Position numbers and translations under genes: made by a program | Shown: piece by piece, positions 1-64,000 of the stretch | Numbering within the stretch: position 1 is the stretch's first letter | How the letters are laid out: each line of letters starts with the position of its first letter | NCBI RefSeq assembly: GCF_000379965.1 | Contig: NZ_KB904331.1 | Coordinates: 327,523-391,522, forward strand | Reading direction: 5' to 3' | Source: Hoylesella nanceiensis DSM 19126 = JCM 15639 | GTDB lineage: Bacteria; Bacteroidota; Bacteroidia; Bacteroidales; Bacteroidaceae | Length of the DNA stretch: 64,000 nt | The notes under the pieces: generated by a model | Told to the model about the DNA's origin: nothing | The model's input: the letters and a program-made list of their open reading frames with translations, nothing else | Databases searched by the model: none

Positions 1-43
1 CTTTTAATCGCATAACATCCACAACAACACCCTATACGCATTT

Positions 44-1207
44 ATGAAATACTATATTATCGTTGGAGAAGCATCGGGAGACCTACACGCCTCTCACCTA
101 ATGGCAGCCCTAAAAAAAGTAGATACCAATGCATCCTTTCGTTTTATTGGTGGAGATTTGATGATAAAAGAAGGCGGAGAATGTCTTCAACACTATCAAA
201 CCATGGCGTATATGGGCTTTGTTCCCGTGTTATTAAACCTTAGAACCATTCTAAACAACATGAAACAATGCAAAAAAGACATTGTTTCGTGGAACCCAGA
301 TGTCGTTATTTTGGTAGATTATCCAGGCTTTAACCTCAATATCGCAAAGTATTTAAAGAGCGAAACCAATATTCCTGCCTTCTATTACATCTCTCCTAAG
401 ATATGGGCGTGGAAAGAATGGCGCATAAAAGCCATTAAACGAGATATTGCCGAGCTGTTTTCTATCTTACCTTTCGAGGTTCCTTTCTTTGAAAAGAAGC
501 ACAACTACCCCATTCACTACGTTGGAAACCCCACCGCAGACGAAGTTCGTTTGTTTAAAAACAACTATCAAGAAGATTTCAATAGCTTTGTAACCGCCCA
601 CTCATTGCCCAACAACAAACCCATTATTGCATTACTTGCAGGCAGTAGAAAGCAAGAAATTAAAGACAATTTGCCTGCTATGATACAGGCAGCGAGTGCT
701 TTTACCGACTATCAAATGGTGCTTGCGGGTGCGCCTTCGATTGATAAAAGCTATTATTTACCCTTTATCGAGGGGCGCAATGTAACCCTAATAGAAAACA
801 GCACCTATGCACTTTTAAGTCATGCAACGGCTGCTTTGGTTACAAGTGGAACGGCAACACTCGAAACTGCCTTGTTTAATGTACCACAAGTGGTGTGTTA
901 TAAGACCCCAATTCCACCCGTCATTCGCTTTGCCTTCAATCACATCATCAAAGTGAAGTATATCTCTTTGGTGAATCTTATCCTCGACAAAGAAGCTGTT
1001 TCAGAGCTATTTGCCGACCGATTTGTGGTGAGTGATATTCAGAAAGAATTGCAATCTCTTTTAATTGGAGGCGATAAACGTGAGGAAATGCTCAACAATT
1101 ATGAGCAGTTGCACGCTATTTTGGGCAATGAAGTGGCACACGACAACGCCGCTCGCATTATGTTTAAGATTTTAAACGATAAGAAAAAGCAGAAAAAGGA
1201 AGAGTAA
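44..1207 (+). CDS. lpxB: Lipid-A-disaccharide synthase
   Basis: LpxB condenses UDP-2,3-diacylglucosamine with lipid X at the inner face of the cytoplasmic membrane to give the lipid A disaccharide. The 387-residue length is normal for the family. The N-terminal GEASGD motif (residues 8-13) is diagnostic. The GT-B fold signatures GNP (about 161-163), AGSRKQEI (about 199-206) and TSGTATLE (267-274, the UDP-sugar-binding C-terminal half) are all present. The ATG lies only 43 bases into the window, so any upstream operon partner is outside view. No clear terminator follows; a 678-bp non-coding gap with repeats separates it from the next gene. Confidence 0.96.
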   Translation: MKYYIIVGEASGDLHASHLMAALKKVDTNASFRFIGGDLMIKEGGECLQHYQTMAYMGFVPVLLNLRTILNNMKQCKKDIVSWNPDVVILVDYPGFNLNIAKYLKSETNIPAFYYISPKIWAWKEWRIKAIKRDIAELFSILPFEVPFFEKKHNYPIHYVGNPTADEVRLFKNNYQEDFNSFVTAHSLPNNKPIIALLAGSRKQEIKDNLPAMIQAASAFTDYQMVLAGAPSIDKSYYLPFIEGRNVTLIENSTYALLSHATAALVTSGTATLETALFNVPQVVCYKTPIPPVIRFAFNHIIKVKYISLVNLILDKEAVSELFADRFVVSDIQKELQSLLIGGDKREEMLNNYEQLHAILGNEVAHDNAARIMFKILNDKKKQKKEE

Positions 1208-1391
1208 AACCAGTATTTTTAGCTCTCATTTTAACACTTCTTTCACCCCCAACTCCACCAAAGAGTTAATTACTTTAAAACGCAAGGCAACATTCTTGCC
1301 CTGCTAACTCATTGTGTTCCTATTTCACTTCACATCGATTTGTTCTGAAAAAGAAAATCAGCATGCAAGCAACTCAACCTCAGAGAGTTAT

Positions 1392-1479
1392 AATTGCATT
1401 GAGTTTGCAATACAATCTCATTGAGTTTACATCATAAAAGCAGTGCTATTGCAATGCAAACTCTTATCTTTTACTCACA
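1392..1479 (+). repeat. 22-bp periodic repeat array 1
   Basis: Unit cores begin at 1392 (AATTGCATTG), 1414 (AATCTCATTG), 1436 (AAAAGCAGTG) and weakly 1458 (AAACTCTTAT), all exactly 22 bp apart. The core AAAAGCAWTG recurs at nine other arrays in this window. The array lies between two co-directional plus-strand genes, lpxB and cls. Confidence 0.75.
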
Positions 1480-1825
1480 TCTTTCAATCATCTCTCGCTA
1501 AAAAACAGCTCATCAGCCATCTAAAACCACGCTATTTCGCCCCTAAGTGCTGCACTTTTATTCGTTTATCCCCTCTCCTTTTTCATCTCAACACATCATT
1601 CTACAAAACAAAAGCAATGCTTTTACCTCACTTTCTCTTTCTTTTCTCTCACAAAACCAATCCAAGAGTCAAGCAAAATCAACAAAAAACATCTTTTTAC
1701 TCGCCAGTTCTTGTCATTCAAGAACAATATTCCTCAGTAAACAAACCTTAACAAAAGCAGACCAACACGCACGTCTTACGAACGAATATTATCAGCAAAA
1801 AACAACAAGGAAATTATTTTTTTTG

Positions 1826-1833
1826 TATATTTG
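1826..1833 (+). promoter_or_regulatory. -7 promoter element of cls
   Basis: TATATTTG matches the Bacteroidetes TAnnTTTG -7 element. It lies about 52 bases upstream of the cls start codon. Confidence 0.6.
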
Positions 1834-1885
1834 TGCTATCATTGTGCCCCAAATTGAAACCAACGAAGCACAGAAATAAATAAAG

Positions 1886-3310
1886 ATGACTTATATAAAC
1901 ATTCTTTTTTTATTATTCTACCTAAGCATTATCATTGCAACGATGATAACAATCATAATGGATAACAGACAACCAACCAAAACAATGGCGTGGATTTTGG
2001 TGCTTGTTTTCTTACCCATTGTTGGCTTTGTGCTATATATTTTCTTCGGACAGAACATCAGAAAAGAGCGATTTATAAGTCAACGAAGCCTCGACAAGCT
2101 ATCGAAGCAAACCATGTTCGAGTATATCGAACAACAAAACCTGCACCTTCCGCTCGCTCATTCGGCTTTAATACAATTCTTTCAAAGCCAAAATATGGCG
2201 TTTCCGTTTAAAGATAACGAAGCAGAAATATACACTTCGGGACACGATTTCATTTTGTCTTTATTAAAAGAGATAGGCTCTGCCCAGCATCATATTCATC
2301 TTGTGAGTTACATTTTTGAAGATGATGCGTTGGGATATCTCGTTGCCGACACCCTAATTGATAAGGCTCAACAAGGCGTTGAGGTGCGTTTGATATACGA
2401 CGATGTGGGTTGTTGGAAGGTGAAAAACAAGTTTTGGCAACGCATTCGCAATGGGGGTGTCGAGGTTTATGCCTTTATGCCTGTGCATTTCCCTGCCTTT
2501 ACAAGTAAAATGAACTATCGAAATCACCGCAAGCTGTGTGTTGTTGATGGCAAAACTGCCTTTATTGGCGGTATGAACATTGCTTTGCGCTACTTAAAAG
2601 GCACGAAAAAAATGCAGTGGAGAGACACTCATTTGAAAGTAGTTGGAGGTGGTGTTTATGGCATTCAGCGTGCGTTCTTAATTGATTGGTACTTCGTTTC
2701 GCAAACACTTCTCACCTCTTCGATTTATTATCCACCGCTTTCAAACGACATTAGCAACGAGTGTATAGCACAAGTGGTCACAGGTAGCCCTGTAAGTGTG
2801 TGGCCCGACATCATGCAAGGCTTTATTCGTATCATCTTAGAAGCCAAAAATTATGTTTATATTGAAACGCCTTACTTCCTTCCTACCGAGCCTTTTATGG
2901 CCGCAATAACGAATGCTGCGCTCTCAGGAGTTGATGTTCGACTACTCATTCCTGCACAATCTGATGCGCTCATCACATCTTTAGCTACTCATTCTTACAT
3001 CCCCGAGGCACTCGAAGCGGGTGTAAAAGTGTTCTTATATCAAAAGGGGTTCAACCATTCTAAATTGCTTGTATGCGACGATAGCTTATGCACTTGTGGC
3101 AGTACGAATATCGATTTCAGAAGTTTTGAGAACAACTTTGAATCGAACATCATTTTCTATGATTCGAAAATGGCTAAGAGAATGAAGGAGGTATTTATCG
3201 AAGACGAAAACAATAGTATTTTGGTGGTAGACTATATTGCCAATAAAAAGCGTTCGTTTGCCGTGCGCTTATGGGAATCTATCTTGCGTTTATTATCGCC
3301 ATTACTCTAA
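1886..3310 (+). CDS. cls: Cardiolipin synthase (phospholipase D superfamily)
   Basis: This enzyme makes cardiolipin from phosphatidylglycerol at the inner membrane. The first 60 residues form two hydrophobic segments followed by a basic stretch, as in bacterial ClsA-type proteins. Two PLD catalytic HxK(x4)D motifs are visible: H214-R-K216 with D221, and H391-S-K393 with D398. Each is followed by the usual GG or GSTN segment. The 474-residue length is typical. A good -7 box lies about 52 bases upstream and a strong hairpin terminator lies at 3403-3426. The neighbours are unrelated, so it is probably monocistronic. Confidence 0.93.
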   Translation: MTYINILFLLFYLSIIIATMITIIMDNRQPTKTMAWILVLVFLPIVGFVLYIFFGQNIRKERFISQRSLDKLSKQTMFEYIEQQNLHLPLAHSALIQFFQSQNMAFPFKDNEAEIYTSGHDFILSLLKEIGSAQHHIHLVSYIFEDDALGYLVADTLIDKAQQGVEVRLIYDDVGCWKVKNKFWQRIRNGGVEVYAFMPVHFPAFTSKMNYRNHRKLCVVDGKTAFIGGMNIALRYLKGTKKMQWRDTHLKVVGGGVYGIQRAFLIDWYFVSQTLLTSSIYYPPLSNDISNECIAQVVTGSPVSVWPDIMQGFIRIILEAKNYVYIETPYFLPTEPFMAAITNAALSGVDVRLLIPAQSDALITSLATHSYIPEALEAGVKVFLYQKGFNHSKLLVCDDSLCTCGSTNIDFRSFENNFESNIIFYDSKMAKRMKEVFIEDENNSILVVDYIANKKRSFAVRLWESILRLLSPLL

Positions 3311-3402
3311 TTCTTCTACGCAAAAATTGTTCTCTTTCAATCTAAATTCGCACACATAAAAAATGAAGGATAAAGCGTTTATGCCTTATCCTCTATCTGT
3401 TT

Positions 3403-3426
3403 AAAAGAGCTTTTCGTTGCTCTTTT
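3403..3426. terminator. Hairpin terminator between cls and rsmD
   Basis: AAAAGAGC, an 8-base loop and GCTCTTTT form a perfect stem with A and T tracts on either side. It can therefore stop transcription in both directions between the convergent cls and rsmD genes. A second hairpin (about 3366-3392) lies just before it. Confidence 0.75.
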
Positions 3427-3457
3427 CTATTTATCTCTAACGAAAAAGAATCTTGTT

Positions 3458-4003
3458 TTATTCTTTTGGCTTTGCTTTAAACAACGAAAAGTTAACGCTT
3501 CCGTATGCTCTTCGCTCTAAAAAACAAGGGTGTTCCTCAAAATGATTATGCTTTCCGTGTTCTAAAACAAAGATACCATCTTCGCTTAATATGTCTTTAT
3601 CTAAAACGATCTGAGGTATTTCTTCAAGATTTTTCAATGCATAAGGAGGGTCGGCAAATATCAAATCGAATGTTTCTCGGCACGATTTTAAATAGCGAAA
3701 CACATCTCCTCGAATCAAAGAGTAATTATCTGCGCCCAATTTATCAATACATTGACGAATAAAGGTGCAGTGATCACGATCTAACTCCAATCCAACAACA
3801 TACTGAGCTTCTCGAGATAACAACTCGATAGATATGCTTCCTGTTCCTGCAAACAAATCTAATGCTCTGCAATCTTCAAAATCTATATAACCATTTAGTA
3901 CGTTAAAGATATTCTCTTTGGCAAAATCTGTGGTGGGACGAGCCTTAAATGTTCTTGGAATATCAAAGTGACGACCTTTATATTTACCTGTAATTACTCT
4001 CAT
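3458..4003 (-). CDS. rsmD: 16S rRNA (guanine-966 N2)-methyltransferase
   Basis: RsmD methylates G966 of 16S rRNA in the small subunit using S-adenosylmethionine. The SAM-binding motif DLFAGTGS lies at residues 49-56 and the catalytic DPPY motif at 118-121. The N-terminal MRVITGKYKGR stretch is typical of the family, and the 181-residue length is normal. The start ATG lies two bases after the stop of the upstream DUF3822 gene, so the two are probably co-translated. This pairing recurs across Bacteroidetes. Confidence 0.95.
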   Translation of the reverse strand: MRVITGKYKGRHFDIPRTFKARPTTDFAKENIFNVLNGYIDFEDCRALDLFAGTGSISIELLSREAQYVVGLELDRDHCTFIRQCIDKLGADNYSLIRGDVFRYLKSCRETFDLIFADPPYALKNLEEIPQIVLDKDILSEDGIFVLEHGKHNHFEEHPCFLERRAYGSVNFSLFKAKPKE

Positions 4004-4004
4004 A

Positions 4005-4820
4005 TTAGCCTTTAGTGAATAGTGTAATTAAATCGAATGGCATTCCTTTTACTTGTGTTGCAGGGGCTCTATTGAACTCTGCTGTGGGGTTAATGGTGTA
4101 GACTTTATTGATATATCGATTGAGATTTTCGATATGCCACTCGTATTCTGGAATGTTTCCCATGATAAATAGCTCGTCGTTTGTGGCGTCGAAACCCAAC
4201 AATTTCCATACATGCATAATGTAATAAACAGCATCGTGGGGGTGAGAAACATCAAAACTATTGGTGAATTTAAATCTATTCTTATTGAAACAAAATACAT
4301 CTACCTTCTTATCATGAAAGCAAGCGTAGAGCTTTTGATGATGTCCTGAGAAGCTTCTTCTATGCATATATTTCCAAACGGGTTGCATAATGGGCATGAA
4401 ACGCACGTTAGGAATGTTGTCGGTGAGCACCATTTTAAGGTCTTTACTAATGCCAAACAAGGCAACGGCATTGGTTTCGGGCATGATATAATGCAGAGTT
4501 TCGATGTTATCGCAGTCTGTTAGGACATACTTATACATATTTTCGGCCTCTTCCTCAACGAATTCTTCAACAGGAACCATCACAACTGGAGCGTCAACAA
4601 ACACTTGTGCCTTTTGAAACTTGCGCAATAATAAACCGTTTTCCTTAAATGCTTCACGCAAGTTGGCTGCCATTGAGATGCCACTTCGAACGGTATAAGG
4701 TTCGAAAAGTATACGATGTTCGGTCTGAAGGTCGTTTACTGCAAATGAAAGTGTTTGCTTTCCTATTCGGAAAACAAGCGGTAATTGCTTTGACAAAGAA
4801 TGGAATTCTGTTTCTTGCAT
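4005..4820 (-). CDS. DUF3822 family protein
   Basis: This is a 271-residue soluble protein of a Bacteroidetes-restricted family with no established function. It has no signal peptide or membrane segment. The sequence pattern (N-terminal strand-rich half, then acidic EEFVEEEAENMY at about 88-99, then a second similar half) fits the DUF3822 family, for which I recall an actin/ASKHA-like fold; that structural point is recollection and not visible here. Its stop is adjacent to the rsmD start, consistent with an operon, so a link to ribosome maturation is possible but is only guilt by association. Confidence 0.85.
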   Translation of the reverse strand: MQETEFHSLSKQLPLVFRIGKQTLSFAVNDLQTEHRILFEPYTVRSGISMAANLREAFKENGLLLRKFQKAQVFVDAPVVMVPVEEFVEEEAENMYKYVLTDCDNIETLHYIMPETNAVALFGISKDLKMVLTDNIPNVRFMPIMQPVWKYMHRRSFSGHHQKLYACFHDKKVDVFCFNKNRFKFTNSFDVSHPHDAVYYIMHVWKLLGFDATNDELFIMGNIPEYEWHIENLNRYINKVYTINPTAEFNRAPATQVKGMPFDLITLFTKG

Positions 4821-4904
4821 CGGTTTATTATATAATAAGAAAAATGTACTTCTACTCTATTTCGGGATAAAACAAATAGGAATATTGGTCTTTTGGCTAC
4901 TCAA

Positions 4905-5066
4905 TTAGGGCTGAGTGGCGGGTTCAATCGGTTGCTCTTGCTGTGCTTTTGTGGCTCCTTTGTCTGTCGATGAGCCTCCCATTGCATTTCGAATACTTAA
5001 ATAACACAATATAACTAATGCAAGAACACAAAGCGTTAAGATATAATTCTGATTGATTTTAAGCAT
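4905..5066 (-). CDS. Small single-pass membrane protein
   Basis: This 53-residue protein starts MLKINQNYILTL, has one transmembrane helix (about residues 8-27) and ends in a Gln/Pro-rich tail. Similar tiny membrane proteins occur upstream of DUF3822-rsmD loci in Bacteroidales, which supports it being real. I chose the internal ATG at 5066: the 25 extra upstream codons lack protein character, and the helix starts close to this Met as expected. A minus-strand -7 box (5180-5187) would give a leader of about 108 bases. Function is unknown. Confidence 0.6.
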   Translation of the reverse strand: MLKINQNYILTLCVLALVILCYLSIRNAMGGSSTDKGATKAQQEQPIEPATQP

Positions 5067-5084
5067 TGTTCTACCTATTTTTTC

Positions 5085-5092
5085 TATCTTTG
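5085..5092 (+). promoter_or_regulatory. -7 promoter element of the RecD-like helicase gene
   Basis: TATCTTTG is a perfect -7 element reading rightward, about 115 bases before the helicase start. It lies to the left of the leftward promoter at 5180-5187, so the two transcripts would overlap in antisense. Confidence 0.6.
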
Positions 5093-5133
5093 CAATACCT
5101 AAAGAAACATCGTTTTGAGCACAATAGCAAAAC

Positions 5134-5143
5134 AAAAGCATTG
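5134..5143 (+). repeat. Isolated 22-bp-family repeat core
   Basis: AAAAGCATTG matches the repeat core. It sits in the right arm of a small inverted repeat, CAATAGCAA / TTGCTATTG. Confidence 0.45.
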
Positions 5144-5179
5144 CTATTGGTTCTTTTTTGTGTTCTAAAGGTGCAACTG

Positions 5180-5187
5180 CAAAAGTA
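5180..5187 (-). promoter_or_regulatory. Leftward -7 element for the small membrane protein / DUF3822 / rsmD cluster
   Basis: On the minus strand this reads TACTTTTG, matching TAnnTTTG. It is the nearest candidate promoter for the minus-strand cluster ending in rsmD. Confidence 0.5.
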
Positions 5188-5208
5188 CAAAATACTTTTT
5201 AATAATCG

Positions 5209-6642
5209 ATGATAGTAGACGAAATAACATATCAAATCGAGTCTTTCATAGGCTTTTCTCCCACAAACGACCAACATAATGCAGCCCTTTCGTTTGCTCA
5301 TTTCTTAACAGAAGGAGCGCAAAACAGCATTATGATTATCAAAGGAAGTGCAGGAACGGGAAAGACTTCATTAGCTTCTGCTATCGTAAAATCGCTTACT
5401 TCATTAAAACAAAAGGTAGTTTTAATGGCTCCAACGGGTCGAGCTGCAAAGGTTTTCTCTATCAATAGTGGTACAACGGCATTCACTATTCACCGCAAGA
5501 TCTATCGACAAAAGACCTTTGCAGGCTTAGATACGACCTTTAATCTTAACGATAACCTTCATAAAGATACGCTTTTCATTGTCGATGAGGCTTCGATGAT
5601 ATCTAATTCTTCGTCTTTTACCTCTACATTCGGTAGTGGTTGCCTTTTAGAAGATTTGCTGTCGTATGTTTATAACGGCGTTAATTGTCGCCTTTTGCTT
5701 ATTGGTGACAACGCACAGTTACCGCCAATAGGTGAAGAAACATCGCCTGCATTAACCAAAGAGGTGATTGAACGGTTCTCATTTTATGTGTATGAGAGTG
5801 AATTGAACGAGGTTTTAAGACAAAATAAGGATAGTGGTATATTATGGAATGCCAACATTATTCGCACAATGATTGACGAATTGGCATACGGCGAGTTGCC
5901 TATTATGAAGCTAAAGCAATTTAGTGACATTGAAGTGGTGTATGGAGACGAACTCATTGAGTGCCTCAATAACAGCTATAAGCAGGTGGGTGTTGATGAA
6001 ACTATGGTGATTACACGCTCTAATGCTCGTGCTAAAATATACAATTTAGGCACTAGGAATAAGGTATTCGACTATGAAGAGGAACTGAATTCGGGCGACA
6101 TTCTCATGGTAGTAAAGAACAATTACTATTGGACTGAGCAGGCTAAAGCTCCTATTAGCTTTCTTGCTAATGGCGATAGAGCCATCGTTCGCAGGGTAAG
6201 AAACAAGAGAGAGCTATATGGTTTGCACTTTGCTGATGTGCTATTGCAGTTCCCTGACTATGATAATTATGAGCTTTACACTACCATTATACTTGATACT
6301 CTGCTCTCAGATACGGCTGCTTTGAGTAAAGAACAAAACGAAATGCTCTATAAAGGCTTGTTAGAAGACTATCAAGATGTTAGCGTTAAGACTGAAAAAA
6401 TGAAGCAAATAAGGAGCGATGCCTATTTCAATGCCTTACAAGTGAAATACTCTTATGCCATAACATGCCACAAAGCACAGGGCGGGCAGTGGGCTCATGT
6501 GTACATAGATCAAGGCTTTTTAACCGAAGATATGCTCAATCAAGACTATTATCACTGGCTATATACGGCCTTAACTCGTGCCTCTGAGAAGGTATATTTA
6601 GTGAATTGGAATAAGAAATACACTGATTTACCTGAAGATTAA
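5209..6642 (+). CDS. RecD-like ATP-dependent DNA helicase (SF1)
   Basis: This 477-residue AAA_30/UvrD_C_2-type helicase carries Walker A GSAGTGKT (residues 46-53), motif Ia-like APTGRAAK (74-81), Walker B DEAS (126-129) and C-terminal motif V-like TCHKAQG (about 420-426), followed by YTALTRA motif VI. This is the RecD/Dda-like superfamily 1 layout, short and without RecB or RecC neighbours. Related stand-alone proteins are common in Bacteroidetes and are annotated as RecD-like or AAA helicases. The role is probably in DNA repair or replication-fork processing; the exact substrate is not deducible. The leader is long (about 110 bases) and overlaps the leader of the divergent cluster. Confidence 0.88.
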   Translation: MIVDEITYQIESFIGFSPTNDQHNAALSFAHFLTEGAQNSIMIIKGSAGTGKTSLASAIVKSLTSLKQKVVLMAPTGRAAKVFSINSGTTAFTIHRKIYRQKTFAGLDTTFNLNDNLHKDTLFIVDEASMISNSSSFTSTFGSGCLLEDLLSYVYNGVNCRLLLIGDNAQLPPIGEETSPALTKEVIERFSFYVYESELNEVLRQNKDSGILWNANIIRTMIDELAYGELPIMKLKQFSDIEVVYGDELIECLNNSYKQVGVDETMVITRSNARAKIYNLGTRNKVFDYEEELNSGDILMVVKNNYYWTEQAKAPISFLANGDRAIVRRVRNKRELYGLHFADVLLQFPDYDNYELYTTIILDTLLSDTAALSKEQNEMLYKGLLEDYQDVSVKTEKMKQIRSDAYFNALQVKYSYAITCHKAQGGQWAHVYIDQGFLTEDMLNQDYYHWLYTALTRASEKVYLVNWNKKYTDLPED

Positions 6643-6659
6643 ACGCACCTTTGCAATGC

Positions 6660-6669
6660 AAAAGCACTT
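6660..6669 (+). repeat. Isolated repeat core at the dnaG 3' end
   Basis: AAAAGCACTT matches the 22-bp-family core with one or two changes. It abuts the dnaG stop codon in the short gap between the convergent helicase and dnaG genes. Confidence 0.3.
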
Positions 6670-8642
6670 TATCTAATGATGTTATTGCCTCGTTGTTGAG
6701 CCAATTCGTTGCGCTTTTGCTGTGTATCTCTAAAGTCTTTCATCAACGAAGCCATTCTTTCTGGAGTGTTATTAGGCTGTGTTATCTCCATTTTTATTTG
6801 TTGCAAGCGACGCTCAAGCAGGTCGAAATGGAAGTCTAACAATAGGTGTAACACCTCATTTCTTAGCTTTTCTGTTTCCTTTTCCATTCGAGCCTCATCG
6901 CTAACATTCTGCTTTCCAGTGCTTTCTTCTTTCTGTTCACGAATGTATTGATACTTATCTAAGATCAATTCAGTAGCCAACTGACTTATTTCAATATCGT
7001 TATGATGAATGAAATACTGCTCTGCAGAGAAGTTATTGTCTCGCAAATGCTCCAAAGTTTCATTTAAAACACGATTATAAATCTCCACACTAAAGCGCAA
7101 ATTCTCTGCTGATAGACTGTAATTAATCCACTCTGCCACCGTAAGATTAATGAGATTGCCCTCTTCATCTTCAATATCTCGATAGATAATAAAGTCTCCA
7201 TGACGGATAATTACCTGCATTAACATGGTTTCTACCTTAGGAATTGAAGGATTATTGATATACTTCTGTGTGGTAGCACTTGCCGAATTAGCTTGCTGAG
7301 CCTCTGCATTAGGCGTTTTATTCATGCGGTCTTGCGCCTCACGAATAAACTTATTCATTGTGTTTATCAATGTGCTTTCGGCAATATTCAATCGCTGTGC
7401 ACAGTCGTGAATATAGGTATCACGAAGTATTTGATTAGGAACTACGGCAATACTTTGTACTATTGAGTTGATAGCTTCAGACCTTTTAGCTGGGTCGGTC
7501 ACGCCATTGAGCATCAAGTTGGTTTTAAATTGAATGAAATCCACTTGATGATCTTCTATATATTGCCTAAAATCAGCCGACGAATGCTTACGTGCAAAGC
7601 TGTCAGGGTCGTCTCCATCGGGTAAAACAAGCACCTTAATGTTCATTCCTTCGGCAAGAATCATGTCCGTTCCACGTAGTGCTGCGTGGATACCTGCAGC
7701 GTCTCCGTCATATAAAAGGGTGATATTTGAGGTGAAACGGTGCAGCATTCGAATTTGATGTACGCTCAAAGCAGTACCCGAATTCGCCACAACATTCTCT
7801 ATTCCACATTGATGCATAGATATAACATCGGTGTATCCTTCCACCATATACACCCTGTCTTCTCTCGAAATAGCCTTCTTTGCCTGATAAATACCATATA
7901 AAAGCTGATCTTTATGGTATATTTCTGAGTCGGGAGAGTTCACATATTTCTGCGCAACTCCTTTGGTTCTCGAGTCTAATAAGCGTCCTCCAAAACCCAC
8001 AATCTTTCCACTTACACTCAACCAAGGGAATATTACACGACCAGCATACCTGTCAATGTATTCCGATCTATCGTTTTTATAGCATATTCCAGTTTTTAAT
8101 AAGAAGTCGAGTTGATAGCCTTTGGCTTGCGCTTCACGTGCTAATTGATGTCGATCTTGCACATCATAGCCCAAATGAAACTTCGAAATGATGTCATCTC
8201 TAAAGCCTCTTGAGCGGAAATACTGCAATCCTATTGAGTTTCCGCCTTCACTTTCGAGTAGGATTTGCTTGAAATAGTCTGCCGCCCACTCATTAACTAT
8301 AAACATACTGTCACGCTCACTCTGTTCTTGTCGCTCCTTATCGGTTAGCTCTCGCTCTTTAATTTCGATATTATATTTGCGTGCTAACCATCTAAGTGCC
8401 TCAACATAGGTCATCTGTTCGTGCTCCATTATGAAGTTAATGGGCGTTCCTCCACGTCCACAACTAAAGCAATGGCATATTCCTCTCGATGGAGATACGA
8501 AGAAAGAGGGTGTTCTTTCGTTGTGAAAAGGACACAAACCTTTATAATTTGCACCACTTCTTCGAAGCGAAACAAACTCTGAAACGACATCAACTATATT
8601 GGCAGCGTCTTTTATTTTCTCAACAGTAAGTCTATCAATCAT
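6669..8642 (-). CDS. dnaG: DNA primase DnaG
   Basis: DnaG makes RNA primers for replication. From the start chosen here the protein has 657 residues. A CHC2 zinc finger (C37, H40, C58, C61) is followed by the RNA-polymerase/TOPRIM core, with VEGYTDV and DGDAAG acidic motifs in the middle third, and a C-terminal helicase-interaction region rich in charged helices. I chose the ATG at 8642 (MIDRLTVEKIKDAANI) because family members begin there; 26 extra in-frame codons upstream look non-coding and contain the promoter. The -7 box TATCTTTG ends only 5 bases before this ATG, so the mRNA may be leaderless or nearly so. Confidence 0.96.
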   Translation of the reverse strand: MIDRLTVEKIKDAANIVDVVSEFVSLRRSGANYKGLCPFHNERTPSFFVSPSRGICHCFSCGRGGTPINFIMEHEQMTYVEALRWLARKYNIEIKERELTDKERQEQSERDSMFIVNEWAADYFKQILLESEGGNSIGLQYFRSRGFRDDIISKFHLGYDVQDRHQLAREAQAKGYQLDFLLKTGICYKNDRSEYIDRYAGRVIFPWLSVSGKIVGFGGRLLDSRTKGVAQKYVNSPDSEIYHKDQLLYGIYQAKKAISREDRVYMVEGYTDVISMHQCGIENVVANSGTALSVHQIRMLHRFTSNITLLYDGDAAGIHAALRGTDMILAEGMNIKVLVLPDGDDPDSFARKHSSADFRQYIEDHQVDFIQFKTNLMLNGVTDPAKRSEAINSIVQSIAVVPNQILRDTYIHDCAQRLNIAESTLINTMNKFIREAQDRMNKTPNAEAQQANSASATTQKYINNPSIPKVETMLMQVIIRHGDFIIYRDIEDEEGNLINLTVAEWINYSLSAENLRFSVEIYNRVLNETLEHLRDNNFSAEQYFIHHNDIEISQLATELILDKYQYIREQKEESTGKQNVSDEARMEKETEKLRNEVLHLLLDFHFDLLERRLQQIKMEITQPNNTPERMASLMKDFRDTQQKRNELAQQRGNNIIR

Positions 8643-8647
8643 ACTTG

Positions 8648-8655
8648 CAAAGATA
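8648..8655 (-). promoter_or_regulatory. -7 element of dnaG
   Basis: The minus strand reads TATCTTTG, five bases before the dnaG ATG. Transcription would begin at or next to the start codon. Confidence 0.6.
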
Positions 8656-8787
8656 CTATTTTTTTGAAGATTTGCCCACAAAAGCATGCTTTTTAAAATC
8701 GAAGAATCCCTTTTCATCACGCTTTTTACCGCCTTTCTTTTATAAAAAATTAAACTATCAAAAACATAACTTTTTATACTTTTCTTG

Positions 8788-8795
8788 TAATTTTG
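8788..8795 (+). promoter_or_regulatory. -7 element of ddh
   Basis: TAATTTTG matches the Bacteroidetes -7 consensus, 25 bases before the first possible ddh ATG. Confidence 0.55.
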
Positions 8796-8819
8796 TGCTC
8801 ATAAAACTTAAAAAACGAA

Positions 8820-9734
8820 ATGGATATGAGTGAAATGAAGAAAATTAGAGCTGCAATTGTGGGCTACGGCAACATTGGTCGTTACACTTTAGAGGCATTA
8901 AGAGCCGCTAACGACTTTGAAATTGCAGGCGTTGTGCGTCGTAATGGCGCAGAGAACAAACCTGAAGAATTGGCTAACTATGAGGTAGTTAAGAACATTA
9001 GAGATCTTAAAGACGTTGATGTTGCCATTCTTGCAGTGCCTACTCGCAGTTGTCCAGAATATGCAAAAGACATCATTAGCTTAGGTATTAACACCGTAGA
9101 TAGCTATGATATTCACACAGGAATTGTGGGATATCGTGCCGAGATGATGCCACTTTGCAAAGAGAAGCAAGCTGTTTGCGTGATATCTGCAGGTTGGGAC
9201 CCAGGTTCTGACTCAATTGTACGCACCCTTATGCAAAGTCTTGCACCCAAAGGACTAAGCTATACCAACTTTGGACCAGGCATGTCAATGGGTCATAGTG
9301 TATGTGCTAAGGGCAAAGAAGGGGTTAAAGACGCCCTTTCAATGACCATTCCATTGGGCGAAAGCATTCATAGAAGAATGGTTTATGTTGAACTTGAAGA
9401 GAATGCAAGCCTTGAAGAGGTGACAAAAGCAATTAAAGCTGATCCTTATTTTGCACATGATGAAACTCATGTCATTGCAGTTAAATCGGTAGATGAAGTG
9501 AAAGACATGGGACATGGCGTGCATTTGGTTCGCAAAGGTGTGAGTGGTGAAACCCAAAACCAACACTTTGAGTTCAATATGAGCATTAACAATCCTGCAC
9601 TAACAGCACAAGTTCTTGTGAATGTGGCTCGTGCTTCAATGCGTTTGCAACCAGGTTGCTACACAATGGTTGAGATTCCTGTTATCGATATGCTCGAAGG
9701 TGATAGAGAAGAACTTATTGCTGCATTGGTATAA
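8820..9734 (+). CDS. ddh: meso-Diaminopimelate D-dehydrogenase
   Basis: Ddh reductively aminates tetrahydrodipicolinate to meso-diaminopimelate with NADPH, giving cell-wall DAP and lysine precursor in one step. The Rossmann motif GYGNIG is at residues 15-20. The segments DSYDIHTG, SAGWDPGSDS and GPGMSMGHS are characteristic of the family. At 304 residues from the first ATG it is slightly long; the likely true start is one of the internal Mets (8826 or 8835). A strong hairpin terminator follows at 9795-9838. Confidence 0.93.
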   Translation: MDMSEMKKIRAAIVGYGNIGRYTLEALRAANDFEIAGVVRRNGAENKPEELANYEVVKNIRDLKDVDVAILAVPTRSCPEYAKDIISLGINTVDSYDIHTGIVGYRAEMMPLCKEKQAVCVISAGWDPGSDSIVRTLMQSLAPKGLSYTNFGPGMSMGHSVCAKGKEGVKDALSMTIPLGESIHRRMVYVELEENASLEEVTKAIKADPYFAHDETHVIAVKSVDEVKDMGHGVHLVRKGVSGETQNQHFEFNMSINNPALTAQVLVNVARASMRLQPGCYTMVEIPVIDMLEGDREELIAALV

Positions 9735-9794
9735 GCTGCTCTTTCGCAACCCAACAGACTTTCATTTGCATCGCTTTTGATGCTAAAATACAAT

Positions 9795-9838
9795 GGCAGT
9801 ATGTATCTTTCGACATTTTTTTGAAGATATATACTGCC
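9795..9838 (+). terminator. Terminator of ddh
   Basis: GGCAGTATGTATCTT pairs with AAGATATATACTGCC with one wobble or mismatch, and the stem is followed by TTTTTCG. Confidence 0.75.
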
Positions 9839-9894
9839 TTTTTCGTTCTCTTTTCGCTCTAAAAAACCGTAACATATCACATTTTATATACATG

Positions 9895-9910
9895 TTGGCA
9901 CGTCTTTTGT
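9895..9910 (+). promoter_or_regulatory. Sigma54-like -24/-12 promoter upstream of the phosphoesterase gene
   Basis: TTGGCACG-TCTT-TTGT matches the RpoN consensus (TTGGCACG-N4-TTGC) with T replacing the -12 C. It is 86 bases upstream of the start codon. The same variant occurs upstream of dnaK. No obvious TAnnTTTG box competes in this gap. Confidence 0.4.
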
Positions 9911-9995
9911 TTGATGTAAAAGGACTGCAATTTGTATTTTAAAGAAATAGAAAACAGACAAAACAAGCATTCAGGATAATTTAAATAACATCGAA

Positions 9996-11087
9996 ATGAA
10001 AGTAGGATTAATCGTTATGTTGCTTGTCCTCATCACAGGATTGGGCTACACTCTCACCAGAATATGGCAGATGTTGCCGTTTACCAACACCATAAAAGGA
10101 TTGCTTTTTATTATTCCTTTCATGGCAATAGCATCGTTTATTATTTATGGTTCGGGCTTAATCGACAAACTACCGCTTAACTTTGCGTCGTTTGTTTACG
10201 AGCTTGGAACATCTTGGCCCATGATTCTTCTCTATCTTGCGCTTATCTTTGGCGTGTTAGATATAGCTAAATTAGCTCACATTCTGCCCGAAACCTTTTT
10301 GCGAAAGAGCGTCATTGGCTCGGCAAGTATCTTTATTTTCGTCACTGCATTGTTTGTTTATGGCAACATCAACTACAAGAAAAAGGTGAGAATACCTATC
10401 ACTTTAACCACACAAAAGCAGCTTCCTAAGGCGCAAAAGATAGTAATGATTAGCGATGTTCACTTGGGATATCACAACAGAAAAGAGGAGTTTAAACGCT
10501 GGGTGCAATTGATTAACAACGAAAAGCCAGACCTTGTGTTGATTAGTGGTGATATTATTGATGGCAACTTGCGCCCACTTTGGGAAGAGAATATGGCACA
10601 AGAGTTTAGAAATATCAAGGCGCCTATCTATGCTTGTCTTGGAAATCACGAATATATTGGAGGCGAACAAAACAGCGAAAAGTTTTATAAAGATGCTGGA
10701 ATTACGCTCTTGCGTGACTCGGTTGCAACGATAAACGGAATCAATATCATTGGACGAGACGACCGAACAAATGGACATCGCAAAACTCTTCACGAACTTA
10801 CGAAGGGCATCGACAAAGATCTTTACACCATTGTGCTCGATCATCAGCCTTATCATCTTGAACAATCGGAGCATGAAGGCATCGATTTTCAGTTGAGCGG
10901 ACACACTCATTATGGACAAGTTTGGCCTATTTCGTGGATCGAAGACCTTATTTATGAAAAGGCATACGGACCTTTAACAAAGGGAAAGACGCAATATTTT
11001 GTGACCAGTGGTATTGGTATTTGGGGCGGAAAATTTAGAATTGGAACGCAATCTGAATACCTTGTAGCAGAACTCTCTAATCGATAA
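9996..11087 (+). CDS. Membrane-anchored metallophosphoesterase
   Basis: This is a 363-residue calcineurin-like phosphoesterase of the YkuE/YaeI type. Four hydrophobic helices fill about residues 1-130. The metallophosphatase core then follows: SDVHLG (D154, H156), SGDIIDG, GNHEY (216-220) and GHTHYGQ (302-308). These supply the two-metal site. Proteins with this layout may act on lipid-linked phosphates at the membrane; the substrate here is unknown. It is followed at short spacing by the SprT-like gene, suggesting one transcript. Confidence 0.88.
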   Translation: MKVGLIVMLLVLITGLGYTLTRIWQMLPFTNTIKGLLFIIPFMAIASFIIYGSGLIDKLPLNFASFVYELGTSWPMILLYLALIFGVLDIAKLAHILPETFLRKSVIGSASIFIFVTALFVYGNINYKKKVRIPITLTTQKQLPKAQKIVMISDVHLGYHNRKEEFKRWVQLINNEKPDLVLISGDIIDGNLRPLWEENMAQEFRNIKAPIYACLGNHEYIGGEQNSEKFYKDAGITLLRDSVATINGINIIGRDDRTNGHRKTLHELTKGIDKDLYTIVLDHQPYHLEQSEHEGIDFQLSGHTHYGQVWPISWIEDLIYEKAYGPLTKGKTQYFVTSGIGIWGGKFRIGTQSEYLVAELSNR

Positions 11088-11106
11088 GCAGGCAAACGTG
11101 CAGACA

Positions 11107-11793
11107 ATGACTGTAAACATAGAGTGGATAGCTCAGCAATTCGAGCTTTTCAATACGCTTTATTTCGATAAGGTGCTACCCACTCCGTTGTTTTTAGTGT
11201 CGAAAACAAAGACAAAATTGGGTTGGTTTGTGCACAAAAAGCATTTCACCTTCAGAGGATTTCGGTCGTATGATTATAAAATTGGTATGTCAACTCACTA
11301 TCAATTCACCGAGCGACAAGCGCAAAATATCTTGCTTCACGAGATGATTCACTTCTATATAGCCTTTAAAAATATCAAGGATAAGTCGGCTCACGGCCCT
11401 GTTTTTAGGCGATTGATGAATCAATTTAACAACGAATTTGGATGGGAACTAACTGTTTCTGTCAATACAAAAGACTATAAAACGAACGAAACGACAAGTT
11501 CTTCGAAAGCGAAAAAGATAAAAGAACGCTTAATTTTAGCTATCGAACAAAGCGATGGAACCTGCTTTCTGTCGGTGATAAACCCTCGTTATGCGTTTAA
11601 AATTCAAAACGAATTAAAGCGAACAACGCACAACTTGAAATTTAGTTGGTATAAAAGTAGCGACGAAAGGTTCAGTCATTTCTCGACAGTTAGAAGTCTG
11701 CGAGGAGTTAAAACGCCCCGAAATGAGTTTGAAGAGGTGATTAAGTCTTTGCAACCTGTGGTACTGGTGAGGAAAGAAAAGAGCGAGAAATAA
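11107..11793 (+). CDS. SprT-like zinc metalloprotease domain protein
   Basis: This soluble protein of about 228 residues carries HEMIH (zinc-binding HExxH) at about residues 78-82, in the context LLHEMIHFYIA that defines the SprT/Spartan fold. The segments FNTLYFDKVLPTP and SAHGPVFRRLMNQFN also fit. A GTG three codons upstream (11098) is possible, but the ATG at 11107 gives the usual family N-terminus. Spartan relatives cleave DNA-protein crosslinks; the role of bacterial SprT proteins is not settled. It sits 10-20 bases after the phosphoesterase gene. Confidence 0.85.
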   Translation: MTVNIEWIAQQFELFNTLYFDKVLPTPLFLVSKTKTKLGWFVHKKHFTFRGFRSYDYKIGMSTHYQFTERQAQNILLHEMIHFYIAFKNIKDKSAHGPVFRRLMNQFNNEFGWELTVSVNTKDYKTNETTSSSKAKKIKERLILAIEQSDGTCFLSVINPRYAFKIQNELKRTTHNLKFSWYKSSDERFSHFSTVRSLRGVKTPRNEFEEVIKSLQPVVLVRKEKSEK

Positions 11794-11818
11794 ATCAATA
11801 TATAGTGAAATAAGATGG

Positions 11819-11841
11819 AAGGAAGGGGTAAACTCTTCCTT
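11819..11841 (+). terminator. Terminator of the sprT-like gene
   Basis: AAGGAAG and CTTCCTT flank a 9-base loop, followed by a T run. Confidence 0.6.
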
Positions 11842-12044
11842 TTTTGATGCGTCTTTGTTTCGACTGAGCAATAAAAATAGTTCTCTTTTCCTCAGCAAGA
11901 GTGTTCTAACTTTATTGAAAATGGAAAGAAAAGAGGTCGATAAAGAAAGATGAAATGAATGAGCATCTTTTTCTATCTCAAAGCAAGAGGAAGACAATGA
12001 GCATGGCGAGGAAAAACAAAGGGACTGAAAGGGGAAAACAATTG

Positions 12045-12132
12045 CTATGCTTTTACAACCTAAAAGCAATGTAACTGCATCTTAATTACACTGCTTTTGC
12101 ATTGCAATAGCACGTCTTTTTCTCTATTTTGA
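12045..12132 (-). repeat. 22-bp periodic repeat array 2
   Basis: Cores in reverse orientation begin at 12045 (CTATGCTTTT), 12067 (CAATGTAACT), 12089 (CACTGCTTTT) and 12111 (CACGTCTTTT). There are four units at exactly 22 bp. The array lies between convergent genes. Confidence 0.8.
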
Positions 12133-12202
12133 GATAAATATCTGATGACTAAAGCTTTCGAACTCTCTTCGAGTAAGGCATCACCAAACGGGTAAAAACA
12201 AA

Positions 12203-12240
12203 ATAGACGAGCATCGATTGTTCATCAATGCTCGTCTATT
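12203..12240. terminator. Terminator of alaS
   Basis: ATAGACGAGCAT pairs with ATGCTCGTCTAT around a loop and is flanked by A/T tracts on both sides. It lies 27 bases beyond the alaS stop. Confidence 0.8.
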
Positions 12241-12267
12241 ATTATATTATTTCGTATTGAAAAATAC

Positions 12268-14889
12268 TTATAATTGTGCTAATTCAATCACTTTTTCGAT
12301 TGCAGCATTTAAGCCTTCAAGGTCTTTACCACCTGCAGAAGCGTAGTGAGGTTGACCTCCTCCGCCTCCTTTTATAAGCTTAGCAGCTTCTCGAACCATT
12401 GCACCAGCATTTAAGTTGTGCTCTTTCACTAAGTCATCGCTTAACATAACGCTCAACAATGGTTTGTTTCCTGCTATGGTTCCGATAACACATAGCAAGT
12501 GAGAAGGATTCGCTTCACGAACCTTAAACACAAGGTCTTTAGCGTTTGAAGCATTGATTGGCAACACACCTGTTACGACTGTAACACCGTTTTGTTGCTT
12601 AGCGCCATTCAATAAGAATTCTTTTAGACGTTCAACGTTTTGTGCATTGAACTTTTCTACTTCCTTCTTCATTGCTTCGTTCTCTTCAATAAACTTCTCA
12701 ATGGCACTCTTTAGGTCCTTAGTGTTATTGAATAGGCCCTTAATAGCTTTGATAGTATCTTCTAAAGAGTAGACCAATTCTTCGCAGTTCTCGCCTGTAA
12801 TAGCTTCAATACGACGTACACCAGCTGCCACACTTGTTTCTGTTACAATCTTAAACATACCAAGTCGGCCTGTAGATGTTGCGTGAATACCACCACAGAA
12901 CTCGCAACTAGGACCAAAACGCACTACTCTTACCTTGTCACCATATTTCTCTCCGAAGATAGAAACAGCACCCATCTCTCTCGCTTCTTCGATAGGTGTG
13001 TCACGATGTTCGTCCATTGGATAGTCTTCTCTTATCATTTGGTTCACAAGACGTTCCACTTCACGAAGTTGTTCGTCTGTTACTTTTTGGAAATGAGAGA
13101 AGTCGAAGCGTAGAGATTCTGCCGAAACATAAGATCCTTTTTGCTCAACATGGTCGCCAAGTACTTGCTTTAACGCATAATCTACTAAGTGAGTAGCGGT
13201 GTGATTAGCTGCACTTGCATTGCGATTGTCGGTATCTACACAAGCCATAAAGCTTGCTTTAACGTCTTTAGGCAATGCTTTTACAATGTGAATGCTTTGT
13301 CCGTTTTCTCTTTTTGTATCGATAACTTCAACGGTTTCGTTCTCATTTACAAGCACACCTTTATCTCCTACTTGTCCACCCATTTCGCCATAGAAAGGCG
13401 TATTGTTAAGAACTAGTTCGAAATAGGTGTTCTTCTTTTGTGTAACTTGACGATAACGAAGGATCTGACACTCGTATTCTGTATAGTCATATCCCACGAA
13501 TTGTTGCTCACCTGCAGCGAGTTCAACCCAGTCTGTGCTCTCAACTACAGCCGCATTACGTGCTCTTTCTTTTTGTTTGCGCATCTCTTCATCAAACTGT
13601 TCAGCATTAACTGTAATTTGATGTTCACGACAAATCAACTCAGTTAGGTCGAGTGGGAAGCCATAAGTATCGAAAAGACGGAACGCTTGCACGCCATCTA
13701 ATTCGCTCTTACCTTCTTTTTGCAACACTTCAATAGCATCGTTAAGCATTGAAATACCCTTTTCTAGGGTGCGAAGGAATGAATCTTCTTCTTCTTTAAT
13801 CACTCTTCCAATCAATTCACGTTGTGCTGTTAGCTCAGGATAAGCCTGTCCCATTTCTGCAATAAGAGTAGGAATGAGTCGGTATATAAACGCTTCTCTT
13901 TGGTGTAAGAAGGTGTATGCGTAGCGAATAGCACGACGAAGAATACGTCTAATCACATATCCTGCCTTTGCATTGCTTGGCAATTGGCCGTCAGCAATAG
14001 AGAAAGCAACAGCTCTAAGGTGGTCTGCAATAACACGCATAGCCACATCTACTGCATTATCTTCGCCGTAGTTCTTATGAGAAAGCTTGCAAATCTCTTT
14101 TATGATAGGTTGGAAAATGTCTGTATCATAGTTACTGTTCTTGCCTTGAAGTGCACGAACTAGACGTTCAAAGCCCATACCTGTATCGATAACATTCATG
14201 CTTAATGGCTCTAATGAACCATCCGACTTACGGTTAAACTGCATAAATACGATGTTCCAAATCTCGATTACTTGTGGATCATCTTTGTTAACGAGCTCTG
14301 AACCCTTTACTTTTAGCTTCTCTTCTGGCGTTCTTGAGTCGAGATGTATCTCTGAACAGGGTCCACAAGGACCTGTATCGCCCATTTCCCAGAAGTTATC
14401 ATGCTTGTTTCCGTTGATGATATGGTCTTCAGGAAGATGCTTTCTCCAGAATGAAGCGGCATCATCATCACGAGCAATGTTATCCTCTTGAGAGCCTTCG
14501 AATACTGTAACGTAAAGGTCTTTGGGGTCTAAATGAAGTACATCAACTAAATACTCCCACGCATAGTCAATGGCTTCTTCTTTGAAATAATCGCCAAAAC
14601 TCCAGTTACCAAGCATCTCAAACATAGTGTGGTGGTAGGTATCGTGTCCTACTTCCTCAAGATCATTATGCTTTCCGCTTACTCTTAAGCACTTTTGAGA
14701 ATCGGCTCTACGACGTGGTTCTGGGTCTTTTGTACCAAGAATGATATCTTTCCATTGATTCATTCCAGCGTTAGTAAACATCAATGTGGGGTCGTCTTTA
14801 ATCACCATTGGTGCAGAAGGCACAATAGTGTGACCTTTTGAAGCAAAGAACTGCTTGTAAGACTCACGTATTTCGTTAGCTGTCATCAT
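12268..14889 (-). CDS. alaS: Alanyl-tRNA synthetase
   Basis: AlaRS charges tRNA-Ala and edits mischarged Ser or Gly. The 873-residue class II enzyme is complete. The N-terminal catalytic domain begins [10 protein letters not shown] and contains the motif 2 region [14 protein letters not shown]. The editing domain has the HxxxH zinc site [12 protein letters not shown] and the [13 protein letters not shown] segment. The C-terminal domain ends with the [14 protein letters not shown] motif. Two adjacent ATGs begin the frame. The promoter overlaps that of the divergent MerR gene. It is monocistronic, with a terminator at each end of the gap downstream. Confidence 0.97.
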
Positions 14890-14926
14890 TTATATGTATT
14901 ATTTTAAATTTCTATTAAAAGTTTTG

Positions 14927-14934
14927 CAAAGATA
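14927..14934 (-). promoter_or_regulatory. -7 element of alaS
   Basis: The minus strand reads TATCTTTG. Its -33 TTTG would fall inside the -7 box of the divergent MerR promoter (14947-14958), so the two promoters interlock. Confidence 0.65.
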
Positions 14935-14946
14935 CCGAAGTTTGAC

Positions 14947-14954
14947 TATTTTTG
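14947..14954 (+). promoter_or_regulatory. -7 element of the MerR-family gene
   Basis: TATTTTTG is a -7 match; TTTG at 14923-14926 supplies a -33 element 20 bases upstream. That TTTG belongs to the TTTTGCAAAGATA block carrying the alaS -7 box. Confidence 0.6.
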
Positions 14955-14993
14955 CAAATAAATTAGTTTTTGTTTAACAAAAAGCATCGCATT

Positions 14994-15341
14994 ATGGCTC
15001 TGAATATGAATAAAAACCTAAAGCTTTACTACTCTATTGGTGAAGTAGCAAAGATGTTTGACATTAACGAAAGCACTCTTCGTTATTGGGAAAGCGAGTT
15101 TCCTCATCTCAAACCCAAGACAAACAGCAAGAACGTTAGACAATATACAGAGAAAGATATCGAACAAATTAAAGTGATTTATAACCTTGTTAAGGTTCGA
15201 GGATTTAAGCTTGCTGCAGCAAGAAAGATGCTAAACGAAAACAGAAAGAATGTTGACAAGAGCGCAGATATTTTAGAAATGATGATTAATTTGCGTGATG
15301 AACTGAAAAATTTGAAGAAACAACTCGATTCAATAGTGTAG
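14994..15341 (+). CDS. MerR-family transcriptional regulator
   Basis: This 115-residue DNA-binding protein has an N-terminal MerR winged helix-turn-helix (YYSIGEVAKMFDINESTLRYWE), a second recognition helix region (FKLAAARKML) and a short C-terminal coiled coil (MINLRDELKNLKKQLDSI). It has no effector-binding domain or Cys cluster, so it is the short MerR type found beside alaS in Bacteroidetes. The ATG at 14994 is preferred over an upstream TTG at 14970. A terminator hairpin starts within the stop codon. Confidence 0.88.
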   Translation: MALNMNKNLKLYYSIGEVAKMFDINESTLRYWESEFPHLKPKTNSKNVRQYTEKDIEQIKVIYNLVKVRGFKLAAARKMLNENRKNVDKSADILEMMINLRDELKNLKKQLDSIV

Positions 15342-15360
15342 CTTTTTATTTTAAAGCTGC
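15338..15360 (+). terminator. Terminator of the MerR gene
   Basis: GTAGCTTT pairs with AAAGCTGC and is followed by a T-rich tract. The stem begins inside the TAG stop codon. Confidence 0.6.
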
Positions 15361-15550
15361 ACTTTTTTATTTTTATCAAGAGCACTTTTATTTTTCAAAC
15401 AAAAACTATTTCGCATTCGACTTTCACGACTTAACCATCTGAAAATCAAAAGAAAGGAAATATATTTATGTCTCTTTCAAAACGAATGAGAGAAACTATT
15501 ATAAAACAAAAAAGACTCTATTTCGATTGAAATAAAGTCTTTTGAAACGG

Positions 15551-15625
15551 TGGGCGTTGACGGATTCGAACCGCCGACCCTCTGCTTGTAAGGCAGATGC
15601 TCTAAACCAGCTGAGCTAAACGCCC
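15551..15625 (-). tRNA. tRNA-Val (anticodon UAC)
   Basis: The cloverleaf is complete on the minus strand: acceptor GGGCGTT/AACGCCC, a D arm with AGCTCAGCTGGTT, anticodon stem-loop TCTGC-CTTACAA-GCAGA with TAC at positions 34-36, and T arm GGCGGTTCGAATCCGTC. The terminal CCA is not fully encoded (ACCG follows). A -7 box lies just upstream at 15651-15658. Confidence 0.95.
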
Positions 15626-15650
15626 GTCTTTTAGTTCTTAAAAGCGATTG

Positions 15651-15658
15651 CAAAGGTA
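15651..15658 (-). promoter_or_regulatory. -7 element of tRNA-Val
   Basis: The minus strand reads TACCTTTG, 26 bases before the tRNA 5' end. Confidence 0.55.
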
Positions 15659-15753
15659 ATACATTTATTTTAATCCTCCAAATTTTCAATTACTTTTTAT
15701 TCTTATTTTTTCAAATATTCCTACTCTAACCCTCGCCTACTCCTATCTAATAA

Positions 15754-15841
15754 CACTGCTTTTAAATCCCTAAAAGCATCACTTTACACCCCAATAGCAA
15801 TGCTATTTAATGTAAAAAGAGTTGCATTTTACATTGAAACT
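15754..15841 (-). repeat. 22-bp periodic repeat array 3
   Basis: Reverse-orientation cores begin at 15754 (CACTGCTTTT), 15776 (GCATCACTTT), 15798 (CAATGCTATT) and 15820 (AGTTGCATTT), at exact 22-bp spacing. The array sits between the divergent tRNA-Val and trpS and ends about 40 bases before the trpS -7 box. Confidence 0.75.
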
Positions 15842-15879
15842 TACCACACATTATTATATAATTATTCAAATTTTAGTAG

Positions 15880-15887
15880 TATCTTTG
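15880..15887 (+). promoter_or_regulatory. -7 element of trpS
   Basis: TATCTTTG is a perfect -7 box, 31 bases before the trpS ATG. Confidence 0.65.
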
Positions 15888-15917
15888 CACTATTATAATT
15901 TAAAATAGACAATAAAT

Positions 15918-16907
15918 ATGGAAAAAGTAGTTAGTGGAATACGCCCAACAGGCTTCCTTCACCTCGGAAACTATTTCGGAGCGGTGAAGAGTTTTATTGA
16001 AATGCAGAATGATTATGATTCTATGTTCTTCATTGCAGATTGGCATTCGCTCACTACTTCACCAAAACCCGAGGACATTCAAAATAGTGCACGTGTCATT
16101 CTTGCAGAATATTTAGCTTGTGGAATCGACCCTAACAAGGCCCCAATATATGTTCAAAGCGATGTAAAAGAAACACTTGAGCTGTATCTTTACTTAAATA
16201 TGAACACTTATATTGGCGAGTTAGGTCGTGTAACAACATTCAAGGAAAAGGCAAGAAAGCAACCAGACAACGTGAATGCGGGTTTGTTTACCTACCCAAC
16301 TCTTATGGCTGCGGACATTCTTCAGCACAGAGCGGTAAAGGTTCCTGTAGGAAAAGACCAAGAACAAAATATGGAAATGGCGAGAAAATGTGCTCGACGT
16401 TTTAACAATATCTATGGTGTTGATTTCTTCCCAGAGCCTCAAAACTTCTATTTCAACGCTAAAGCGGTGAAGGTTCCTGGTTTAGATGGAAGCGGAAAGA
16501 TGGGTAAAAGTGAAGGAAACTGTATCTATCTTCACGATGATGACAAGACTATCACTAAGAAAGTGATGAAGGCTGTGACTGATAGTGGACCCACTGAGCT
16601 GAACAGTGAGAAGCCTCAAGTGATTGAAAATCTATTTACTTTCTTGCAAATTTGCTCAACACAAGATACTTACGACTATTTTAATGAGCAATGGAACAAT
16701 GCTACTATTCGCTACGGAGAATTGAAAAAGCAAATCGCACAAGACATTTGTGCAACCGTTGCACCTATCAGAGAGCGTATAACTGAGTTCAGTTCTAACA
16801 AAGAACTCTTAGATAAAATCGCTAAACAAGGTGCTGATGCAGCGAGAGAAAGCGCTTCGGCAACTCTTAAAGAGGTTAGAAAAATCATCGGTTTTAGATC
16901 TTTATAA
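15918..16907 (+). CDS. trpS: Tryptophanyl-tRNA synthetase
   Basis: This class I synthetase charges tRNA-Trp. The 329-residue length is normal. HLGN (residues 15-18) is the HIGH signature and KMGKS (194-198) the KMSKS loop. The stretches PVGKDQEQNMEMAR and TYPTLMAADIL are typical of TrpRS. It has its own promoter, and a strong terminator lies at 16939-16984, so it is monocistronic. Confidence 0.97.
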   Translation: MEKVVSGIRPTGFLHLGNYFGAVKSFIEMQNDYDSMFFIADWHSLTTSPKPEDIQNSARVILAEYLACGIDPNKAPIYVQSDVKETLELYLYLNMNTYIGELGRVTTFKEKARKQPDNVNAGLFTYPTLMAADILQHRAVKVPVGKDQEQNMEMARKCARRFNNIYGVDFFPEPQNFYFNAKAVKVPGLDGSGKMGKSEGNCIYLHDDDKTITKKVMKAVTDSGPTELNSEKPQVIENLFTFLQICSTQDTYDYFNEQWNNATIRYGELKKQIAQDICATVAPIRERITEFSSNKELLDKIAKQGADAARESASATLKEVRKIIGFRSL

Positions 16908-16938
16908 AGAGTTTTTCAACTACTCTTAAAACATAACG

Positions 16939-16984
16939 ACACCTCGTTCAACTCTCTATTTGATGTTGATCGAGGTGTTTTTCT
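16939..16984 (+). terminator. Terminator of trpS
   Basis: ACACCTCG (16939-16946) pairs with CGAGGTGT (16971-16978), extended by CAAC/GTTG, and is followed by TTTTTCT. Confidence 0.8.
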
Positions 16985-17196
16985 TTGCCCTTATTCCACA
17001 ATATTCTTACTCTTCATTCTCTTTATCTTTGCTAACGATATCTCATTCAGCATCGCTTAAAGGGTTTTTCTTGGAGTCTTTAAAGCGCTTTTATCTATCT
17101 TTCTATATTGAAAAGTATCCTACTCTTAAAAAAAATCAATCTTCTCTTCTTCCGATATCTCCCCGATACAAATATATTATTGTGTAGGTGCAATGT

Positions 17197-17372
17197 AAAA
17201 GCATTGCGTTCCATGGGCAATAGCATTGCAATTAGGCGACAAAAGCATTGTGTTTGCGTCATAAAAGCAATGATATTATGCGGGGAATTATATCTCTATT
17301 TGGGGATAAAGGCAATGTCATTATGCGTAATTGTTTCACAATTTGAAGATAAAAGCGATGGCGTTACGTATA
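17197..17372 (+). repeat. 22-bp periodic repeat array 4 (longest)
   Basis: Cores begin at 17197 (AAAAGCATTG), 17219 (AATAGCATTG), 17241 (AAAAGCATTG) and 17263 (AAAAGCAATG) at exact 22-bp spacing. Degenerate spacers follow, then two more cores at 17308 (AAAGGCAATG) and 17351 (AAAAGCGATG), 45 and 43 bases on, i.e. near two further periods each. Confidence 0.8.
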
Positions 17373-17518
17373 AGGAACAAACAAGGAAAAAGTTGTTGCA
17401 ATGCGTTCTTCTTACCAAAAAAATCAAAAGGAGGCTCGTTTCTATCCTTTTGAAGTCCCAAGGTATAAGTATAGCATTTTACTTCGTGGCACTCTGTAAA
17501 CAAAAGGGCATAAAAAAA

Positions 17519-17543
17519 GGATGCTTCTACGAAAGAAGCATCC
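17519..17543 (-). terminator. Terminator of the OmpA-family gene
   Basis: GGATGCTTCT pairs with AGAAGCATCC with a 5-base loop. On the minus strand a T7 tract follows. Confidence 0.85.
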
Positions 17544-17580
17544 CCAATTTCAGAGATAATAAAAAAATTACTATCAAATA

Positions 17581-18750
17581 TTATTCTGTAATTTGAACAG
17601 TAGCACGACGGTTGAATGAAACTGGTGAAAGTTCATCTACACCACCCTTACCAACAGTTGAGATGTTATCACGGTTGATACCAAGTTTAACAAGCTCGTT
17701 AGCAACTGTCTTAGCACGTTCTTCAGACAACCATTGGTTGTGAGGAGCTTTACCTGTTGCGCTGTCAGCATAACCTGTTACAAGAATATTTGAGTTGTTT
17801 GCTTTAGCATACTTAGCAAGAGCTGCTACGTTAACAAGATCCTTTTGAGATGCAATGTTTGTCTTGTCTAGGTTGAAGAACACAGAGATAGGAGTTGTGA
17901 TGAACTCTTTAATTGTTGTGTTTTCAGCTGGCTTTTGGTTAGCCAACAAGTCTTTCAAACGTGCATTTTCAGCATTTGCATCGTTAAGTTGTGCGTTAAG
18001 AGCATCGATTTGAGATTGAGAAAGCGCTTTGATAGCGTCAACATCTGGAGTTCTTTCCCATGTTGATTTACCCAAGTTGAATGTCAAACCAATTTCACCA
18101 TAGAAGTTGTTATCGTGTGAATCCCAACCACGGTGACCGTTAGTTACTTCAGTTCCGTCGATATCTGTTTCCAAACGATTCAATCCAACTTCAACATTTA
18201 GAGCTACTCTCTTAGACAAACGGAATTCATTTAACAAACCACCGCTTAGATCCATAGCGTAAAGATTGTGAGTCATTGTACGACCGAAACCAGCACCTAC
18301 GAATGGAATTACATTCCAAACACGGTTAGGATTGTAACCGAACAACATGTTACTTACATTGAACAATGCGTGACCGTTCAAGATCCAATATCTGTTGAAG
18401 TAAGTATTCTTATCATATGGTACTTGTGCACCAGGTACATAGTTACCTCCAACAGTCTTACCCCAGATACCTTGAGCCTTTACACGAAGACCAAGTCCAG
18501 GTGTAAACCACTTACCTACAGCTACAGCTGCACCAAAATTACCACGATCTTTAGAGAAAGGATTTGTCTTCAAATCCAAACCATGTTCTTGACTTGAATA
18601 CCAAACATTCCAGTTTCCACCAACTTGAACGAACCAATTGCTCCAGAATGAGTTAGTTGCAACGCTGTGCTTCTTAACTGGATCAGCGTCTTGAGCCATT
18701 GAACTCAAAGACATACCGGCAAGAGCCAGCATAATAAATAGTTTTTTCAT
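17581..18750 (-). CDS. OmpA-family outer membrane protein
   Basis: This 389-residue envelope protein has a signal peptide (MKKLFIMLALAGMSLSSMA, cleavage near residue 19). An N-terminal outer-membrane beta-barrel of alternating aromatic strands follows, then a short linker with a heptad-like stretch (IDALNAQLNDANAENARL). The C-terminal OmpA/MotB peptidoglycan-binding domain contains GYADSATGKAPHNQWLS and ERAKTVANEL near residues 328-358, and NRRATVQI at the end. Codon usage is biased and the untranslated leader is about 70 bases, as expected of a highly expressed porin-like protein. It probably anchors the outer membrane to peptidoglycan. Confidence 0.93.
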   Translation of the reverse strand: MKKLFIMLALAGMSLSSMAQDADPVKKHSVATNSFWSNWFVQVGGNWNVWYSSQEHGLDLKTNPFSKDRGNFGAAVAVGKWFTPGLGLRVKAQGIWGKTVGGNYVPGAQVPYDKNTYFNRYWILNGHALFNVSNMLFGYNPNRVWNVIPFVGAGFGRTMTHNLYAMDLSGGLLNEFRLSKRVALNVEVGLNRLETDIDGTEVTNGHRGWDSHDNNFYGEIGLTFNLGKSTWERTPDVDAIKALSQSQIDALNAQLNDANAENARLKDLLANQKPAENTTIKEFITTPISVFFNLDKTNIASQKDLVNVAALAKYAKANNSNILVTGYADSATGKAPHNQWLSEERAKTVANELVKLGINRDNISTVGKGGVDELSPVSFNRRATVQITE

Positions 18751-18824
18751 AAACTTATTAATTAAACAATCAAATTATTATATATTATTTTCTTTAGTGT
18801 ATTATCCCTTTTCATTTCACGTTG

Positions 18825-18832
18825 CAAAGATA
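18825..18832 (-). promoter_or_regulatory. -7 element of the OmpA-family gene
   Basis: The minus strand reads TATCTTTG, about 75 bases before the start codon. Confidence 0.6.
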
Positions 18833-18928
18833 ATAATAATATTTAAGTATATTCTCTTTTTAGTTATTTTTCACATGAAAAGATCGAAAAATTGATAAAA
18901 ATCCAATCGAAACAGCATTTTTATTCAC

Positions 18929-20743
18929 TTAATTGAATAGTTTGCTTATGTCTGTTTGGTTTAAAATACTTAATATAGTTTTGCCCGTTGGAGTATAATT
19001 AATGTTTGTTGTTGCAAATAAACTAGTTATCAAATCGTCCATTTCCACATTACTTAATACTTGTCCATAGGGAATAGCTGCACTGCGAGCCATAGTCAAT
19101 GCCAACGCATGATGAATATCATCAAGAGGCGAGTTCACTCCTTGTTCGCTTGCATTGTTGAGCATATCGTGAATAAGAGCCACCATATCCAAGCCTTGCA
19201 AATCTGCAGGAACCGACTGAAGAGCATAACTTCCTCCGCCAAGATTACTGATTTCAAAACCTATCCTTTCTATTTCTGGAATGATTTTGTTAAACAACTC
19301 AACACTTGCTGCAGGTATTTGCACCATTTCTGGGAACAATACTTTCTGCGAAGAGTTTATTCTTTGATTCAGTTGCTCCATGAAATTCTCATATAATATA
19401 CGTAGATGTGCTCTGTGCTGGTCGATAATCATGAGCCCAGACTTCACCGAAGTCATGATATATTTACCCTTATATTGATAATGAGAAGGCGACTTTTCTG
19501 CAATAAGACTCTCACTTTCTGATATCGGTTCATCAGGAGTAAACAAACTTTGAGGCTCATCTTTCTCATTACCCAAGCCCTTATAAAGCGACTCCCAGTT
19601 CGTAACTTCACGACGAGAACTACTTTGTTCTACCTCTTTAAAAGGATTATAATTAGGGTTATAATCCACTTTTGGAGCCGAAGTCGAAGCATTTGGGTCG
19701 AAAACAGGAATGTCGGGACGTCCTTCATTATCGAAATCTATCGACGGAACATCATTATATAAGCCCACTGCCTCTCTCACAACAGCAAGTAAGATCTGCC
19801 ATATCGCTTTCTCATTTTCAAACTTAATCTCCGTTTTTGTTGGGTGAATATTCACATCGATCTCTTCCGTTGGAACATCAAAGTATATAAAATAAGGTAC
19901 TTGTTCACCCGTTGGCACAAGACGTTCGAATGCACTTGCAACCGCTTTATGGAAATAAGCATGCTTCATATATCTGCCATTCACAAAGAAATATTGCTGT
20001 ACTCCCTTCTTCTTTGCCGACTCAGGTTTACCCACAAAGCCGTAAATCTTACAGAATGTGGTTTCCGTTTCAAGAGAAAGCAAGTCTTGATTGATTCTTT
20101 TTCCAAAGATATCCACAATGCGTTGACGCAAAGTTCCAGCTCGAAGATTAATCAATTCGTTACCATTACTATGTAGAGTAAAGGTGATATGAGGATAAAC
20201 AAGAGCAATACGCTGAAAAGCTGTAATGATATTGTTTAGCTCTGTGGTATTTGATTTTAAGAATTTACGACGTGCAGGAACGTTATAAAAGAGGTTTTCT
20301 ATAAGAAAATTAGTTCCTACTGCACAGGTACAAGGTTCTTGCGAAATGTATTTCGAGCCAGCAACATGTATCACTGTTCCCAAATCTTCGTGCTTTTGGC
20401 GAGTTTTTAGTTGCACTTGTGCCACCGCAGCAATCGACGCAAGCGCCTCACCTCTAAAGCCCATGGTATGCAATTTGAATAAATCGTCGGCAGAACGAAT
20501 CTTAGATGTGGCATGACGTTCAAAGGAAAGACGAGCATCTGTGTCGCTCATTCCCTTACCATCATCAATCACTTGAATCGAAGTTCTACCAGCATCAACT
20601 ACTAATACATTAATAGTTGTGGCCTCTGCATCGATTGAATTCTCAACCAACTCTTTGATAACGCTTGCAGGACGTTGTATAACTTCGCCCGCAGCAATTT
20701 GATTTGCCACTGTATCTGGTAGTAACTGAATTACATCTTGCAT
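18929..20743 (-). CDS. mutL: DNA mismatch repair protein MutL
   Basis: MutL couples MutS mismatch recognition to strand processing. The N-terminal GHKL ATPase is intact: ELVENSIDA (about 30-38), DDGKGM and GFRGEALASIAAV. The dimerisation domain is C-terminal; total length is 604. The endonuclease motif of MutH-less bacteria, DQHA-x2-E-x4-E, is altered here to D441-Q-H-R-A-H-L447 with E452: A becomes R and the first E becomes L. This suggests no latent nuclease, or altered metal binding. It is the last gene of the envelope operon, 15 bases after a small membrane-protein gene. Confidence 0.95.
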   Translation of the reverse strand: MQDVIQLLPDTVANQIAAGEVIQRPASVIKELVENSIDAEATTINVLVVDAGRTSIQVIDDGKGMSDTDARLSFERHATSKIRSADDLFKLHTMGFRGEALASIAAVAQVQLKTRQKHEDLGTVIHVAGSKYISQEPCTCAVGTNFLIENLFYNVPARRKFLKSNTTELNNIITAFQRIALVYPHITFTLHSNGNELINLRAGTLRQRIVDIFGKRINQDLLSLETETTFCKIYGFVGKPESAKKKGVQQYFFVNGRYMKHAYFHKAVASAFERLVPTGEQVPYFIYFDVPTEEIDVNIHPTKTEIKFENEKAIWQILLAVVREAVGLYNDVPSIDFDNEGRPDIPVFDPNASTSAPKVDYNPNYNPFKEVEQSSSRREVTNWESLYKGLGNEKDEPQSLFTPDEPISESESLIAEKSPSHYQYKGKYIMTSVKSGLMIIDQHRAHLRILYENFMEQLNQRINSSQKVLFPEMVQIPAASVELFNKIIPEIERIGFEISNLGGGSYALQSVPADLQGLDMVALIHDMLNNASEQGVNSPLDDIHHALALTMARSAAIPYGQVLSNVEMDDLITSLFATTNINYTPTGKTILSILNQTDISKLFN

Positions 20744-20758
20744 AACAACTATTTCTTT

Positions 20759-21037
20759 TTAAATCAACCAATAATAAACGACAGCCAATAAGCCCAAAAG
20801 TAAAAGCGTTGGTATTACAAGTAAAAAGGATTGACTTAAGGGTGTAAAAGCATTGGAATTAGAGCGTAAAAGGATAGGTTTTACAATCCTCTTGCTCGCC
20901 TCTTTGTTTTCACCTTTATTCATCGAGCTTTCCACTTGATATTTTTCTTTGAGCTTATCGATATATTCTTTGCGCTCATTATAATACAGATAGCGATGCT
21001 CGAATCCCCTTGGTTTCGCCTGTTTAAACCAATTCAT
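20759..21037 (-). CDS. Small membrane protein interrupted by a 22-bp repeat array
   Basis: This 92-residue protein has an N-terminal soluble half (FKQAKPRGFEHRYLYYNERKEYIDKLKEKYQ) and one C-terminal transmembrane helix (about 70-91). Similar small proteins lie between ostA-like and mutL genes in Bacteroidales, usually described only as hypothetical. The linker from about residue 47 to 72 is encoded by three exact 22-bp units of the dispersed repeat (20824-20889). Since 22 is not a multiple of three, each unit is read in a different frame; the linker therefore looks like inserted sequence. It has two bases of spacing from the upstream ostA-like gene. Confidence 0.7.
   Translation of the reverse strand: MNWFKQAKPRGFEHRYLYYNERKEYIDKLKEKYQVESSMNKGENKEASKRIVKPILLRSNSNAFTPLSQSFLLVIPTLLLLGLLAVVYYWLI
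20824..20889 (+). repeat. 22-bp periodic repeat array 5, inside a coding region
   Basis: Three cores begin at 20824 (AAAAGGATTG), 20846 (AAAAGCATTG) and 20868 (AAAAGGATAG), exactly 22 bp apart. They are antisense to the small membrane-protein gene at 20759-21037. Confidence 0.75.
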
Positions 21038-21039
21038 AC

Positions 21040-22764
21040 TTATTGAGACGTATTTTCTTCTGTCGGTTTATTTGTATTTTGTTGGGTGGTTTCTTTGGGT
21101 TTATTCTCCGATTCGAATCTTTGTACGGGTGCTTTTTGGCGCTCTATCACTCTAAGCTTTTCGCTATCGGTCTTTCCTTTCCATTTAAATACATCCTCTT
21201 TCGATTTTGGTCGTAGATGATCTAACCACGCAAAAGAAGGCAGATGTAATTTATCGGTTGGTATTTGACTTATTGGGAAGAGTGTACCTTGTGCCTTTGG
21301 CATCCAAATTCGCTCCAGTTTTTTCTCTTTATTGATATACATTCGCATGGTATCGGTCTCGATATAGTTGAGTCCAATCATCGAACTATCCTTGTCATTG
21401 ATAGGATAAAAGATAATTCTTACATTGTCGATGCACACCAAGCGACGTAAAGCTCCTTCGTCAAAGTAGGCATTCATCAGTTTAGAAGAAACCTGATTGA
21501 AGTTCTTTTTATCATCGAGTTGCTCAACAGAAAGCGCCTGTCCTTCTACTTTAGCCATGCGAATAGTGCTATCGTTCATATAAACATAGATCTTTTCACC
21601 CAGCACTTGTCGGTTATCGCTCCACAAAACGGGATCGTAATACATCGTTAAACAAGAGTCTTTTCCATTTGCAACCAGCGAATCGCATATTGCTTGCACA
21701 TCTTTTCGATAAGCAACCACGTGTCTAAAGGCATGCACTTTTCGATAAGCCGAATCGGTATTGATGTGCATGGTCTCTATCTTTAGCGAGTCAGCATGCA
21801 TAAATAAGGTGTCACCTTGCGAATAATCTTTTAGCAATGCCTTCTTTGTTGCAAAGCCTTTGCCTGTCTTTTCGTTATAAACAAACACGTCGGCATGCAA
21901 TTCATTCTTGTTCTTTTTATCGACATATATCACATTTCCATAGCCTTGACCAATGCCTGTCTTCTTGTCTCTATATAGAGTATCACCTGTAATGACCTTC
22001 TCTTTACTTGTAATGGTAGACCTTGAGAACAGCTCTACCTTATCTTTCTTGGTATCGAAGTAGCCATCTTGGGTTTTCACCACATCGCCATTAGTTACAA
22101 TAGTGGTTGGACCTTTGAAGTGAGCCTGCGACTTTGGCGCATCATAATATAAGGTATCGGTTTCGATATTGCTCTTTCCACTATTGAGTTTCACCCCAAA
22201 ATAGAACACAGCTTGGCGTGACTGGGTATTGTATTCGCCCCAATCTGCAATCAATTGGTCTTTTCCATCTACCAGTTTTCCGCCGTCAAAGAAGTAGGCA
22301 TTCTTATACATTCGATCGTAATTCAAACTATCTGTATAAAGAGTTTGATTGCGATGCTTCAACACTACATTCTTTCTTACTTCAAGAATTTGTGTCACTC
22401 CATCGTAAAAACCACGCTCGCCTTTAAGCGAAAGGGTGTCGCCTTGTCGGAAAAGAACACGTCCAAAGGCTCTAACAGAGTTCGACTCTTGATAGAGATA
22501 GGCACTGTCACATGTGAGAGTTGCCCCGTTGTGCTTCAAACGAACGTTGCCTTTTAATATCTGTGCATCGGGATTTGGACCATAGATGTCACGCTTTAGC
22601 TCGTCTGCATGCTCCAAATAAACCTTTTGATCTTCACGTATTACACGTTTCTTTTGCGGTGTGTTATAGGCAAAGAGCGCACATAATCCAAAGAGGCATA
22701 GAACCAATAGCGTACTGATTCTATGCCTTATTGACTTTAATTCCTTATCTTTTATATATCTCAT
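21040..22764 (-). CDS. OstA/LptA-like LPS-transport protein
   Basis: This 574-residue exported protein starts with a hydrophobic segment near residues 15-33 after a basic N-terminus. Repeated OstA-type strand units follow (for example LKGNVRLKHNGATLTCDSAYLYQ), which build the beta-jelly-roll that carries lipopolysaccharide across the periplasm. The tail is Glu/Lys/Thr-rich and low complexity. It is much longer than E. coli LptA, as is usual for Bacteroidetes OstA-like proteins. Its position between a SurA-like chaperone and mutL is conserved. It probably works with LptB (33.6 kb). Confidence 0.88.
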   Translation of the reverse strand: MRYIKDKELKSIRHRISTLLVLCLFGLCALFAYNTPQKKRVIREDQKVYLEHADELKRDIYGPNPDAQILKGNVRLKHNGATLTCDSAYLYQESNSVRAFGRVLFRQGDTLSLKGERGFYDGVTQILEVRKNVVLKHRNQTLYTDSLNYDRMYKNAYFFDGGKLVDGKDQLIADWGEYNTQSRQAVFYFGVKLNSGKSNIETDTLYYDAPKSQAHFKGPTTIVTNGDVVKTQDGYFDTKKDKVELFSRSTITSKEKVITGDTLYRDKKTGIGQGYGNVIYVDKKNKNELHADVFVYNEKTGKGFATKKALLKDYSQGDTLFMHADSLKIETMHINTDSAYRKVHAFRHVVAYRKDVQAICDSLVANGKDSCLTMYYDPVLWSDNRQVLGEKIYVYMNDSTIRMAKVEGQALSVEQLDDKKNFNQVSSKLMNAYFDEGALRRLVCIDNVRIIFYPINDKDSSMIGLNYIETDTMRMYINKEKKLERIWMPKAQGTLFPISQIPTDKLHLPSFAWLDHLRPKSKEDVFKWKGKTDSEKLRVIERQKAPVQRFESENKPKETTQQNTNKPTEENTSQ

Positions 22765-24194
22765 TTAATCCAACCTTGATACTCAAAGTTACAATTCTTA
22801 TACTGATTCTCCATTCTTATATAGGTGTTCTTTATTTTATTGACCACCCAGTTGTGTAAGAATTTCTCTCGTTCTTTGGCTAATACCACGTTCTTAAGCA
22901 CCTGATAATCTTCTGTTATCACTGCTTTATGAGCATCTACTCTGTTCTTTAGTTTCACAATAGCGCACACTTTCTTACCTCTATCGTTCACCATTTCAAA
23001 CACATTAGATATCTCTCCTGGCTTTAATGTTTCTACTTGGCGAGCCACTTCTGTAGGAAGATCACGCATTTGGAAACGAGATGTGCGTTCATTGTTTACA
23101 TTGTTCACCATCAAACCTTTGTTGTTGCGTGTGTCTTTATCGTCTGATACGTGGAAAGCTGCATCTTCAAAGGTGAATTTTCCATCACGAATATCGGTTA
23201 AAAGCGAGTCCATCTTCACTCTTGTAGCCTCTACTACTTCTGCAGAAACAACAGGTTTACGCAAGATGTGGCGCACTTTCACTTTGTCACCACGCTTATC
23301 TATTAACTGAATGATGTGATAACCGAACTCGGTTTCTACAATCTTTGAAATCTTCTTAGGGTCTGTTAAGTTGAAAGCAACAGCGGCAAAGGCAGGGTCA
23401 AACATACCTCTTCCGGTGTAATCCATCTCTCCTCCTTGGCGAGCAGAGCCTGGATCTTCAGAATAAAGACGTGCTAATGTAGCAAAAGAGGTTTCGCCTT
23501 TGGTTACTCTGTCGGTGTAATCACGCAAATCATTCTTCACTTTTGCAATCTCTTCTTGGCTCACTCGTGGTAGCATTGTAATGATTTCAACTTCTACTGT
23601 TGTAGGAACTGTTGGCACACTGTCTGCAGGAAGCGACTCAAAGTAACGACGAACGTCACCAGGAGTTACCGCAATATCTTTCACAAGCTTCTTTTTCATT
23701 TCTTGAATCAATAGTCGATTCTTGAAATCATCATGCATTTGCTGACGTATTTGTGTGATGCTTTGACGGCGATATTCTTCTAATTTCTCTTTAGAACCAA
23801 TTTGTTGAATCCAATAATTGATTTGTTGTTCAATCTCAGAAGCGATCTCCGACTCGCTAATATCTATTGAGTCGATAGCTGCTTGGTGCAAAAATAGCTT
23901 TTGAACTGCCAATTGTTCGGGAATGATACAATCGGGATCGCCATTCCATTTCACTCCTTCTAATTCAGATTGAAGGCGCATTGCCTCTACGTCCGACTTC
24001 AAAATGGGCTCGTCTCCCACCACCCAAATAACCTCATCTACTACACTTTGTGGGTTAATTGTCACAGCTTTAGTAGCTTTGGTCAACGAATCATTGCTAT
24101 GAGAGTTGGCACCTAAACGGCCAGCTTGCAAACTCATGCCTGCATAAGTCATTAAGAAAGCAAGTCCTATAGATATTTTTTGTCTTCTATTCAT
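22761..24194 (-). CDS. SurA-like periplasmic peptidyl-prolyl isomerase
   Basis: This chaperone assists folding of outer-membrane proteins in the periplasm. The frame opens at 24218; I prefer the ATG at 24194 because MNRRQKISIGLAFLMTYAGMSLQA forms a signal peptide. A SurA_N-like region is followed by a parvulin domain (EVEIITMLPRVSQEE to YHIIQLIDKRG) and then a second, diverged rotamase-like segment (VRHILRKP to GKKVCAIVKL). The stop overlaps the OstA-like start by 4 bases, implying translational coupling. Its neighbours are all outer-membrane biogenesis factors. Confidence 0.88.
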   Translation of the reverse strand: MNRRQKISIGLAFLMTYAGMSLQAGRLGANSHSNDSLTKATKAVTINPQSVVDEVIWVVGDEPILKSDVEAMRLQSELEGVKWNGDPDCIIPEQLAVQKLFLHQAAIDSIDISESEIASEIEQQINYWIQQIGSKEKLEEYRRQSITQIRQQMHDDFKNRLLIQEMKKKLVKDIAVTPGDVRRYFESLPADSVPTVPTTVEVEIITMLPRVSQEEIAKVKNDLRDYTDRVTKGETSFATLARLYSEDPGSARQGGEMDYTGRGMFDPAFAAVAFNLTDPKKISKIVETEFGYHIIQLIDKRGDKVKVRHILRKPVVSAEVVEATRVKMDSLLTDIRDGKFTFEDAAFHVSDDKDTRNNKGLMVNNVNNERTSRFQMRDLPTEVARQVETLKPGEISNVFEMVNDRGKKVCAIVKLKNRVDAHKAVITEDYQVLKNVVLAKEREKFLHNWVVNKIKNTYIRMENQYKNCNFEYQGWIK

Positions 24195-24230
24195 TTGTGC
24201 TATACGATGTAAAACCAAGACTTTTGTTGC

Positions 24231-25649
24231 TTAGTTGATGGTTGATAATTCTTTTTTATTGATTACTATTGAGTGGCTTTTCTTTAGTTTTGCAAGCCAT
24301 TGTTGTTCTAAATGTTCTTTATAGTCTGCCAAAACCTGCCAAGCCACTTCGCTTTTCAAGTCGGGTTGCTTCACTTTCTTTCCTACAATCTTAGTAAAAG
24401 GAAACTCAGAAGCACCGCTATTGGTGTTGTGTTGTTTATAAAATAGTTTATCAACAACAGTATTTTCGCCTAAAGAGAAGATGCCTTCGTCTATTTTAAA
24501 CAATTCTTTTGAACCTCCAACGGCATTCTCTATCGCTGCTTTATTCAAGTTTAGAAGTGGCGCATGCTTTGCTTTTTTCTCTAATTCCTTTAGCAATTCA
24601 GCACTTTTAGCATACAACACATAACCTTTAAAGCGTGGTTCATCAAATCGATATTTCTTTTTATTCGCTTCAAAATAACGCTCTAAAGCTCCCGAATGTG
24701 CCTCTGCTCCATTCCAAACATTGCTATTGAGGTAAGCAAGAAGCTGTTCGTTTGACGAAGATGAAGCCCCCCATGCACCATAATTGCTATCTGCAGACAA
24801 TGTATTGAGCACATCATCTGTGGTAGATATTGCAGTTAAAGAAGGGCTATTTCCCACCTCTCCACTCGCAAATACATGTTGCATGTCGACACCTTGACGC
24901 ACTTTATCCTTCAAAATGAAGTCGATAATATTGGCTCTTACCTCGTTATAAGGCAAGAAATCTACTTTCTTTTGAAGATAGAGAAGATGATATCCGTCTA
25001 CAGACATAAAGGGTTTGCTCACTTCTCCTGGTGATAACGCAAAGGCAACGTTCTCAAATTCGCTTAAAGTTTGCCCTTTAGCCAACCATGGCAATTCGCC
25101 TTTTGTGGCACGATATAGGGTATTTTGGGTGTAGAGCTGAGCCAATTTACCAAAGTCTTCGCCTGCTTTCACCTTATTATATATAGCTTCTATTTGGTCT
25201 TTTGCATTCTTTTCGTCTGCCTTACTGGCTCTTTGACTAAGATAAATATGGATATCTTGCAATTTCACGAGTCCGCCTTTTGAACTCACTTCTGAAGCTA
25301 TTTTATTGTAGATGTTACGTGCTTGCTGTTCGATATCAGCCGAAACCGCAACATTATTTTTTACTATTGGAGCAGAAGAGATAGTCTTTTTATTTCTATT
25401 ATCTATAGTAATGCCCTGCTGTTGTTGCGCTGCCACCTTGTGTTTTAAATAATATTCGGCATAACGCTCAGCAAAATGATACAGCTCTTTCTTACTAGAA
25501 ACGCCATTTGGATAATTTTGTTTATAGGCATTTATGAAGATAGAACGAGCAATTGGCTCACCATCTATCGTCATAACAACATTGTGTTCTTGCGCACTTA
25601 GGGCAGCACTACACAATAAAGATATTAGTAATAACTTGTTTCTTTTCAA
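24231..25649 (-). CDS. PpiC-type peptidyl-prolyl isomerase
   Basis: This 472-residue exported protein starts MKRNKLLLISLLCSAALSAQ, a clear signal peptide. A parvulin-like domain occupies roughly residues 118-220, with KLQDIHIYLS at its start and VSKPFMSVDGYHLLYLQKK at its end. The C-terminal half is helical and lysine-rich with no second clear rotamase domain. It heads the envelope operon; the next gene, another PPIase, starts about 36 bases downstream. The two are probably paralogous periplasmic chaperones. Confidence 0.86.
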   Translation of the reverse strand: MKRNKLLLISLLCSAALSAQEHNVVMTIDGEPIARSIFINAYKQNYPNGVSSKKELYHFAERYAEYYLKHKVAAQQQQGITIDNRNKKTISSAPIVKNNVAVSADIEQQARNIYNKIASEVSSKGGLVKLQDIHIYLSQRASKADEKNAKDQIEAIYNKVKAGEDFGKLAQLYTQNTLYRATKGELPWLAKGQTLSEFENVAFALSPGEVSKPFMSVDGYHLLYLQKKVDFLPYNEVRANIIDFILKDKVRQGVDMQHVFASGEVGNSPSLTAISTTDDVLNTLSADSNYGAWGASSSSNEQLLAYLNSNVWNGAEAHSGALERYFEANKKKYRFDEPRFKGYVLYAKSAELLKELEKKAKHAPLLNLNKAAIENAVGGSKELFKIDEGIFSLGENTVVDKLFYKQHNTNSGASEFPFTKIVGKKVKQPDLKSEVAWQVLADYKEHLEQQWLAKLKKSHSIVINKKELSTIN

Positions 25650-25713
25650 TATTCTATTTTCTGCTTATACTCTTTTGAGTTACACTTGCTGTTTTAATTG
25701 CTTTTTATTGTGA

Positions 25714-25753
25714 TATTGAAGAGCACTATATCATTGTATAATGCCCTTCAATA
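25714..25753 (-). terminator. Putative terminator of guaB
   Basis: TATTGAAGAGCA and TGCCCTTCAATA pair with one mismatch, eight bases beyond the guaB stop. The T tract is weak. Confidence 0.5.
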
Positions 25754-25760
25754 GTTATTC

Positions 25761-27293
<1,533 letters not shown>

Positions 27294-27463
27294 TCACATC
27301 ACAACGAGTTTTTGAATAATTCGTACATTAAATAAATACAAAAAATACATTGCAAGTTTTCTGCTCTCTTTTTCCCCTTTGCACGCTCTTGCTTTTCGAG
27401 GGTAAAAGTCTTTATTTTAAAGAGAAAAACAAGTGTAAAAGAAGGAGCATTTTTTGAACTAAT

Positions 27464-27551
27464 AAAAGCAATGCAATTGCACTGCAAAAGAAGTGTTTTT
27501 ATACGATAAGAGCAATGCTTTTTCAATTGAAAAGCATTGCTCTTACATTTC
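27464..27551 (+). repeat. 22-bp periodic repeat array 6
   Basis: Cores begin at 27464 (AAAAGCAATG), 27486 (AAAAGAAGTG), 27508 (AAGAGCAATG) and 27530 (AAAAGCATTG). There are four units at exactly 22 bp, in the 349-bp gap between recQ and guaB (both minus strand). Nothing else is seen in the gap besides the guaB promoter. Confidence 0.85.
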
Positions 27552-27594
27552 ACCTGCACCTTACATATATTATAAGGTGTGGCGTATAGGGTTG

Positions 27595-29772
27595 TTAGTT
27601 GGCCATTTCTGACAAGAATTTGATGCGTACTAAGCGCAATTCATCTTCATCAAAGCTACCATCAAATTCATCTAATGCGGTTTCGATGCAGTCGGTATGG
27701 CTCTCTCTAAAATAGTCGTAGATGGCCTCTATGCAGTCATCATCCATCACGTCTTCGAGGAAATAGTCGATATTCACTTTCGTTCCGCTATATACGATAC
27801 GTTCTATTTCGGTGAGCAACTCATCAAAATCTAAGCCCATTGCATTGGCTATATCGTCTAAAGGAATTTGCTTGTCGATGCTGTTGATGATCTTTAGTTT
27901 GGCATTCGAGCGCTTTGCGATGGTTCTCACACGCATTTCTTCGGGTCGAACGATATCGTTCTCTTTGCAATATTCGCTAATGCACTCCCAAAACTCTTTA
28001 CCATAGCGTTTTGCTTTGCCCTCTCCCACTCCTTGAATGTTAAGTAGGTCTTGGCAATTAACGGGATACATGGTTGCCATTTGCTCTAAAGACACATCTT
28101 GGAAGATGACGTATGGAGGCAGATTATGACGCTTTGCCACCTTACTTCTCAATGTTTTTAAGATGCGATATAGATCTTCATCTAAGGCAGAAGCTTTGCT
28201 TTCTGATGCTCCATCATAGTCAACATTGTCGAAATCGGCATCTTCTACTATCATGAAAGAATGAGGGTGTTCGATAAATTCCTTTCCTTTCTCGGTGATT
28301 TTCAATATACCATAGTTCTCAATATTCTTCTTGATGTAGCCCGATATCAACGCTTGTCGAATTACAGGGTTCCATATTTTGGGACGTTCTTCTTCGCCTT
28401 CGCCAAACACTTCCAACTGATCGTGTCGGTGAGACACCACATCATCGGTTGCGTTTCCTGTGACTACGTCGATGACATACTCTTGTCTGAAATTCTCTTT
28501 CAATGCAATAATGGTGCGAAGGACTATCTCTAACGCCTTTTGTGCTTCGATTTTCTCTGCAGGACGATTGCAATTGTCGCAGTTTCCGCAGTTTTCTTTA
28601 TGATATTCTTCACCAAAATAGTGCAATAACATCTTTCTTCTACAAACAGAAGACTCTGCATAAGCGGCGGTTTCTTTTAGCAGTTGTCTACCAATATCTT
28701 GCTCGGCAACTGGCTTTCCCTCCATAAATTTCTCGAGTTTCTGTATGTCTTTATACGAATAGAAGGCCAAACAATATCCTTCTCCGCCATCTCTTCCTGC
28801 ACGACCTGTCTCTTGATAATATCCTTCAAGACTCTTTGGAATATCATAATGCACCACAAAACGCACATCGGGCTTATCTATTCCCATTCCAAAAGCAATG
28901 GTTGCCACAATAACATCAATACGTTCCATAAGGAAGTCGTCTTGTGTTTGAGATCTTGGAATATTGTCTAAACCTGCGTGATAGGCTGCAGCTTTGATGT
29001 TATTGGCTTGCAATATGGCCGAAAGCTCTTCTACTTTCTTACGTGAAAGACAATAAACAATTCCGCTCTTTCCTTCGTTTTTCTTTATAAACTTAATGAG
29101 TTCTTTATCAACATCATTGGTTTTAGGACGCACTTCGTAATAAAGATTGGCACGATTGAACGAGCTTTTAAATTCTTTTGCATCTAATATGCCTAAGCTT
29201 TTCTTGATATCGGTTCGCACTTTGTCTGTTGCTGTAGCCGTAAGGGCAATAACTGGGGCTTGACCAATGCAATTTATCATTGGTCGAATGTTGCGATATT
29301 CGGGTCGAAAGTCGTGTCCCCACTCCGAAATACAATGCGCTTCGTCTATAGCATAAAAGGAAATCTTAACCGATTTGAGGAATTCTACATTGTCAGGTTT
29401 AATTAATGACTCGGGAGCAACATACAATAACTTTGTTTTACCACTCCTTATGTCTTCCATTACCTGCGCTATTGCAGCTTTATTTAACGACGAGTTGATA
29501 TAATGAGCAACTCCGTTTTCTTCACTTATGCCATTAATAACATCTACTTGGTTCTTCATTAGAGCTATTAAGGGCGATATAACAACTGCAACTCCATCCA
29601 TAATGAGGGACGGAAGTTGGTAACAAAGACTCTTACCACCACCTGTTGGCATCAACACAAACGAATCGTTGCCATCAAGAAGATTTCTAATGATAGCCTC
29701 TTGGTCACCTTTAAAGGTGTCAAAACCAAAGTATTGCTTTAGTTTTTCTGTAAGATTAAGTGCCTTAGTCAT
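27595..29772 (-). CDS. recQ: ATP-dependent DNA helicase RecQ
   Basis: RecQ unwinds DNA 3' to 5' in recombinational repair. Walker A PTGGGKS is at residues 42-48 and DEAH at 143-146. The RecQ zinc cluster (C-RRKMLLHYFGEEYHKENCGNCDNC, about 377-401), the winged helix and an HRDC domain (ILKTLRSKVAKRHNLPPYVIF, near 558-578) follow. The acidic C-terminal extension after about 650 brings the length to 725. This is longer than E. coli RecQ and normal for Bacteroidetes. A perfect 14-bp inverted repeat lies just upstream of the start. Confidence 0.95.
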   Translation of the reverse strand: MTKALNLTEKLKQYFGFDTFKGDQEAIIRNLLDGNDSFVLMPTGGGKSLCYQLPSLIMDGVAVVISPLIALMKNQVDVINGISEENGVAHYINSSLNKAAIAQVMEDIRSGKTKLLYVAPESLIKPDNVEFLKSVKISFYAIDEAHCISEWGHDFRPEYRNIRPMINCIGQAPVIALTATATDKVRTDIKKSLGILDAKEFKSSFNRANLYYEVRPKTNDVDKELIKFIKKNEGKSGIVYCLSRKKVEELSAILQANNIKAAAYHAGLDNIPRSQTQDDFLMERIDVIVATIAFGMGIDKPDVRFVVHYDIPKSLEGYYQETGRAGRDGGEGYCLAFYSYKDIQKLEKFMEGKPVAEQDIGRQLLKETAAYAESSVCRRKMLLHYFGEEYHKENCGNCDNCNRPAEKIEAQKALEIVLRTIIALKENFRQEYVIDVVTGNATDDVVSHRHDQLEVFGEGEEERPKIWNPVIRQALISGYIKKNIENYGILKITEKGKEFIEHPHSFMIVEDADFDNVDYDGASESKASALDEDLYRILKTLRSKVAKRHNLPPYVIFQDVSLEQMATMYPVNCQDLLNIQGVGEGKAKRYGKEFWECISEYCKENDIVRPEEMRVRTIAKRSNAKLKIINSIDKQIPLDDIANAMGLDFDELLTEIERIVYSGTKVNIDYFLEDVMDDDCIEAIYDYFRESHTDCIETALDEFDGSFDEDELRLVRIKFLSEMAN

Positions 29773-29789
29773 AGTTGTCTTTTAGGAAT

Positions 29790-29829
29790 CTAACTAAACA
29801 ATAAAACCTAAATTCTATTGTTTAGTTAG
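29790..29829. repeat. Perfect 14-bp inverted repeat upstream of recQ
   Basis: CTAACTAAACAATA (29790-29803) and its exact complement (29816-29829) flank a 12-base loop between the clpX stop and the recQ start. The 3' side lacks a long T run, so it could be a clpX terminator or a recQ operator/leader hairpin. Confidence 0.65.
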
Positions 29830-29868
29830 TTGAGGTTATTATTTTTAGCAAATATTCTCTTATTAAGT

Positions 29869-31122
29869 TTAGTTATCTAAGTGTGCTTTGTCGATATGCT
29901 TTTTGGCATAATCTAACGTAACTTTGAAGCTCTTCTTCTTTGAAGAGGGCACTTCAAACATGGCATCGATCATCATTGCTTCGACAATTGAGCGCAAACC
30001 ACGTGCTCCAAGCTTGTATTCTACAGCTTTATCTACCACATAATCGAGGGCAGCAGTGTCGAATTCGAGTTTTATTCCGTCCATTGCAAAGAGCTTTTCG
30101 TATTGCTTTACGATTGAATTTTTAGGCTCAACCAATATTCTACGCAATGCTTCTCTGTTCAAAGGATTAAGGTGTGTCAATACAGGAAGACGTCCAATGA
30201 TTTCAGGAATCAATCCAAACGATTTCAAATCTTGTGGAAGAATGTATTTCATTAAATCTTCTTTATCGACGTTTCTCAAGTTTTGTACTGAGTTATAACC
30301 CACAACATGAGTGTTAAGTCGTTGCGCAATCTTGCGCTCTATGCCATCGAATGCACCTCCACAGATAAACAATATGTTTCGAGTATCAACGTGAATATAA
30401 TCTTGATCGGGGTGTTTTCGTCCGCCTTTTGGTGGAACATTCACCATAGTTCCTTCTAAAAGCTTCAATAATCCTTGTTGAACACCTTCTCCACTCACGT
30501 CTCTTGTGATTGAAGGGTTATCGGCTTTGCGAGCAATTTTATCAATTTCGTCAATAAATACAATTCCTCTTTGAGCCGCTTCAAGGTCATAATCAGCCAC
30601 TTGTAGCAATCTACTAAGAATGCTTTCCACATCTTCTCCAACATAACCAGCTTCAGTAAACACCGTAGCATCAACGATTGTGAAGGGCACTTTCAAGAGT
30701 TTCGCAATGGTTCGAGCAAGAAGTGTCTTACCAGTACCTGTACTTCCCACCATAATAATATTGCTTTTCTCTATTTCTACGCCGTCATCATCAGTCGATT
30801 GGTGCAATCTTTTATAGTGATTGTACACTGCAACGGCCAAATAACGCTTGGCATCGTCTTGTCCAATGATGTATTGATCGAGATAATCTTTTATCTCTTG
30901 TGGTTTAGGAACCTTGTTTAAATCAAGCGAAAAGTCGTTAGCTGGAATGTCCCCTACTTCTTTTTTCAGTTCATCCTCAGTGCCATCGTGCTTTGCTTGA
31001 TTAAGAATTATCTTATAAGCCTGCACTGTACAATCTGGACATATAGCGCCATTAGATCCCTTTAGCAGTGTTCCTACTTGGTATTCGCTACGTCCACATA
31101 TACAGCATTTATCGTTAGCCAT
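29869..31122 (-). CDS. clpX: ATP-dependent Clp protease ATP-binding subunit ClpX
   Basis: ClpX unfolds substrates and feeds them to ClpP. From the ATG at 31122 ([11 protein letters not shown]) it has 417 residues. The N-terminal C4 zinc finger uses C6, C9, C28 and C31. Walker A GSTGTGKT and Walker [10 protein letters not shown] define the AAA+ module, followed by the sensor-2 region LGARGLRS. The frame extends 22 codons upstream, but family members begin at MANDK and the extension looks non-coding. It lies 75 bases downstream of clpP on the same strand. Confidence 0.97.
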
Positions 31123-31197
31123 TATAATTTCTTTCTTTTTAGGTGGTTCTTTGCCATAAAATGAATTACAACAAAGAGCCTTCTTCAATTTAATTTA

Positions 31198-31866
31198 TTA
31201 TTTCTTGCGTTTCAATACAGTATCAATCATACCATATTCTTTTGCTTCTTCGGCAGTCATCCAATAGTTTCTATCACTATCTTGCCATACTTTATCGAAT
31301 GGAGTGTGGGAATGTTCAGAAATGATGGTGTACAATTCTTTCTTCATCTTAATGATTTCACGAGCCTCTATCTCGATATCAGAAGCTTGTCCTTGCACTC
31401 CTCCAAGTGGTTGGTGTATCATTACACGTCCATGAGGCAATGCTGAGCGTTTGCCTTCAGTACCAGATACGAGTAAAACAGCCGCCATTGACGCTGCCAT
31501 ACCTGTACAAATGGTTGCCACATCACTTGTAATGAATTGCATAGTGTCGTATATCCCCAATCCAGCAGTTACGCTTCCACCAGGACTATTGATGTAGATT
31601 GAAATGTCTTTTCCACTATCTACCGAATCAAGATACAACAACTGAGCTTGTAATGTGTTGGCTGTATAATCATCAATTGGTGTTCCTAAGAAGATAATAC
31701 GATCCATCATCAAACGTGAGAACACGTCCATTTGAGTTACATTCAATTGTCTTTCCTCTAAAATATATGGATTAAGATATTGTGCTTGCGCTTTCATCAC
31801 ATCATCAAGCACAAGTCCATTCATGCCTAAATGCTGTGTTGCGTACTTTCTAAAATCGTTGTTCAT
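31198..31866 (-). CDS. clpP: ATP-dependent Clp protease proteolytic subunit
   Basis: ClpP is the serine-protease chamber for ClpX. The 222-residue sequence has the catalytic Ser in GMAASMAAVL, the catalytic His in MIHQPLGG and the Asp near the DRNYWM segment. The N-terminal extension (FRKYATQHLGMNGLVLDDVM) is common in Bacteroidetes. It lies between tig and clpX in the conserved order tig-clpP-clpX, with its own candidate -7 box at 31996-32003. Confidence 0.96.
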   Translation of the reverse strand: MNNDFRKYATQHLGMNGLVLDDVMKAQAQYLNPYILEERQLNVTQMDVFSRLMMDRIIFLGTPIDDYTANTLQAQLLYLDSVDSGKDISIYINSPGGSVTAGLGIYDTMQFITSDVATICTGMAASMAAVLLVSGTEGKRSALPHGRVMIHQPLGGVQGQASDIEIEAREIIKMKKELYTIISEHSHTPFDKVWQDSDRNYWMTAEEAKEYGMIDTVLKRKK

Positions 31867-31958
31867 ACCTATATTATCATTTATATGTGCCTAAAGGATA
31901 AGCGTTTAAGATGAAAACGCCCTTTATCCTAAAAACATTAATTATTATATATAAAGCA

Positions 31959-32026
31959 AGAGGTTGTCAACTCTCTTGTTTACATTGCTTATATACAAAG
32001 TTAAACAAAAAACTTGACAACCTCTT
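31959..32026. repeat. Nested inverted repeats in the tig-clpP gap
   Basis: AAGAGGTTGTCAA-type arms pair over about 43 bases (31959-31970 with 32014-32026), and the clpP -7 box lies in the loop. The left arm can instead fold locally as CAAGAG / CTCTTG (about 31958-31977). The two folds are mutually exclusive. The outer hairpin may be the tig terminator. Confidence 0.5.
31996..32003 (-). promoter_or_regulatory. -7 element of clpP
   Basis: The minus strand reads TAACTTTG, about 130 bases before the clpP start. Confidence 0.45.
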
Positions 32027-32058
32027 TTTATTAGAAGTTTTTTTTCGTTAAAAGCGAA

Positions 32059-33417
32059 TTATTTACCTTCTACGATTTTATTAAACTCGTCTAGTGTAAC
32101 CTCTTTAGTTTCGAGTGTAACGACTTTCTTCAATGCTTCGATAAGTTTCAAATCGATAGCACGATCTACAAAGGCGTCAACATTTTCTTTTTTCTTGAAC
32201 ATTTCGGTTACATAATTGTCGACATATTCCTCTGGAACTTGAATCATTCCATATTGAGCGAATTGAATGCGTGCTGTTTCTTTAGCTGCTTCTCTTACGT
32301 CTTTGTCTTCAATCTTCACCTTATTAGCTTCAACTAACTGTTCTTTGATAAGATGCCATGTAAGTTGTTGGATGCTTGCTTCATAGTTCTTTTCTACGAA
32401 TTCTTCACCTCTTTCTTTGTTGTTCAACAACATCACTCTCTTAAGGATTTCGTCTGGGAATGTCAATTTACCCACTTTACCTTCTAAGTAGCTGCGAACA
32501 TCAAGCAAGAACTTATAGTCACAGTCTGTAACTGTTTGTTCTTTAATTCCTTCAGCGATCTTAGTTCTGAACTCTTCAAGGCTCTTTACTTCACCTTCGC
32601 CATAGATTTGGTCGAACAATGCTTGGTTAACTTCAGCCTTTTCGAAACGACTAATTTCAGTGATTTGGTAGCTAAAGTCACCTTCGTGTTGTGCTACTTC
32701 TTCACGCTTAATCTTTAATAGCGCAGCAATTTCAGAGTCATTATCTGGATAAGCCTTGCGAGGATTGAATACAATCACATCACCTAGCTTAGCGTTGTCG
32801 AATAGTTTGCGTTGATCTTCAACCTTAATGAATTCAGGCATCATAACAGCTGCTTCTAAAGTGATACCACCTTCTTTAGTATTACCTTTTTCATCAAGTT
32901 CTCTAAGATCACCCTTAAGCATATCATTCTTTTGATATTCTTCAGCTTTTACGTATTGTCCTGTGCGAGAAGCGAAGATATCCACTTGCTTGTCTACTGT
33001 AGCATCGTCTACCTTAATATCATAGTAAGGAAGTTTATCTTTGCTTGTAAGTTCTACTTTAAGCTCAGGTGCAACAGCAATATCGAAATAGAATGTGTAA
33101 GGAGGCTCCTTTTCCAAGTCTTGTGCTTCTTGTTTTGCAGATGGAAGAGGTTCACCTAACATATTAATTTTGTTGTCTTTAATATATTTGTATAGTTCTT
33201 CTCCAACCACTTTGTTGATTGTATCTAACTTCAAATATTCACCATATTGCTTTTTAATCAAGCCCATTGGTGCCATTCCTTTACGGAATCCAGGAATATT
33301 TGCTTGCTTACGATAGTCTTTTAGCGACTTTTCTACTTTTTCTTTGTAGTCAGATTCTTCGACAATAATGGTCATTAAGCCATTTACTTTGTCTTGATTT
33401 TCAAATGAAACTTTCAT
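32059..33417 (-). CDS. tig: Trigger factor
   Basis: Trigger factor is the ribosome-bound chaperone. The N-terminal ribosome-binding signature is visible as IPGFRKGMAPMGLIKKQYGE (about 40-59). A central FKBP-like region is poorly conserved, as in other Bacteroidetes, and the helical C-terminal substrate-binding domain follows, for 452 residues in total. It is upstream of clpP and clpX, a widely conserved order linking folding with proteolysis. A -7 box is present at 33463-33470. Confidence 0.94.
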   Translation of the reverse strand: MKVSFENQDKVNGLMTIIVEESDYKEKVEKSLKDYRKQANIPGFRKGMAPMGLIKKQYGEYLKLDTINKVVGEELYKYIKDNKINMLGEPLPSAKQEAQDLEKEPPYTFYFDIAVAPELKVELTSKDKLPYYDIKVDDATVDKQVDIFASRTGQYVKAEEYQKNDMLKGDLRELDEKGNTKEGGITLEAAVMMPEFIKVEDQRKLFDNAKLGDVIVFNPRKAYPDNDSEIAALLKIKREEVAQHEGDFSYQITEISRFEKAEVNQALFDQIYGEGEVKSLEEFRTKIAEGIKEQTVTDCDYKFLLDVRSYLEGKVGKLTFPDEILKRVMLLNNKERGEEFVEKNYEASIQQLTWHLIKEQLVEANKVKIEDKDVREAAKETARIQFAQYGMIQVPEEYVDNYVTEMFKKKENVDAFVDRAIDLKLIEALKKVVTLETKEVTLDEFNKIVEGK

Positions 33418-33462
33418 CTATTATCTTTATTTCTATTATTTATTAATTCTAATTTTTAGCAA

Positions 33463-33470
33463 CAAAGGTA
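33463..33470 (-). promoter_or_regulatory. -7 element of tig
   Basis: The minus strand reads TACCTTTG, 46 bases before the start codon. Confidence 0.55.
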
Positions 33471-33528
33471 GTTATATTTGATCAATTTGCCTAATATAAA
33501 ACCCTTTTTTCTTGTTTTTTAATTAACA

Positions 33529-33604
33529 AAAAGCATGCCGTTTAATTACGAAAGAGGTGCAATATGCACTTTTGTCATAATCAAAAGCACGCAATTCGCC
33601 CTCT
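33529..33604 (+). repeat. Degenerate 22-bp-family repeat remnant
   Basis: AAAAGCATGC (33529) and AAAGAGGTGC (33551) are 22 bases apart; a third core AAAAGCACGC (33583) is off register by 10. It looks like a decayed array between lptB and tig. Confidence 0.4.
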
Positions 33605-33623
33605 GTTCGCCATACTTTAGCTT

Positions 33624-34445
33624 TTAAACTTGCTGAGCCATACGCTCTTTTTTCTGTGCGTCGATCTCTTGAAAATCCTTCTTTCGAAGTACAAAAGAGT
33701 TACTTAAATATTTTTCTCTTACGATTTTGTTCTCTGCAAGTTCTTCAGGTGAGCCTTGAAAAAGAATCTTTCCTTCAAAAAGAAGATAGGCTCTATCGGT
33801 GATAGTCAATGTTTCTTGCACATTGTGGTCGGTAATTAAGATACCAATGTTTTTGTCTTTCAACTGCCAAACAATGTGTTGAATGTCCTCAACAGCAATG
33901 GGGTCTACTCCAGCAAAGGGCTCATCGAGCATGATAAACTTTGGATCTATCGCCAAACAACGTGCGATTTCGGTTCTACGACGCTCTCCTCCCGACAGTT
34001 GATCACCCATATTCTTGCGCACTTTGCCCAATCTAAACTCGGCAATGAGGCTCTCTAGCTTTTCAAGTTGATAGCTTCTGGGTTTACCCGTCATTTCTAA
34101 CACCGACAAGATATTATCTTCTACGCTCATTTTTCTAAACACACTTGCCTCTTGTGGAAGGTATCCAATACCCGAACGAGCACGCTTCGACACAGGAAGT
34201 TGCGTGATGTCTTGGTCGTTTAGATAAATATGTCCTTCGTTAGGAACAATCAAACCCGTTGTCATATAGAAGGAAGTTGTCTTTCCTGCACCATTAGGTC
34301 CAAGCAAACCAACAATCTCTCCTTGTTTAACATTAATCGAAACATCGTTTACAACGGTTCTTTTTCCATATCGTTTAACAAGTCCCTCGGTTCTTAAAAC
34401 CAACGACTCGCCTTGTTTTTCGGTGTCTATCATCTCGTTAACCAT
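33624..34445 (-). CDS. lptB: LPS export ABC transporter ATPase LptB
   Basis: LptB powers lipopolysaccharide extraction from the inner membrane. Walker A GPNGAGKT is at residues 49-56, the signature LSGGERRR in the middle, Walker [14 protein letters not shown] follows, and [10 protein letters not shown] contains the switch His. The stretch [23 protein letters not shown] and the [12 protein letters not shown] segment are typical of LptB rather than of general ABC proteins. The first of two near Mets is used; MIDTEK four codons on is an alternative start. It would act with the OstA-like protein at 21.0 kb. Confidence 0.93.
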
Positions 34446-34471
34446 GTCGTTTGAAATAACATCTTTCGGTG

Positions 34472-34479
34472 CAAAGATA
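34472..34479 (-). promoter_or_regulatory. -7 element of lptB
   Basis: The minus strand reads TATCTTTG, 27 bases before the start codon. Confidence 0.6.
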
Positions 34480-34504
34480 GGTATATTTTGTGAGATTACA
34501 AGAT

Positions 34505-34592
34505 AAAAGCATTAATATTACACTGCAAAAGCATTGATATTGCACCCTAAAAGCAATGTAATTACGATGTAAAAGCACTGCTTTTATAAAGC
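34505..34592 (+). repeat. 22-bp periodic repeat array 7
   Basis: Cores begin at 34505 (AAAAGCATTA), 34527 (AAAAGCATTG), 34549 (AAAAGCAATG) and 34571 (AAAAGCACTG). This is the cleanest array: four units, exact 22-bp spacing. It occupies the gap upstream of lptB. Confidence 0.9.
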
Positions 34593-34677
34593 TTGCAAAA
34601 TACTCTTATATATAAATAGGTGTCATCTTCTTTTGAAAGAACAACATTTTAATGCGAAAGAGCGATTCTTTCTCAAT

Positions 34678-34708
34678 AAAAAAGCGAACCATCTACGGCC
34701 CGCTTTTT
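34678..34708 (-). terminator. Terminator of the ECF sigma operon
   Basis: AAAAAAGCG and CGCTTTTT bracket a loop 32 bases beyond the last gene of the operon, with a T tract on the minus strand. Confidence 0.65.
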
Positions 34709-34740
34709 CATTCATTACTATCTATTATACATCTCATTAT

Positions 34741-35094
34741 TTAATTTTTCAGCACTTGTTCTACCTCATAAACAGCCACCCAAAGTAGCGTTACAATTGC
34801 AACAACGAGCGTTAAAGGCGATGGAAGCGAAACATTCATCGATGCCATCTCTCCCCAAAGGTCACCTAAATAGGTCAAGAATAAATGCTTCATCATTGTT
34901 GTTCCTCCCAACACAAAGAACAACACCACCGAAGCTATTCCCAAAATCCACTGCCACAAGCTTCCCCAAACAGAACTATTTGGCGGAAGTTGCTGCATCA
35001 CTCTGTCTGAAAAGCCATCGTCTTGGATGGTTTGTTTGTTCTTTTCAAGAAATTGAAGTATTTGTTCTTCGTCGTGTTTATTGATCATATCCAT
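34741..35094 (-). CDS. DUF5056-like membrane protein, probable anti-sigma partner
   Basis: This 117-residue protein has an N-terminal helix HDEEQILQFLEKNKQTIQDDGFSDRVMQQLP and two transmembrane segments (about 43-61 and 88-108). The N-terminal pattern (charged, then DGFSxRVMxxLP) matches small Bacteroidetes proteins encoded beside ECF sigma factors (DUF5056). It overlaps the sigma gene by 17 bases. An anti-sigma role is inferred from position and topology and is not shown by a recognised anti-sigma domain. Confidence 0.75.
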   Translation of the reverse strand: MDMINKHDEEQILQFLEKNKQTIQDDGFSDRVMQQLPPNSSVWGSLWQWILGIASVVLFFVLGGTTMMKHLFLTYLGDLWGEMASMNVSLPSPLTLVVAIVTLLWVAVYEVEQVLKN

Positions 35095-35617
35095 TGTTCT
35101 TTAAATATGTTGAGAGTTTTTCTTTACCTCTTGAGAGGTGCGATTTCACTGTTCCTGCGGGCAATTCCATAATCGTTGCAATTTTATCTATGGCATATCC
35201 TTCAACCAATTGCAAGGTTATACACGTTCGCTCTTTATCGTTCAGGGTTTGAAAAGCCTCATATAAGTCTAATTTCAGCGTGCTATCACTCCCTGTTGTG
35301 ACGTGTGTTTTCAGTTCAGTTACATCAAAGTGCGCTGCATTCTTAGGACTTCTAACATGATCGTAATACACATTATACGCTATTTTGTATAACCATGTAG
35401 AGAAGTTAGATAAGCCTTTAAAATGCGCAATGTGCGTATAAACTTTGATAAAGGTTTCTTGTGCCAGATCATCAGATAAGAGTTCATTGCCCAATGTCTG
35501 ATTCAAAAAGAACCGACGAACGCCCTCTTGATACTTCAACACAAGCTTATCAAATGCACGTTTATTGCGAAATACGGCAACTTGAGTAACTAATGATATG
35601 TCGTCTAACGGCTTCAC
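35078..35617 (-). CDS. ECF-type RNA polymerase sigma factor
   Basis: This 179-residue sigma-70 family protein has region 2 (SDDLAQETFIKVYTHIAHF and FSTWLYKIAYNVYYDHVR, about 45-85) and region 4 (LQLVEGYAIDKIATIMELPAGTVKSHLSRGKEKL, about 137-170). It is the middle gene of a three-gene operon with two membrane proteins. The trigger signal is unknown; envelope stress is a reasonable guess from the membrane partners. Confidence 0.93.
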   Translation of the reverse strand: MKPLDDISLVTQVAVFRNKRAFDKLVLKYQEGVRRFFLNQTLGNELLSDDLAQETFIKVYTHIAHFKGLSNFSTWLYKIAYNVYYDHVRSPKNAAHFDVTELKTHVTTGSDSTLKLDLYEAFQTLNDKERTCITLQLVEGYAIDKIATIMELPAGTVKSHLSRGKEKLSTYLKNNGYDQ

Positions 35618-35623
35618 AGGATA

Positions 35624-36277
35624 TTATTCTTCTGTATTTTCCTCACGATTCTTTTTCGCACGCTTTCCAATATACAACTTTCCAAGTCCCATACACAGAA
35701 TAAGTAAACCTATTCCAGATAGAGGTCCTGCTCCAAGAATACAGAAGAAGCATGCCAAACCTACACCAAGTGCAACCAGCTGAATGCCTTTTCTCCATGC
35801 AATTTCATCTTCGTGCGCCCAATATTCTTGACGATTCACAGGCTGTTCCATTGCTTGTTTAATACGCATTTGCTCTAATTGTGCCTTGGTAGCTCGTCGT
35901 TTAATGATATATCGCAACAATACTATCAATAAAATAACAGGCAACAACACTGCAACAATAGAACAAATAATCATTAAAGCGAGCACAATACCCCCAAAAA
36001 CACGATGAGTTTGAAAGACATTAACTACTTTTTCGATAAACTTTAAGTCATTGAGCCGAGCTTCATCATTATCAAATCTGCCATCAAATCCATCGTCATC
36101 AAAATCCGAATCAACAGAATTTACGTTCGAAGCAACACTATTTTCCACTGTATCTGCAACAGTTGTAGCGGTGGTTTGTTCAGTTTTTTCTAAATGGTTT
36201 CTATGTTTTTGAGCAGTAGAAACTACACATAATGTTGTTGAAAAGAGCAACATTAAAGCTAAACTTAATCTTTTCAT
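35624..36277 (-). CDS. DUF6249-like membrane protein
   Basis: This 217-residue protein has a signal-like N-terminus (MKRLSLALMLLFSTTLCVVSTA), an acidic Asp/Asn-rich stretch (about 53-72) and three hydrophobic segments (about 96-125, 165-186, 188-202). The basic region RYIIKRRATKAQLEQMRIKQAMEQ lies between them. It heads the ECF sigma operon, six bases before the sigma gene, and resembles the DUF6249 proteins found at such loci. Function is unknown. Confidence 0.7.
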   Translation of the reverse strand: MKRLSLALMLLFSTTLCVVSTAQKHRNHLEKTEQTTATTVADTVENSVASNVNSVDSDFDDDGFDGRFDNDEARLNDLKFIEKVVNVFQTHRVFGGIVLALMIICSIVAVLLPVILLIVLLRYIIKRRATKAQLEQMRIKQAMEQPVNRQEYWAHEDEIAWRKGIQLVALGVGLACFFCILGAGPLSGIGLLILCMGLGKLYIGKRAKKNREENTEE

Positions 36278-36355
36278 ATTCTAATTACTTTTGTTTTGTT
36301 CTACTAATTAGACGCAATGACATATCGATTAGTTGCAAAGAAAGTGTTTTTTTTC

Positions 36356-36363
36356 TACTTTTG
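36356..36363 (+). promoter_or_regulatory. -7 element of rsmF
   Basis: TACTTTTG matches TAnnTTTG, 22 bases before the preferred ATG. Confidence 0.55.
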
Positions 36364-36385
36364 CAATTGAAAAAAGCATAAAGTG

Positions 36386-37780
36386 ATGATTTTACCCAAA
36401 GACTTTATAACCCAAACAAGGGAATTATTAGGTGAAGAACGATTTGCATTACTCGAAAAAGGCCTCGAGATGACACCTTCAACCAGTATTCGTTTCAACC
36501 CATTTAAGGTGAGTTCGGCAAGCGTTTCAACAGCTCTTGCCCCTCAACAGGTTCCTTGGTGCAACGAAGGTTACTATCTTTCAGAGCGTCCTAACTTCAC
36601 TTTCGATCCACTGTTTCATGCAGGTTGCTATTATGTTCAAGAGGCTTCATCTATGTTTTTATATCATGTTTTAAAACAAGTGATGCCTCATCAGCCCCTA
36701 ATGGCACTCGATTTGTGTGCCGCTCCTGGTGGAAAAACGACCCTATTGCGCACCCTTCTGCCTAACGAAAGCATTCTTTTTGCGAACGAAGCGATATACA
36801 ATCGTGCCAATATCTTGGTTGAAAATATAGAGAAATTTGGTCATTCCGATGTCATTGTAACCAACAACTACGCTGCAGACTATAAGAAAACAGGTCTTGC
36901 TTTCGATCTTATTGTTGCCGATGTGCCTTGTTCTGGCGAGGGAATGTTTCGCAAAGACGAGGGCGCAATCAATCAATGGAGCAGTCAATATGTAGAGAAA
37001 TGCCAACAACTTCAACGTGAAATAGTGAGCGATATATGGCATAATCTGAAAGAAGACGGCATTTTTATCTATTCAACATGCACGTTTAACGCTCTCGAAA
37101 ACGAAGAGAATGTAGAATGGATTATCGACGAATTGGGAGCAGAATGTATCGACATAGAGATTGATAGCAGCTGGAACATCACCCCTGCGCTATCTAATAA
37201 GGTGAAAGGATATCGCTTTTTGCCTGGCATTAGCAAAGGCGAAGGACTCTTTATGTGCGCTCTTCGCAAAACAAGCGAGTACCATGCTCGTGCCAACAAA
37301 ACAAAGAAAAGCAAGCAAAGCAACATCAACACCAAGTCGTTCGACAACTGGTTGCAAAGCCAAAGCAGTTATTCTTTCATCGAAAAGAACGAAAAGATAA
37401 TGGCTCTTCCACAGCTCTTAGCCCCTGTTTACGAACAGGTTGCCAATCAATTGCGTATTCTTCATGCAGGAATAACGATGGGAACGCAAAAAGGAAAGAG
37501 TCTTATTCCCCACCCTTCTCTTGCCTTTTCAACTCAAATCAATCGACAAGCGTTTTGCAATGAAGAGGTGTCTTATCAACAAGCAATATCTTTCTTGCGA
37601 AAAGAAGCCATCACTTTGTCGCCCGAAACACCCAAAGGTATTGTGCTGATAACCTACAATAACCAGCCAATAGGATTTGTAAACAATCTTGGAAACAGAG
37701 CTAATAACTTGTATTCGAATGAATGGAAGATTAAAAGTGGATATCTTCCCGAAGTTATTCCCAGCGTTATCACTTTATAA
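36386..37780 (+). CDS. rsmF: 16S rRNA (cytosine-C5) methyltransferase, RsmF/NOL1 type
   Basis: This SAM-dependent m5C rRNA methyltransferase has about 464 residues. The SAM motif DLCAAPGGKT lies at 109-118. The two catalytic cysteines are C182 in VPCSGEGMF and C232 in STCTF. The C-terminal quarter resembles the RsmF-type PUA-like/RNA-binding region. A GTG one codon upstream is an alternative start. RsmF versus a related RsmB-like specificity cannot be proved by reading; the length and C-terminal domain favour RsmF. Confidence 0.88.
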   Translation: MILPKDFITQTRELLGEERFALLEKGLEMTPSTSIRFNPFKVSSASVSTALAPQQVPWCNEGYYLSERPNFTFDPLFHAGCYYVQEASSMFLYHVLKQVMPHQPLMALDLCAAPGGKTTLLRTLLPNESILFANEAIYNRANILVENIEKFGHSDVIVTNNYAADYKKTGLAFDLIVADVPCSGEGMFRKDEGAINQWSSQYVEKCQQLQREIVSDIWHNLKEDGIFIYSTCTFNALENEENVEWIIDELGAECIDIEIDSSWNITPALSNKVKGYRFLPGISKGEGLFMCALRKTSEYHARANKTKKSKQSNINTKSFDNWLQSQSSYSFIEKNEKIMALPQLLAPVYEQVANQLRILHAGITMGTQKGKSLIPHPSLAFSTQINRQAFCNEEVSYQQAISFLRKEAITLSPETPKGIVLITYNNQPIGFVNNLGNRANNLYSNEWKIKSGYLPEVIPSVITL

Positions 37781-37909
37781 TACGCATCATTTTTTATCAC
37801 AAGAATAAAGTTTTTCGTTTAGAAAAAACACTCATAAATGATTCGAAGACATCGCTTTGGTGTATTCGAATCATTATTTTTAGGTATTGCATCGTTCTCT
37901 TTCTCGTTG

Positions 37910-37917
37910 TATCTTTG
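37910..37917 (+). promoter_or_regulatory. -7 element of the SusCD operon
   Basis: TATCTTTG is a perfect -7 element, with TTGC about 20 bases upstream. The leader is about 85 bases. Confidence 0.6.
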
Positions 37918-38005
37918 CACCATATTAAATAGCAACTCTATTTTCTTGCCTCGCAAAGGGGCTGAAAGAGGGGTGTTTTCGGGATAGAAATAAATTATCA
38001 TTATC

Positions 38006-40825
38006 ATGCAATTGAATTTTAAGAGAAGTCTTGCTCTACTATTATTAAGTACTTCTATGAGCGTGTATGCACAACAAACATACACCGCTCGTGTAGTAAA
38101 TCAAGAGACAGGAGAGCCCATTATCGGGGCAATTGTAAGTTCTTCGAATGGCGAAAAGGCGCTAACCGATGCGCAAGGTCGCTTTTCTTTACCCTTAAAT
38201 GAAAATCAAACCATTCGCATTAGCTATTTGGGTTTTACCCCACAAAGCGTTAATAGCAAGTCATTTCGCAACGGAATGGTTATCGGTTTGATACCAGGTA
38301 TCGACCTACAAGAGGTGAAAGTCACCGCAAGTATATCGAGTGCACGAAACAAAAAGGCTCTTGGTAGCAACGTAGAGCACGTAGATGTGAGCAAATTAAC
38401 TGCTAATGAGCACGCCAACTCATTGAGTGACATTCTTGATGGACGTGTTGGTGGCGTTCAAATGTACCAAAGTAACGGCAAAGTGGGCATGCCTATTCGC
38501 TTTAATATGCGCAGTGGAGCGACAATAAGTATGGACAGAGATCCCATTATTTATGTAGATGGAATCAAATATAACACCTCTCACATTTCAGATATCAATA
38601 GTTCGCAAGACGCTTTAAGTGCTTTAAACGACCTTCCGATAGAAGATATCGCCTCAATTGACGTGATAAAAGGTCCTTCTGCCGCTGCAAGTTATGGTGC
38701 AGAGGCGGCTAATGGCGTTATTGTTATTACCACTAAGCGTGGCAGTTTCAATGCAAAGGAAAACAATAAGGCAGCTATTCAGGTTAAAATGTCATTGGGT
38801 GCAGCATCGTTAGCACGCAAATATGATCAGTTTGTAAATAACAATTCGCTCAATAACTTCTTCGAAACAGGTTGGCAAAAGAATCTTTATGGAACCGTAT
38901 CTAAAAGCTTCCGAGGCAATCAAAACATGTTCTTTTCATATAATATGAACGATGTTGAGGGCATTGTACCTGGAAATAGAGACCAAAGACACACCACTAA
39001 ACTGGCTTACGACATTAAAAGTGGACCGCTAAGTGTTAGCGCAACGGCTTCGTATGTACACGGAAACATTAGTCTTCCACAAACTGCTATGGGCCGATAC
39101 GATGCTATTTGGAACCTAATGATTAACCAAACACCTTGGCCTTACGTTGAAGAAAGCACCTGGAGAGCGCAAAGTTGGACCTATAACAACGATCGTTTCT
39201 TGGGTAATATACGCTTAGGTTATTTGCTTCCAGGCGCAGTTAAGCTCGAAACAGTTATCGGAGTAGATGTTAATAGCACTAAAGGTATCTACCGATTGCC
39301 TTATGGTTATCTCCTAGGAAATAACAATGAGGGTGCAAAGAACGTGAGTAACCGACGCAACTCGAGCTTTAATTGGGACATAAAGGCTTCTCGTAAGTTT
39401 AAATTAGCCGACAAATGGAACCTAACAGCAACACTTTTATCGCAAATAGCACGTCAATACGAAACCGTGAACACTGTTAATGCTTCTCGTTTTAAAGGAG
39501 ATGTAGACAATATTGCAGCGGCAACGGAGCGCAATGTGAGTGAGAATACGTTTGAACAACGCACTTGGGGACTCTATGGAGAGGCTTTTGTAAACTATGA
39601 TAACCGCTTATTTATCAACGCAGGCTTACGAAGAGACGCCTCAAACCTTATCGGTAGCAACGTGGCAAGCATCTATTATCCTTCTTTGAGCGTTGCTTAT
39701 AATTTGGAAAATCAAAAGTTCCGCCTTGCATATGGTGAGAGTGGACGTCTTCCTTATCCCACAGATGCACGCACATCTTACGTTATGGACGGCATATCTG
39801 CATACGGACCCACTGTCAAACCGCAGTTTAAAGGCAACCCAAATATAAGACCTGAGAGGATGAGGGAAATTGAATTCGGTACGGATTGGACATTAGCTAA
39901 ACGCCACAATCTATCTCTTACTCTTTATGCTCAATACACTTCTGATGCTATTATCTACGAAAATCTCTTGTCAAGTGATGGATGGATTGGTAGTATTCCA
40001 CGCAATGTGGGTCGCATAAAGGGTCATGGTATCGAGTTCGGATATAATGGTTTGGTGTGGAAAGATGCCAACAAACACTCGTTAGACGTATATGCTAACG
40101 TGAATTATCAAGCAAATAAGGTGACTGACACAGGCGGAAGCGACATCACCAACTATCCTAACGTGATTAAAAAGGGCTATCCTGTTTATTCATTCTACTA
40201 TCACACTGTAGAAAAAACAGCTCTTAATGCCGACGGAACTTATAACGCTAAGATGGGAGCTGTGGAGAGTTCTGACTATAAATACTTAGGTAAACCTTTC
40301 CCTGCAGTGAATGGTTCGTTCGGATTTAATTTGAAACTGTTCTCTAATATCACCTTTGGAACAAAGTGGAACTATGCTCTTGGAGCCTCAGTTTACAACC
40401 AAAGCTTTTATAATACTGCGGGATTGGGCGACAATCTCAAGAAACGCAACGACCAGTTAACGGCTCTTGCTAATGCAACTGTGGGCACTCCTGAATACGA
40501 AAAGATTGCTAACGACTTGGCATACACTGCTCGTTTCAGAGCAAACTATATCGAGAAGGCTGACTTCTTGCGCCTTTCTAACCTCAATGTGGGATATGAT
40601 TTCACTTCATTAGCACGCAAGCTCACTAACAACACGATAACAAGTATGAAACTATCGTTCTCTGTTCAGAATGTATTTGTTATCACTAACTATTCTGGAG
40701 CCGACCCTCAAGTGGAGGGAAATGGCGGTAATCGCAAGCAAAGAGGTATCGGAAGTTTGTCGAGAGACATCACCAATGCGCCTCATCCACGCACTTACAC
40801 TGCCACTCTTAGTTTCACTTTATAA
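38006..40825 (+). CDS. SusC/RagA-family TonB-linked outer membrane transporter
   Basis: This 939-residue TonB-dependent transporter opens with a signal peptide (ending VYAQ). A carboxypeptidase-regulatory-like domain follows (about 27-105: TARVVNQETGEPIIGAIVSSSNGEKALTD...). The plug carries IDVIKGPSAAASYGAEAANGVIVITTK (about 218-244), the SusC signature, and then the beta-barrel to a C-terminal aromatic-ended strand (TATLSFTL). It is paired with a SusD-like lipoprotein 14 bases downstream. No glycan-active enzyme or regulator is adjacent, so the substrate cannot be inferred. Confidence 0.94.
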   Translation: MQLNFKRSLALLLLSTSMSVYAQQTYTARVVNQETGEPIIGAIVSSSNGEKALTDAQGRFSLPLNENQTIRISYLGFTPQSVNSKSFRNGMVIGLIPGIDLQEVKVTASISSARNKKALGSNVEHVDVSKLTANEHANSLSDILDGRVGGVQMYQSNGKVGMPIRFNMRSGATISMDRDPIIYVDGIKYNTSHISDINSSQDALSALNDLPIEDIASIDVIKGPSAAASYGAEAANGVIVITTKRGSFNAKENNKAAIQVKMSLGAASLARKYDQFVNNNSLNNFFETGWQKNLYGTVSKSFRGNQNMFFSYNMNDVEGIVPGNRDQRHTTKLAYDIKSGPLSVSATASYVHGNISLPQTAMGRYDAIWNLMINQTPWPYVEESTWRAQSWTYNNDRFLGNIRLGYLLPGAVKLETVIGVDVNSTKGIYRLPYGYLLGNNNEGAKNVSNRRNSSFNWDIKASRKFKLADKWNLTATLLSQIARQYETVNTVNASRFKGDVDNIAAATERNVSENTFEQRTWGLYGEAFVNYDNRLFINAGLRRDASNLIGSNVASIYYPSLSVAYNLENQKFRLAYGESGRLPYPTDARTSYVMDGISAYGPTVKPQFKGNPNIRPERMREIEFGTDWTLAKRHNLSLTLYAQYTSDAIIYENLLSSDGWIGSIPRNVGRIKGHGIEFGYNGLVWKDANKHSLDVYANVNYQANKVTDTGGSDITNYPNVIKKGYPVYSFYYHTVEKTALNADGTYNAKMGAVESSDYKYLGKPFPAVNGSFGFNLKLFSNITFGTKWNYALGASVYNQSFYNTAGLGDNLKKRNDQLTALANATVGTPEYEKIANDLAYTARFRANYIEKADFLRLSNLNVGYDFTSLARKLTNNTITSMKLSFSVQNVFVITNYSGADPQVEGNGGNRKQRGIGSLSRDITNAPHPRTYTATLSFTL

Positions 40826-40839
40826 CACAATAAACAGCA

Positions 40840-42123
40840 ATGAAAAAACTAATTATAATGGCTTTTGCCATCTCTGCCCTACTTTCTGGTTGCGATTCGT
40901 GGGTCGACAAGGCTGAAACTCCAAGTAACACGCTTACTTATGATGAGTTAAAGCGTCCAAGTATGATTGCAACTCTTCAATCGAACAACATCAGTGACGG
41001 TCCAATGGTGGCGTTTGTTAAAACGCTTCAGGGCGAAGCTGCAGCACAATCGTTTTTGGCTTTGGGCACAACGGTTGACGAATTGACTGAGGGAACGATT
41101 CCTAATGCTTTGCTTTATCGTCACATTTCGAGCGATAACATCACTCCTTCGTCGGGCACTCAAAACGATCTTTGGAACCGTTTACAGAACTATTATGCAA
41201 GAAGTATTGAGGTATTGAATGTTGCCAACGAGCTTCCCGACAACAATACGAAGGCAACTAACTTGTCGAAGGCTTATGGTGGCTACATAGGTAACTTGCA
41301 TGCGGGATACGCTTTACAGCTTTTGGCTGAGTGTTTTTCTACTACTCCTGCTGCTGAAGGGGGCTCTATACGACTTAATAATGCTTTGGTTTCGCACGAA
41401 TCACTATTCACTATGGCGCAAAACCATTTTAACAAGGCTTTGGAATTTGTGCAAATGCAGGCTATTAAGGACGCTTCGGGCTTCAACTACAATGCAGCTG
41501 TCCGCCAAATCAACACTTACAAGTTGCGTTTGGCTATGCACCAGCAACGTTATAGCGATGCGGCTACTTTGGTTGCACTTGCTATTAACGACTCGGAACA
41601 GGTGGAGGTGATTTATAATAACGATGGTTCTGACAATCCTTTGTATGCTGCTATCGGTCCAAATGCTCGTGATGTGCAGGTAACTGCTGACTTGGAGGCT
41701 GCTCGTTCTACTACTGCTGAGCAAAATGCACTGCCTTTGAAGCACGCAAGTGTAGACAAGAAGAATCCTAATCGCTACAACATCTATGCCTCTGCGCTAT
41801 CAAGAAAGGGCGCACTTGTTATTGCTGACGCTGCTGACATTCATTTTATTAAGGCTGAATTGATTGTTCGTGGCGTGCTAAGTGGTGACGCTTTAGTGGA
41901 GGTGAACAAGGTGATTGCAAAGTATAATGCGAGTGATGCGGAAACTGCTACTCCTTCTTTGGAACGTATTGCTACGCTTCGTCGCATCTATTTGGCATTG
42001 CGTGGCGAGCGAACTGCGGACATTAGACGTGGCTTGGAACAAGGTTCTGCGGCTACAAAGTGGCAACAACGCAAAACTAAATGGTTGCCTTTGCCTGAAA
42101 AGGAATTGGAGAACCTCCCCTAA
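40840..42123 (+). CDS. SusD/RagB-family outer membrane lipoprotein
   Basis: This 427-residue lipoprotein has a lipobox (LLSGC, Cys at residue 18) and is surface-exposed as the lid of the SusC transporter. TPR-like helices recur through the middle, for example around HAGYALQLLAECFSTTP. The C-terminal segment (RIATLRRIYLALRGERTADIRRGL to WLPLPEKELENLP) is the usual SusD terminus. It is somewhat shorter than most SusD proteins but appears complete. A four-unit terminator-like tandem array begins at the stop codon. Confidence 0.88.
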   Translation: MKKLIIMAFAISALLSGCDSWVDKAETPSNTLTYDELKRPSMIATLQSNNISDGPMVAFVKTLQGEAAAQSFLALGTTVDELTEGTIPNALLYRHISSDNITPSSGTQNDLWNRLQNYYARSIEVLNVANELPDNNTKATNLSKAYGGYIGNLHAGYALQLLAECFSTTPAAEGGSIRLNNALVSHESLFTMAQNHFNKALEFVQMQAIKDASGFNYNAAVRQINTYKLRLAMHQQRYSDAATLVALAINDSEQVEVIYNNDGSDNPLYAAIGPNARDVQVTADLEAARSTTAEQNALPLKHASVDKKNPNRYNIYASALSRKGALVIADAADIHFIKAELIVRGVLSGDALVEVNKVIAKYNASDAETATPSLERIATLRRIYLALRGERTADIRRGLEQGSAATKWQQRKTKWLPLPEKELENLP

Positions 42124-42270
42124 CCCCATACGATGGGGGGCGGTTTTCTTTTAGTTTAAGAAGAAACCCCATACGATGGGGGGCGGTTTTTCTTTTGACT
42201 AAAGAAGAAACTCCCACATAAAAGAGGGCGATTTTCTTTTGATTTAAAAAGAAAATCCCAAACAACAGGA
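42124..42270 (+). terminator. Tandem array of terminator hairpins after susD
   Basis: Four imperfect units begin near 42123, 42166, 42210 and 42254 (period 43-44 bp). Units 1 and 2 contain the perfect palindrome CCCCATACGATGGGG followed by GGCGGTTTTCTTTT, a hairpin plus T run. Unit 3 is degenerate (CTCCCACATAAAAGAGGG) and unit 4 is a fragment. Confidence 0.7.
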
Positions 42271-42791
42271 AGGTATCCTCATACAATGAGAAGTGTACTT
42301 TTAAAGTTGAAGGGATAGAACTCTATACAATAAAAGGATAATAGTTCTTTTAAAAAGAAGGGTATTCGAGATAACAACGTTCCTATTTAAATGGAATATG
42401 GATAAAGTAACAATCTGGTTTCAACGAGGTTGTTACTTTTTTTTATGGCTACTACCTTTCCTTTGAAACACAAGTGGAATGAGGTGGGCGAATAAAAGGA
42501 ATGCTATTGCAATGTAAAAGCATTGGATTTACATTGCAATAGCATTGAGTTTGTGGGGCAAAAGCATTGCTTTTTATTGGCCACCGCTATATGCTTGAAA
42601 AGTACTTATGTTGCAACTCGTTTTCAACCTCTTTTCCATGACATCGAAACAAGGTGCATCTTTCTTCTTTGATGCTCTTCTTTTTTCAACCAAAAGGAAG
42701 GATAATATTTCCTACCTATATATATACGAGAAAAAGAAGGTGACTTTTAAAAGAGAATGCGTAAGAAGTTGCGTGAGAGGGGCACAACCTT
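42271..42791. other. Non-coding gap between convergent susD and folA
   Basis: This gap holds the end of the terminator array, an AT-rich stretch, and a 22-bp repeat array (42494-42581). A hairpin-like GTTACTTT region (about 42407-42442: AAAGTAACAA / TTGTTACTTT) with a T run may be another terminator. No gene is supported. Confidence 0.55.
42494..42581 (+). repeat. 22-bp periodic repeat array 8
   Basis: Cores begin at 42494 (AAAAGGAATG), 42516 (AAAAGCATTG), 42538 (AATAGCATTG) and 42560 (AAAAGCATTG). There are four units at exactly 22 bp. Confidence 0.88.
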
Positions 42792-43274
42792 TTAGGCTTT
42801 TACATAATGCACAAAGTCGAAATCGAAGGCGTGTTTCTCGTCTTTTTCGTGATGTTCTCTACTCTTTTCTTTCCACTCTTGATAATCAGGAAAGAAGGTA
42901 TCGGCATGTTCGGGCACATCGTTTACCTCGGTAAGTATCAACTCCTCGGCAAAATCTAAGCATTGCTCATACACTTTTCCGCCACCAAGAATAAATACCT
43001 TTTCATCGTTTTGACAAGCAGAAAGAGCCTCTTCGAGTGAGTGATACACTTCGCATCCTTCGAGAGTGATGTTCTGTTGTGTTAGAACAACGTTCTTTCT
43101 GTTGGGCAATGCGCCTTTAGGAAGCGACTCGAAGGTGTTTCTTCCCATAATAATGGTATGCCCTGAGGTGAGCGATTTGAAGTTTTTTAAATCGTTTGGA
43201 AGCCAATATAACAATTGGTTTTGATAGCCTATGGCACGATTTTGGGCAACTGCCGCAATAACATATACTTTCAT
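42792..43274 (-). CDS. folA: Dihydrofolate reductase
   Basis: DHFR reduces dihydrofolate to tetrahydrofolate with NADPH. At 160 residues it has the N-terminal IAAVAQNRAIGYQNQLLYWLPNDLKNFK with the active-site acidic residue (WLPND), MGRNTFESL, and FILGGGKVYEQ. Its ATG overlaps the thyA stop by one base (TAATG), so the two folate-cycle enzymes are translationally coupled. Confidence 0.96.
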   Translation of the reverse strand: MKVYVIAAVAQNRAIGYQNQLLYWLPNDLKNFKSLTSGHTIIMGRNTFESLPKGALPNRKNVVLTQQNITLEGCEVYHSLEEALSACQNDEKVFILGGGKVYEQCLDFAEELILTEVNDVPEHADTFFPDYQEWKEKSREHHEKDEKHAFDFDFVHYVKA

Positions 43275-44068
43275 TATACTGAAACTTGGGCTTTAATATG
43301 GTCGTATGGATTATAGTCTTCGAGTGTGAAATCTTCGTATTTAAAGCCAAAGATGTCTTTCACTTCGGGATTGATGCGCATCTTTGGGAGCGCACGTGGG
43401 GTGCGTTGTAACTGCAATTGTGCCTGTTCGAGGTGGTTAAGATAAAGGTGTGTGTCGCCAGTTGTATAAACAAACTCTCCAGGTTCGTAGCCTGTTACCT
43501 GAGCAACCATCATCAATAGCAACGAATAAGATGCAATGTTGAAAGGAACTCCTAAGAAAGTGTCGGCACTTCGTTGGTATAATTGCAACGAAAGTTTATT
43601 GTTTGCTACATAAAACTGAAACAAACAGTGACATGGTGGCAATGCCATTTCGTCTACTTCTGCTGGGTTCCACGCTGTAACAATCATTCTTCTTGAGTCG
43701 GGATTATTCTTAATCATATCCACAACTTGTGTTATTTGGTCGATGGTTCCACCTTTATAATTAGGCCATGAACGCCATTGGTGACCATAAACAGGACCAA
43801 GTTCGCCATTTTCGTCTGCCCATTCGTTCCAAATACGCACACCATTCTCTTGCAAATAGCGCACATTGGTGTCGCCTTTTAAGAACCACAACAACTCGTG
43901 AATAATTGATTTGAGATGCAGCTTCTTGGTTGTTAATAACGGAAATCCATCTTCTAAGTTGAAACGCATTTGATAACCGAACACGCTTTTAGTGCCTGTT
44001 CCTGTTCTATCTCCTTTTGTTGCTCCGTTATTAATAATGTGTTGGAGTAGGTCTAAATATGCTTTCAT
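43274..44068 (-). CDS. thyA: Thymidylate synthase
   Basis: ThyA converts dUMP to dTMP using methylenetetrahydrofolate, producing the dihydrofolate recycled by FolA. The 264-residue length is the short bacterial form. Catalytic C146 lies in [31 protein letters not shown] and NIASYSLL are all present. It is the upstream partner of folA. Confidence 0.97.
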
Positions 44069-44129
44069 AACTTAAAATGCTGATTGTTGATGGATTGTTA
44101 TTGTTTTATTTGTTGAAAAAAGAATGAGT

Positions 44130-44516
44130 TTATCGCATAAGCCATGTGCCTTTGTGCTGAATCATGGGCACTACTATTTGCTCACTTGTGCTATCTCCAA
44201 AGGTAAGTAACAAGAAAACATCGGCTGTGTGCTTTGCTGTATCGGCACGATGGCGTATCACTCGCACTTCTTTTATGCCTTGATGTTCGGTTTGTTGCTG
44301 TGCAATAAACATCTTTGCATTGTCGAGTAGCAAGTCACGATAACGCTTTGGAATACTATCTTGTTGATATGTTCCCTCTAAAAAAGCATCATAATGTCCT
44401 GCAACAAGGGTGTCGTAATAGTGTTTTGCCACACGAGCTGCTACCTCACCTTGATTGATTTCTTTTGTACAAGCAATGGCAAGCGCAATGAATGCGATAT
44501 ATAATAGTTTCTTCAT
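44130..44516 (-). CDS. Small lipoprotein of unknown function
   Basis: This protein has about 128 residues from the ATG at 44516 (MKKLLYIAFIALAIACTK), a signal peptide with a lipobox-like ALAIAC. The mature part is a compact alpha/beta domain (helix KHYYDTLVAGHYDAFLE, then strands KEVRVIRHRADTA and ADVFLLLTFGDSTSEQIVVPMI). This is reminiscent of DUF4878/NTF2-like lipoproteins, but I cannot assign a family. Five upstream codons in frame are less likely. It sits between mlaF and thyA on the same strand. Confidence 0.72.
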   Translation of the reverse strand: MKKLLYIAFIALAIACTKEINQGEVAARVAKHYYDTLVAGHYDAFLEGTYQQDSIPKRYRDLLLDNAKMFIAQQQTEHQGIKEVRVIRHRADTAKHTADVFLLLTFGDSTSEQIVVPMIQHKGTWLMR

Positions 44517-44600
44517 TCTTTCGTTTCGCAATTTAATTGTATAGTTCGGAGCATCTAAAAAGGCTATCGTTTAGGGATAGTTACTCGTTTATCGAACCAT

Positions 44601-45374
44601 TTATTTACTGCTGGTTTGCTGTTCTTCGGTTGCTTTCACCTTTCTAAATAGGTCGGAAGCAAACACAAGGTCGTTGAGATGCTCGTTGGTTGAGTGCATC
44701 ACTTCTTCTTTATTTCCCTGCCATTCTTTATGACCTTTATAGATAAAGGCAATATTATCGCCAATTCCCATCACCGAGTTCATATCGTGTGTGTTGATGA
44801 TGGTGGTGATATCGAACTCTTTTGTGATACTTGATAGCAGCTCATCGATCACCAATGAGGTGCGAGGATCAAGTCCTGAGTTAGGCTCATCGCAGAAAAG
44901 ATATTTAGGATTGAGCACAATTGCACGGGCAATAGCCACACGCTTTTGCATACCTCCCGATATTTCTCCAGGGAACTTTTGCTGTGCTTCGATTAGATTT
45001 ACACGATCTAAGCACTCTTGAGCACGTTTAACTCTATCACGATAGGTCATGTTTGAGAACATATCTAAAGGAAACATCACGTTCTCGAGTACAGAAAGCG
45101 AGTCGAAAAGCGCTGCATTTTGAAAGATCATTCCCATCTCTCTACGCATAGCAACCTTTTCTTTTTTGCTCATTTTCACAAAATCTCTACCGTCGTAAAG
45201 CACCTGTCCTGATGTAGGAGCAAACAATCCTACAAGGTTTTTCATAAGAACTGTTTTACCAGAACCACTCTGTCCGATAATAAGATTTGTCTTGCCGTCT
45301 TCGAAAACAATGTTGATGTCTTTCAACACTTCTTTATCTTCGAACGACTTATATAGATGTTTAACTTCAATCAT
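44601..45374 (-). CDS. mlaF: Mla-type ABC transporter ATPase
   Basis: This 257-residue ATPase belongs to the Mla/Ttg2 phospholipid transport system that maintains outer-membrane lipid asymmetry. Walker A is GQSGSGKT (34-41), the signature is ISGGMQKRVAIARA, Walker B is YLFCDEPNSGLDP, and the switch His is in NTHDMNSV. It is two bases from the mlaE-like permease. An MCE-domain (MlaD) gene, expected nearby, is not in the window. Confidence 0.9.
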   Translation of the reverse strand: MIEVKHLYKSFEDKEVLKDINIVFEDGKTNLIIGQSGSGKTVLMKNLVGLFAPTSGQVLYDGRDFVKMSKKEKVAMRREMGMIFQNAALFDSLSVLENVMFPLDMFSNMTYRDRVKRAQECLDRVNLIEAQQKFPGEISGGMQKRVAIARAIVLNPKYLFCDEPNSGLDPRTSLVIDELLSSITKEFDITTIINTHDMNSVMGIGDNIAFIYKGHKEWQGNKEEVMHSTNEHLNDLVFASDLFRKVKATEEQQTSSK

Positions 45375-45376
45375 AT

Positions 45377-46123
45377 TTAAGAAAGGATTTGAGTGAGGAA
45401 CACGTCTGAGAAAAGAATTAAGATACTGCTACTTACAACGGCATCTGTACTTGACTTTCCAACCTCTACTGAGCCTCCTTGAACGGTGTAACCATAGTAA
45501 GAAGACACGCTGGCGATGATGAAAGCAAAGAACAAACTCTTAATAATACTCATCCAAACGAACCAAGGATTAAATGCATGTTGCAAGCCAAGTGTAAGGT
45601 CTTCGGGTGAAAGTATGTGACCAATATAAGCGGTTGCATAGGCTCCTAAGATACCAGTTACAGAGCTAAAGATCACCAAGAATGGCATAATTGTAACCAA
45701 ACCCAATATCTTTGGCATGATGAGATAAGATGCTGAGTTGACTCCCATGATGTCTAATGCATCTATTTGTTGTGTTACTCGCATCGTACCAAGCTCTGAA
45801 GCAATGTTGGAACCCACCTTTCCCGATAGGATTAAACACATAATACTGCTCGAAAACTCAAGTATAAGAATTTCTCGTGTGGTGTATCCTGAAACCCAAC
45901 GAGGCATCCATGGACTCTGAATATTCAACTTCATCTGAATACAAATAACGGCTCCGATGAAGAAAGAAATAAGTAATACGATTCCAATAGAATCCACTCC
46001 AAGGGATGACATTTCTTTTATATAACGCTTAAAGAACATTCTCATGCGCTCAGGACGTGAAAAAGAACGTCCCATTAGCATTATATATTCACCTAAAGAG
46101 GTGAGATATCTGTGAATTAACAT
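45377..46123 (-). CDS. mlaE: Mla-type ABC transporter permease
   Basis: This is a MlaE/YrbE family permease of about 248 residues. Five hydrophobic segments and the conserved segment ELGTMRVTQQIDALDIMGVN, the coupling-helix region, are visible. I chose the ATG at 46123 (MLIHRYLTSLGEYIML); 26 extra upstream codons overlap the promoter region. The following ATPase gene is essentially contiguous. Confidence 0.9.
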   Translation of the reverse strand: MLIHRYLTSLGEYIMLMGRSFSRPERMRMFFKRYIKEMSSLGVDSIGIVLLISFFIGAVICIQMKLNIQSPWMPRWVSGYTTREILILEFSSSIMCLILSGKVGSNIASELGTMRVTQQIDALDIMGVNSASYLIMPKILGLVTIMPFLVIFSSVTGILGAYATAYIGHILSPEDLTLGLQHAFNPWFVWMSIIKSLFFAFIIASVSSYYGYTVQGGSVEVGKSSTDAVVSSSILILFSDVFLTQILS

Positions 46124-46148
46124 AATCGATTTGTAATTAAATAATGTG

Positions 46149-46156
46149 CAAATATA
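46149..46156 (-). promoter_or_regulatory. -7 element of mlaE-mlaF
   Basis: The minus strand reads TATATTTG, 26 bases before the preferred mlaE start. Confidence 0.5.
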
Positions 46157-46359
46157 ACCTTTTTCTATCGAAAAGAGGGTGCAAAAGGGCAAAATATACA
46201 TATTTTAAAATATTAAAAGGCTTTCTATTTGCATCGCCTTTAAACGAAATGTTACTTTAAACGGTAAACAAAGTAGGGCTAAATGGGGAGAGAAAGGCAT
46301 TTAGAGGTCTTTTAGTGTTCACCTATTTATATTATTATAGGGTGCGTTTAATGGCACAA

Positions 46360-46467
46360 AACTACCAAAATGACACAAAAACTGACCAAAATTGGGGCAA
46401 AAATGACAGAATGTCACATTTCAAAATTATCGCAAGAAATAAAAATATTATTGGCACGCACTTTGTT
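46360..46467 (+). promoter_or_regulatory. Sigma54-like promoter with upstream TGACA sites for dnaK
   Basis: TTGGCACG-CACT-TTGT at 46451-46466 matches the RpoN -24/-12 consensus except for T in place of the -12 C. Upstream, TGACA-GAA-TGTCA (46404-46416) is a perfect palindrome. Half-sites ATGACA and CTGACC lie near 46368 and 46382. This spacing (35-85 bases above -24) is where enhancer-binding activators of RpoN normally sit. The leader to dnaK would be about 170 bases. Confidence 0.5.
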
Positions 46468-46645
46468 AATAGTGTGGTGTGCGTTGATAAAAACGATACA
46501 GCTTAACACTCAATCGATTTGAAATGCACCTCATAACAATTGCTCTCTGCAAGTTATTGAATAGCTTTCAATCGAAGAGTAGACAATGAGATATGAGAAT
46601 TAGTGAATTAAACAAATTAAGAATAATAATAAAATAAATAAGAAT

Positions 46646-48544
46646 ATGGGAAAAATTATTGGAATAGACTTAGGAACAACTAACTCTTGTGTTGCTGTTT
46701 TTGAAGGTAACGAACCAGTGGTTATTGCTAATAGCGAAGGTAAAAGAACTACACCTTCTGTGGTAGGTTTCACTAAAGATGGTGAAATTAAAGTTGGAGA
46801 CCCTGCAAAACGTCAGGCTATTACCAACCCAGTGAACACAGTTTACAGTATTAAACGTTTCATGGGAGAGACCTATGCACAAAGTAGTAAAGAGGCTGAA
46901 CGCATGCCTTACAATGTTATTGACGAAGGAGGATATCCAAGAGTAGACATTGAAGGACGTAAATATACTCCACAAGAAATATCTGCAATGATTCTTCAAA
47001 AGATGAAAAAGACCGCAGAAGATTATCTTGGACAAGAAGTTACTGATGCTGTTATCACTGTTCCAGCATACTTCTCTGACTCACAACGTCAAGCAACAAA
47101 GGAAGCAGGACAGATTGCAGGTCTTAATGTTCAACGTATTGTGAACGAACCAACAGCTGCTGCTCTTGCATACGGTGTGGATAAGTCTAACAAAGACATG
47201 AAGATCGCAGTGTTCGACCTTGGTGGTGGTACATTCGATATATCTATATTAGAGTTCGGTGGTGGCGTTTTCGAAGTGCTTTCTACAAACGGTGACACTC
47301 ATCTTGGTGGTGATGACTTCGACCAAGTGATCATTGATTGGTTGGTAAACGAATTCAAGTCTGAAGAAGGTATCGACCTTACAAAGGATCCAATGGCTAT
47401 GCAACGCTTGAAAGAAGCTGCAGAAAAGGCTAAGATTGAATTGTCAAGCTCTAGCACAACAGAAATAAATCTACCTTATATCACTGCAGATGGTGGTGTA
47501 CCTAAACACCTTGTGAAGTCTTTAACACGCTCACAATTCGAACAATTGGCACACGACTTGATCCAAGCTTGTTTGGTTCCATGTCAAAATGCTATACGTG
47601 ATGCAAAACTATCTACATCAGATATCGACGAAGTTATCCTTGTTGGAGGTTCTAGCCGTATCCCTGCTGTACAAGCACTTGTAAAGAACTACTTCGGTAA
47701 AGAACCATCTAAGGGTGTTAACCCTGATGAGGTTGTTGCTCTTGGTGCTTCTATTCAAGGTGCTATCTTGAACAAAGAAGGTGGTGTAGGCGACATCGTT
47801 TTACTCGACGTAACACCTCTTACACTTGGAATTGAGACTATGGGTGGAGTAATGACTAAGCTAATTGAAGCTAACAGCACTATCCCTGTGAAGAAGAGTG
47901 AAACCTTCTCTACAGCTGTAGACAACCAAACTGCGGTGACAATCCACGTATTACAAGGTGAACGTCCAATGGCTTCACAAAACAAGAGCATTGGTCAATT
48001 CAACCTAGAAGGTATCGCTCCTGCAAGAAGAGGTGTGCCACAGATCGAGGTTACATTCGACATTGACGCTAACGGTATCCTTAACGTATCTGCAAAAGAT
48101 AAGGCAACAGGTAAAGAACAAGCTATTCGTATTGAGGCTTCTAGCGGATTAAGCGACGAAGAAATCAAGAGAATGAAGGCTGAAGCTGAACAAAATGCAG
48201 AGAACGACAAGAAAGAACGTGAACGTGTTGACAAGATGAACCAAGCTGACTCTATGATTTTCAGCACTGAAAACTTCTTGAAAGACAATGGTGATAAATT
48301 GCCAGCAGATCAAAAACCTGCAATCGAAGCAGCTCTACAACAATTGAAGGATGCTCACAAAGCTGCCGATGTTGCTGCTATCGACGCTGCAATTAGTAAC
48401 CTAAATAACGTTATGCAAGCTGCAAGCGCACAAATGTATCAAGGTGCAGGCGCACAAGCTGATCCTAATGCAGGCGCTCAACAACAAGCAAACAGCAACT
48501 CTGCAGACGATATTCAAGATGCTGATTTTGAGGAAGTGAAGTAA
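46646..48544 (+). CDS. dnaK: Chaperone DnaK (Hsp70)
   Basis: The 632-residue Hsp70 is complete. The ATPase domain starts [11 protein letters not shown] (4-14) and holds [27 protein letters not shown] and the [12 protein letters not shown] segment. The linker [13 protein letters not shown] and the substrate-binding domain follow. The Ala/Gln-rich tail ends in DADFEEVK. No grpE or dnaJ is adjacent. The gene ends in a near-perfect terminator (48578-48612). Its last codons and that terminator recur in diverged form at 53733-53820. Confidence 0.98.
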
Positions 48545-48577
48545 TTCGATTATACAAGAACAGAATTATTGATATGC

Positions 48578-48612
48578 AACAGGGAACAACTTAACAAGTT
48601 GTTCCCTGTTTT
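48578..48612 (+). terminator. Terminator of dnaK (resident copy)
   Basis: AACAGGGAACAACTT pairs perfectly with AAGTTGTTCCCTGTT around a 3-base loop (AAC), followed by TTCTTTT. Confidence 0.9.
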
Positions 48613-49155
48613 CTTTTGCCCTCTTTCGTTATTTTAGAAGGAATCGTCACATTTATTTATCACAAATAAAAACGTTTATAATGCTAATTTCATTGCTTTT
48701 AGAATCATAAGTCAATAGGAAAATACTGAAAGTATTTCATTCCGATAAAAGTTGAGATGCTTGTTTTACGCTCCTATGGCAATTAAAATAACATAATCTG
48801 TCCTCTCACTTATTCCAATCTAACGACCACTCCTCGACCTTACAACTCTTTACCTTTCTAATTTCACATCTCCATTAATCTCTTTACCCCACTTACTGCA
48901 ACCGCCCCACAACCTTACTTCCTCTTATAAACATTCTTCTCTCCGACAATCTCACTGCTTTTGCATTCTAATAGCATTAAAATTACATTCTAATAACATT
49001 GAGATTGGATTGCAATTGTAATGAGATTGGAAATTCAATGTTTTAAAGAGAAAGAGGCATATAAATTTAATTCTTACATAAAATAGAAAAATAAAAATAC
49101 ATTAGACATTCCTAAAAATATCACAATAAACACTTTCTTAATTAACAACTTATTA
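48613..49155. other. Non-coding left part of the accessory island
   Basis: This stretch is AT-rich with no supported gene, and contains a host-type 22-bp repeat array (48953-49040). The presence of that array suggests this flank comes from the same or a closely related species. Confidence 0.5.
48953..49040 (-). repeat. 22-bp periodic repeat array 9
   Basis: Reverse-orientation cores begin at 48953 (CACTGCTTTT), 48975 (CATTAAAATT), 48997 (CATTGAGATT) and 49019 (TAATGAGATT). The 22-bp spacing is exact although cores 2-4 are degenerate. Confidence 0.7.
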
Positions 49156-49156
49156 T

Positions 49157-49164
49157 TATCTTTG
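49157..49164 (+). promoter_or_regulatory. -7 element ahead of the STAND gene
   Basis: TATCTTTG is a perfect -7 box. It precedes a structured leader (hairpins 49184-49254) and lies about 425 bases upstream of the large ATPase gene. It is the only good promoter seen in the gap. Confidence 0.55.
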
Positions 49165-49183
49165 CATTAATAAATTATTAACC

Positions 49184-49254
49184 TACGGAATAGAAAGGAC
49201 AAAGTACGACTAACCAAAACATTGATTATAATACAATGTTTTATTATATCCGTA
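49184..49254 (+). other. Nested hairpins in the STAND-gene leader
   Basis: An inner perfect stem AAAACATTG / CAATGTTTT (49216-49242, loop ATTATAATA) sits inside outer arms TACGGA (49184-49189) and TCCGTA (49249-49254). It starts about 20 bases after the -7 box, so it would lie at the 5' end of the transcript. Confidence 0.45.
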
Positions 49255-49255
49255 A

Positions 49256-49444
49256 TCATTATATATAAGTCAAGAGGGTCAAGTCCGTAACTTCAGTAAA
49301 TATTTATTGGCAATGGGTGAGAGTGTTTCTGATAGTACACACATCAAGGCTTTAGTGCTACCAGCACTCACCACAAAGATTGATGACCGAGAAATGTTTA
49401 TGAAGGGTATTAACTATTCCTATTATTATAAAAAAAATGATTAA
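49256..49444 (+). pseudogene. Short open frame or gene remnant upstream of the STAND gene
   Basis: This open frame has protein-like composition. From the ATG at 49313 it gives 43 residues beginning MGESVSDSTHIKALVLPAL, and 19 in-frame codons precede that Met without another start. I do not recognise the sequence. It may be a C-terminal fragment of a lost gene or a genuine small protein ending 144 bases before the ATPase gene. Confidence 0.3.
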
Positions 49445-49568
49445 CAATGTTTTTCTATCTGTATTATTAAGTATAGACATCTGAAAAAGTAACAATTTAA
49501 GAATTGAAATAATACATTATACAATATGGATTCCTATCGGTTTCCCTAGTTAGAAGCAAAAATACCAT

Positions 49569-49589
49569 ATGACATTAAAAAGAATGTAA
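49569..49589 (+). CDS. Six-codon leader ORF touching the STAND start
   Basis: ATG-ACA-TTA-AAA-AGA-ATG-TAA encodes MTLKRM. Its stop overlaps the start of the ATPase gene by one base (TAATG), an arrangement that allows translational coupling. It may be chance. Confidence 0.2.
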   Translation: MTLKRM

Positions 49590-52500
49590 TGATGGAATAT
49601 ATCGTACCTCAAATAACTAAATACTCAAATATCGATGAGCTGCTAAAGAACGAAAGTAAAACTCCGTCTTTATTTGACAGAGACAATTTTTTGTCAATTG
49701 ATGATTTATTGAGCGAAAACTTTGTCTGTATCGTAGGCGAACCAGGTGTGGGTAAAAGTAGGCTTATTTCTGAAGTAAAGACAAAACTTACAGAAAAGTC
49801 ATTTTCTTTTTGTAATGCGTCCGAGTTTAAACCGAAAGTAATTCCATCAGATATTGAATACTGCATTGTGGATGCCTTGGATGAAGTTGATGGAAGCGGT
49901 TTCTCTTATACACTACAACTTATAAAGCAATATAAGGAGGAACATCAGGATGTGAAAGTAATGTTCTCCTGTAGAAAACACTATGTTGTATCTTATGCAA
50001 GTTTTTTCTCTTCTTGTACTAAATTAGTTTTTGTAGAAGTAAATAGATTAGACGATCAAGAAGTAACAAATATTATTGATACATGTGCTGATGTCACGAA
50101 AGAAAATATAAATAAAAGTCCAAAATTAAGGAAGCTTCTATCAATACCTAGGTATTTGATGTTTCTACTGGAAAGTGAGAATCAAAGAGAGGGTATCTCA
50201 AATATTGGAGAACTATTTGAGTTTATTATTGACAAATCAGTAGATGAAGCTCTAACAACATATGACAAACCTGTTAGGAAAGACAACTTTAAGGCTCTTA
50301 TTAAAAGGGTCATAGAAAAAATTGCTTTCATTATGGAAATAAGTCGTAAAGACAAAATTTCAAAAGACGACTTGTACACGATTATAGACGAGTTAAAGGG
50401 AAATATGGCACATATGCTTGTAGCCAATTTTGACCTTCTTTTCTTTGAAAGTCGTATATTGAAAGAAACAAATGGAATATTACAATTTGGAAATTCAGAG
50501 ATACAAGAATATCTTGCAGCTAAGGAGCTTGGTAGACAAGAAAATATAGAAAGTGTGCTTTACGATGTCGCTGTGCAAAAGGAACTAAAGCATATTTATC
50601 CTAATTGGTATGATGTGATTCCTCATCTTTCATATTCGGAGGGCAGAAGTGATTCATTCGTTAATGTTTTTAAGCTCATTACATCCTATGAGTCACATCT
50701 TGAGAACGAAACTTTCGAATCGCTTCTAAAATATGTTAATCCATCTACTCTTGGAGTTCAGCAACGAAAAGAGTTGTTTTCAAATCTATTTGAACATTAT
50801 CAGCGTGTACCGGCATACATTAAATGGAGAGGTCCTATTCAGAATTTAATACAAGAATGCTATACTTCTAGTTGTAATACTATATTAAAGATTTCTTCTG
50901 ACCAGCTTAACAAGATACAATTAACCAATATTTATGCTATACTTGAAGGACTTGTTGAAAATAACAAACTCGATGAAAGTGTAATAAAACATTGGGAAGA
51001 TGCTGCAAGAGCACTTATGGGAACTAAGGATAGTGAAATGCAACAGATTGCTTTAAATTTTTACTACGCACTTAAGGATGATGAGGAACTTAGAGAGTTA
51101 GCAAGTACTTTTAATAGCTTTACTGAGGATGTAAAACAAAAGTATATAGAAGTAACTGGATATCGAAAAATTACAGACAAGTTAGTAATTGACTGTTGGT
51201 TGACTTATTGCGACAAAAGTAATCCTGAAGCAATAAATGCAGTTCTGTACATTGATGATCCTGAATCAATAATCTATGCATATAATAAGATTCTTTCGAA
51301 AAAAATTCGTGATTTCTTTAATCCCAAGGGATCTTTACTTGTTCTTTACGATTTTTATTTGAAAAAGCAGTTTGATGTTGTTTGGAAATTCAATCAAGAT
51401 AGAAGAGACCTTATGACAAAAGTCATTGCATATTTTGTAAAAAATAGGAACTATTCTTCTCTAAAAGAAATCAATACTGTAGTTAAACAAATTTTACTGG
51501 AAGAAGAAACAGGGATGATATTTTTTAATTGCTTTGAGAAAGATATATGGAAACTAGAAGTTCTATTTAGGACGTTTGACGCAGATCTGATCGATGCGGA
51601 TTTATTATCTAAATTAGAAAAGTTATTGAATGATATAGATGCAGAAAAGTGGAACAAAGACAATATTCTAATTTATCTTATAAACAAAATACGAAAGGAC
51701 GAATCTAAGAAATGTACCATATCTGATTATATAAAACGTTACAAAAATACCTTTGAACAGTGGGATAAGAACTCAAACGAGATGAAGCAAGAGAGAGACT
51801 ATGCCCCATCGCTATCAAAAGCATATCAGAGACTTTCAAAACAAGAAACATCTGAATACGATAAATATGAATTAGCTTTTGAACTTTCTAAAAGCATTGA
51901 TTTTTTAAGCAAGCAAGATCATAAGCCTATTGTGGATGTTATTACTGATTTCTTTAACGGGATTGATTTGGATAAACTGATATTGAAAAAAAATGGAGAA
52001 AATTCCTATCGTTTATCATTGGCATTGGTAAAAATACCTTCCTATGTGAGAGTAATGCATCATTTAGGTTGCAATGCTCTTTTGGAAGAATATAAGGATA
52101 TATTAATAAAGACCCTACCAATAGTATGTCGTACAGCGGACTTTGATTCTCGTGAAATAAAAAACATATATAAGTCTGTTATAGGAAATATAAATAAAGA
52201 AGAGGTATCAAGGATTGTGGAGTGGTGGAAAGCACGGAAAGATGATTTCTTGAATATTAGCTCTGATGATATTTTTACTTGCATTACCGACTATGGCATT
52301 GATGCTTTATCTTATAAGCTGGAGGAGTATATCGAAAAATATAAAGAGGATGCGAGTCTTGGAAACAGAATAGCAGCTGCTCGTGCCTTGGAGCTTATCT
52401 CAGAAGATTATTGTAAGTGGGATATAAATAAGTATAAAAAGCTGTTTGGTAGCCTTGAAGATGAAAGTATTGAAAGCGTTAAAATGCAGTGCAATGCTAT

Positions 52501-53566
52501 CATGATAGAAAAATTTCAAGAATCAGAAGCTATAAACTGGAGAATAGAATATCTTAGAGCTAATGTTACCAAATCCGTTCATAACGAAACGGGACATGTT
52601 CGTTGTATCTCTAGGGAAGAATCTGAAATGATTAGTTCCAACCCATATATGTTTAGATGTTTTATGAATATAAAAGATAATGATGGGCTCATTAATCAAA
52701 TGTTTGATTTGTTTGATTTTGGGTTATCTTTATCCGTAAAGCCAGATACTCAGGAATACTCAAGTTATCTTCTTAAACAGATATATTTATTCTTTGTGAA
52801 TACAAATAAAATCACTTATATTTCAGAATTACGAAAGAGAGTGGAGGCATTTAACGCAACAAACATGAGTTATCTTGCTTATAACATTATGAATAATGCC
52901 GAAAGTATTTTCTTAAAAAATGAAAGAACAACTATTAGCAAGGCTATTAAGCTGTATAATAGATGTATTGACGAGTTTTATTTGCAAATTCGAAATAATG
53001 GTGATTTAAGGCGATACTTTTCAAAGATTCAGTACGAAGTTCAGAAAGAGATTCAAGATCAAGGTATATATGCTTTAGTGCGTCAACAAAGTTTGAGCGA
53101 GGATTATATTCAGAGAGAATTGAAGAATACCATTATAAATAAGTGTTGCCAGATGGGATTGGAAACCATTCAAGTTGATAGAGAAGTGGCTCTTCAAGAT
53201 AATAAACGCACAGACTTTCTCATTAGATACGGCCTATGTAATCCTATTATGATCGAACTTAAATTACTTAATAATCCAGAGATTAAAAACGAGAAAAAAC
53301 GTCAGGAGTATAAAAATAAATTTGTTCAATACACTAATGCGACTAATGCTTGCTTATCTGTATTTTGGGTATTTGATGTTCATAAAGGTGGGAGTATTGA
53401 AGATTTTGAATACTTAAAAGCGGAATATAGAAATCTTAATAATACTTTGGTGCTATTAACAGATTGTAGATGTAGTAGCGGTATTGAAACGGGAATATCA
53501 CACGGTAATGATAAAATTGGTAGTAAGAAAGCTAGAGGTAACAAAACAAGGCCTAAAAATAAATAG
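49589..53566 (+). CDS. STAND/NACHT-like NTPase with C-terminal PD-(D/E)xK nuclease, candidate defence protein
   Basis: This is a 1325-residue soluble protein. Walker A is GEPGVGKS (50-57) and the extended Walker B is CIVDALDEVD (92-101). A sensor-like SCRK (127-130) and EYLAAKEL (307-314) complete a NACHT-type STAND ATPase core. Residues from about 330 to 1150 are helical with no recognised domain and probably form the sensor. Near the C-terminus, RTDF (D1209) and IELK (E1223, K1225) form a PD-(D/E)xK nuclease signature, preceded by a helix with acidic residues. The tail is very basic. STAND proteins of this kind sense phage products and trigger abortive infection. Effector placement at the C-terminus, with the ATPase at residue 50, differs from Avs proteins, where the nuclease is N-terminal. 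Arg codons are mostly AGA/AGG and CGC is nearly absent, unlike neighbouring genes. Specific function is inference. Confidence 0.8.
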   Translation: MMEYIVPQITKYSNIDELLKNESKTPSLFDRDNFLSIDDLLSENFVCIVGEPGVGKSRLISEVKTKLTEKSFSFCNASEFKPKVIPSDIEYCIVDALDEVDGSGFSYTLQLIKQYKEEHQDVKVMFSCRKHYVVSYASFFSSCTKLVFVEVNRLDDQEVTNIIDTCADVTKENINKSPKLRKLLSIPRYLMFLLESENQREGISNIGELFEFIIDKSVDEALTTYDKPVRKDNFKALIKRVIEKIAFIMEISRKDKISKDDLYTIIDELKGNMAHMLVANFDLLFFESRILKETNGILQFGNSEIQEYLAAKELGRQENIESVLYDVAVQKELKHIYPNWYDVIPHLSYSEGRSDSFVNVFKLITSYESHLENETFESLLKYVNPSTLGVQQRKELFSNLFEHYQRVPAYIKWRGPIQNLIQECYTSSCNTILKISSDQLNKIQLTNIYAILEGLVENNKLDESVIKHWEDAARALMGTKDSEMQQIALNFYYALKDDEELRELASTFNSFTEDVKQKYIEVTGYRKITDKLVIDCWLTYCDKSNPEAINAVLYIDDPESIIYAYNKILSKKIRDFFNPKGSLLVLYDFYLKKQFDVVWKFNQDRRDLMTKVIAYFVKNRNYSSLKEINTVVKQILLEEETGMIFFNCFEKDIWKLEVLFRTFDADLIDADLLSKLEKLLNDIDAEKWNKDNILIYLINKIRKDESKKCTISDYIKRYKNTFEQWDKNSNEMKQERDYAPSLSKAYQRLSKQETSEYDKYELAFELSKSIDFLSKQDHKPIVDVITDFFNGIDLDKLILKKNGENSYRLSLALVKIPSYVRVMHHLGCNALLEEYKDILIKTLPIVCRTADFDSREIKNIYKSVIGNINKEEVSRIVEWWKARKDDFLNISSDDIFTCITDYGIDALSYKLEEYIEKYKEDASLGNRIAAARALELISEDYCKWDINKYKKLFGSLEDESIESVKMQCNAIMIEKFQESEAINWRIEYLRANVTKSVHNETGHVRCISREESEMISSNPYMFRCFMNIKDNDGLINQMFDLFDFGLSLSVKPDTQEYSSYLLKQIYLFFVNTNKITYISELRKRVEAFNATNMSYLAYNIMNNAESIFLKNERTTISKAIKLYNRCIDEFYLQIRNNGDLRRYFSKIQYEVQKEIQDQGIYALVRQQSLSEDYIQRELKNTIINKCCQMGLETIQVDREVALQDNKRTDFLIRYGLCNPIMIELKLLNNPEIKNEKKRQEYKNKFVQYTNATNACLSVFWVFDVHKGGSIEDFEYLKAEYRNLNNTLVLLTDCRCSSGIETGISHGNDKIGSKKARGNKTRPKNK

Positions 53567-53732
53567 AGGCTTAAATTTAGAGTTGGAAATACGATTACAA
53601 CTATATTGTATATATGAAATAAAGGTGCTATAGTGATAACATCCAAGATGATTTCTAATCAATACTACTCAAATTGAGGAAACATTTTTGTACCATGAGA
53701 ACGTAAATTGCTGATAATCAGTGTTAGATATA

Positions 53733-53820
53733 TTTGAGGAAGGGAAGTAATTCGATTATACAAAAACAGAATTATCTATATGCAACCTTGGACAACTTAA
53801 CAAGCTGTCCAAGTTTTTTT
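53733..53820 (+). repeat. Diverged second copy of the dnaK 3' end and terminator
   Basis: The sequence matches 48527-48612: both share GAAGTAATTCGATTATACAA and continue similarly. The reading frame is preserved as FEEGK-stop against FEEVK-stop in dnaK. The terminator has the same stem length and the AAC loop, but its stem differs (CTTGGACA/TGTCCAAG instead of AGGGAACA/TGTTCCCT), with both arms changed together. It therefore looks like the 3' end of another dnaK allele rather than a decayed duplicate. Confidence 0.8.
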
Positions 53821-54045
53821 TGCTCAATTCAATAGCATTGAGCAAGTCTGATTATCACAATATATGGGTAAATAAAATCTATCAAAAAGAGGGAAAAGAG
53901 TAGTTTATGAATGTTCTTTTCATATAAACTTCTTCATACAACCTATACAAAGTGAGTAAATTGTATGCAAAACAACCAATAAATTAACACAAGAAATGCT
54001 ATAAGAAAAACAAAGAAATACAACCAATAAAATTGCAAACACCCC
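53821..54045. other. Non-coding junction between the dnaK-end copy and cas1
   Basis: This AT-rich stretch has no gene. It starts with a small inverted repeat TGCTCAA / TTGAGCA (53821-53844) containing one repeat core AATAGCATTG at 53831. No cas2 frame and no direct-repeat array are visible downstream of cas1. Confidence 0.5.
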
Positions 54046-54978
54046 TTATCCAAACTCAGGATAGGCAATTTTCTTGCTTTCTCCAGCAAAACATTTGGCG
54101 AGACTGGCAGCGGTTTGCGACACAGCAACCATCAGAGGACTATTCTTTCCGTTGATCATCACATCGCAACTCGACAGCATCAACATCTTTTGTTTCAGTT
54201 CAGTGGTTAAGTCTTCGGGAATTTCTTGTGTTTTTATGGTCTCCAAAACGATGTCGTCTACAAAGGGACGATAAGGCTCCATGATGTCATCCGCTAAGCA
54301 ATAGGCATTGTATCGGTTGTGATGATGAATACCAAAGACAGGCAATAATCCGCTACTCACTAAGGATCGAGCCACAATTGCACGCAAAATGGCATAGCCA
54401 TAGTTCAGTAGATTATTAGGCGGAGTTCCCTCTTTGTCACGTGTAAAATCAGGAATCGACACAAAGATGTTCTTCCAATAATAAGCAGCTGCTTGCGCTT
54501 CGTTATTATCCGAGTCGTCACTCTTCACGTTTCTTGCCAACACATGCAATGGAGCAAACGAACGTGTGGTGTGCTTTTGCAAACAAAAAGCCTGATTTTC
54601 GATCTTTGCTTTCACCGTTTGTTGCCATAATTGCTTACGCAAAGGGACACTCGATTCGAGTTGATTGCGGAACCGCTCTTGATGAAGTGTGTTACCCGAA
54701 AGAGGCAAAAGCAAGCCTATTGGCATGCGTTTCGCATCGCAAGTAACCACCGCCACAACGTTATCGAGCAGTGCCGACATCAATCCTTGCGTTATCGTAA
54801 TCTGCTTATTGTCAAGCACCACAACGCCAAGGTCTTCAATAGGAATTGTCCTCACCGCCTCTTTCTTCATTTCTTCGGATAGCGTTGAGTGCTCAATCTC
54901 GGGCAATCTTATCACCATCTGCTCATTACGAAGCGACAAATAAGCAGGATTACCGAAATATAATGTCTTTTTTATCAT
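54046..54978 (-). CDS. cas1: CRISPR-associated endonuclease Cas1, type II-C-like, solitary
   Basis: Cas1 is the spacer integrase. This 310-residue protein has the Bacteroidetes type II-C N-terminus (MIKKTLYFGNPAYLSL) and VRTIPIEDLGVVVLDNKQITIT. The metal-binding triad is apparently intact: E160 in NNEAQAAAYYW, His in GIHHHNRYNA (218-220), and D230/D231 in YCLADDIMEPYRP. It is full length with no frameshift. No cas2, cas9, tracrRNA-like or CRISPR array is found within several kb on either side. Its start overlaps the stop of an upstream degraded frame (ATGA). It is either the remnant of a lost CRISPR-Cas locus or a domesticated integrase. Confidence 0.92.
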   Translation of the reverse strand: MIKKTLYFGNPAYLSLRNEQMVIRLPEIEHSTLSEEMKKEAVRTIPIEDLGVVVLDNKQITITQGLMSALLDNVVAVVTCDAKRMPIGLLLPLSGNTLHQERFRNQLESSVPLRKQLWQQTVKAKIENQAFCLQKHTTRSFAPLHVLARNVKSDDSDNNEAQAAAYYWKNIFVSIPDFTRDKEGTPPNNLLNYGYAILRAIVARSLVSSGLLPVFGIHHHNRYNAYCLADDIMEPYRPFVDDIVLETIKTQEIPEDLTTELKQKMLMLSSCDVMINGKNSPLMVAVSQTAASLAKCFAGESKKIAYPEFG

Positions 54979-55113
54979 TCTCTATTTCGCATTTTCATTG
55001 CCATAAGCTGCGTATTAAAACGTATGTTGCTTAAGCTTTCTATTGTAGCTTCAATCTCCTCAACACCCTTTTCAGCTCTAGCCTGTAGTTTTTACTAATA
55101 CAAGTGTTTTCAT
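54975..55113 (-). pseudogene. Degraded small gene overlapping the cas1 start
   Basis: On the minus strand an ATG at 55113 begins MKTLVLVKTTG and stops. A frame shifted by +1 continues for 38 codons (ending NTQLMAMKMRNRE) to a TGA that overlaps the cas1 ATG by 4 bases. The second part is protein-like and coiled-coil-like. It looks like the remains of an upstream gene of the cas1 transcript; I cannot identify it. Confidence 0.35.
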
Positions 55114-55155
55114 TTAGACGAGTATAAACGATCATTCTGTTACTAATTCGATGTA

Positions 55156-55163
55156 CAAATATA
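55156..55163 (-). promoter_or_regulatory. -7 element for the cas1 transcript
   Basis: The minus strand reads TATATTTG, 43 bases before the degraded ATG and about 180 bases before cas1. Confidence 0.4.
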
Positions 55164-55290
55164 ATAAAAAATCGAATTCCATTATTAACATATATGATTT
55201 ATTTTTACCACTTTTTCAAGTATAACAGTATAAAAGAGAATGAGAGCACATCGTTTATTTGATAAGAACAAGAAGATAAGAACACAAAAA

Positions 55291-55324
55291 AGAGACAGAA
55301 GTTGATTGTTTTACTTCTGTCTCT
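55291..55324 (-). terminator. Terminator of cysK-cysE
   Basis: AGAGACAGAAGT and ACTTCTGTCTCT form a long stem with T tracts on both sides, 67 bases beyond the cysE stop. Confidence 0.85.
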
Positions 55325-55390
55325 TTCTTATTATTTCAATCGAAATATATTTTCGAAAACTCTCAAATAAAAGGGGGCTTTCCTCCTATT

Positions 55391-56245
55391 CTAAATGCCT
55401 GCGCCATGCTCGAATGTAGAAACGGTAGCACGACTTTGCACTACTCGTGATCCAGGAGGCAAGTCGGTGGTTTGACAAACATTTCCTCCTATGATGCTAT
55501 CATGCCCAATTCGAATTCTACCTAACACCGAAGAGTTAGAATAAACCACCACACGATCTTCTAATATAGGGTGACGTGGTTCTCGAAGGAGATGTCCTTC
55601 GGGATCGAACTTAAAGCTACGTGCACCAAGAGTTACGCCTTGATAAAGACGAACATTATTGCCAATGATACACGTTTCGCCAATAACAACGCCCGTTCCG
55701 TGGTCGATACTAAAATAATCGCCTATCTCTGCGCCTGGATGAATGTCTATTCCCGTTTGCGAATGCACAGCCTCTGTAATCATTCTGGGCAACACAGGCA
55801 CTCCAAGTAATAAGAGTTCGTGAGCCAATCGATAGTGAAGCATAGCCTTCAAAGCTGGATAACACAAAATAACTTCTTCGATATCTTGCGCAGCAGGGTC
55901 GTTATCGAACACCGCTTGCACGTCTGTTCCAAGCTTTCTTCGTAACTCAGGAATACGTTCTAACACCTTTTCGGCTACCCTACTACCAAATTCTTCGGCA
56001 GAAACTGCATCACAACTGGGCAACATTCGATAGGTTCGGGCTGCTTGTCCTGCAATAACCGCCACAAAACGAGTGAGCGTTTCACCCACAGGACGACAAT
56101 CGAAATAACCTGAAAACACGATAGAACGAAACAAACTGATGGTTTCTTCTAACTCGCTGGCATCTATTCCAACAATATTTACTTTGGGAATATGTTGATC
56201 GGGTTGCTCAAGTTGAGATAAAACTTGTTGAATAGCATTTATCAT
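55391..56245 (-). CDS. cysE: Serine O-acetyltransferase (EpsC/CysE type)
   Basis: This enzyme acetylates serine to O-acetylserine for cysteine synthesis. At 284 residues it has a helical N-terminal half and C-terminal hexapeptide repeats forming a left-handed beta helix. Characteristic motifs are HPGAEIGDYFSIDHGTGVVIGE (split over the turns), GVTLGARSF and PRHPILEDRVVVYSNSSVLG. It overlaps the cysK stop by 4 bases, so the two enzymes are translationally coupled. The long N-terminus places it in the EpsC-like branch. Confidence 0.93.
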   Translation of the reverse strand: MINAIQQVLSQLEQPDQHIPKVNIVGIDASELEETISLFRSIVFSGYFDCRPVGETLTRFVAVIAGQAARTYRMLPSCDAVSAEEFGSRVAEKVLERIPELRRKLGTDVQAVFDNDPAAQDIEEVILCYPALKAMLHYRLAHELLLLGVPVLPRMITEAVHSQTGIDIHPGAEIGDYFSIDHGTGVVIGETCIIGNNVRLYQGVTLGARSFKFDPEGHLLREPRHPILEDRVVVYSNSSVLGRIRIGHDSIIGGNVCQTTDLPPGSRVVQSRATVSTFEHGAGI

Positions 56246-57189
56246 AGCTTTACATCTGTTGGATGTTCGTCGTGTGCATAGAGAACGGTTGAAAGATAAC
56301 GCTCTCCAGTATCGGGCAATAACACTGCTATAGTCTTTCCTTTTAGGTCGTCACGCTTAGCCAATTGCAAGGCAACAAAAGCGGCTGCACCTGATGAAAC
56401 TCCAACCAATAGACCTTCTTTCGAGGCCAATAAACGAGCGGTTGCAATGGCTTCATCGTCTGCCACGGTAATAACTTCGTCTACAACTGCCGCATTATAA
56501 TTGTCGGGAACAAAGCCTGCACCAATTCCTTGAATCTTATGTGGGCCTGCTTTTCCTTGTGATAACATTGGAGATGCAACGGGTTCAACTGCAATAACCT
56601 TTACATTTGGATTATACTCTTTTAGCTTTTTGCCTACCCCACTCACTGTTCCTCCTGTTCCAACACCTGCAACAAACACGTCAACATGTCCATCGGTGTC
56701 TTTCCAAATCTCTTCAGCTGTGGTGGCATAGTGCTTATTGGGGTTGGCTTTATTTTCGAATTGACCAAGTATCACGGCATCTTTCAATTCGCTTTGAATA
56801 AGCTTTGCTTTGGCAATGGCACCCTTCATTCCTTCTGATCCAGGTGTAAGTACCACCTCTGCACCATAAACTGCAACCAATCTTCGACGTTCAATAGACA
56901 TCGTTTCGGGCATGGTTAATATCAATCTATAACCTTTCAAAGCACTAACCAAAGCCAAGCCAATACCCGTATTACCACTTGTTGGCTCTACAATAACGCT
57001 GCCTTCATGCAAAAGTCCATCACGTTCTGCTTGCTCAATCATGGCAAGTGCAACACGATCTTTTACACTTCCGCCCGGATTAAATGCTTCTATCTTAGCC
57101 ACAACACGTGCCTTTGCATCTATGTCTTTTTCTAATCGTCCTAACTCAACTAAAGGAGTATTTCCTATTAGCTCAATTGCTGATTTCAT
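56242..57189 (-). CDS. cysK: Cysteine synthase (O-acetylserine sulfhydrylase)
   Basis: CysK makes cysteine from O-acetylserine and sulfide, using PLP bound to the Lys of NPGGSVKDR (residue 43 from the chosen start). The motifs PTSGNTGIGLALV and GVGTGGTVSGVGK bind PLP phosphate and substrate, and SSGAAA follows. The ATG at 57189 (MKSAIELIGNTPLVEL) gives the usual N-terminus; the frame extends seven codons further. It is the upstream partner of cysE, and CysK-CysE form the cysteine synthase complex in many bacteria. Confidence 0.95.
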   Translation of the reverse strand: MKSAIELIGNTPLVELGRLEKDIDAKARVVAKIEAFNPGGSVKDRVALAMIEQAERDGLLHEGSVIVEPTSGNTGIGLALVSALKGYRLILTMPETMSIERRRLVAVYGAEVVLTPGSEGMKGAIAKAKLIQSELKDAVILGQFENKANPNKHYATTAEEIWKDTDGHVDVFVAGVGTGGTVSGVGKKLKEYNPNVKVIAVEPVASPMLSQGKAGPHKIQGIGAGFVPDNYNAAVVDEVITVADDEAIATARLLASKEGLLVGVSSGAAAFVALQLAKRDDLKGKTIAVLLPDTGERYLSTVLYAHDEHPTDVKL

Positions 57190-57346
57190 TATTCTTTCCA
57201 TAACTCTCATTTATTTAAATTATACATCTCCCATCAACAGCAATGTTGTTATCCTGTTGCTCGCTTCTGGGGTTTTTATCTTTATTTTTTACGTTTCTAC
57301 AAACGTGTTCTCTTTATTGTTATCCCGCTCTTTGTGGGGCATATTA

Positions 57347-59824
57347 CTACATTCCTTTACCCGAACCAGCACCCAAACCAGGTACTTGCGAATTGCTATC
57401 TTCTCGCTCTTGGAAATCGTTTGTAATTTTACTTGAGCGTTGTTGGAATGTTTTCTTTGTATTTCCGAAATTCCAAGCCACTGTAAACATAAGATTTCTA
57501 AGAGGAATTTTGATATTCATCTTATTCTCGAAATCGTGTCCTTTGCTATATTGTTTGATCTCTAACTTGCCTGTTAGTGGTTCAAGATAGAGCAAACTCA
57601 AGCTTAGTTTATCGTTGAATAGACTCTTTGTAAGTGTCGAAATCAACATATTATGACCTGTTTGATAGCCCTGAAGAGTGTATTTGTTGGTAGAACCAGT
57701 GACATTCACATTCCATTTCAAATCCCATGGCAATGTTTGTTGCACTCCTAAGAATGCCGTTGCCATCCAACCTGAGTTGTGTTGGTTGAGCTGTGCAGAC
57801 TTTAAGTCGGCATACTCAAGAGTGAGATTGAGCATTATTCGGGTCTTTTTAGATAGAGAATAGTTCATAAAAGTGTTGAAATTAAATGACTTACTTTGCA
57901 CAATATTGCCATAAGTTCTATTTAAAATGCCACTTTGCATGAATGAGTATTCTTCTATTTTATTATTAGCAAAAGTTGTACCAAGCGTGAAATTGGCCAT
58001 AAACTTGCGTGAGAAGGTGTTATAAACCAAATTAATGTTGTGAGTCTTTTCCACCTCTAAATCGCTATTTCCATAGCTTATTATCGTTGGATTAGAGCGA
58101 TCTACATAAGGATTTAAATAGGTAATACCAGGACGAGTGATGCGCATACCATAGTTAATACCTATATTCTTTGTTCGAGAAAGATTGTAGGTGACACTGG
58201 CAGAAGGCACAAGATTACCATAATTCTTTTTAAAATTAGAACCTGCACCCAAAACAAAATCTACACTTTCCCATGTATGCTCGTATCTAAGTCCTGCCTT
58301 AGCACTCACATTTTTCAATGTAACCTTATACTCTGCATACTCTGCTAAAATGCTTTGAAGATTCTTATAATTAACGCTTTTGGCTGGATCATACTGCTCA
58401 ACGCTACCCACTATATCGTAAAAACGAGAGTCGGAAGAGTTTCTCCTACTGATATATTTAGCACCAGCATTCAACTGTTGGGTCTTACTTAATGGTGTGA
58501 TATAATCCACTTGCAATGTATGTTCGGTTCCACGTGTCTTTGCTTCTGAATAAAGATCAGCGAGTGGAATAGTGACCAATGCAGAAAGTGGATCGTAGTT
58601 TCGACGATTTTCGCTACGAGCAGGACTGGTTGTAAAAAGATAACTCAACGTAATGCTACTTGTTCTGCTTCTATTTAAGAAACGCTGATAATCTAAACTA
58701 CCATTATATGAGTTGTTGACATTTTTCATTGTCATATCATTGCTATACGAAAAGCCTGTTCCATAGCTACCACCCGTGAAGGTTGTTGTTGGATGTCCAT
58801 CGTTATTCATCTCGAATTGAGTTATTCCTAACGTTGCATTCACATTACTAACAGAGTCTATTTCATACCCCAAACTAACATTAGCCATAGTGAAAGGCAT
58901 TCTTGTTGAACCCGTTTGATTATAAATCATACGTGAACCATCACTCGCAATACGTTCCATCTCGGTTTCAACACCTTTCACCCTACCTCTGTTGTTCATT
59001 ATGTTAGCACTATAACTAAGCTTGCCTTGCTGTCCACCGATAAAGCTCGAAAGTCGCAAACCTATTGCAGCTGCAGTTAAACTGACATTTCCATTATAGC
59101 CATTTTGCTTCATTTTAGAGTTGGAAGACGCATTCATAACGATGTTGAGCACGCCTCCTACACCCTCGGCATCATACTTTGCACCTGGATTGGTTATCAC
59201 CTCGATGCTCTTTACCATTGACGCTGGCATGGCTTTAAATACCTGCGAAGGATTAGAAGAGAACATTACGCTTGGCTTTCCGTCAACATACACTTTGAAA
59301 GAGCTTTGACCATTCACCATGATATTGTCTTGTCCATCGACGGTAACCATAGGAACTTTGCGCAACATATCGAGCACAGTACTGGCTTTTGAGTCGTTGT
59401 CGGCTTGCACATCATAGGCCATTTTGTCGGTTTCCATCTTCACAAGTGGCTTTTGCGCCACCACTTCAACACCTTTAAGCTGTTTGGTATTATCTTGAAT
59501 AAGCAACTTACCTAAGTCTATCTCGCCCCCTCTGGTACCCAACTGCACGTTGCGTATAATTTCTTTGCGACCCATTGAGCTAAAAGAAATCAAGAAATGG
59601 CCCTGTCCATTCACTGTATGAGCAAATGTTCCGTCCATATTTGTAACCCACATGGCAAGGGGTTTATCGCTCTTACGTTCTTTATAAACCCTAATAGTTA
59701 CATAAGGTTCGCCTTGACTTGTAAGCGAATCTACCACCATTCCTTTTATTGTTGAGGTTTGGGCATAACTATTTACGGAGCCTAACAACAGGCCAAAGAA
59801 TAATAAAGTGCTTTTTGTTTTCAT
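57347..59824 (-). CDS. Outer-membrane beta-barrel (TonB-dependent-like) protein with carboxypeptidase-regulatory domain
   Basis: This 825-residue outer-membrane protein has a signal peptide (ending NSYAQ). A regulatory-like beta-sandwich domain follows (about 24-110), then a plug-like region (IMVNGQSSFKVYVDGKPSVMFSSNPSQVFKAMPASMVKSIEVITNPGAKYDAEGVGGVLNIVMN, here about 167-230) and a long beta-barrel. This matches the Bacteroidetes OMP_b-brl_3 type, related to TonB-dependent receptors. The C-terminus ends with a glycine-rich tail (GLGAGSGKGM). No SusD partner or regulator is adjacent; substrate unknown. Confidence 0.85.
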   Translation of the reverse strand: MKTKSTLLFFGLLLGSVNSYAQTSTIKGMVVDSLTSQGEPYVTIRVYKERKSDKPLAMWVTNMDGTFAHTVNGQGHFLISFSSMGRKEIIRNVQLGTRGGEIDLGKLLIQDNTKQLKGVEVVAQKPLVKMETDKMAYDVQADNDSKASTVLDMLRKVPMVTVDGQDNIMVNGQSSFKVYVDGKPSVMFSSNPSQVFKAMPASMVKSIEVITNPGAKYDAEGVGGVLNIVMNASSNSKMKQNGYNGNVSLTAAAIGLRLSSFIGGQQGKLSYSANIMNNRGRVKGVETEMERIASDGSRMIYNQTGSTRMPFTMANVSLGYEIDSVSNVNATLGITQFEMNNDGHPTTTFTGGSYGTGFSYSNDMTMKNVNNSYNGSLDYQRFLNRSRTSSITLSYLFTTSPARSENRRNYDPLSALVTIPLADLYSEAKTRGTEHTLQVDYITPLSKTQQLNAGAKYISRRNSSDSRFYDIVGSVEQYDPAKSVNYKNLQSILAEYAEYKVTLKNVSAKAGLRYEHTWESVDFVLGAGSNFKKNYGNLVPSASVTYNLSRTKNIGINYGMRITRPGITYLNPYVDRSNPTIISYGNSDLEVEKTHNINLVYNTFSRKFMANFTLGTTFANNKIEEYSFMQSGILNRTYGNIVQSKSFNFNTFMNYSLSKKTRIMLNLTLEYADLKSAQLNQHNSGWMATAFLGVQQTLPWDLKWNVNVTGSTNKYTLQGYQTGHNMLISTLTKSLFNDKLSLSLLYLEPLTGKLEIKQYSKGHDFENKMNIKIPLRNLMFTVAWNFGNTKKTFQQRSSKITNDFQEREDSNSQVPGLGAGSGKGM

Positions 59825-60015
59825 ATATCTTTACTTCTTTCATTCATATTCTATTTCTTCTTTATGGCTGGTTTATAATCTTGCCATCATGTTCGAAATC
59901 GAAGATAACCCTATAAACTGGTTCGTTTAGAACTGTGATCTTTTATAAAGTGGGCCATTTTATCTTTATCTTTAAATGAACAGATGAATATATTCTGATC
60001 ATAAAAGTATGTTCT

Positions 60016-60624
60016 TTATTTTTTATTGATACTCTTTTTTTGCTTATACCACATACAAAAATCAACGGTAAACAGGCACAACCAAATGCAAAAACAAATA
60101 ACCCCTAAGCCTCCTAACCATGCTAAAGGAGTGCGTATAAATGCTGCAACAAGCGGAGATGCAATTTCTTTTCCATTTACTGTCAAGCCTTCTGTATAAA
60201 CAACATCATCTGATTTCGCTGAAGTACCTTCAAAAAACAGACTATGAAACTTTATATAATTCCCTTTTTTGGTTTTATCAATAAAGAAAGTGATGGTATC
60301 ACCTTTGTTAATTACATAGTCGTCGAGTTTATATTTTGGAGGAAATAAAAAGAAAGGATAAGAATTTTCATATCCTTGCCAATAGATATGGTTTGTATCT
60401 CCTTCTAAACTAAAATTTACTTCCCAACCACTATGAGACGTTTCAAGTATGCGTATTCCATGAACAATGCCTGTTTTACGTGGCAAGTCATCTCTAACTG
60501 AGAGGAATCCTATTACATAAAAAGGTAATAAGAAAAAAAGAGTTGCAGCCATACAATATATTCTGGCAGGAATATCCCAATACTTTAACATGGAATCTAT
60601 TTTGAATTTATACTTTAATTTCAT
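60016..60624 (-). CDS. Two-pass membrane protein of unknown function
   Basis: This protein has about 202 residues from the ATG at 60624. It has one transmembrane segment near residues 23-46 and another near 167-190, with an extracytoplasmic beta-rich domain between them (TGIVHGIRILETSHSGWEVNFSLEG to GDTITFFIDKTKKGNYIKFHSL). The topology resembles DUF3592-type proteins, but I do not recognise the family with certainty. Base composition is AT-rich like the rest of the 60-63 kb region. Confidence 0.55.
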   Translation of the reverse strand: MKLKYKFKIDSMLKYWDIPARIYCMAATLFFLLPFYVIGFLSVRDDLPRKTGIVHGIRILETSHSGWEVNFSLEGDTNHIYWQGYENSYPFFLFPPKYKLDDYVINKGDTITFFIDKTKKGNYIKFHSLFFEGTSAKSDDVVYTEGLTVNGKEIASPLVAAFIRTPLAWLGGLGVICFCIWLCLFTVDFCMWYKQKKSINKK

Positions 60625-61015
60625 AAATACCAACTTTCTTCTTTATTTCTTTTGGGGACTCAAAACACTCAGTAGATAAACTTTTAGACGTTCGTTTTCA
60701 TTTCTAACAAAGCTTTCATTGCATCATGCTCGTCAGCTTTTCAAAATAAATTGGGCGCCATTTCTTTTTGATAAAGAGATTTTTCTGTTTCGATAAGGCG
60801 CAAAACAATCTGCTTTATTTGTAAAGGTAGGAATTTAATAAATACAAATCGATTTTTGTTTTAATATTTTAACAGAAAGAATTGACACTTGACGAATGTC
60901 TTGTTTTGAGTAAAACGCCTAAAAAAGAGGCATTTTTATTCTTATCTTGTTTTGCATTTCTAGTCTTTCTCTGTTGACTTTCTTTCTCATCTTCATTCTA
61001 CCTACAAAATAAGCT

Positions 61016-61103
61016 CAATGCTTTTACCTTGCAATAGCTATGTTTTTACCTACCAATATCAATGCTTTTAACACCCAATTACAGTGCTTTTTAAAGAAAT
61101 AAA
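61016..61103 (-). repeat. 22-bp periodic repeat array 10
   Basis: Reverse-orientation cores begin at 61016 (CAATGCTTTT), 61038 (CTATGTTTTT), 61060 (CAATGCTTTT) and 61082 (CAGTGCTTTT). There are four units at exactly 22 bp. Confidence 0.88.
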
Positions 61104-61190
61104 AAAAGTCATCATTACTACTTAGAAAAGCTATCGATGTTTTTCTCATCAAAATACTTACAAAATCATTGATAATATAAAACATTTATA

Positions 61191-61198
61191 TAACTTTG
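61191..61198 (+). promoter_or_regulatory. -7 element of the small membrane-protein gene pair
   Basis: TAACTTTG matches the -7 consensus, about 150 bases before the first start codon. Confidence 0.45.
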
Positions 61199-61344
61199 TT
61201 CGTGGTAATCGTAATCTAAATGCTGTTGTATCTTTTTGACTATCAATGATAAGAACGCAACGTATTATTATAATTAGCTACATTTAAAGAACTCTTTCTT
61301 GGGGAGTTTATCCACAATTGGAGTTGTGTTATCTTAAAATACGA

Positions 61345-61632
61345 ATGTTTATGATGCTTAAAAACACGCCATATAAATGGTTAGCTTACCTGGTAGGCTG
61401 GTTTATTTTTGAGTCGTTTATTGGTTATTCCAAGAGATACGACCTAACTCAGGAGTCCTTTACAGTCTTTGTTTTAATATCATTATTGGTCAATTCTATT
61501 TGCTCCTACAGGTTTGGAAAAGAAAAAGGGAAGATTGCTGGCGTGCTTATTTTTATCATAGGCTTAGTGATTTGCATACTCATTGCATTTTTTATATATG
61601 CAGTGGCATTGGGAGCAAGTATGATGCATTAG
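61345..61632 (+). CDS. Small membrane protein, copy 1 of a tandem pair
   Basis: This protein has about 95 residues (start MFMMLKNTPYKWLAYLVGW) with three hydrophobic helices (about 10-30, 38-56 and 64-88). It is clearly homologous to the next gene along its whole length: both share PYxWxAYxxGW, then a Y..EF segment, then KEKGK followed by a final helix. The frame extends nine codons upstream, but the start chosen matches the paralogue. Function is unknown. Confidence 0.6.
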   Translation: MFMMLKNTPYKWLAYLVGWFIFESFIGYSKRYDLTQESFTVFVLISLLVNSICSYRFGKEKGKIAGVLIFIIGLVICILIAFFIYAVALGASMMH

Positions 61633-61772
61633 GTCTTTAGACTTACATTGACAATATTTTATCCCTTCTGCATCCTTTTGAACGAAGAGTTTCTAATAAA
61701 ATCTATTTCGATGGAATTGGTTTACCTATCAATTATCCTCAAAGAAGGATTATATTAAATCTTAAAAAGTGA

Positions 61773-62060
61773 GTGTTTATGATGAAGAAATTTATGCCTT
61801 ATAGATGGATTGCTTACATAATAGGCTGGTATGCGTTTCAGTTTTTTCCTGTCTATTTCCGCATGACACACTTAGATGAGGAATTTATTACATTCCTCTT
61901 TTGCATATCAGTTGTGGTAATTGCCATTTTTTCTTATGAGTTTAGCTTAGAAAAAGGAAAGGGCAAAGGTGTGTCTATCTTCATATTATGTATGATTATC
62001 GAGGCACTTGTTGCGTTCTTCACTTTTATACTCTTGTTAGGAATGAGCTGGCACAATTAG
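61773..62060 (+). CDS. Small membrane protein, copy 2 of a tandem pair
   Basis: This 95-residue paralogue of the preceding gene starts MFMMKKFMPYRWIAYIIGW. It has the same three-helix layout, with SLEKGKGKG replacing FGKEKGKIAG before the last helix. The region just before each start is also similar (ATCTTAAAA then TTTATGATG), so a segment including the leader was duplicated. Function is unknown. Confidence 0.6.
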   Translation: MFMMKKFMPYRWIAYIIGWYAFQFFPVYFRMTHLDEEFITFLFCISVVVIAIFSYEFSLEKGKGKGVSIFILCMIIEALVAFFTFILLLGMSWHN

Positions 62061-62196
62061 TTTAGAGAACTTATATTTTGCTGCTTTTATGTTTGTTCTA
62101 TAACATCTACATACATTCGTTTGTGAATAAATACGACACTAGAAAGAAGATGCAAATGGAACACACTGCATTTACAAACTAAGATCCTTAGAATAC

Positions 62197-62811
62197 ATGG
62201 TGGAAATAAACGACATCCTTTGCAGAATTCTACAAATAGAACATGGTTTTCAACACATTATTGATGGAGCTGACCAAATATTTTCTGCTTATTCGAAAGA
62301 ACAATGTTTGAACTTTGCTTTTGAATGGTTTAAAAGTAAAGATTATCAAGTCCGCATGTTAGCAACAACCATGTTGGGAAGATTAGCAAATGAGAACAAT
62401 AACGCTCTCTATTTTCTCAAAGAACAAGTGAGTAAGGATAGCAATTGGCGTGTACAAGAGATGCTGGCAAAGGCTTTTGATGAGATTTGCAAACGCAGAG
62501 GATATGAGAAGTCGATGCCACTTATCGAGGAATGGATAAACGACAACAATCCTAATGTTGCTCGTGCAGTAACTGAAGGACTGAGAATTTGGACGAGTCG
62601 CCCTTTCTTTAAAGAGCATCCTACAATGGCAATTGCGCTAATTAGCAAACACAAAGGGAACAAAAGCGAGTATCTTCGTAAATCTGTAGGAAATGCTTTG
62701 AAGGATATTAGTAAGAAACATGCTGATTTGGTAGGACAAGAAGTGCTAAAATGGGACTTATCTAATCCTCGAATTCTATTCACTTACAAACTTGCAAGTA
62801 AGCTTTTATAA
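62197..62811 (+). CDS. HEAT-repeat protein, AlkD-like DNA alkylation repair family
   Basis: This 204-residue all-helical protein is built from HEAT-like repeats, for example LNFAFEWFKSKDYQVRMLATTMLGRLA (about 47-73), WRVQEMLAKAFDEICKR and NPNVARAVTEGLRIWTSRP. The WTSRP/FFKEHPTMAIALI segment and the repeat layout resemble the Bacteroidetes AlkD-like family. AlkD itself is a DNA glycosylase, but catalytic activity cannot be confirmed by reading. The gene lies between the tandem membrane proteins and a long empty gap. Confidence 0.65.
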   Translation: MVEINDILCRILQIEHGFQHIIDGADQIFSAYSKEQCLNFAFEWFKSKDYQVRMLATTMLGRLANENNNALYFLKEQVSKDSNWRVQEMLAKAFDEICKRRGYEKSMPLIEEWINDNNPNVARAVTEGLRIWTSRPFFKEHPTMAIALISKHKGNKSEYLRKSVGNALKDISKKHADLVGQEVLKWDLSNPRILFTYKLASKLL

Positions 62812-63702
62812 GCCTTAAGCCTATTTTTAGACTGCTAATAAAAAGATGTTGATTGAACTTATTCTATCAAAGAAATCATGAAGATATTGCTTAGTACTTT
62901 GTTTTTGGGATTCTTGATAGAGAGTTTTTTGATAATCAGCATTTAGTCTGTTTACGGTTTGGAGATATATTGTAAATAAATATTGCATCACTTGAAAGTC
63001 AATATTACCATATTAGAAGCTGTATAAACATACACCTTAGGACAAACTCTTAGTTTTTTTGTAGGCATTGGGTATAAAGCAATTTACGTCTGACAGGCTT
63101 TTATATTTTACTCTGTGCACTTTAATTCCTTTCAAAAGACATTTATTTACGCTGTAAACAACTTATATTGCTTTAATGCATGTTTCCCTTCTTCTATTTA
63201 GTAAATGTCTTGTGGCTTTCTAAATAGCTGTTTGTTGGGTTTCTGCAAATGATTTAGGTTGCGTTCTTCATTTATTTGCAACCTTGAAGTCATTAGTATA
63301 AATGAACTGGTGCTCCTTTATATTTGTTTTAATAGTCATTTGTTTCTTTCTTTAGCTATTTATTTAGCTTCTAAGGCATTCTTTTCTTTAGAATGAGTAT
63401 TTCCTACACTGTTTTTAGATAAGCGCCTTATAGCCTTATAAGTAGTCATTGGGGATCATAGCAGGTTCTCTGTATAAGTCATCTATTGGTTCTTTGGTCT
63501 CAAGTGATTTCTATAAAATGCACAGAAAGGCCTTCTTTTGTTCTTCTAAAGAACTTTTACATATTTTACTAAGATCGCCTTTCCTTTGTTTTGAAAGTAC
63601 CTTTTATGTCCTTCCTTAATACTTTCAAGGTCTTCTTTTGATACAAGTAAAATATGGGAACGTAGATATTTAGTGTTCAATAACCCCCCATAAACAAAAA
63701 AA
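62812..63702. other. Gene-free AT-rich gap before the rrn operon end
   Basis: About 890 bases hold no open frame of protein character, no RNA gene and no repeat array that I can see. It is T-rich on the plus strand and may contain decayed coding sequence beyond recognition. Confidence 0.5.
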
Positions 63703-63732
63703 AGAGCTTAACTGATTACTCAATTAAACTCT
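63703..63732 (-). terminator. Terminator of the rrn operon
   Basis: AGAGCTTAACTGA (63703-63715) pairs with TCAATTAAACTCT (63720-63732) with wobbles. On the minus strand a T tract follows. Confidence 0.75.
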
Positions 63733-63745
63733 CTCTAATAAAAAA

Positions 63746-63854
<109 letters not shown>

Positions 63855-63937
63855 TATACCTTTATAATATCAATAACATATCTACAAGCAAAATGTATGA
63901 TTAAATAAATCACAACGGATGAAAATAATCTGTGTCT

Positions 63938-64000
63938 GAAAGCTTTGGGCAATTAGTAGTGCTCGGCTTTGACATCACTGTCTTTACACCTACACCCTAT
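63938..64000 (-). rRNA. rrl: 23S ribosomal RNA, 3' end (partial)
   Basis: The minus strand matches the conserved 3' end of bacterial 23S rRNA: GGTGTAAAGACAGTGATGTC, then AAAGCCGAGCACTACTAATT and GCCCAAAGC. The gene continues beyond the window. The 3' boundary is approximate. Confidence 0.9.

What the first reader, a model, noticed from the sequence alone, without database searches (positions are those of the whole stretch)
1392..61103. Dispersed family of short elements made of (usually four) degenerate units at exact 22-bp spacing
Ten arrays occur in 64 kb (1392, 12045, 15754, 17197, 20824, 27464, 34505, 42494, 48953, 61016), plus singles. In eight of the ten there are four recognisable units spanning 88 bp. 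The first 10 bases of each unit keep AAAAGCAWTG; the other 12 vary but usually hold TT at positions 14-15. Spacing stays at 22 even where cores decay, so register is under constraint; 22 bp is about two helical turns, as expected for a protein polymerising on one DNA face. Both orientations occur. Porphyromonas gingivalis BrickBuilt elements carry 23-bp tandem repeats and may be a relative, but the core and unit number here are not ones I recognise.
Basis: partly seen in the sequence, partly recalled or inferred. Interest (0 to 1): 0.85.

Follow-up and report, generated by a model that had tools for sequence, protein, structure and literature searches.

The report
Four-palindrome DNA arrays at 22-base spacing
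Hundreds of short DNA elements, each usually made of four palindrome-like units exactly 22 bases apart, lie in the gaps between genes of Prevotella-type bacteria; the layout recurs from genome to genome while the letters differ, which points to a chromosome-wide protein docking system for which I found no description.

Summary
The 22-bp unit is a quasi-palindrome (AAWAGCA-W-TGCTWTT plus a variable 7-bp spacer). The genome gives 623 adjacent-unit hits against 0 for a reversed control. In the 30% of the genome examined, 59 of 82 arrays scoring 25 or more have exactly four in-register dyads. Arrays are mostly intergenic, favour convergent gaps, tend to even spacing, and are absent from a 96-kb stretch holding conjugative-transposon genes. 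Against a relative at about 92% identity, 22 of 24 testable arrays are retained and spacers diverge 2.9 times faster than dyads, so dyads look constrained. Other Prevotellaceae genomes, and one of 17 other Bacteroidales families sampled, show the same layout with different letters. Known classes tested (REP/RAYT, BrickBuilt MITE, RNA hairpins, curvature) do not fit. Best reading: docking sites for four side-by-side dimers of a sequence-specific protein, probably with a chromosome-structuring role. The protein was not found; Lrp/AsnC and ParB were tested and do not carry the changing specificity.

The parts
1392..1450 (.). array, three dyads plus a decayed in-register fourth at 1458-1472
   Evidence: retained in NC_022111.1
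1610..1624 (.). lone dyad
5134..5148 (.). lone dyad overlapping the start of a predicted 78-aa minus-strand ORF
12040..12120 (.). four-dyad array, convergent gap
15749..15829 (.). four-unit array, second dyad badly decayed, co-directional gap
17197..17277 (.). four-dyad array, convergent gap
20802..20882 (.). four-dyad array, co-directional gap; retained in the relative
27464..27544 (.). four-dyad array between recQ (3' side) and guaB; retained in the relative
34505..34585 (.). four-dyad array about 60 bp upstream of lptB; a synteny block with the relative ends inside it
42494..42574 (.). four-dyad array, convergent gap
48948..49028 (.). four-dyad array, co-directional gap
61011..61091 (.). 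four-dyad array, divergent gap

Best explanation
Each array is a docking platform for a sequence-specific DNA-binding protein. Four dimers (or a complex with four two-headed DNA-binding modules) sit on four quasi-palindromic half-site pairs, 22 bp or two helical turns apart, and so lie side by side on one DNA face. A few hundred platforms at roughly even distances, mostly in gaps downstream of or between transcription units, most likely anchor or partition the chromosome (a boundary or nucleoid-organising role, BIME-like in function). The geometry of the protein assembly is kept while the recognised letters have been replaced between lineages, and some genomes run several letter sets. Shown: architecture, abundance, mostly intergenic placement, slow change of dyads, turnover of letters. 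Inferred: the protein, the four dimers, the chromosomal role.
For: Sharp information boundaries at the first and fourth dyad in 65 aligned arrays, with little conservation in the 30-bp flanks. 59 of 82 arrays have four in-register dyads; 9 of 12 'three-unit' arrays keep a decayed fourth. Divergence from NC_022111.1: dyads 124/1378 = 0.090, spacers 122/474 = 0.257, fourfold sites 0.192, dyad positions 1, 2, 6, 9, 14 at 0.02-0.04; spacer/dyad ratio bootstrap interval 2.31-3.66, spacers faster in 22 of 24 arrays, 22 of 24 arrays retained. Arms of the dyads are not complementary beyond chance and are anti-matched in two genomes, and array RNA folds no better than column-shuffled arrays, so duplex DNA is probably what is read. 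Context of 91 arrays: 44 co-directional, 30 convergent, 10 divergent, 6 inside predicted ORFs, 1 at an edge. Spacing more even than stratified random gaps in two of three segments (CV P 0.0038 and 0 of 5000; third 0.053). Same layout with other letters: shift 22 gives 45 clusters in 80 named loci against at most 17 for any other shift from 12 to 40; G210 has 505 and G288 387 pairs of their own motifs per strand, 0 of either in G000.
Against: No binding protein was identified; Lrp/AsnC and ParB were tested and are conserved where the motif changes. At larger distance array positions are not shared: with G191 1 gap with an array in G000 only, 1 in G191 only, 0 in both, 14 in neither; with G039 1, 1, 0 and 24. 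Even spacing missed the 5% level in one of three segments, and the relative's raw spacing is uneven (CV 1.20 over 599 kb, no control run). Dyads at 0.090 are only slightly below average array-free intergenic DNA (0.106), and dyad positions 10-13 diverge by 0.11-0.18; the contrast is with spacers, adjacent flanks and fourfold sites. Gene conversion between arrays could mimic constraint on dyads.
Confidence: 0.45

Rival explanations
1. Selfish or domesticated mobile elements (MITE- or REP-like) that copy themselves into harmless gaps; the four-unit layout is a transposase-binding structure.
For: Two arrays in L150 are near-identical copies including spacers and about 34 bp of flank. In G288 arrays flank a dispersed repeat with aligned copies of about 230-450 bp. 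Positions turn over between distant congeners. Palleniella muris has an array where P. intestinalis (94.6% identity) has a small open frame. Some minor-family arrays have identical or near-identical units.
Against: In G000 no two of 64 arrays are more alike than column-shuffled arrays (best 37, null maxima 33-37 in 20 shuffles). No conserved flank in 30 bp; target duplications could not be tested without an empty site. No Y1_Tnp transposase in G000. 22 of 24 arrays retained in the relative, with dyads slower than spacers.
Confidence: 0.22
2. Self-DNA recognition tags (an uptake-sequence-like or self/non-self marker) with lineage dialects, spread by biased recombination.
For: Genome-specific letters. 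Absence from a 96-kb stretch that holds CTnDOT-like conjugation genes. In IMG/VR, no exact hit for two other motif sets and five single hits, not examined further, for the G000 pattern. Even spacing was once claimed for uptake sequences, though the paper that reports this disputes it (PMC1939737, passages).
Against: The fixed number of four and the 22-bp pitch are unexplained; density is about one per 10 kb, far below the thousands of copies of Neisseria uptake sequences (PMC3630211, abstract); placement is mostly intergenic.
Confidence: 0.15
3. Transcribed RNA element: terminator, mRNA stabiliser or 3' UTR hairpins.
For: Excess in convergent gaps: in G000 30 arrays for 55 convergent gaps of 100 bp or more, against 44 for 190 co-directional and 10 for 61 divergent; in other genomes 21 for 85, 62 for 553 and 14 for 131. 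Array RNA is more stable than single-base shuffles (-17.8 against -8.7), as any set of dyads would be.
Against: Arms do not covary and are anti-matched. Array RNA is no more stable than column-shuffled arrays (-17.8 against -18.5). No Rfam hit on the window's arrays. In one Palleniella gap a separate long hairpin, terminator-like to the eye, sits beside the array.
Confidence: 0.06
4. Intrinsic DNA curvature from phased A-tracts.
For: G000 dyads carry AAWA and TWTT runs at 11-bp phase.
Against: The same layout occurs without A-tracts, for example AGTACA-N7-TGTACT in G210 and GACCNRTAYNGGTC in G288.
Confidence: 0.03

Closest known systems
REP / BIME elements with RAYT transposases
   Same: High-copy, intergenic, palindromic, lineage-specific, commoner between convergent and co-directional genes (PMC3733652, passages; PMC2817692, abstract start in a search listing)
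   Different: No GTAG or CGTC tag rule, no arm covariation, fixed 22-bp pitch and usually four units, no Y1_Tnp family in G000
BrickBuilt MITE of Porphyromonas gingivalis
   Same: Intergenic elements with tandem units of about two helical turns in the same order
   Different: 23 nt, 1 to 22.8 copies, 19 elements, leader/tail and IS5-like terminal repeats; here four units, no conserved flank in G000, about 275 arrays by extrapolation
DNA uptake sequences (DUS/USS)
   Same: Genome-wide, lineage dialects
   Different: Short motifs in thousands of copies; tetrads and a 22-bp pitch are not part of the descriptions I saw
Operator sites of chromosome-organising proteins (Noc, SlmA, ParB parS; recalled)
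   Same: Dispersed palindromic sites for a dimeric protein
   Different: As recalled, sites there are single or few; here tetrads whose letters change between genomes; no second ParB in G000

Membership tests
REP/RAYT | GTAG or CGTC tetranucleotide at one end | tested here: not met
   GTAG/CTAC in 17 and CGTC/GACG in 8 of 82 arrays with 12-bp flanks
REP/RAYT | REP-associated Y1 transposase in the genome | tested here: not met
   PF01797 0 matches in G000; only this genome was tested
REP/RAYT | stem-loop with compensating arm changes | tested here: not met
   dyad-arm pairing at or below expectation
REP/RAYT | intergenic, few in divergent gaps | tested here: met
   in other genomes divergent gaps are no poorer than co-directional ones (14 for 131, 62 for 553)
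BrickBuilt / MITE | terminal inverted repeats, leader and tail | tested here: not met
   no conserved flank in 30 bp each side of 65 G000 arrays; but two L150 copies share about 34 bp of flank and G288 arrays flank a dispersed repeat
BrickBuilt / MITE | 23-nt unit, variable copy number | tested here: not met
   22 bp, four dyads in 59 of 82 arrays
Lrp/AsnC sites | DNA-reading helix changes with the motif | tested here: not met
   helix region nearly invariant in the type shared by 20 genomes, several with different motifs; a third, more distant type found in five of the genomes was not aligned, but G000 has only one family member
ParB/Noc sites | a second, diverged ParB in the genome | tested here: not met
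   one PF02195 match in G000; ParB conserved in the 5 genomes aligned
DNA uptake sequence | promotes DNA uptake | not testable with these tools
   needs transformation assays
Nucleoid / boundary sites | bound by an abundant protein; alters chromosome contacts | not testable with these tools
   no binding protein identified

The most novel reading that the evidence does not exclude
A bacterial chromosome-organising code defined by geometry rather than letters: a protein family that assembles as four dimers reads tetrads of dyads at 22-bp pitch, its specificity shifts between lineages, and the whole set of a few hundred sites turns over with it, possibly doubling as a self-DNA mark because mobile DNA seems to lack the sites.
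Probability: 0.35. Interest if true: 0.93.

Novelty: categorically new. Interest (0 to 1): 0.82.

Why it matters
If right, Prevotellaceae, common gut, rumen and oral bacteria, carry an undescribed layer of chromosome architecture, readable from sequence alone and testable by protein pull-down. It also poses a sharp evolutionary question: how do a few hundred constrained sites change their letters together while the spacing stays at 22 bp?

Tried and rejected
Lrp/AsnC octamer as reader (four dimers fit; consensus recalled): rejected as carrier of specificity, since the helix region is nearly invariant. ParB/Noc: one ParB in G000, conserved in the five genomes aligned. RAYT: none in G000. CRP/FNR (PF13545): counted only (3 in G000, 1 weak in G288), not pursued. 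RNA hairpin: no covariation, no array-specific stability. Curvature: tract-free families exist. Arrays as rearrangement hot spots: 7 of 31 arrays, 14 of 74 array-free gaps and 93 of 2298 random positions lie at synteny-block ends, so no clear excess over other gaps, although one junction lies inside an array. Genes beside minor-family arrays in G207, G215 and G210: varied, judged by eye from N-terminal residues, no shared regulator seen. Rfam on four loci of G288 and G211: none at gathering score. A flank motif in G211 occurs 13 times there at up to 3 mismatches, not pursued. A search of 60 relatives for a close one found at best 71% identity per segment. Similarity searches with one array each: no phage match; the plasmid search led to the relative. 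The five IMG/VR loci were not examined.
Full report
OBSERVATION. The core at <=1 mismatch occurs 84 times in the window against 25.9 expected, none of 100 shuffles reaching this; core pairs peak at distance 22, with at most 3 pairs at any distance in 30 block shuffles. In the whole genome (G000, 2,650,108 bp, 12 contigs; window = C5:327523-391522) two cores at 22 bp match 348 times forward and 275 reverse, with 0 and 0 for the reversed pattern.

ANATOMY. I examined 791.5 kb (contig C5 and C1:1-400000), about 30% of the genome. An iterated profile gives a quasi-palindrome: AAWAGCA-W-TGCTWTT (centre at position 8) and a spacer RCANTGY (centre at 19). A symmetrised scan finds 91 arrays (48 on C5, 43 on C1) against 0 and 2 in shuffled and 1 and 0 in reversed sequence; 65 of 91 are scored as four units. 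Aligning these 65 shows sharp ends at the first and fourth dyad and little conservation in the 30-bp flanks. Of 82 arrays scoring 25 or more, 59 have four in-register dyads, 14 five, 3 three, 2 two, 3 six, 1 eight; 9 of 12 'three-unit' arrays keep a decayed fourth. G000 seems to hold one family: the 9 of 88 22-shift clusters that do not overlap profile arrays look like AT-rich noise by eye. By density, about 275 arrays per genome (an extrapolation).

CONTEXT. With an in-house gene caller, the 91 arrays lie in 44 co-directional, 30 convergent and 10 divergent gaps, 6 inside predicted ORFs and 1 at an edge; gaps of 100 bp or more number 190, 55 and 61. Stratified by gap type and length, with the array-free 90-180 kb of C5 left out and 79 of 82 arrays usable, spacing is more even than random: CV P = 0.053 (C5 first 90 kb), 0 of 5000 (C5 from 180 kb), 0.0038 (C1); pairs under 2.5 kb 1 against 2.9 (P 0.10), 1 against 6.2 (P 0.0008), 0 against 3.4 (P 0.02). 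The 96-kb stretch without arrays (C5:87.2-183.6 kb) carries conjugative-transposon genes (TraG P-loop, CtnDOT_TraJ, relaxase, coupling protein, integrase) and restriction-like genes among 10 proteins tested; its limits as a mobile element were not defined, and parts of it align to the relative.

DUPLEX, NOT HAIRPIN. In 308 units Watson-Crick agreement of the seven dyad arm pairs is at or below expectation (positions 3/13: 0.41 against 0.51; 5/11: 0.42 against 0.49), and fully matching arms are rarer than the margins imply (14 seen, about 34 expected from the table). In G210, in 75 dyads chosen for perfect outer arms, the inner pair 7/13 agrees in 0.16 against 0.40, 8/12 in 0.36 against 0.48, 9/11 in 0.63 against 0.66. 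Array RNA (-17.8) is more stable than single-base shuffles (-8.7) but not than column-shuffled arrays (-18.5, range -19.6 to -17.6).

CONSTRAINT. Prevotella sp. oral taxon 299 F0039 (NC_022111.1) is a close relative (91.8% over 300 kb of blocks). Of 82 G000 arrays scoring 25 or more, 51 fall outside blocks, 7 at block ends, 24 inside. Of the 24, 22 have an array at the same place; at one the relative is 44 bp shorter, and one has no scoring array although the length is kept; no array was found in the relative only. Dyads differ at 0.090, spacers 0.257, 100-bp flanks 0.151; array-free intergenic DNA 0.106; fourfold sites 0.192; dyad positions 1, 2, 6, 9 and 14 only 0.02-0.04, positions 10-13 0.11-0.18. 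The spacer/dyad ratio has a bootstrap interval of 2.31-3.66 and spacers are faster in 22 of 24 arrays. In the 649 kb of F0039 scanned, 43 of 53 arrays have four units. Purifying selection on dyads is the plain reading; gene conversion among arrays is not excluded, and spacers above fourfold sites could hint at it.

LETTERS CHANGE, GEOMETRY STAYS. In 80 named recQ loci (1.59 Mb) an alphabet-free shift test gives 45 clusters at 22 bp against at most 17 at any other shift from 12 to 40; 33 of 80 loci have at least one. At a slightly lower threshold there are 47 clusters, 47 of 47 intergenic, 27 of 47 palindromic at P < 0.05 (21 below 0.01), and 21 of these 27 have four units; shift 21 gives 2 of 20 palindromic, 14 1 of 15, 18 5 of 11, 24 2 of 10, 28 1 of 11. 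Over six sets of loci 2 of 114 clusters fall in predicted coding sequence. The motifs differ between genomes. The G210 motif has 505 adjacent pairs on each strand in its own genome, 9, 21, 15 and 3 in four others, none in the other 15 of 20. Segatella buccae (100 kb, 3 clusters at 22, none at other shifts from 18 to 26) and G016 (80 kb, 3 against at most 1) show sets of their own; G024 (1 at 22), G265 (1) and G010 (2, equal to shifts 21 and 24) are weak. Several genomes hold more than one set. Of 17 other Bacteroidales families sampled at 20 kb (one at 1.3 kb), only G288 showed arrays, with 387 pairs per strand in its genome and 0 in nine others; there arrays flank a dispersed repeat. Among 200 genomes of the genus, G000 included, the G000 pattern matches 90, many at noise level; G039 (229 pairs), G168 (81) and G191 (62) have the most after G000. 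With the G000 profile, 12 of 12 arrays in 185 kb of G039 and 5 of 8 in 169 kb of G191 have four units; at this distance (about 65% protein identity) array positions are not shared.

WHO READS IT. Not found. Lrp/AsnC fitted the geometry but its helix region is nearly invariant in the type shared by 20 genomes; ParB is single in G000 and conserved in five genomes; no Y1 transposase in G000.

LITERATURE. Nine searches showed no description; the library is open-access only. Seen: PMC4596501 outline, section 5 and part 1 of section 7; passages of PMC5771137, PMC8040213, PMC1939737, PMC3733652 and PMC6006769; outline and abstract of PMC3630211; PMC2817692 in a search listing only. PMC4596501 notes that 22-nt tandem repeats were reported earlier in P. 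gingivalis W83 without locations; this may be related and was not tested.

VERDICT. Real, abundant, apparently constrained elements whose geometry outlives their sequence. The docking-platform reading is the best supported; the chromosomal role is an inference. I rate it categorically new because the nearest classes fail defining features tested here, with the caution that finding the protein could place it in a known regulatory class.

Noticed in passing
G000 C5 87.2-183.6 kb (L035-L040): Array-free stretch with CTnDOT-like conjugation genes, an Arm-DNA-bind_5 integrase and restriction-like genes.
   Followed up: partly
L320 near 25,100 (NC_022111.1 about 27,100) and window 34505-34585: A synteny junction between F0039 and G000 falls inside an array; both G000 ends lie at arrays (C5:299729 and C5:362026), suggesting recombination between arrays.
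   Followed up: partly
window 42122-42254: Three tandem copies of a 43-44 bp unit with CCCC...GGGG stems just after the gene 40840-42123, about twice 22 bp long, 240 bp before an array.
   Followed up: no
L164 9538-9625, L172 2360-2447: Minor-family arrays with identical or near-identical 22-bp units including spacers, looking newly born.
   Followed up: no
L290 11992-12416 and L291 9404-9853 (G288): Dispersed repeat flanked on both sides by 22-bp arrays; no Rfam match in these loci.
   Followed up: partly
L087 about 21957-22045, L305 about 2482-2570: Arrays of asymmetric units arranged two forward and two inverted, so the whole array is still a dyad.
   Followed up: no
L156 20591-20890 against L155 20591-21109: Same gap in two Palleniella species (94.6% identity): an array in one, a small open frame in the other, a similar hairpin in both.
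   Followed up: partly
NC_022111.1: A 1.77-Mb replicon listed as a plasmid in PLSDB with one annotated feature; its stretches carry long blocks syntenic with G000 contig C5, so it looks more like a chromosome.
   Followed up: no
G000 C5:325246: The single ParB gene lies just left of the window; no canonical parS within 2 mismatches on C5.
   Followed up: partly
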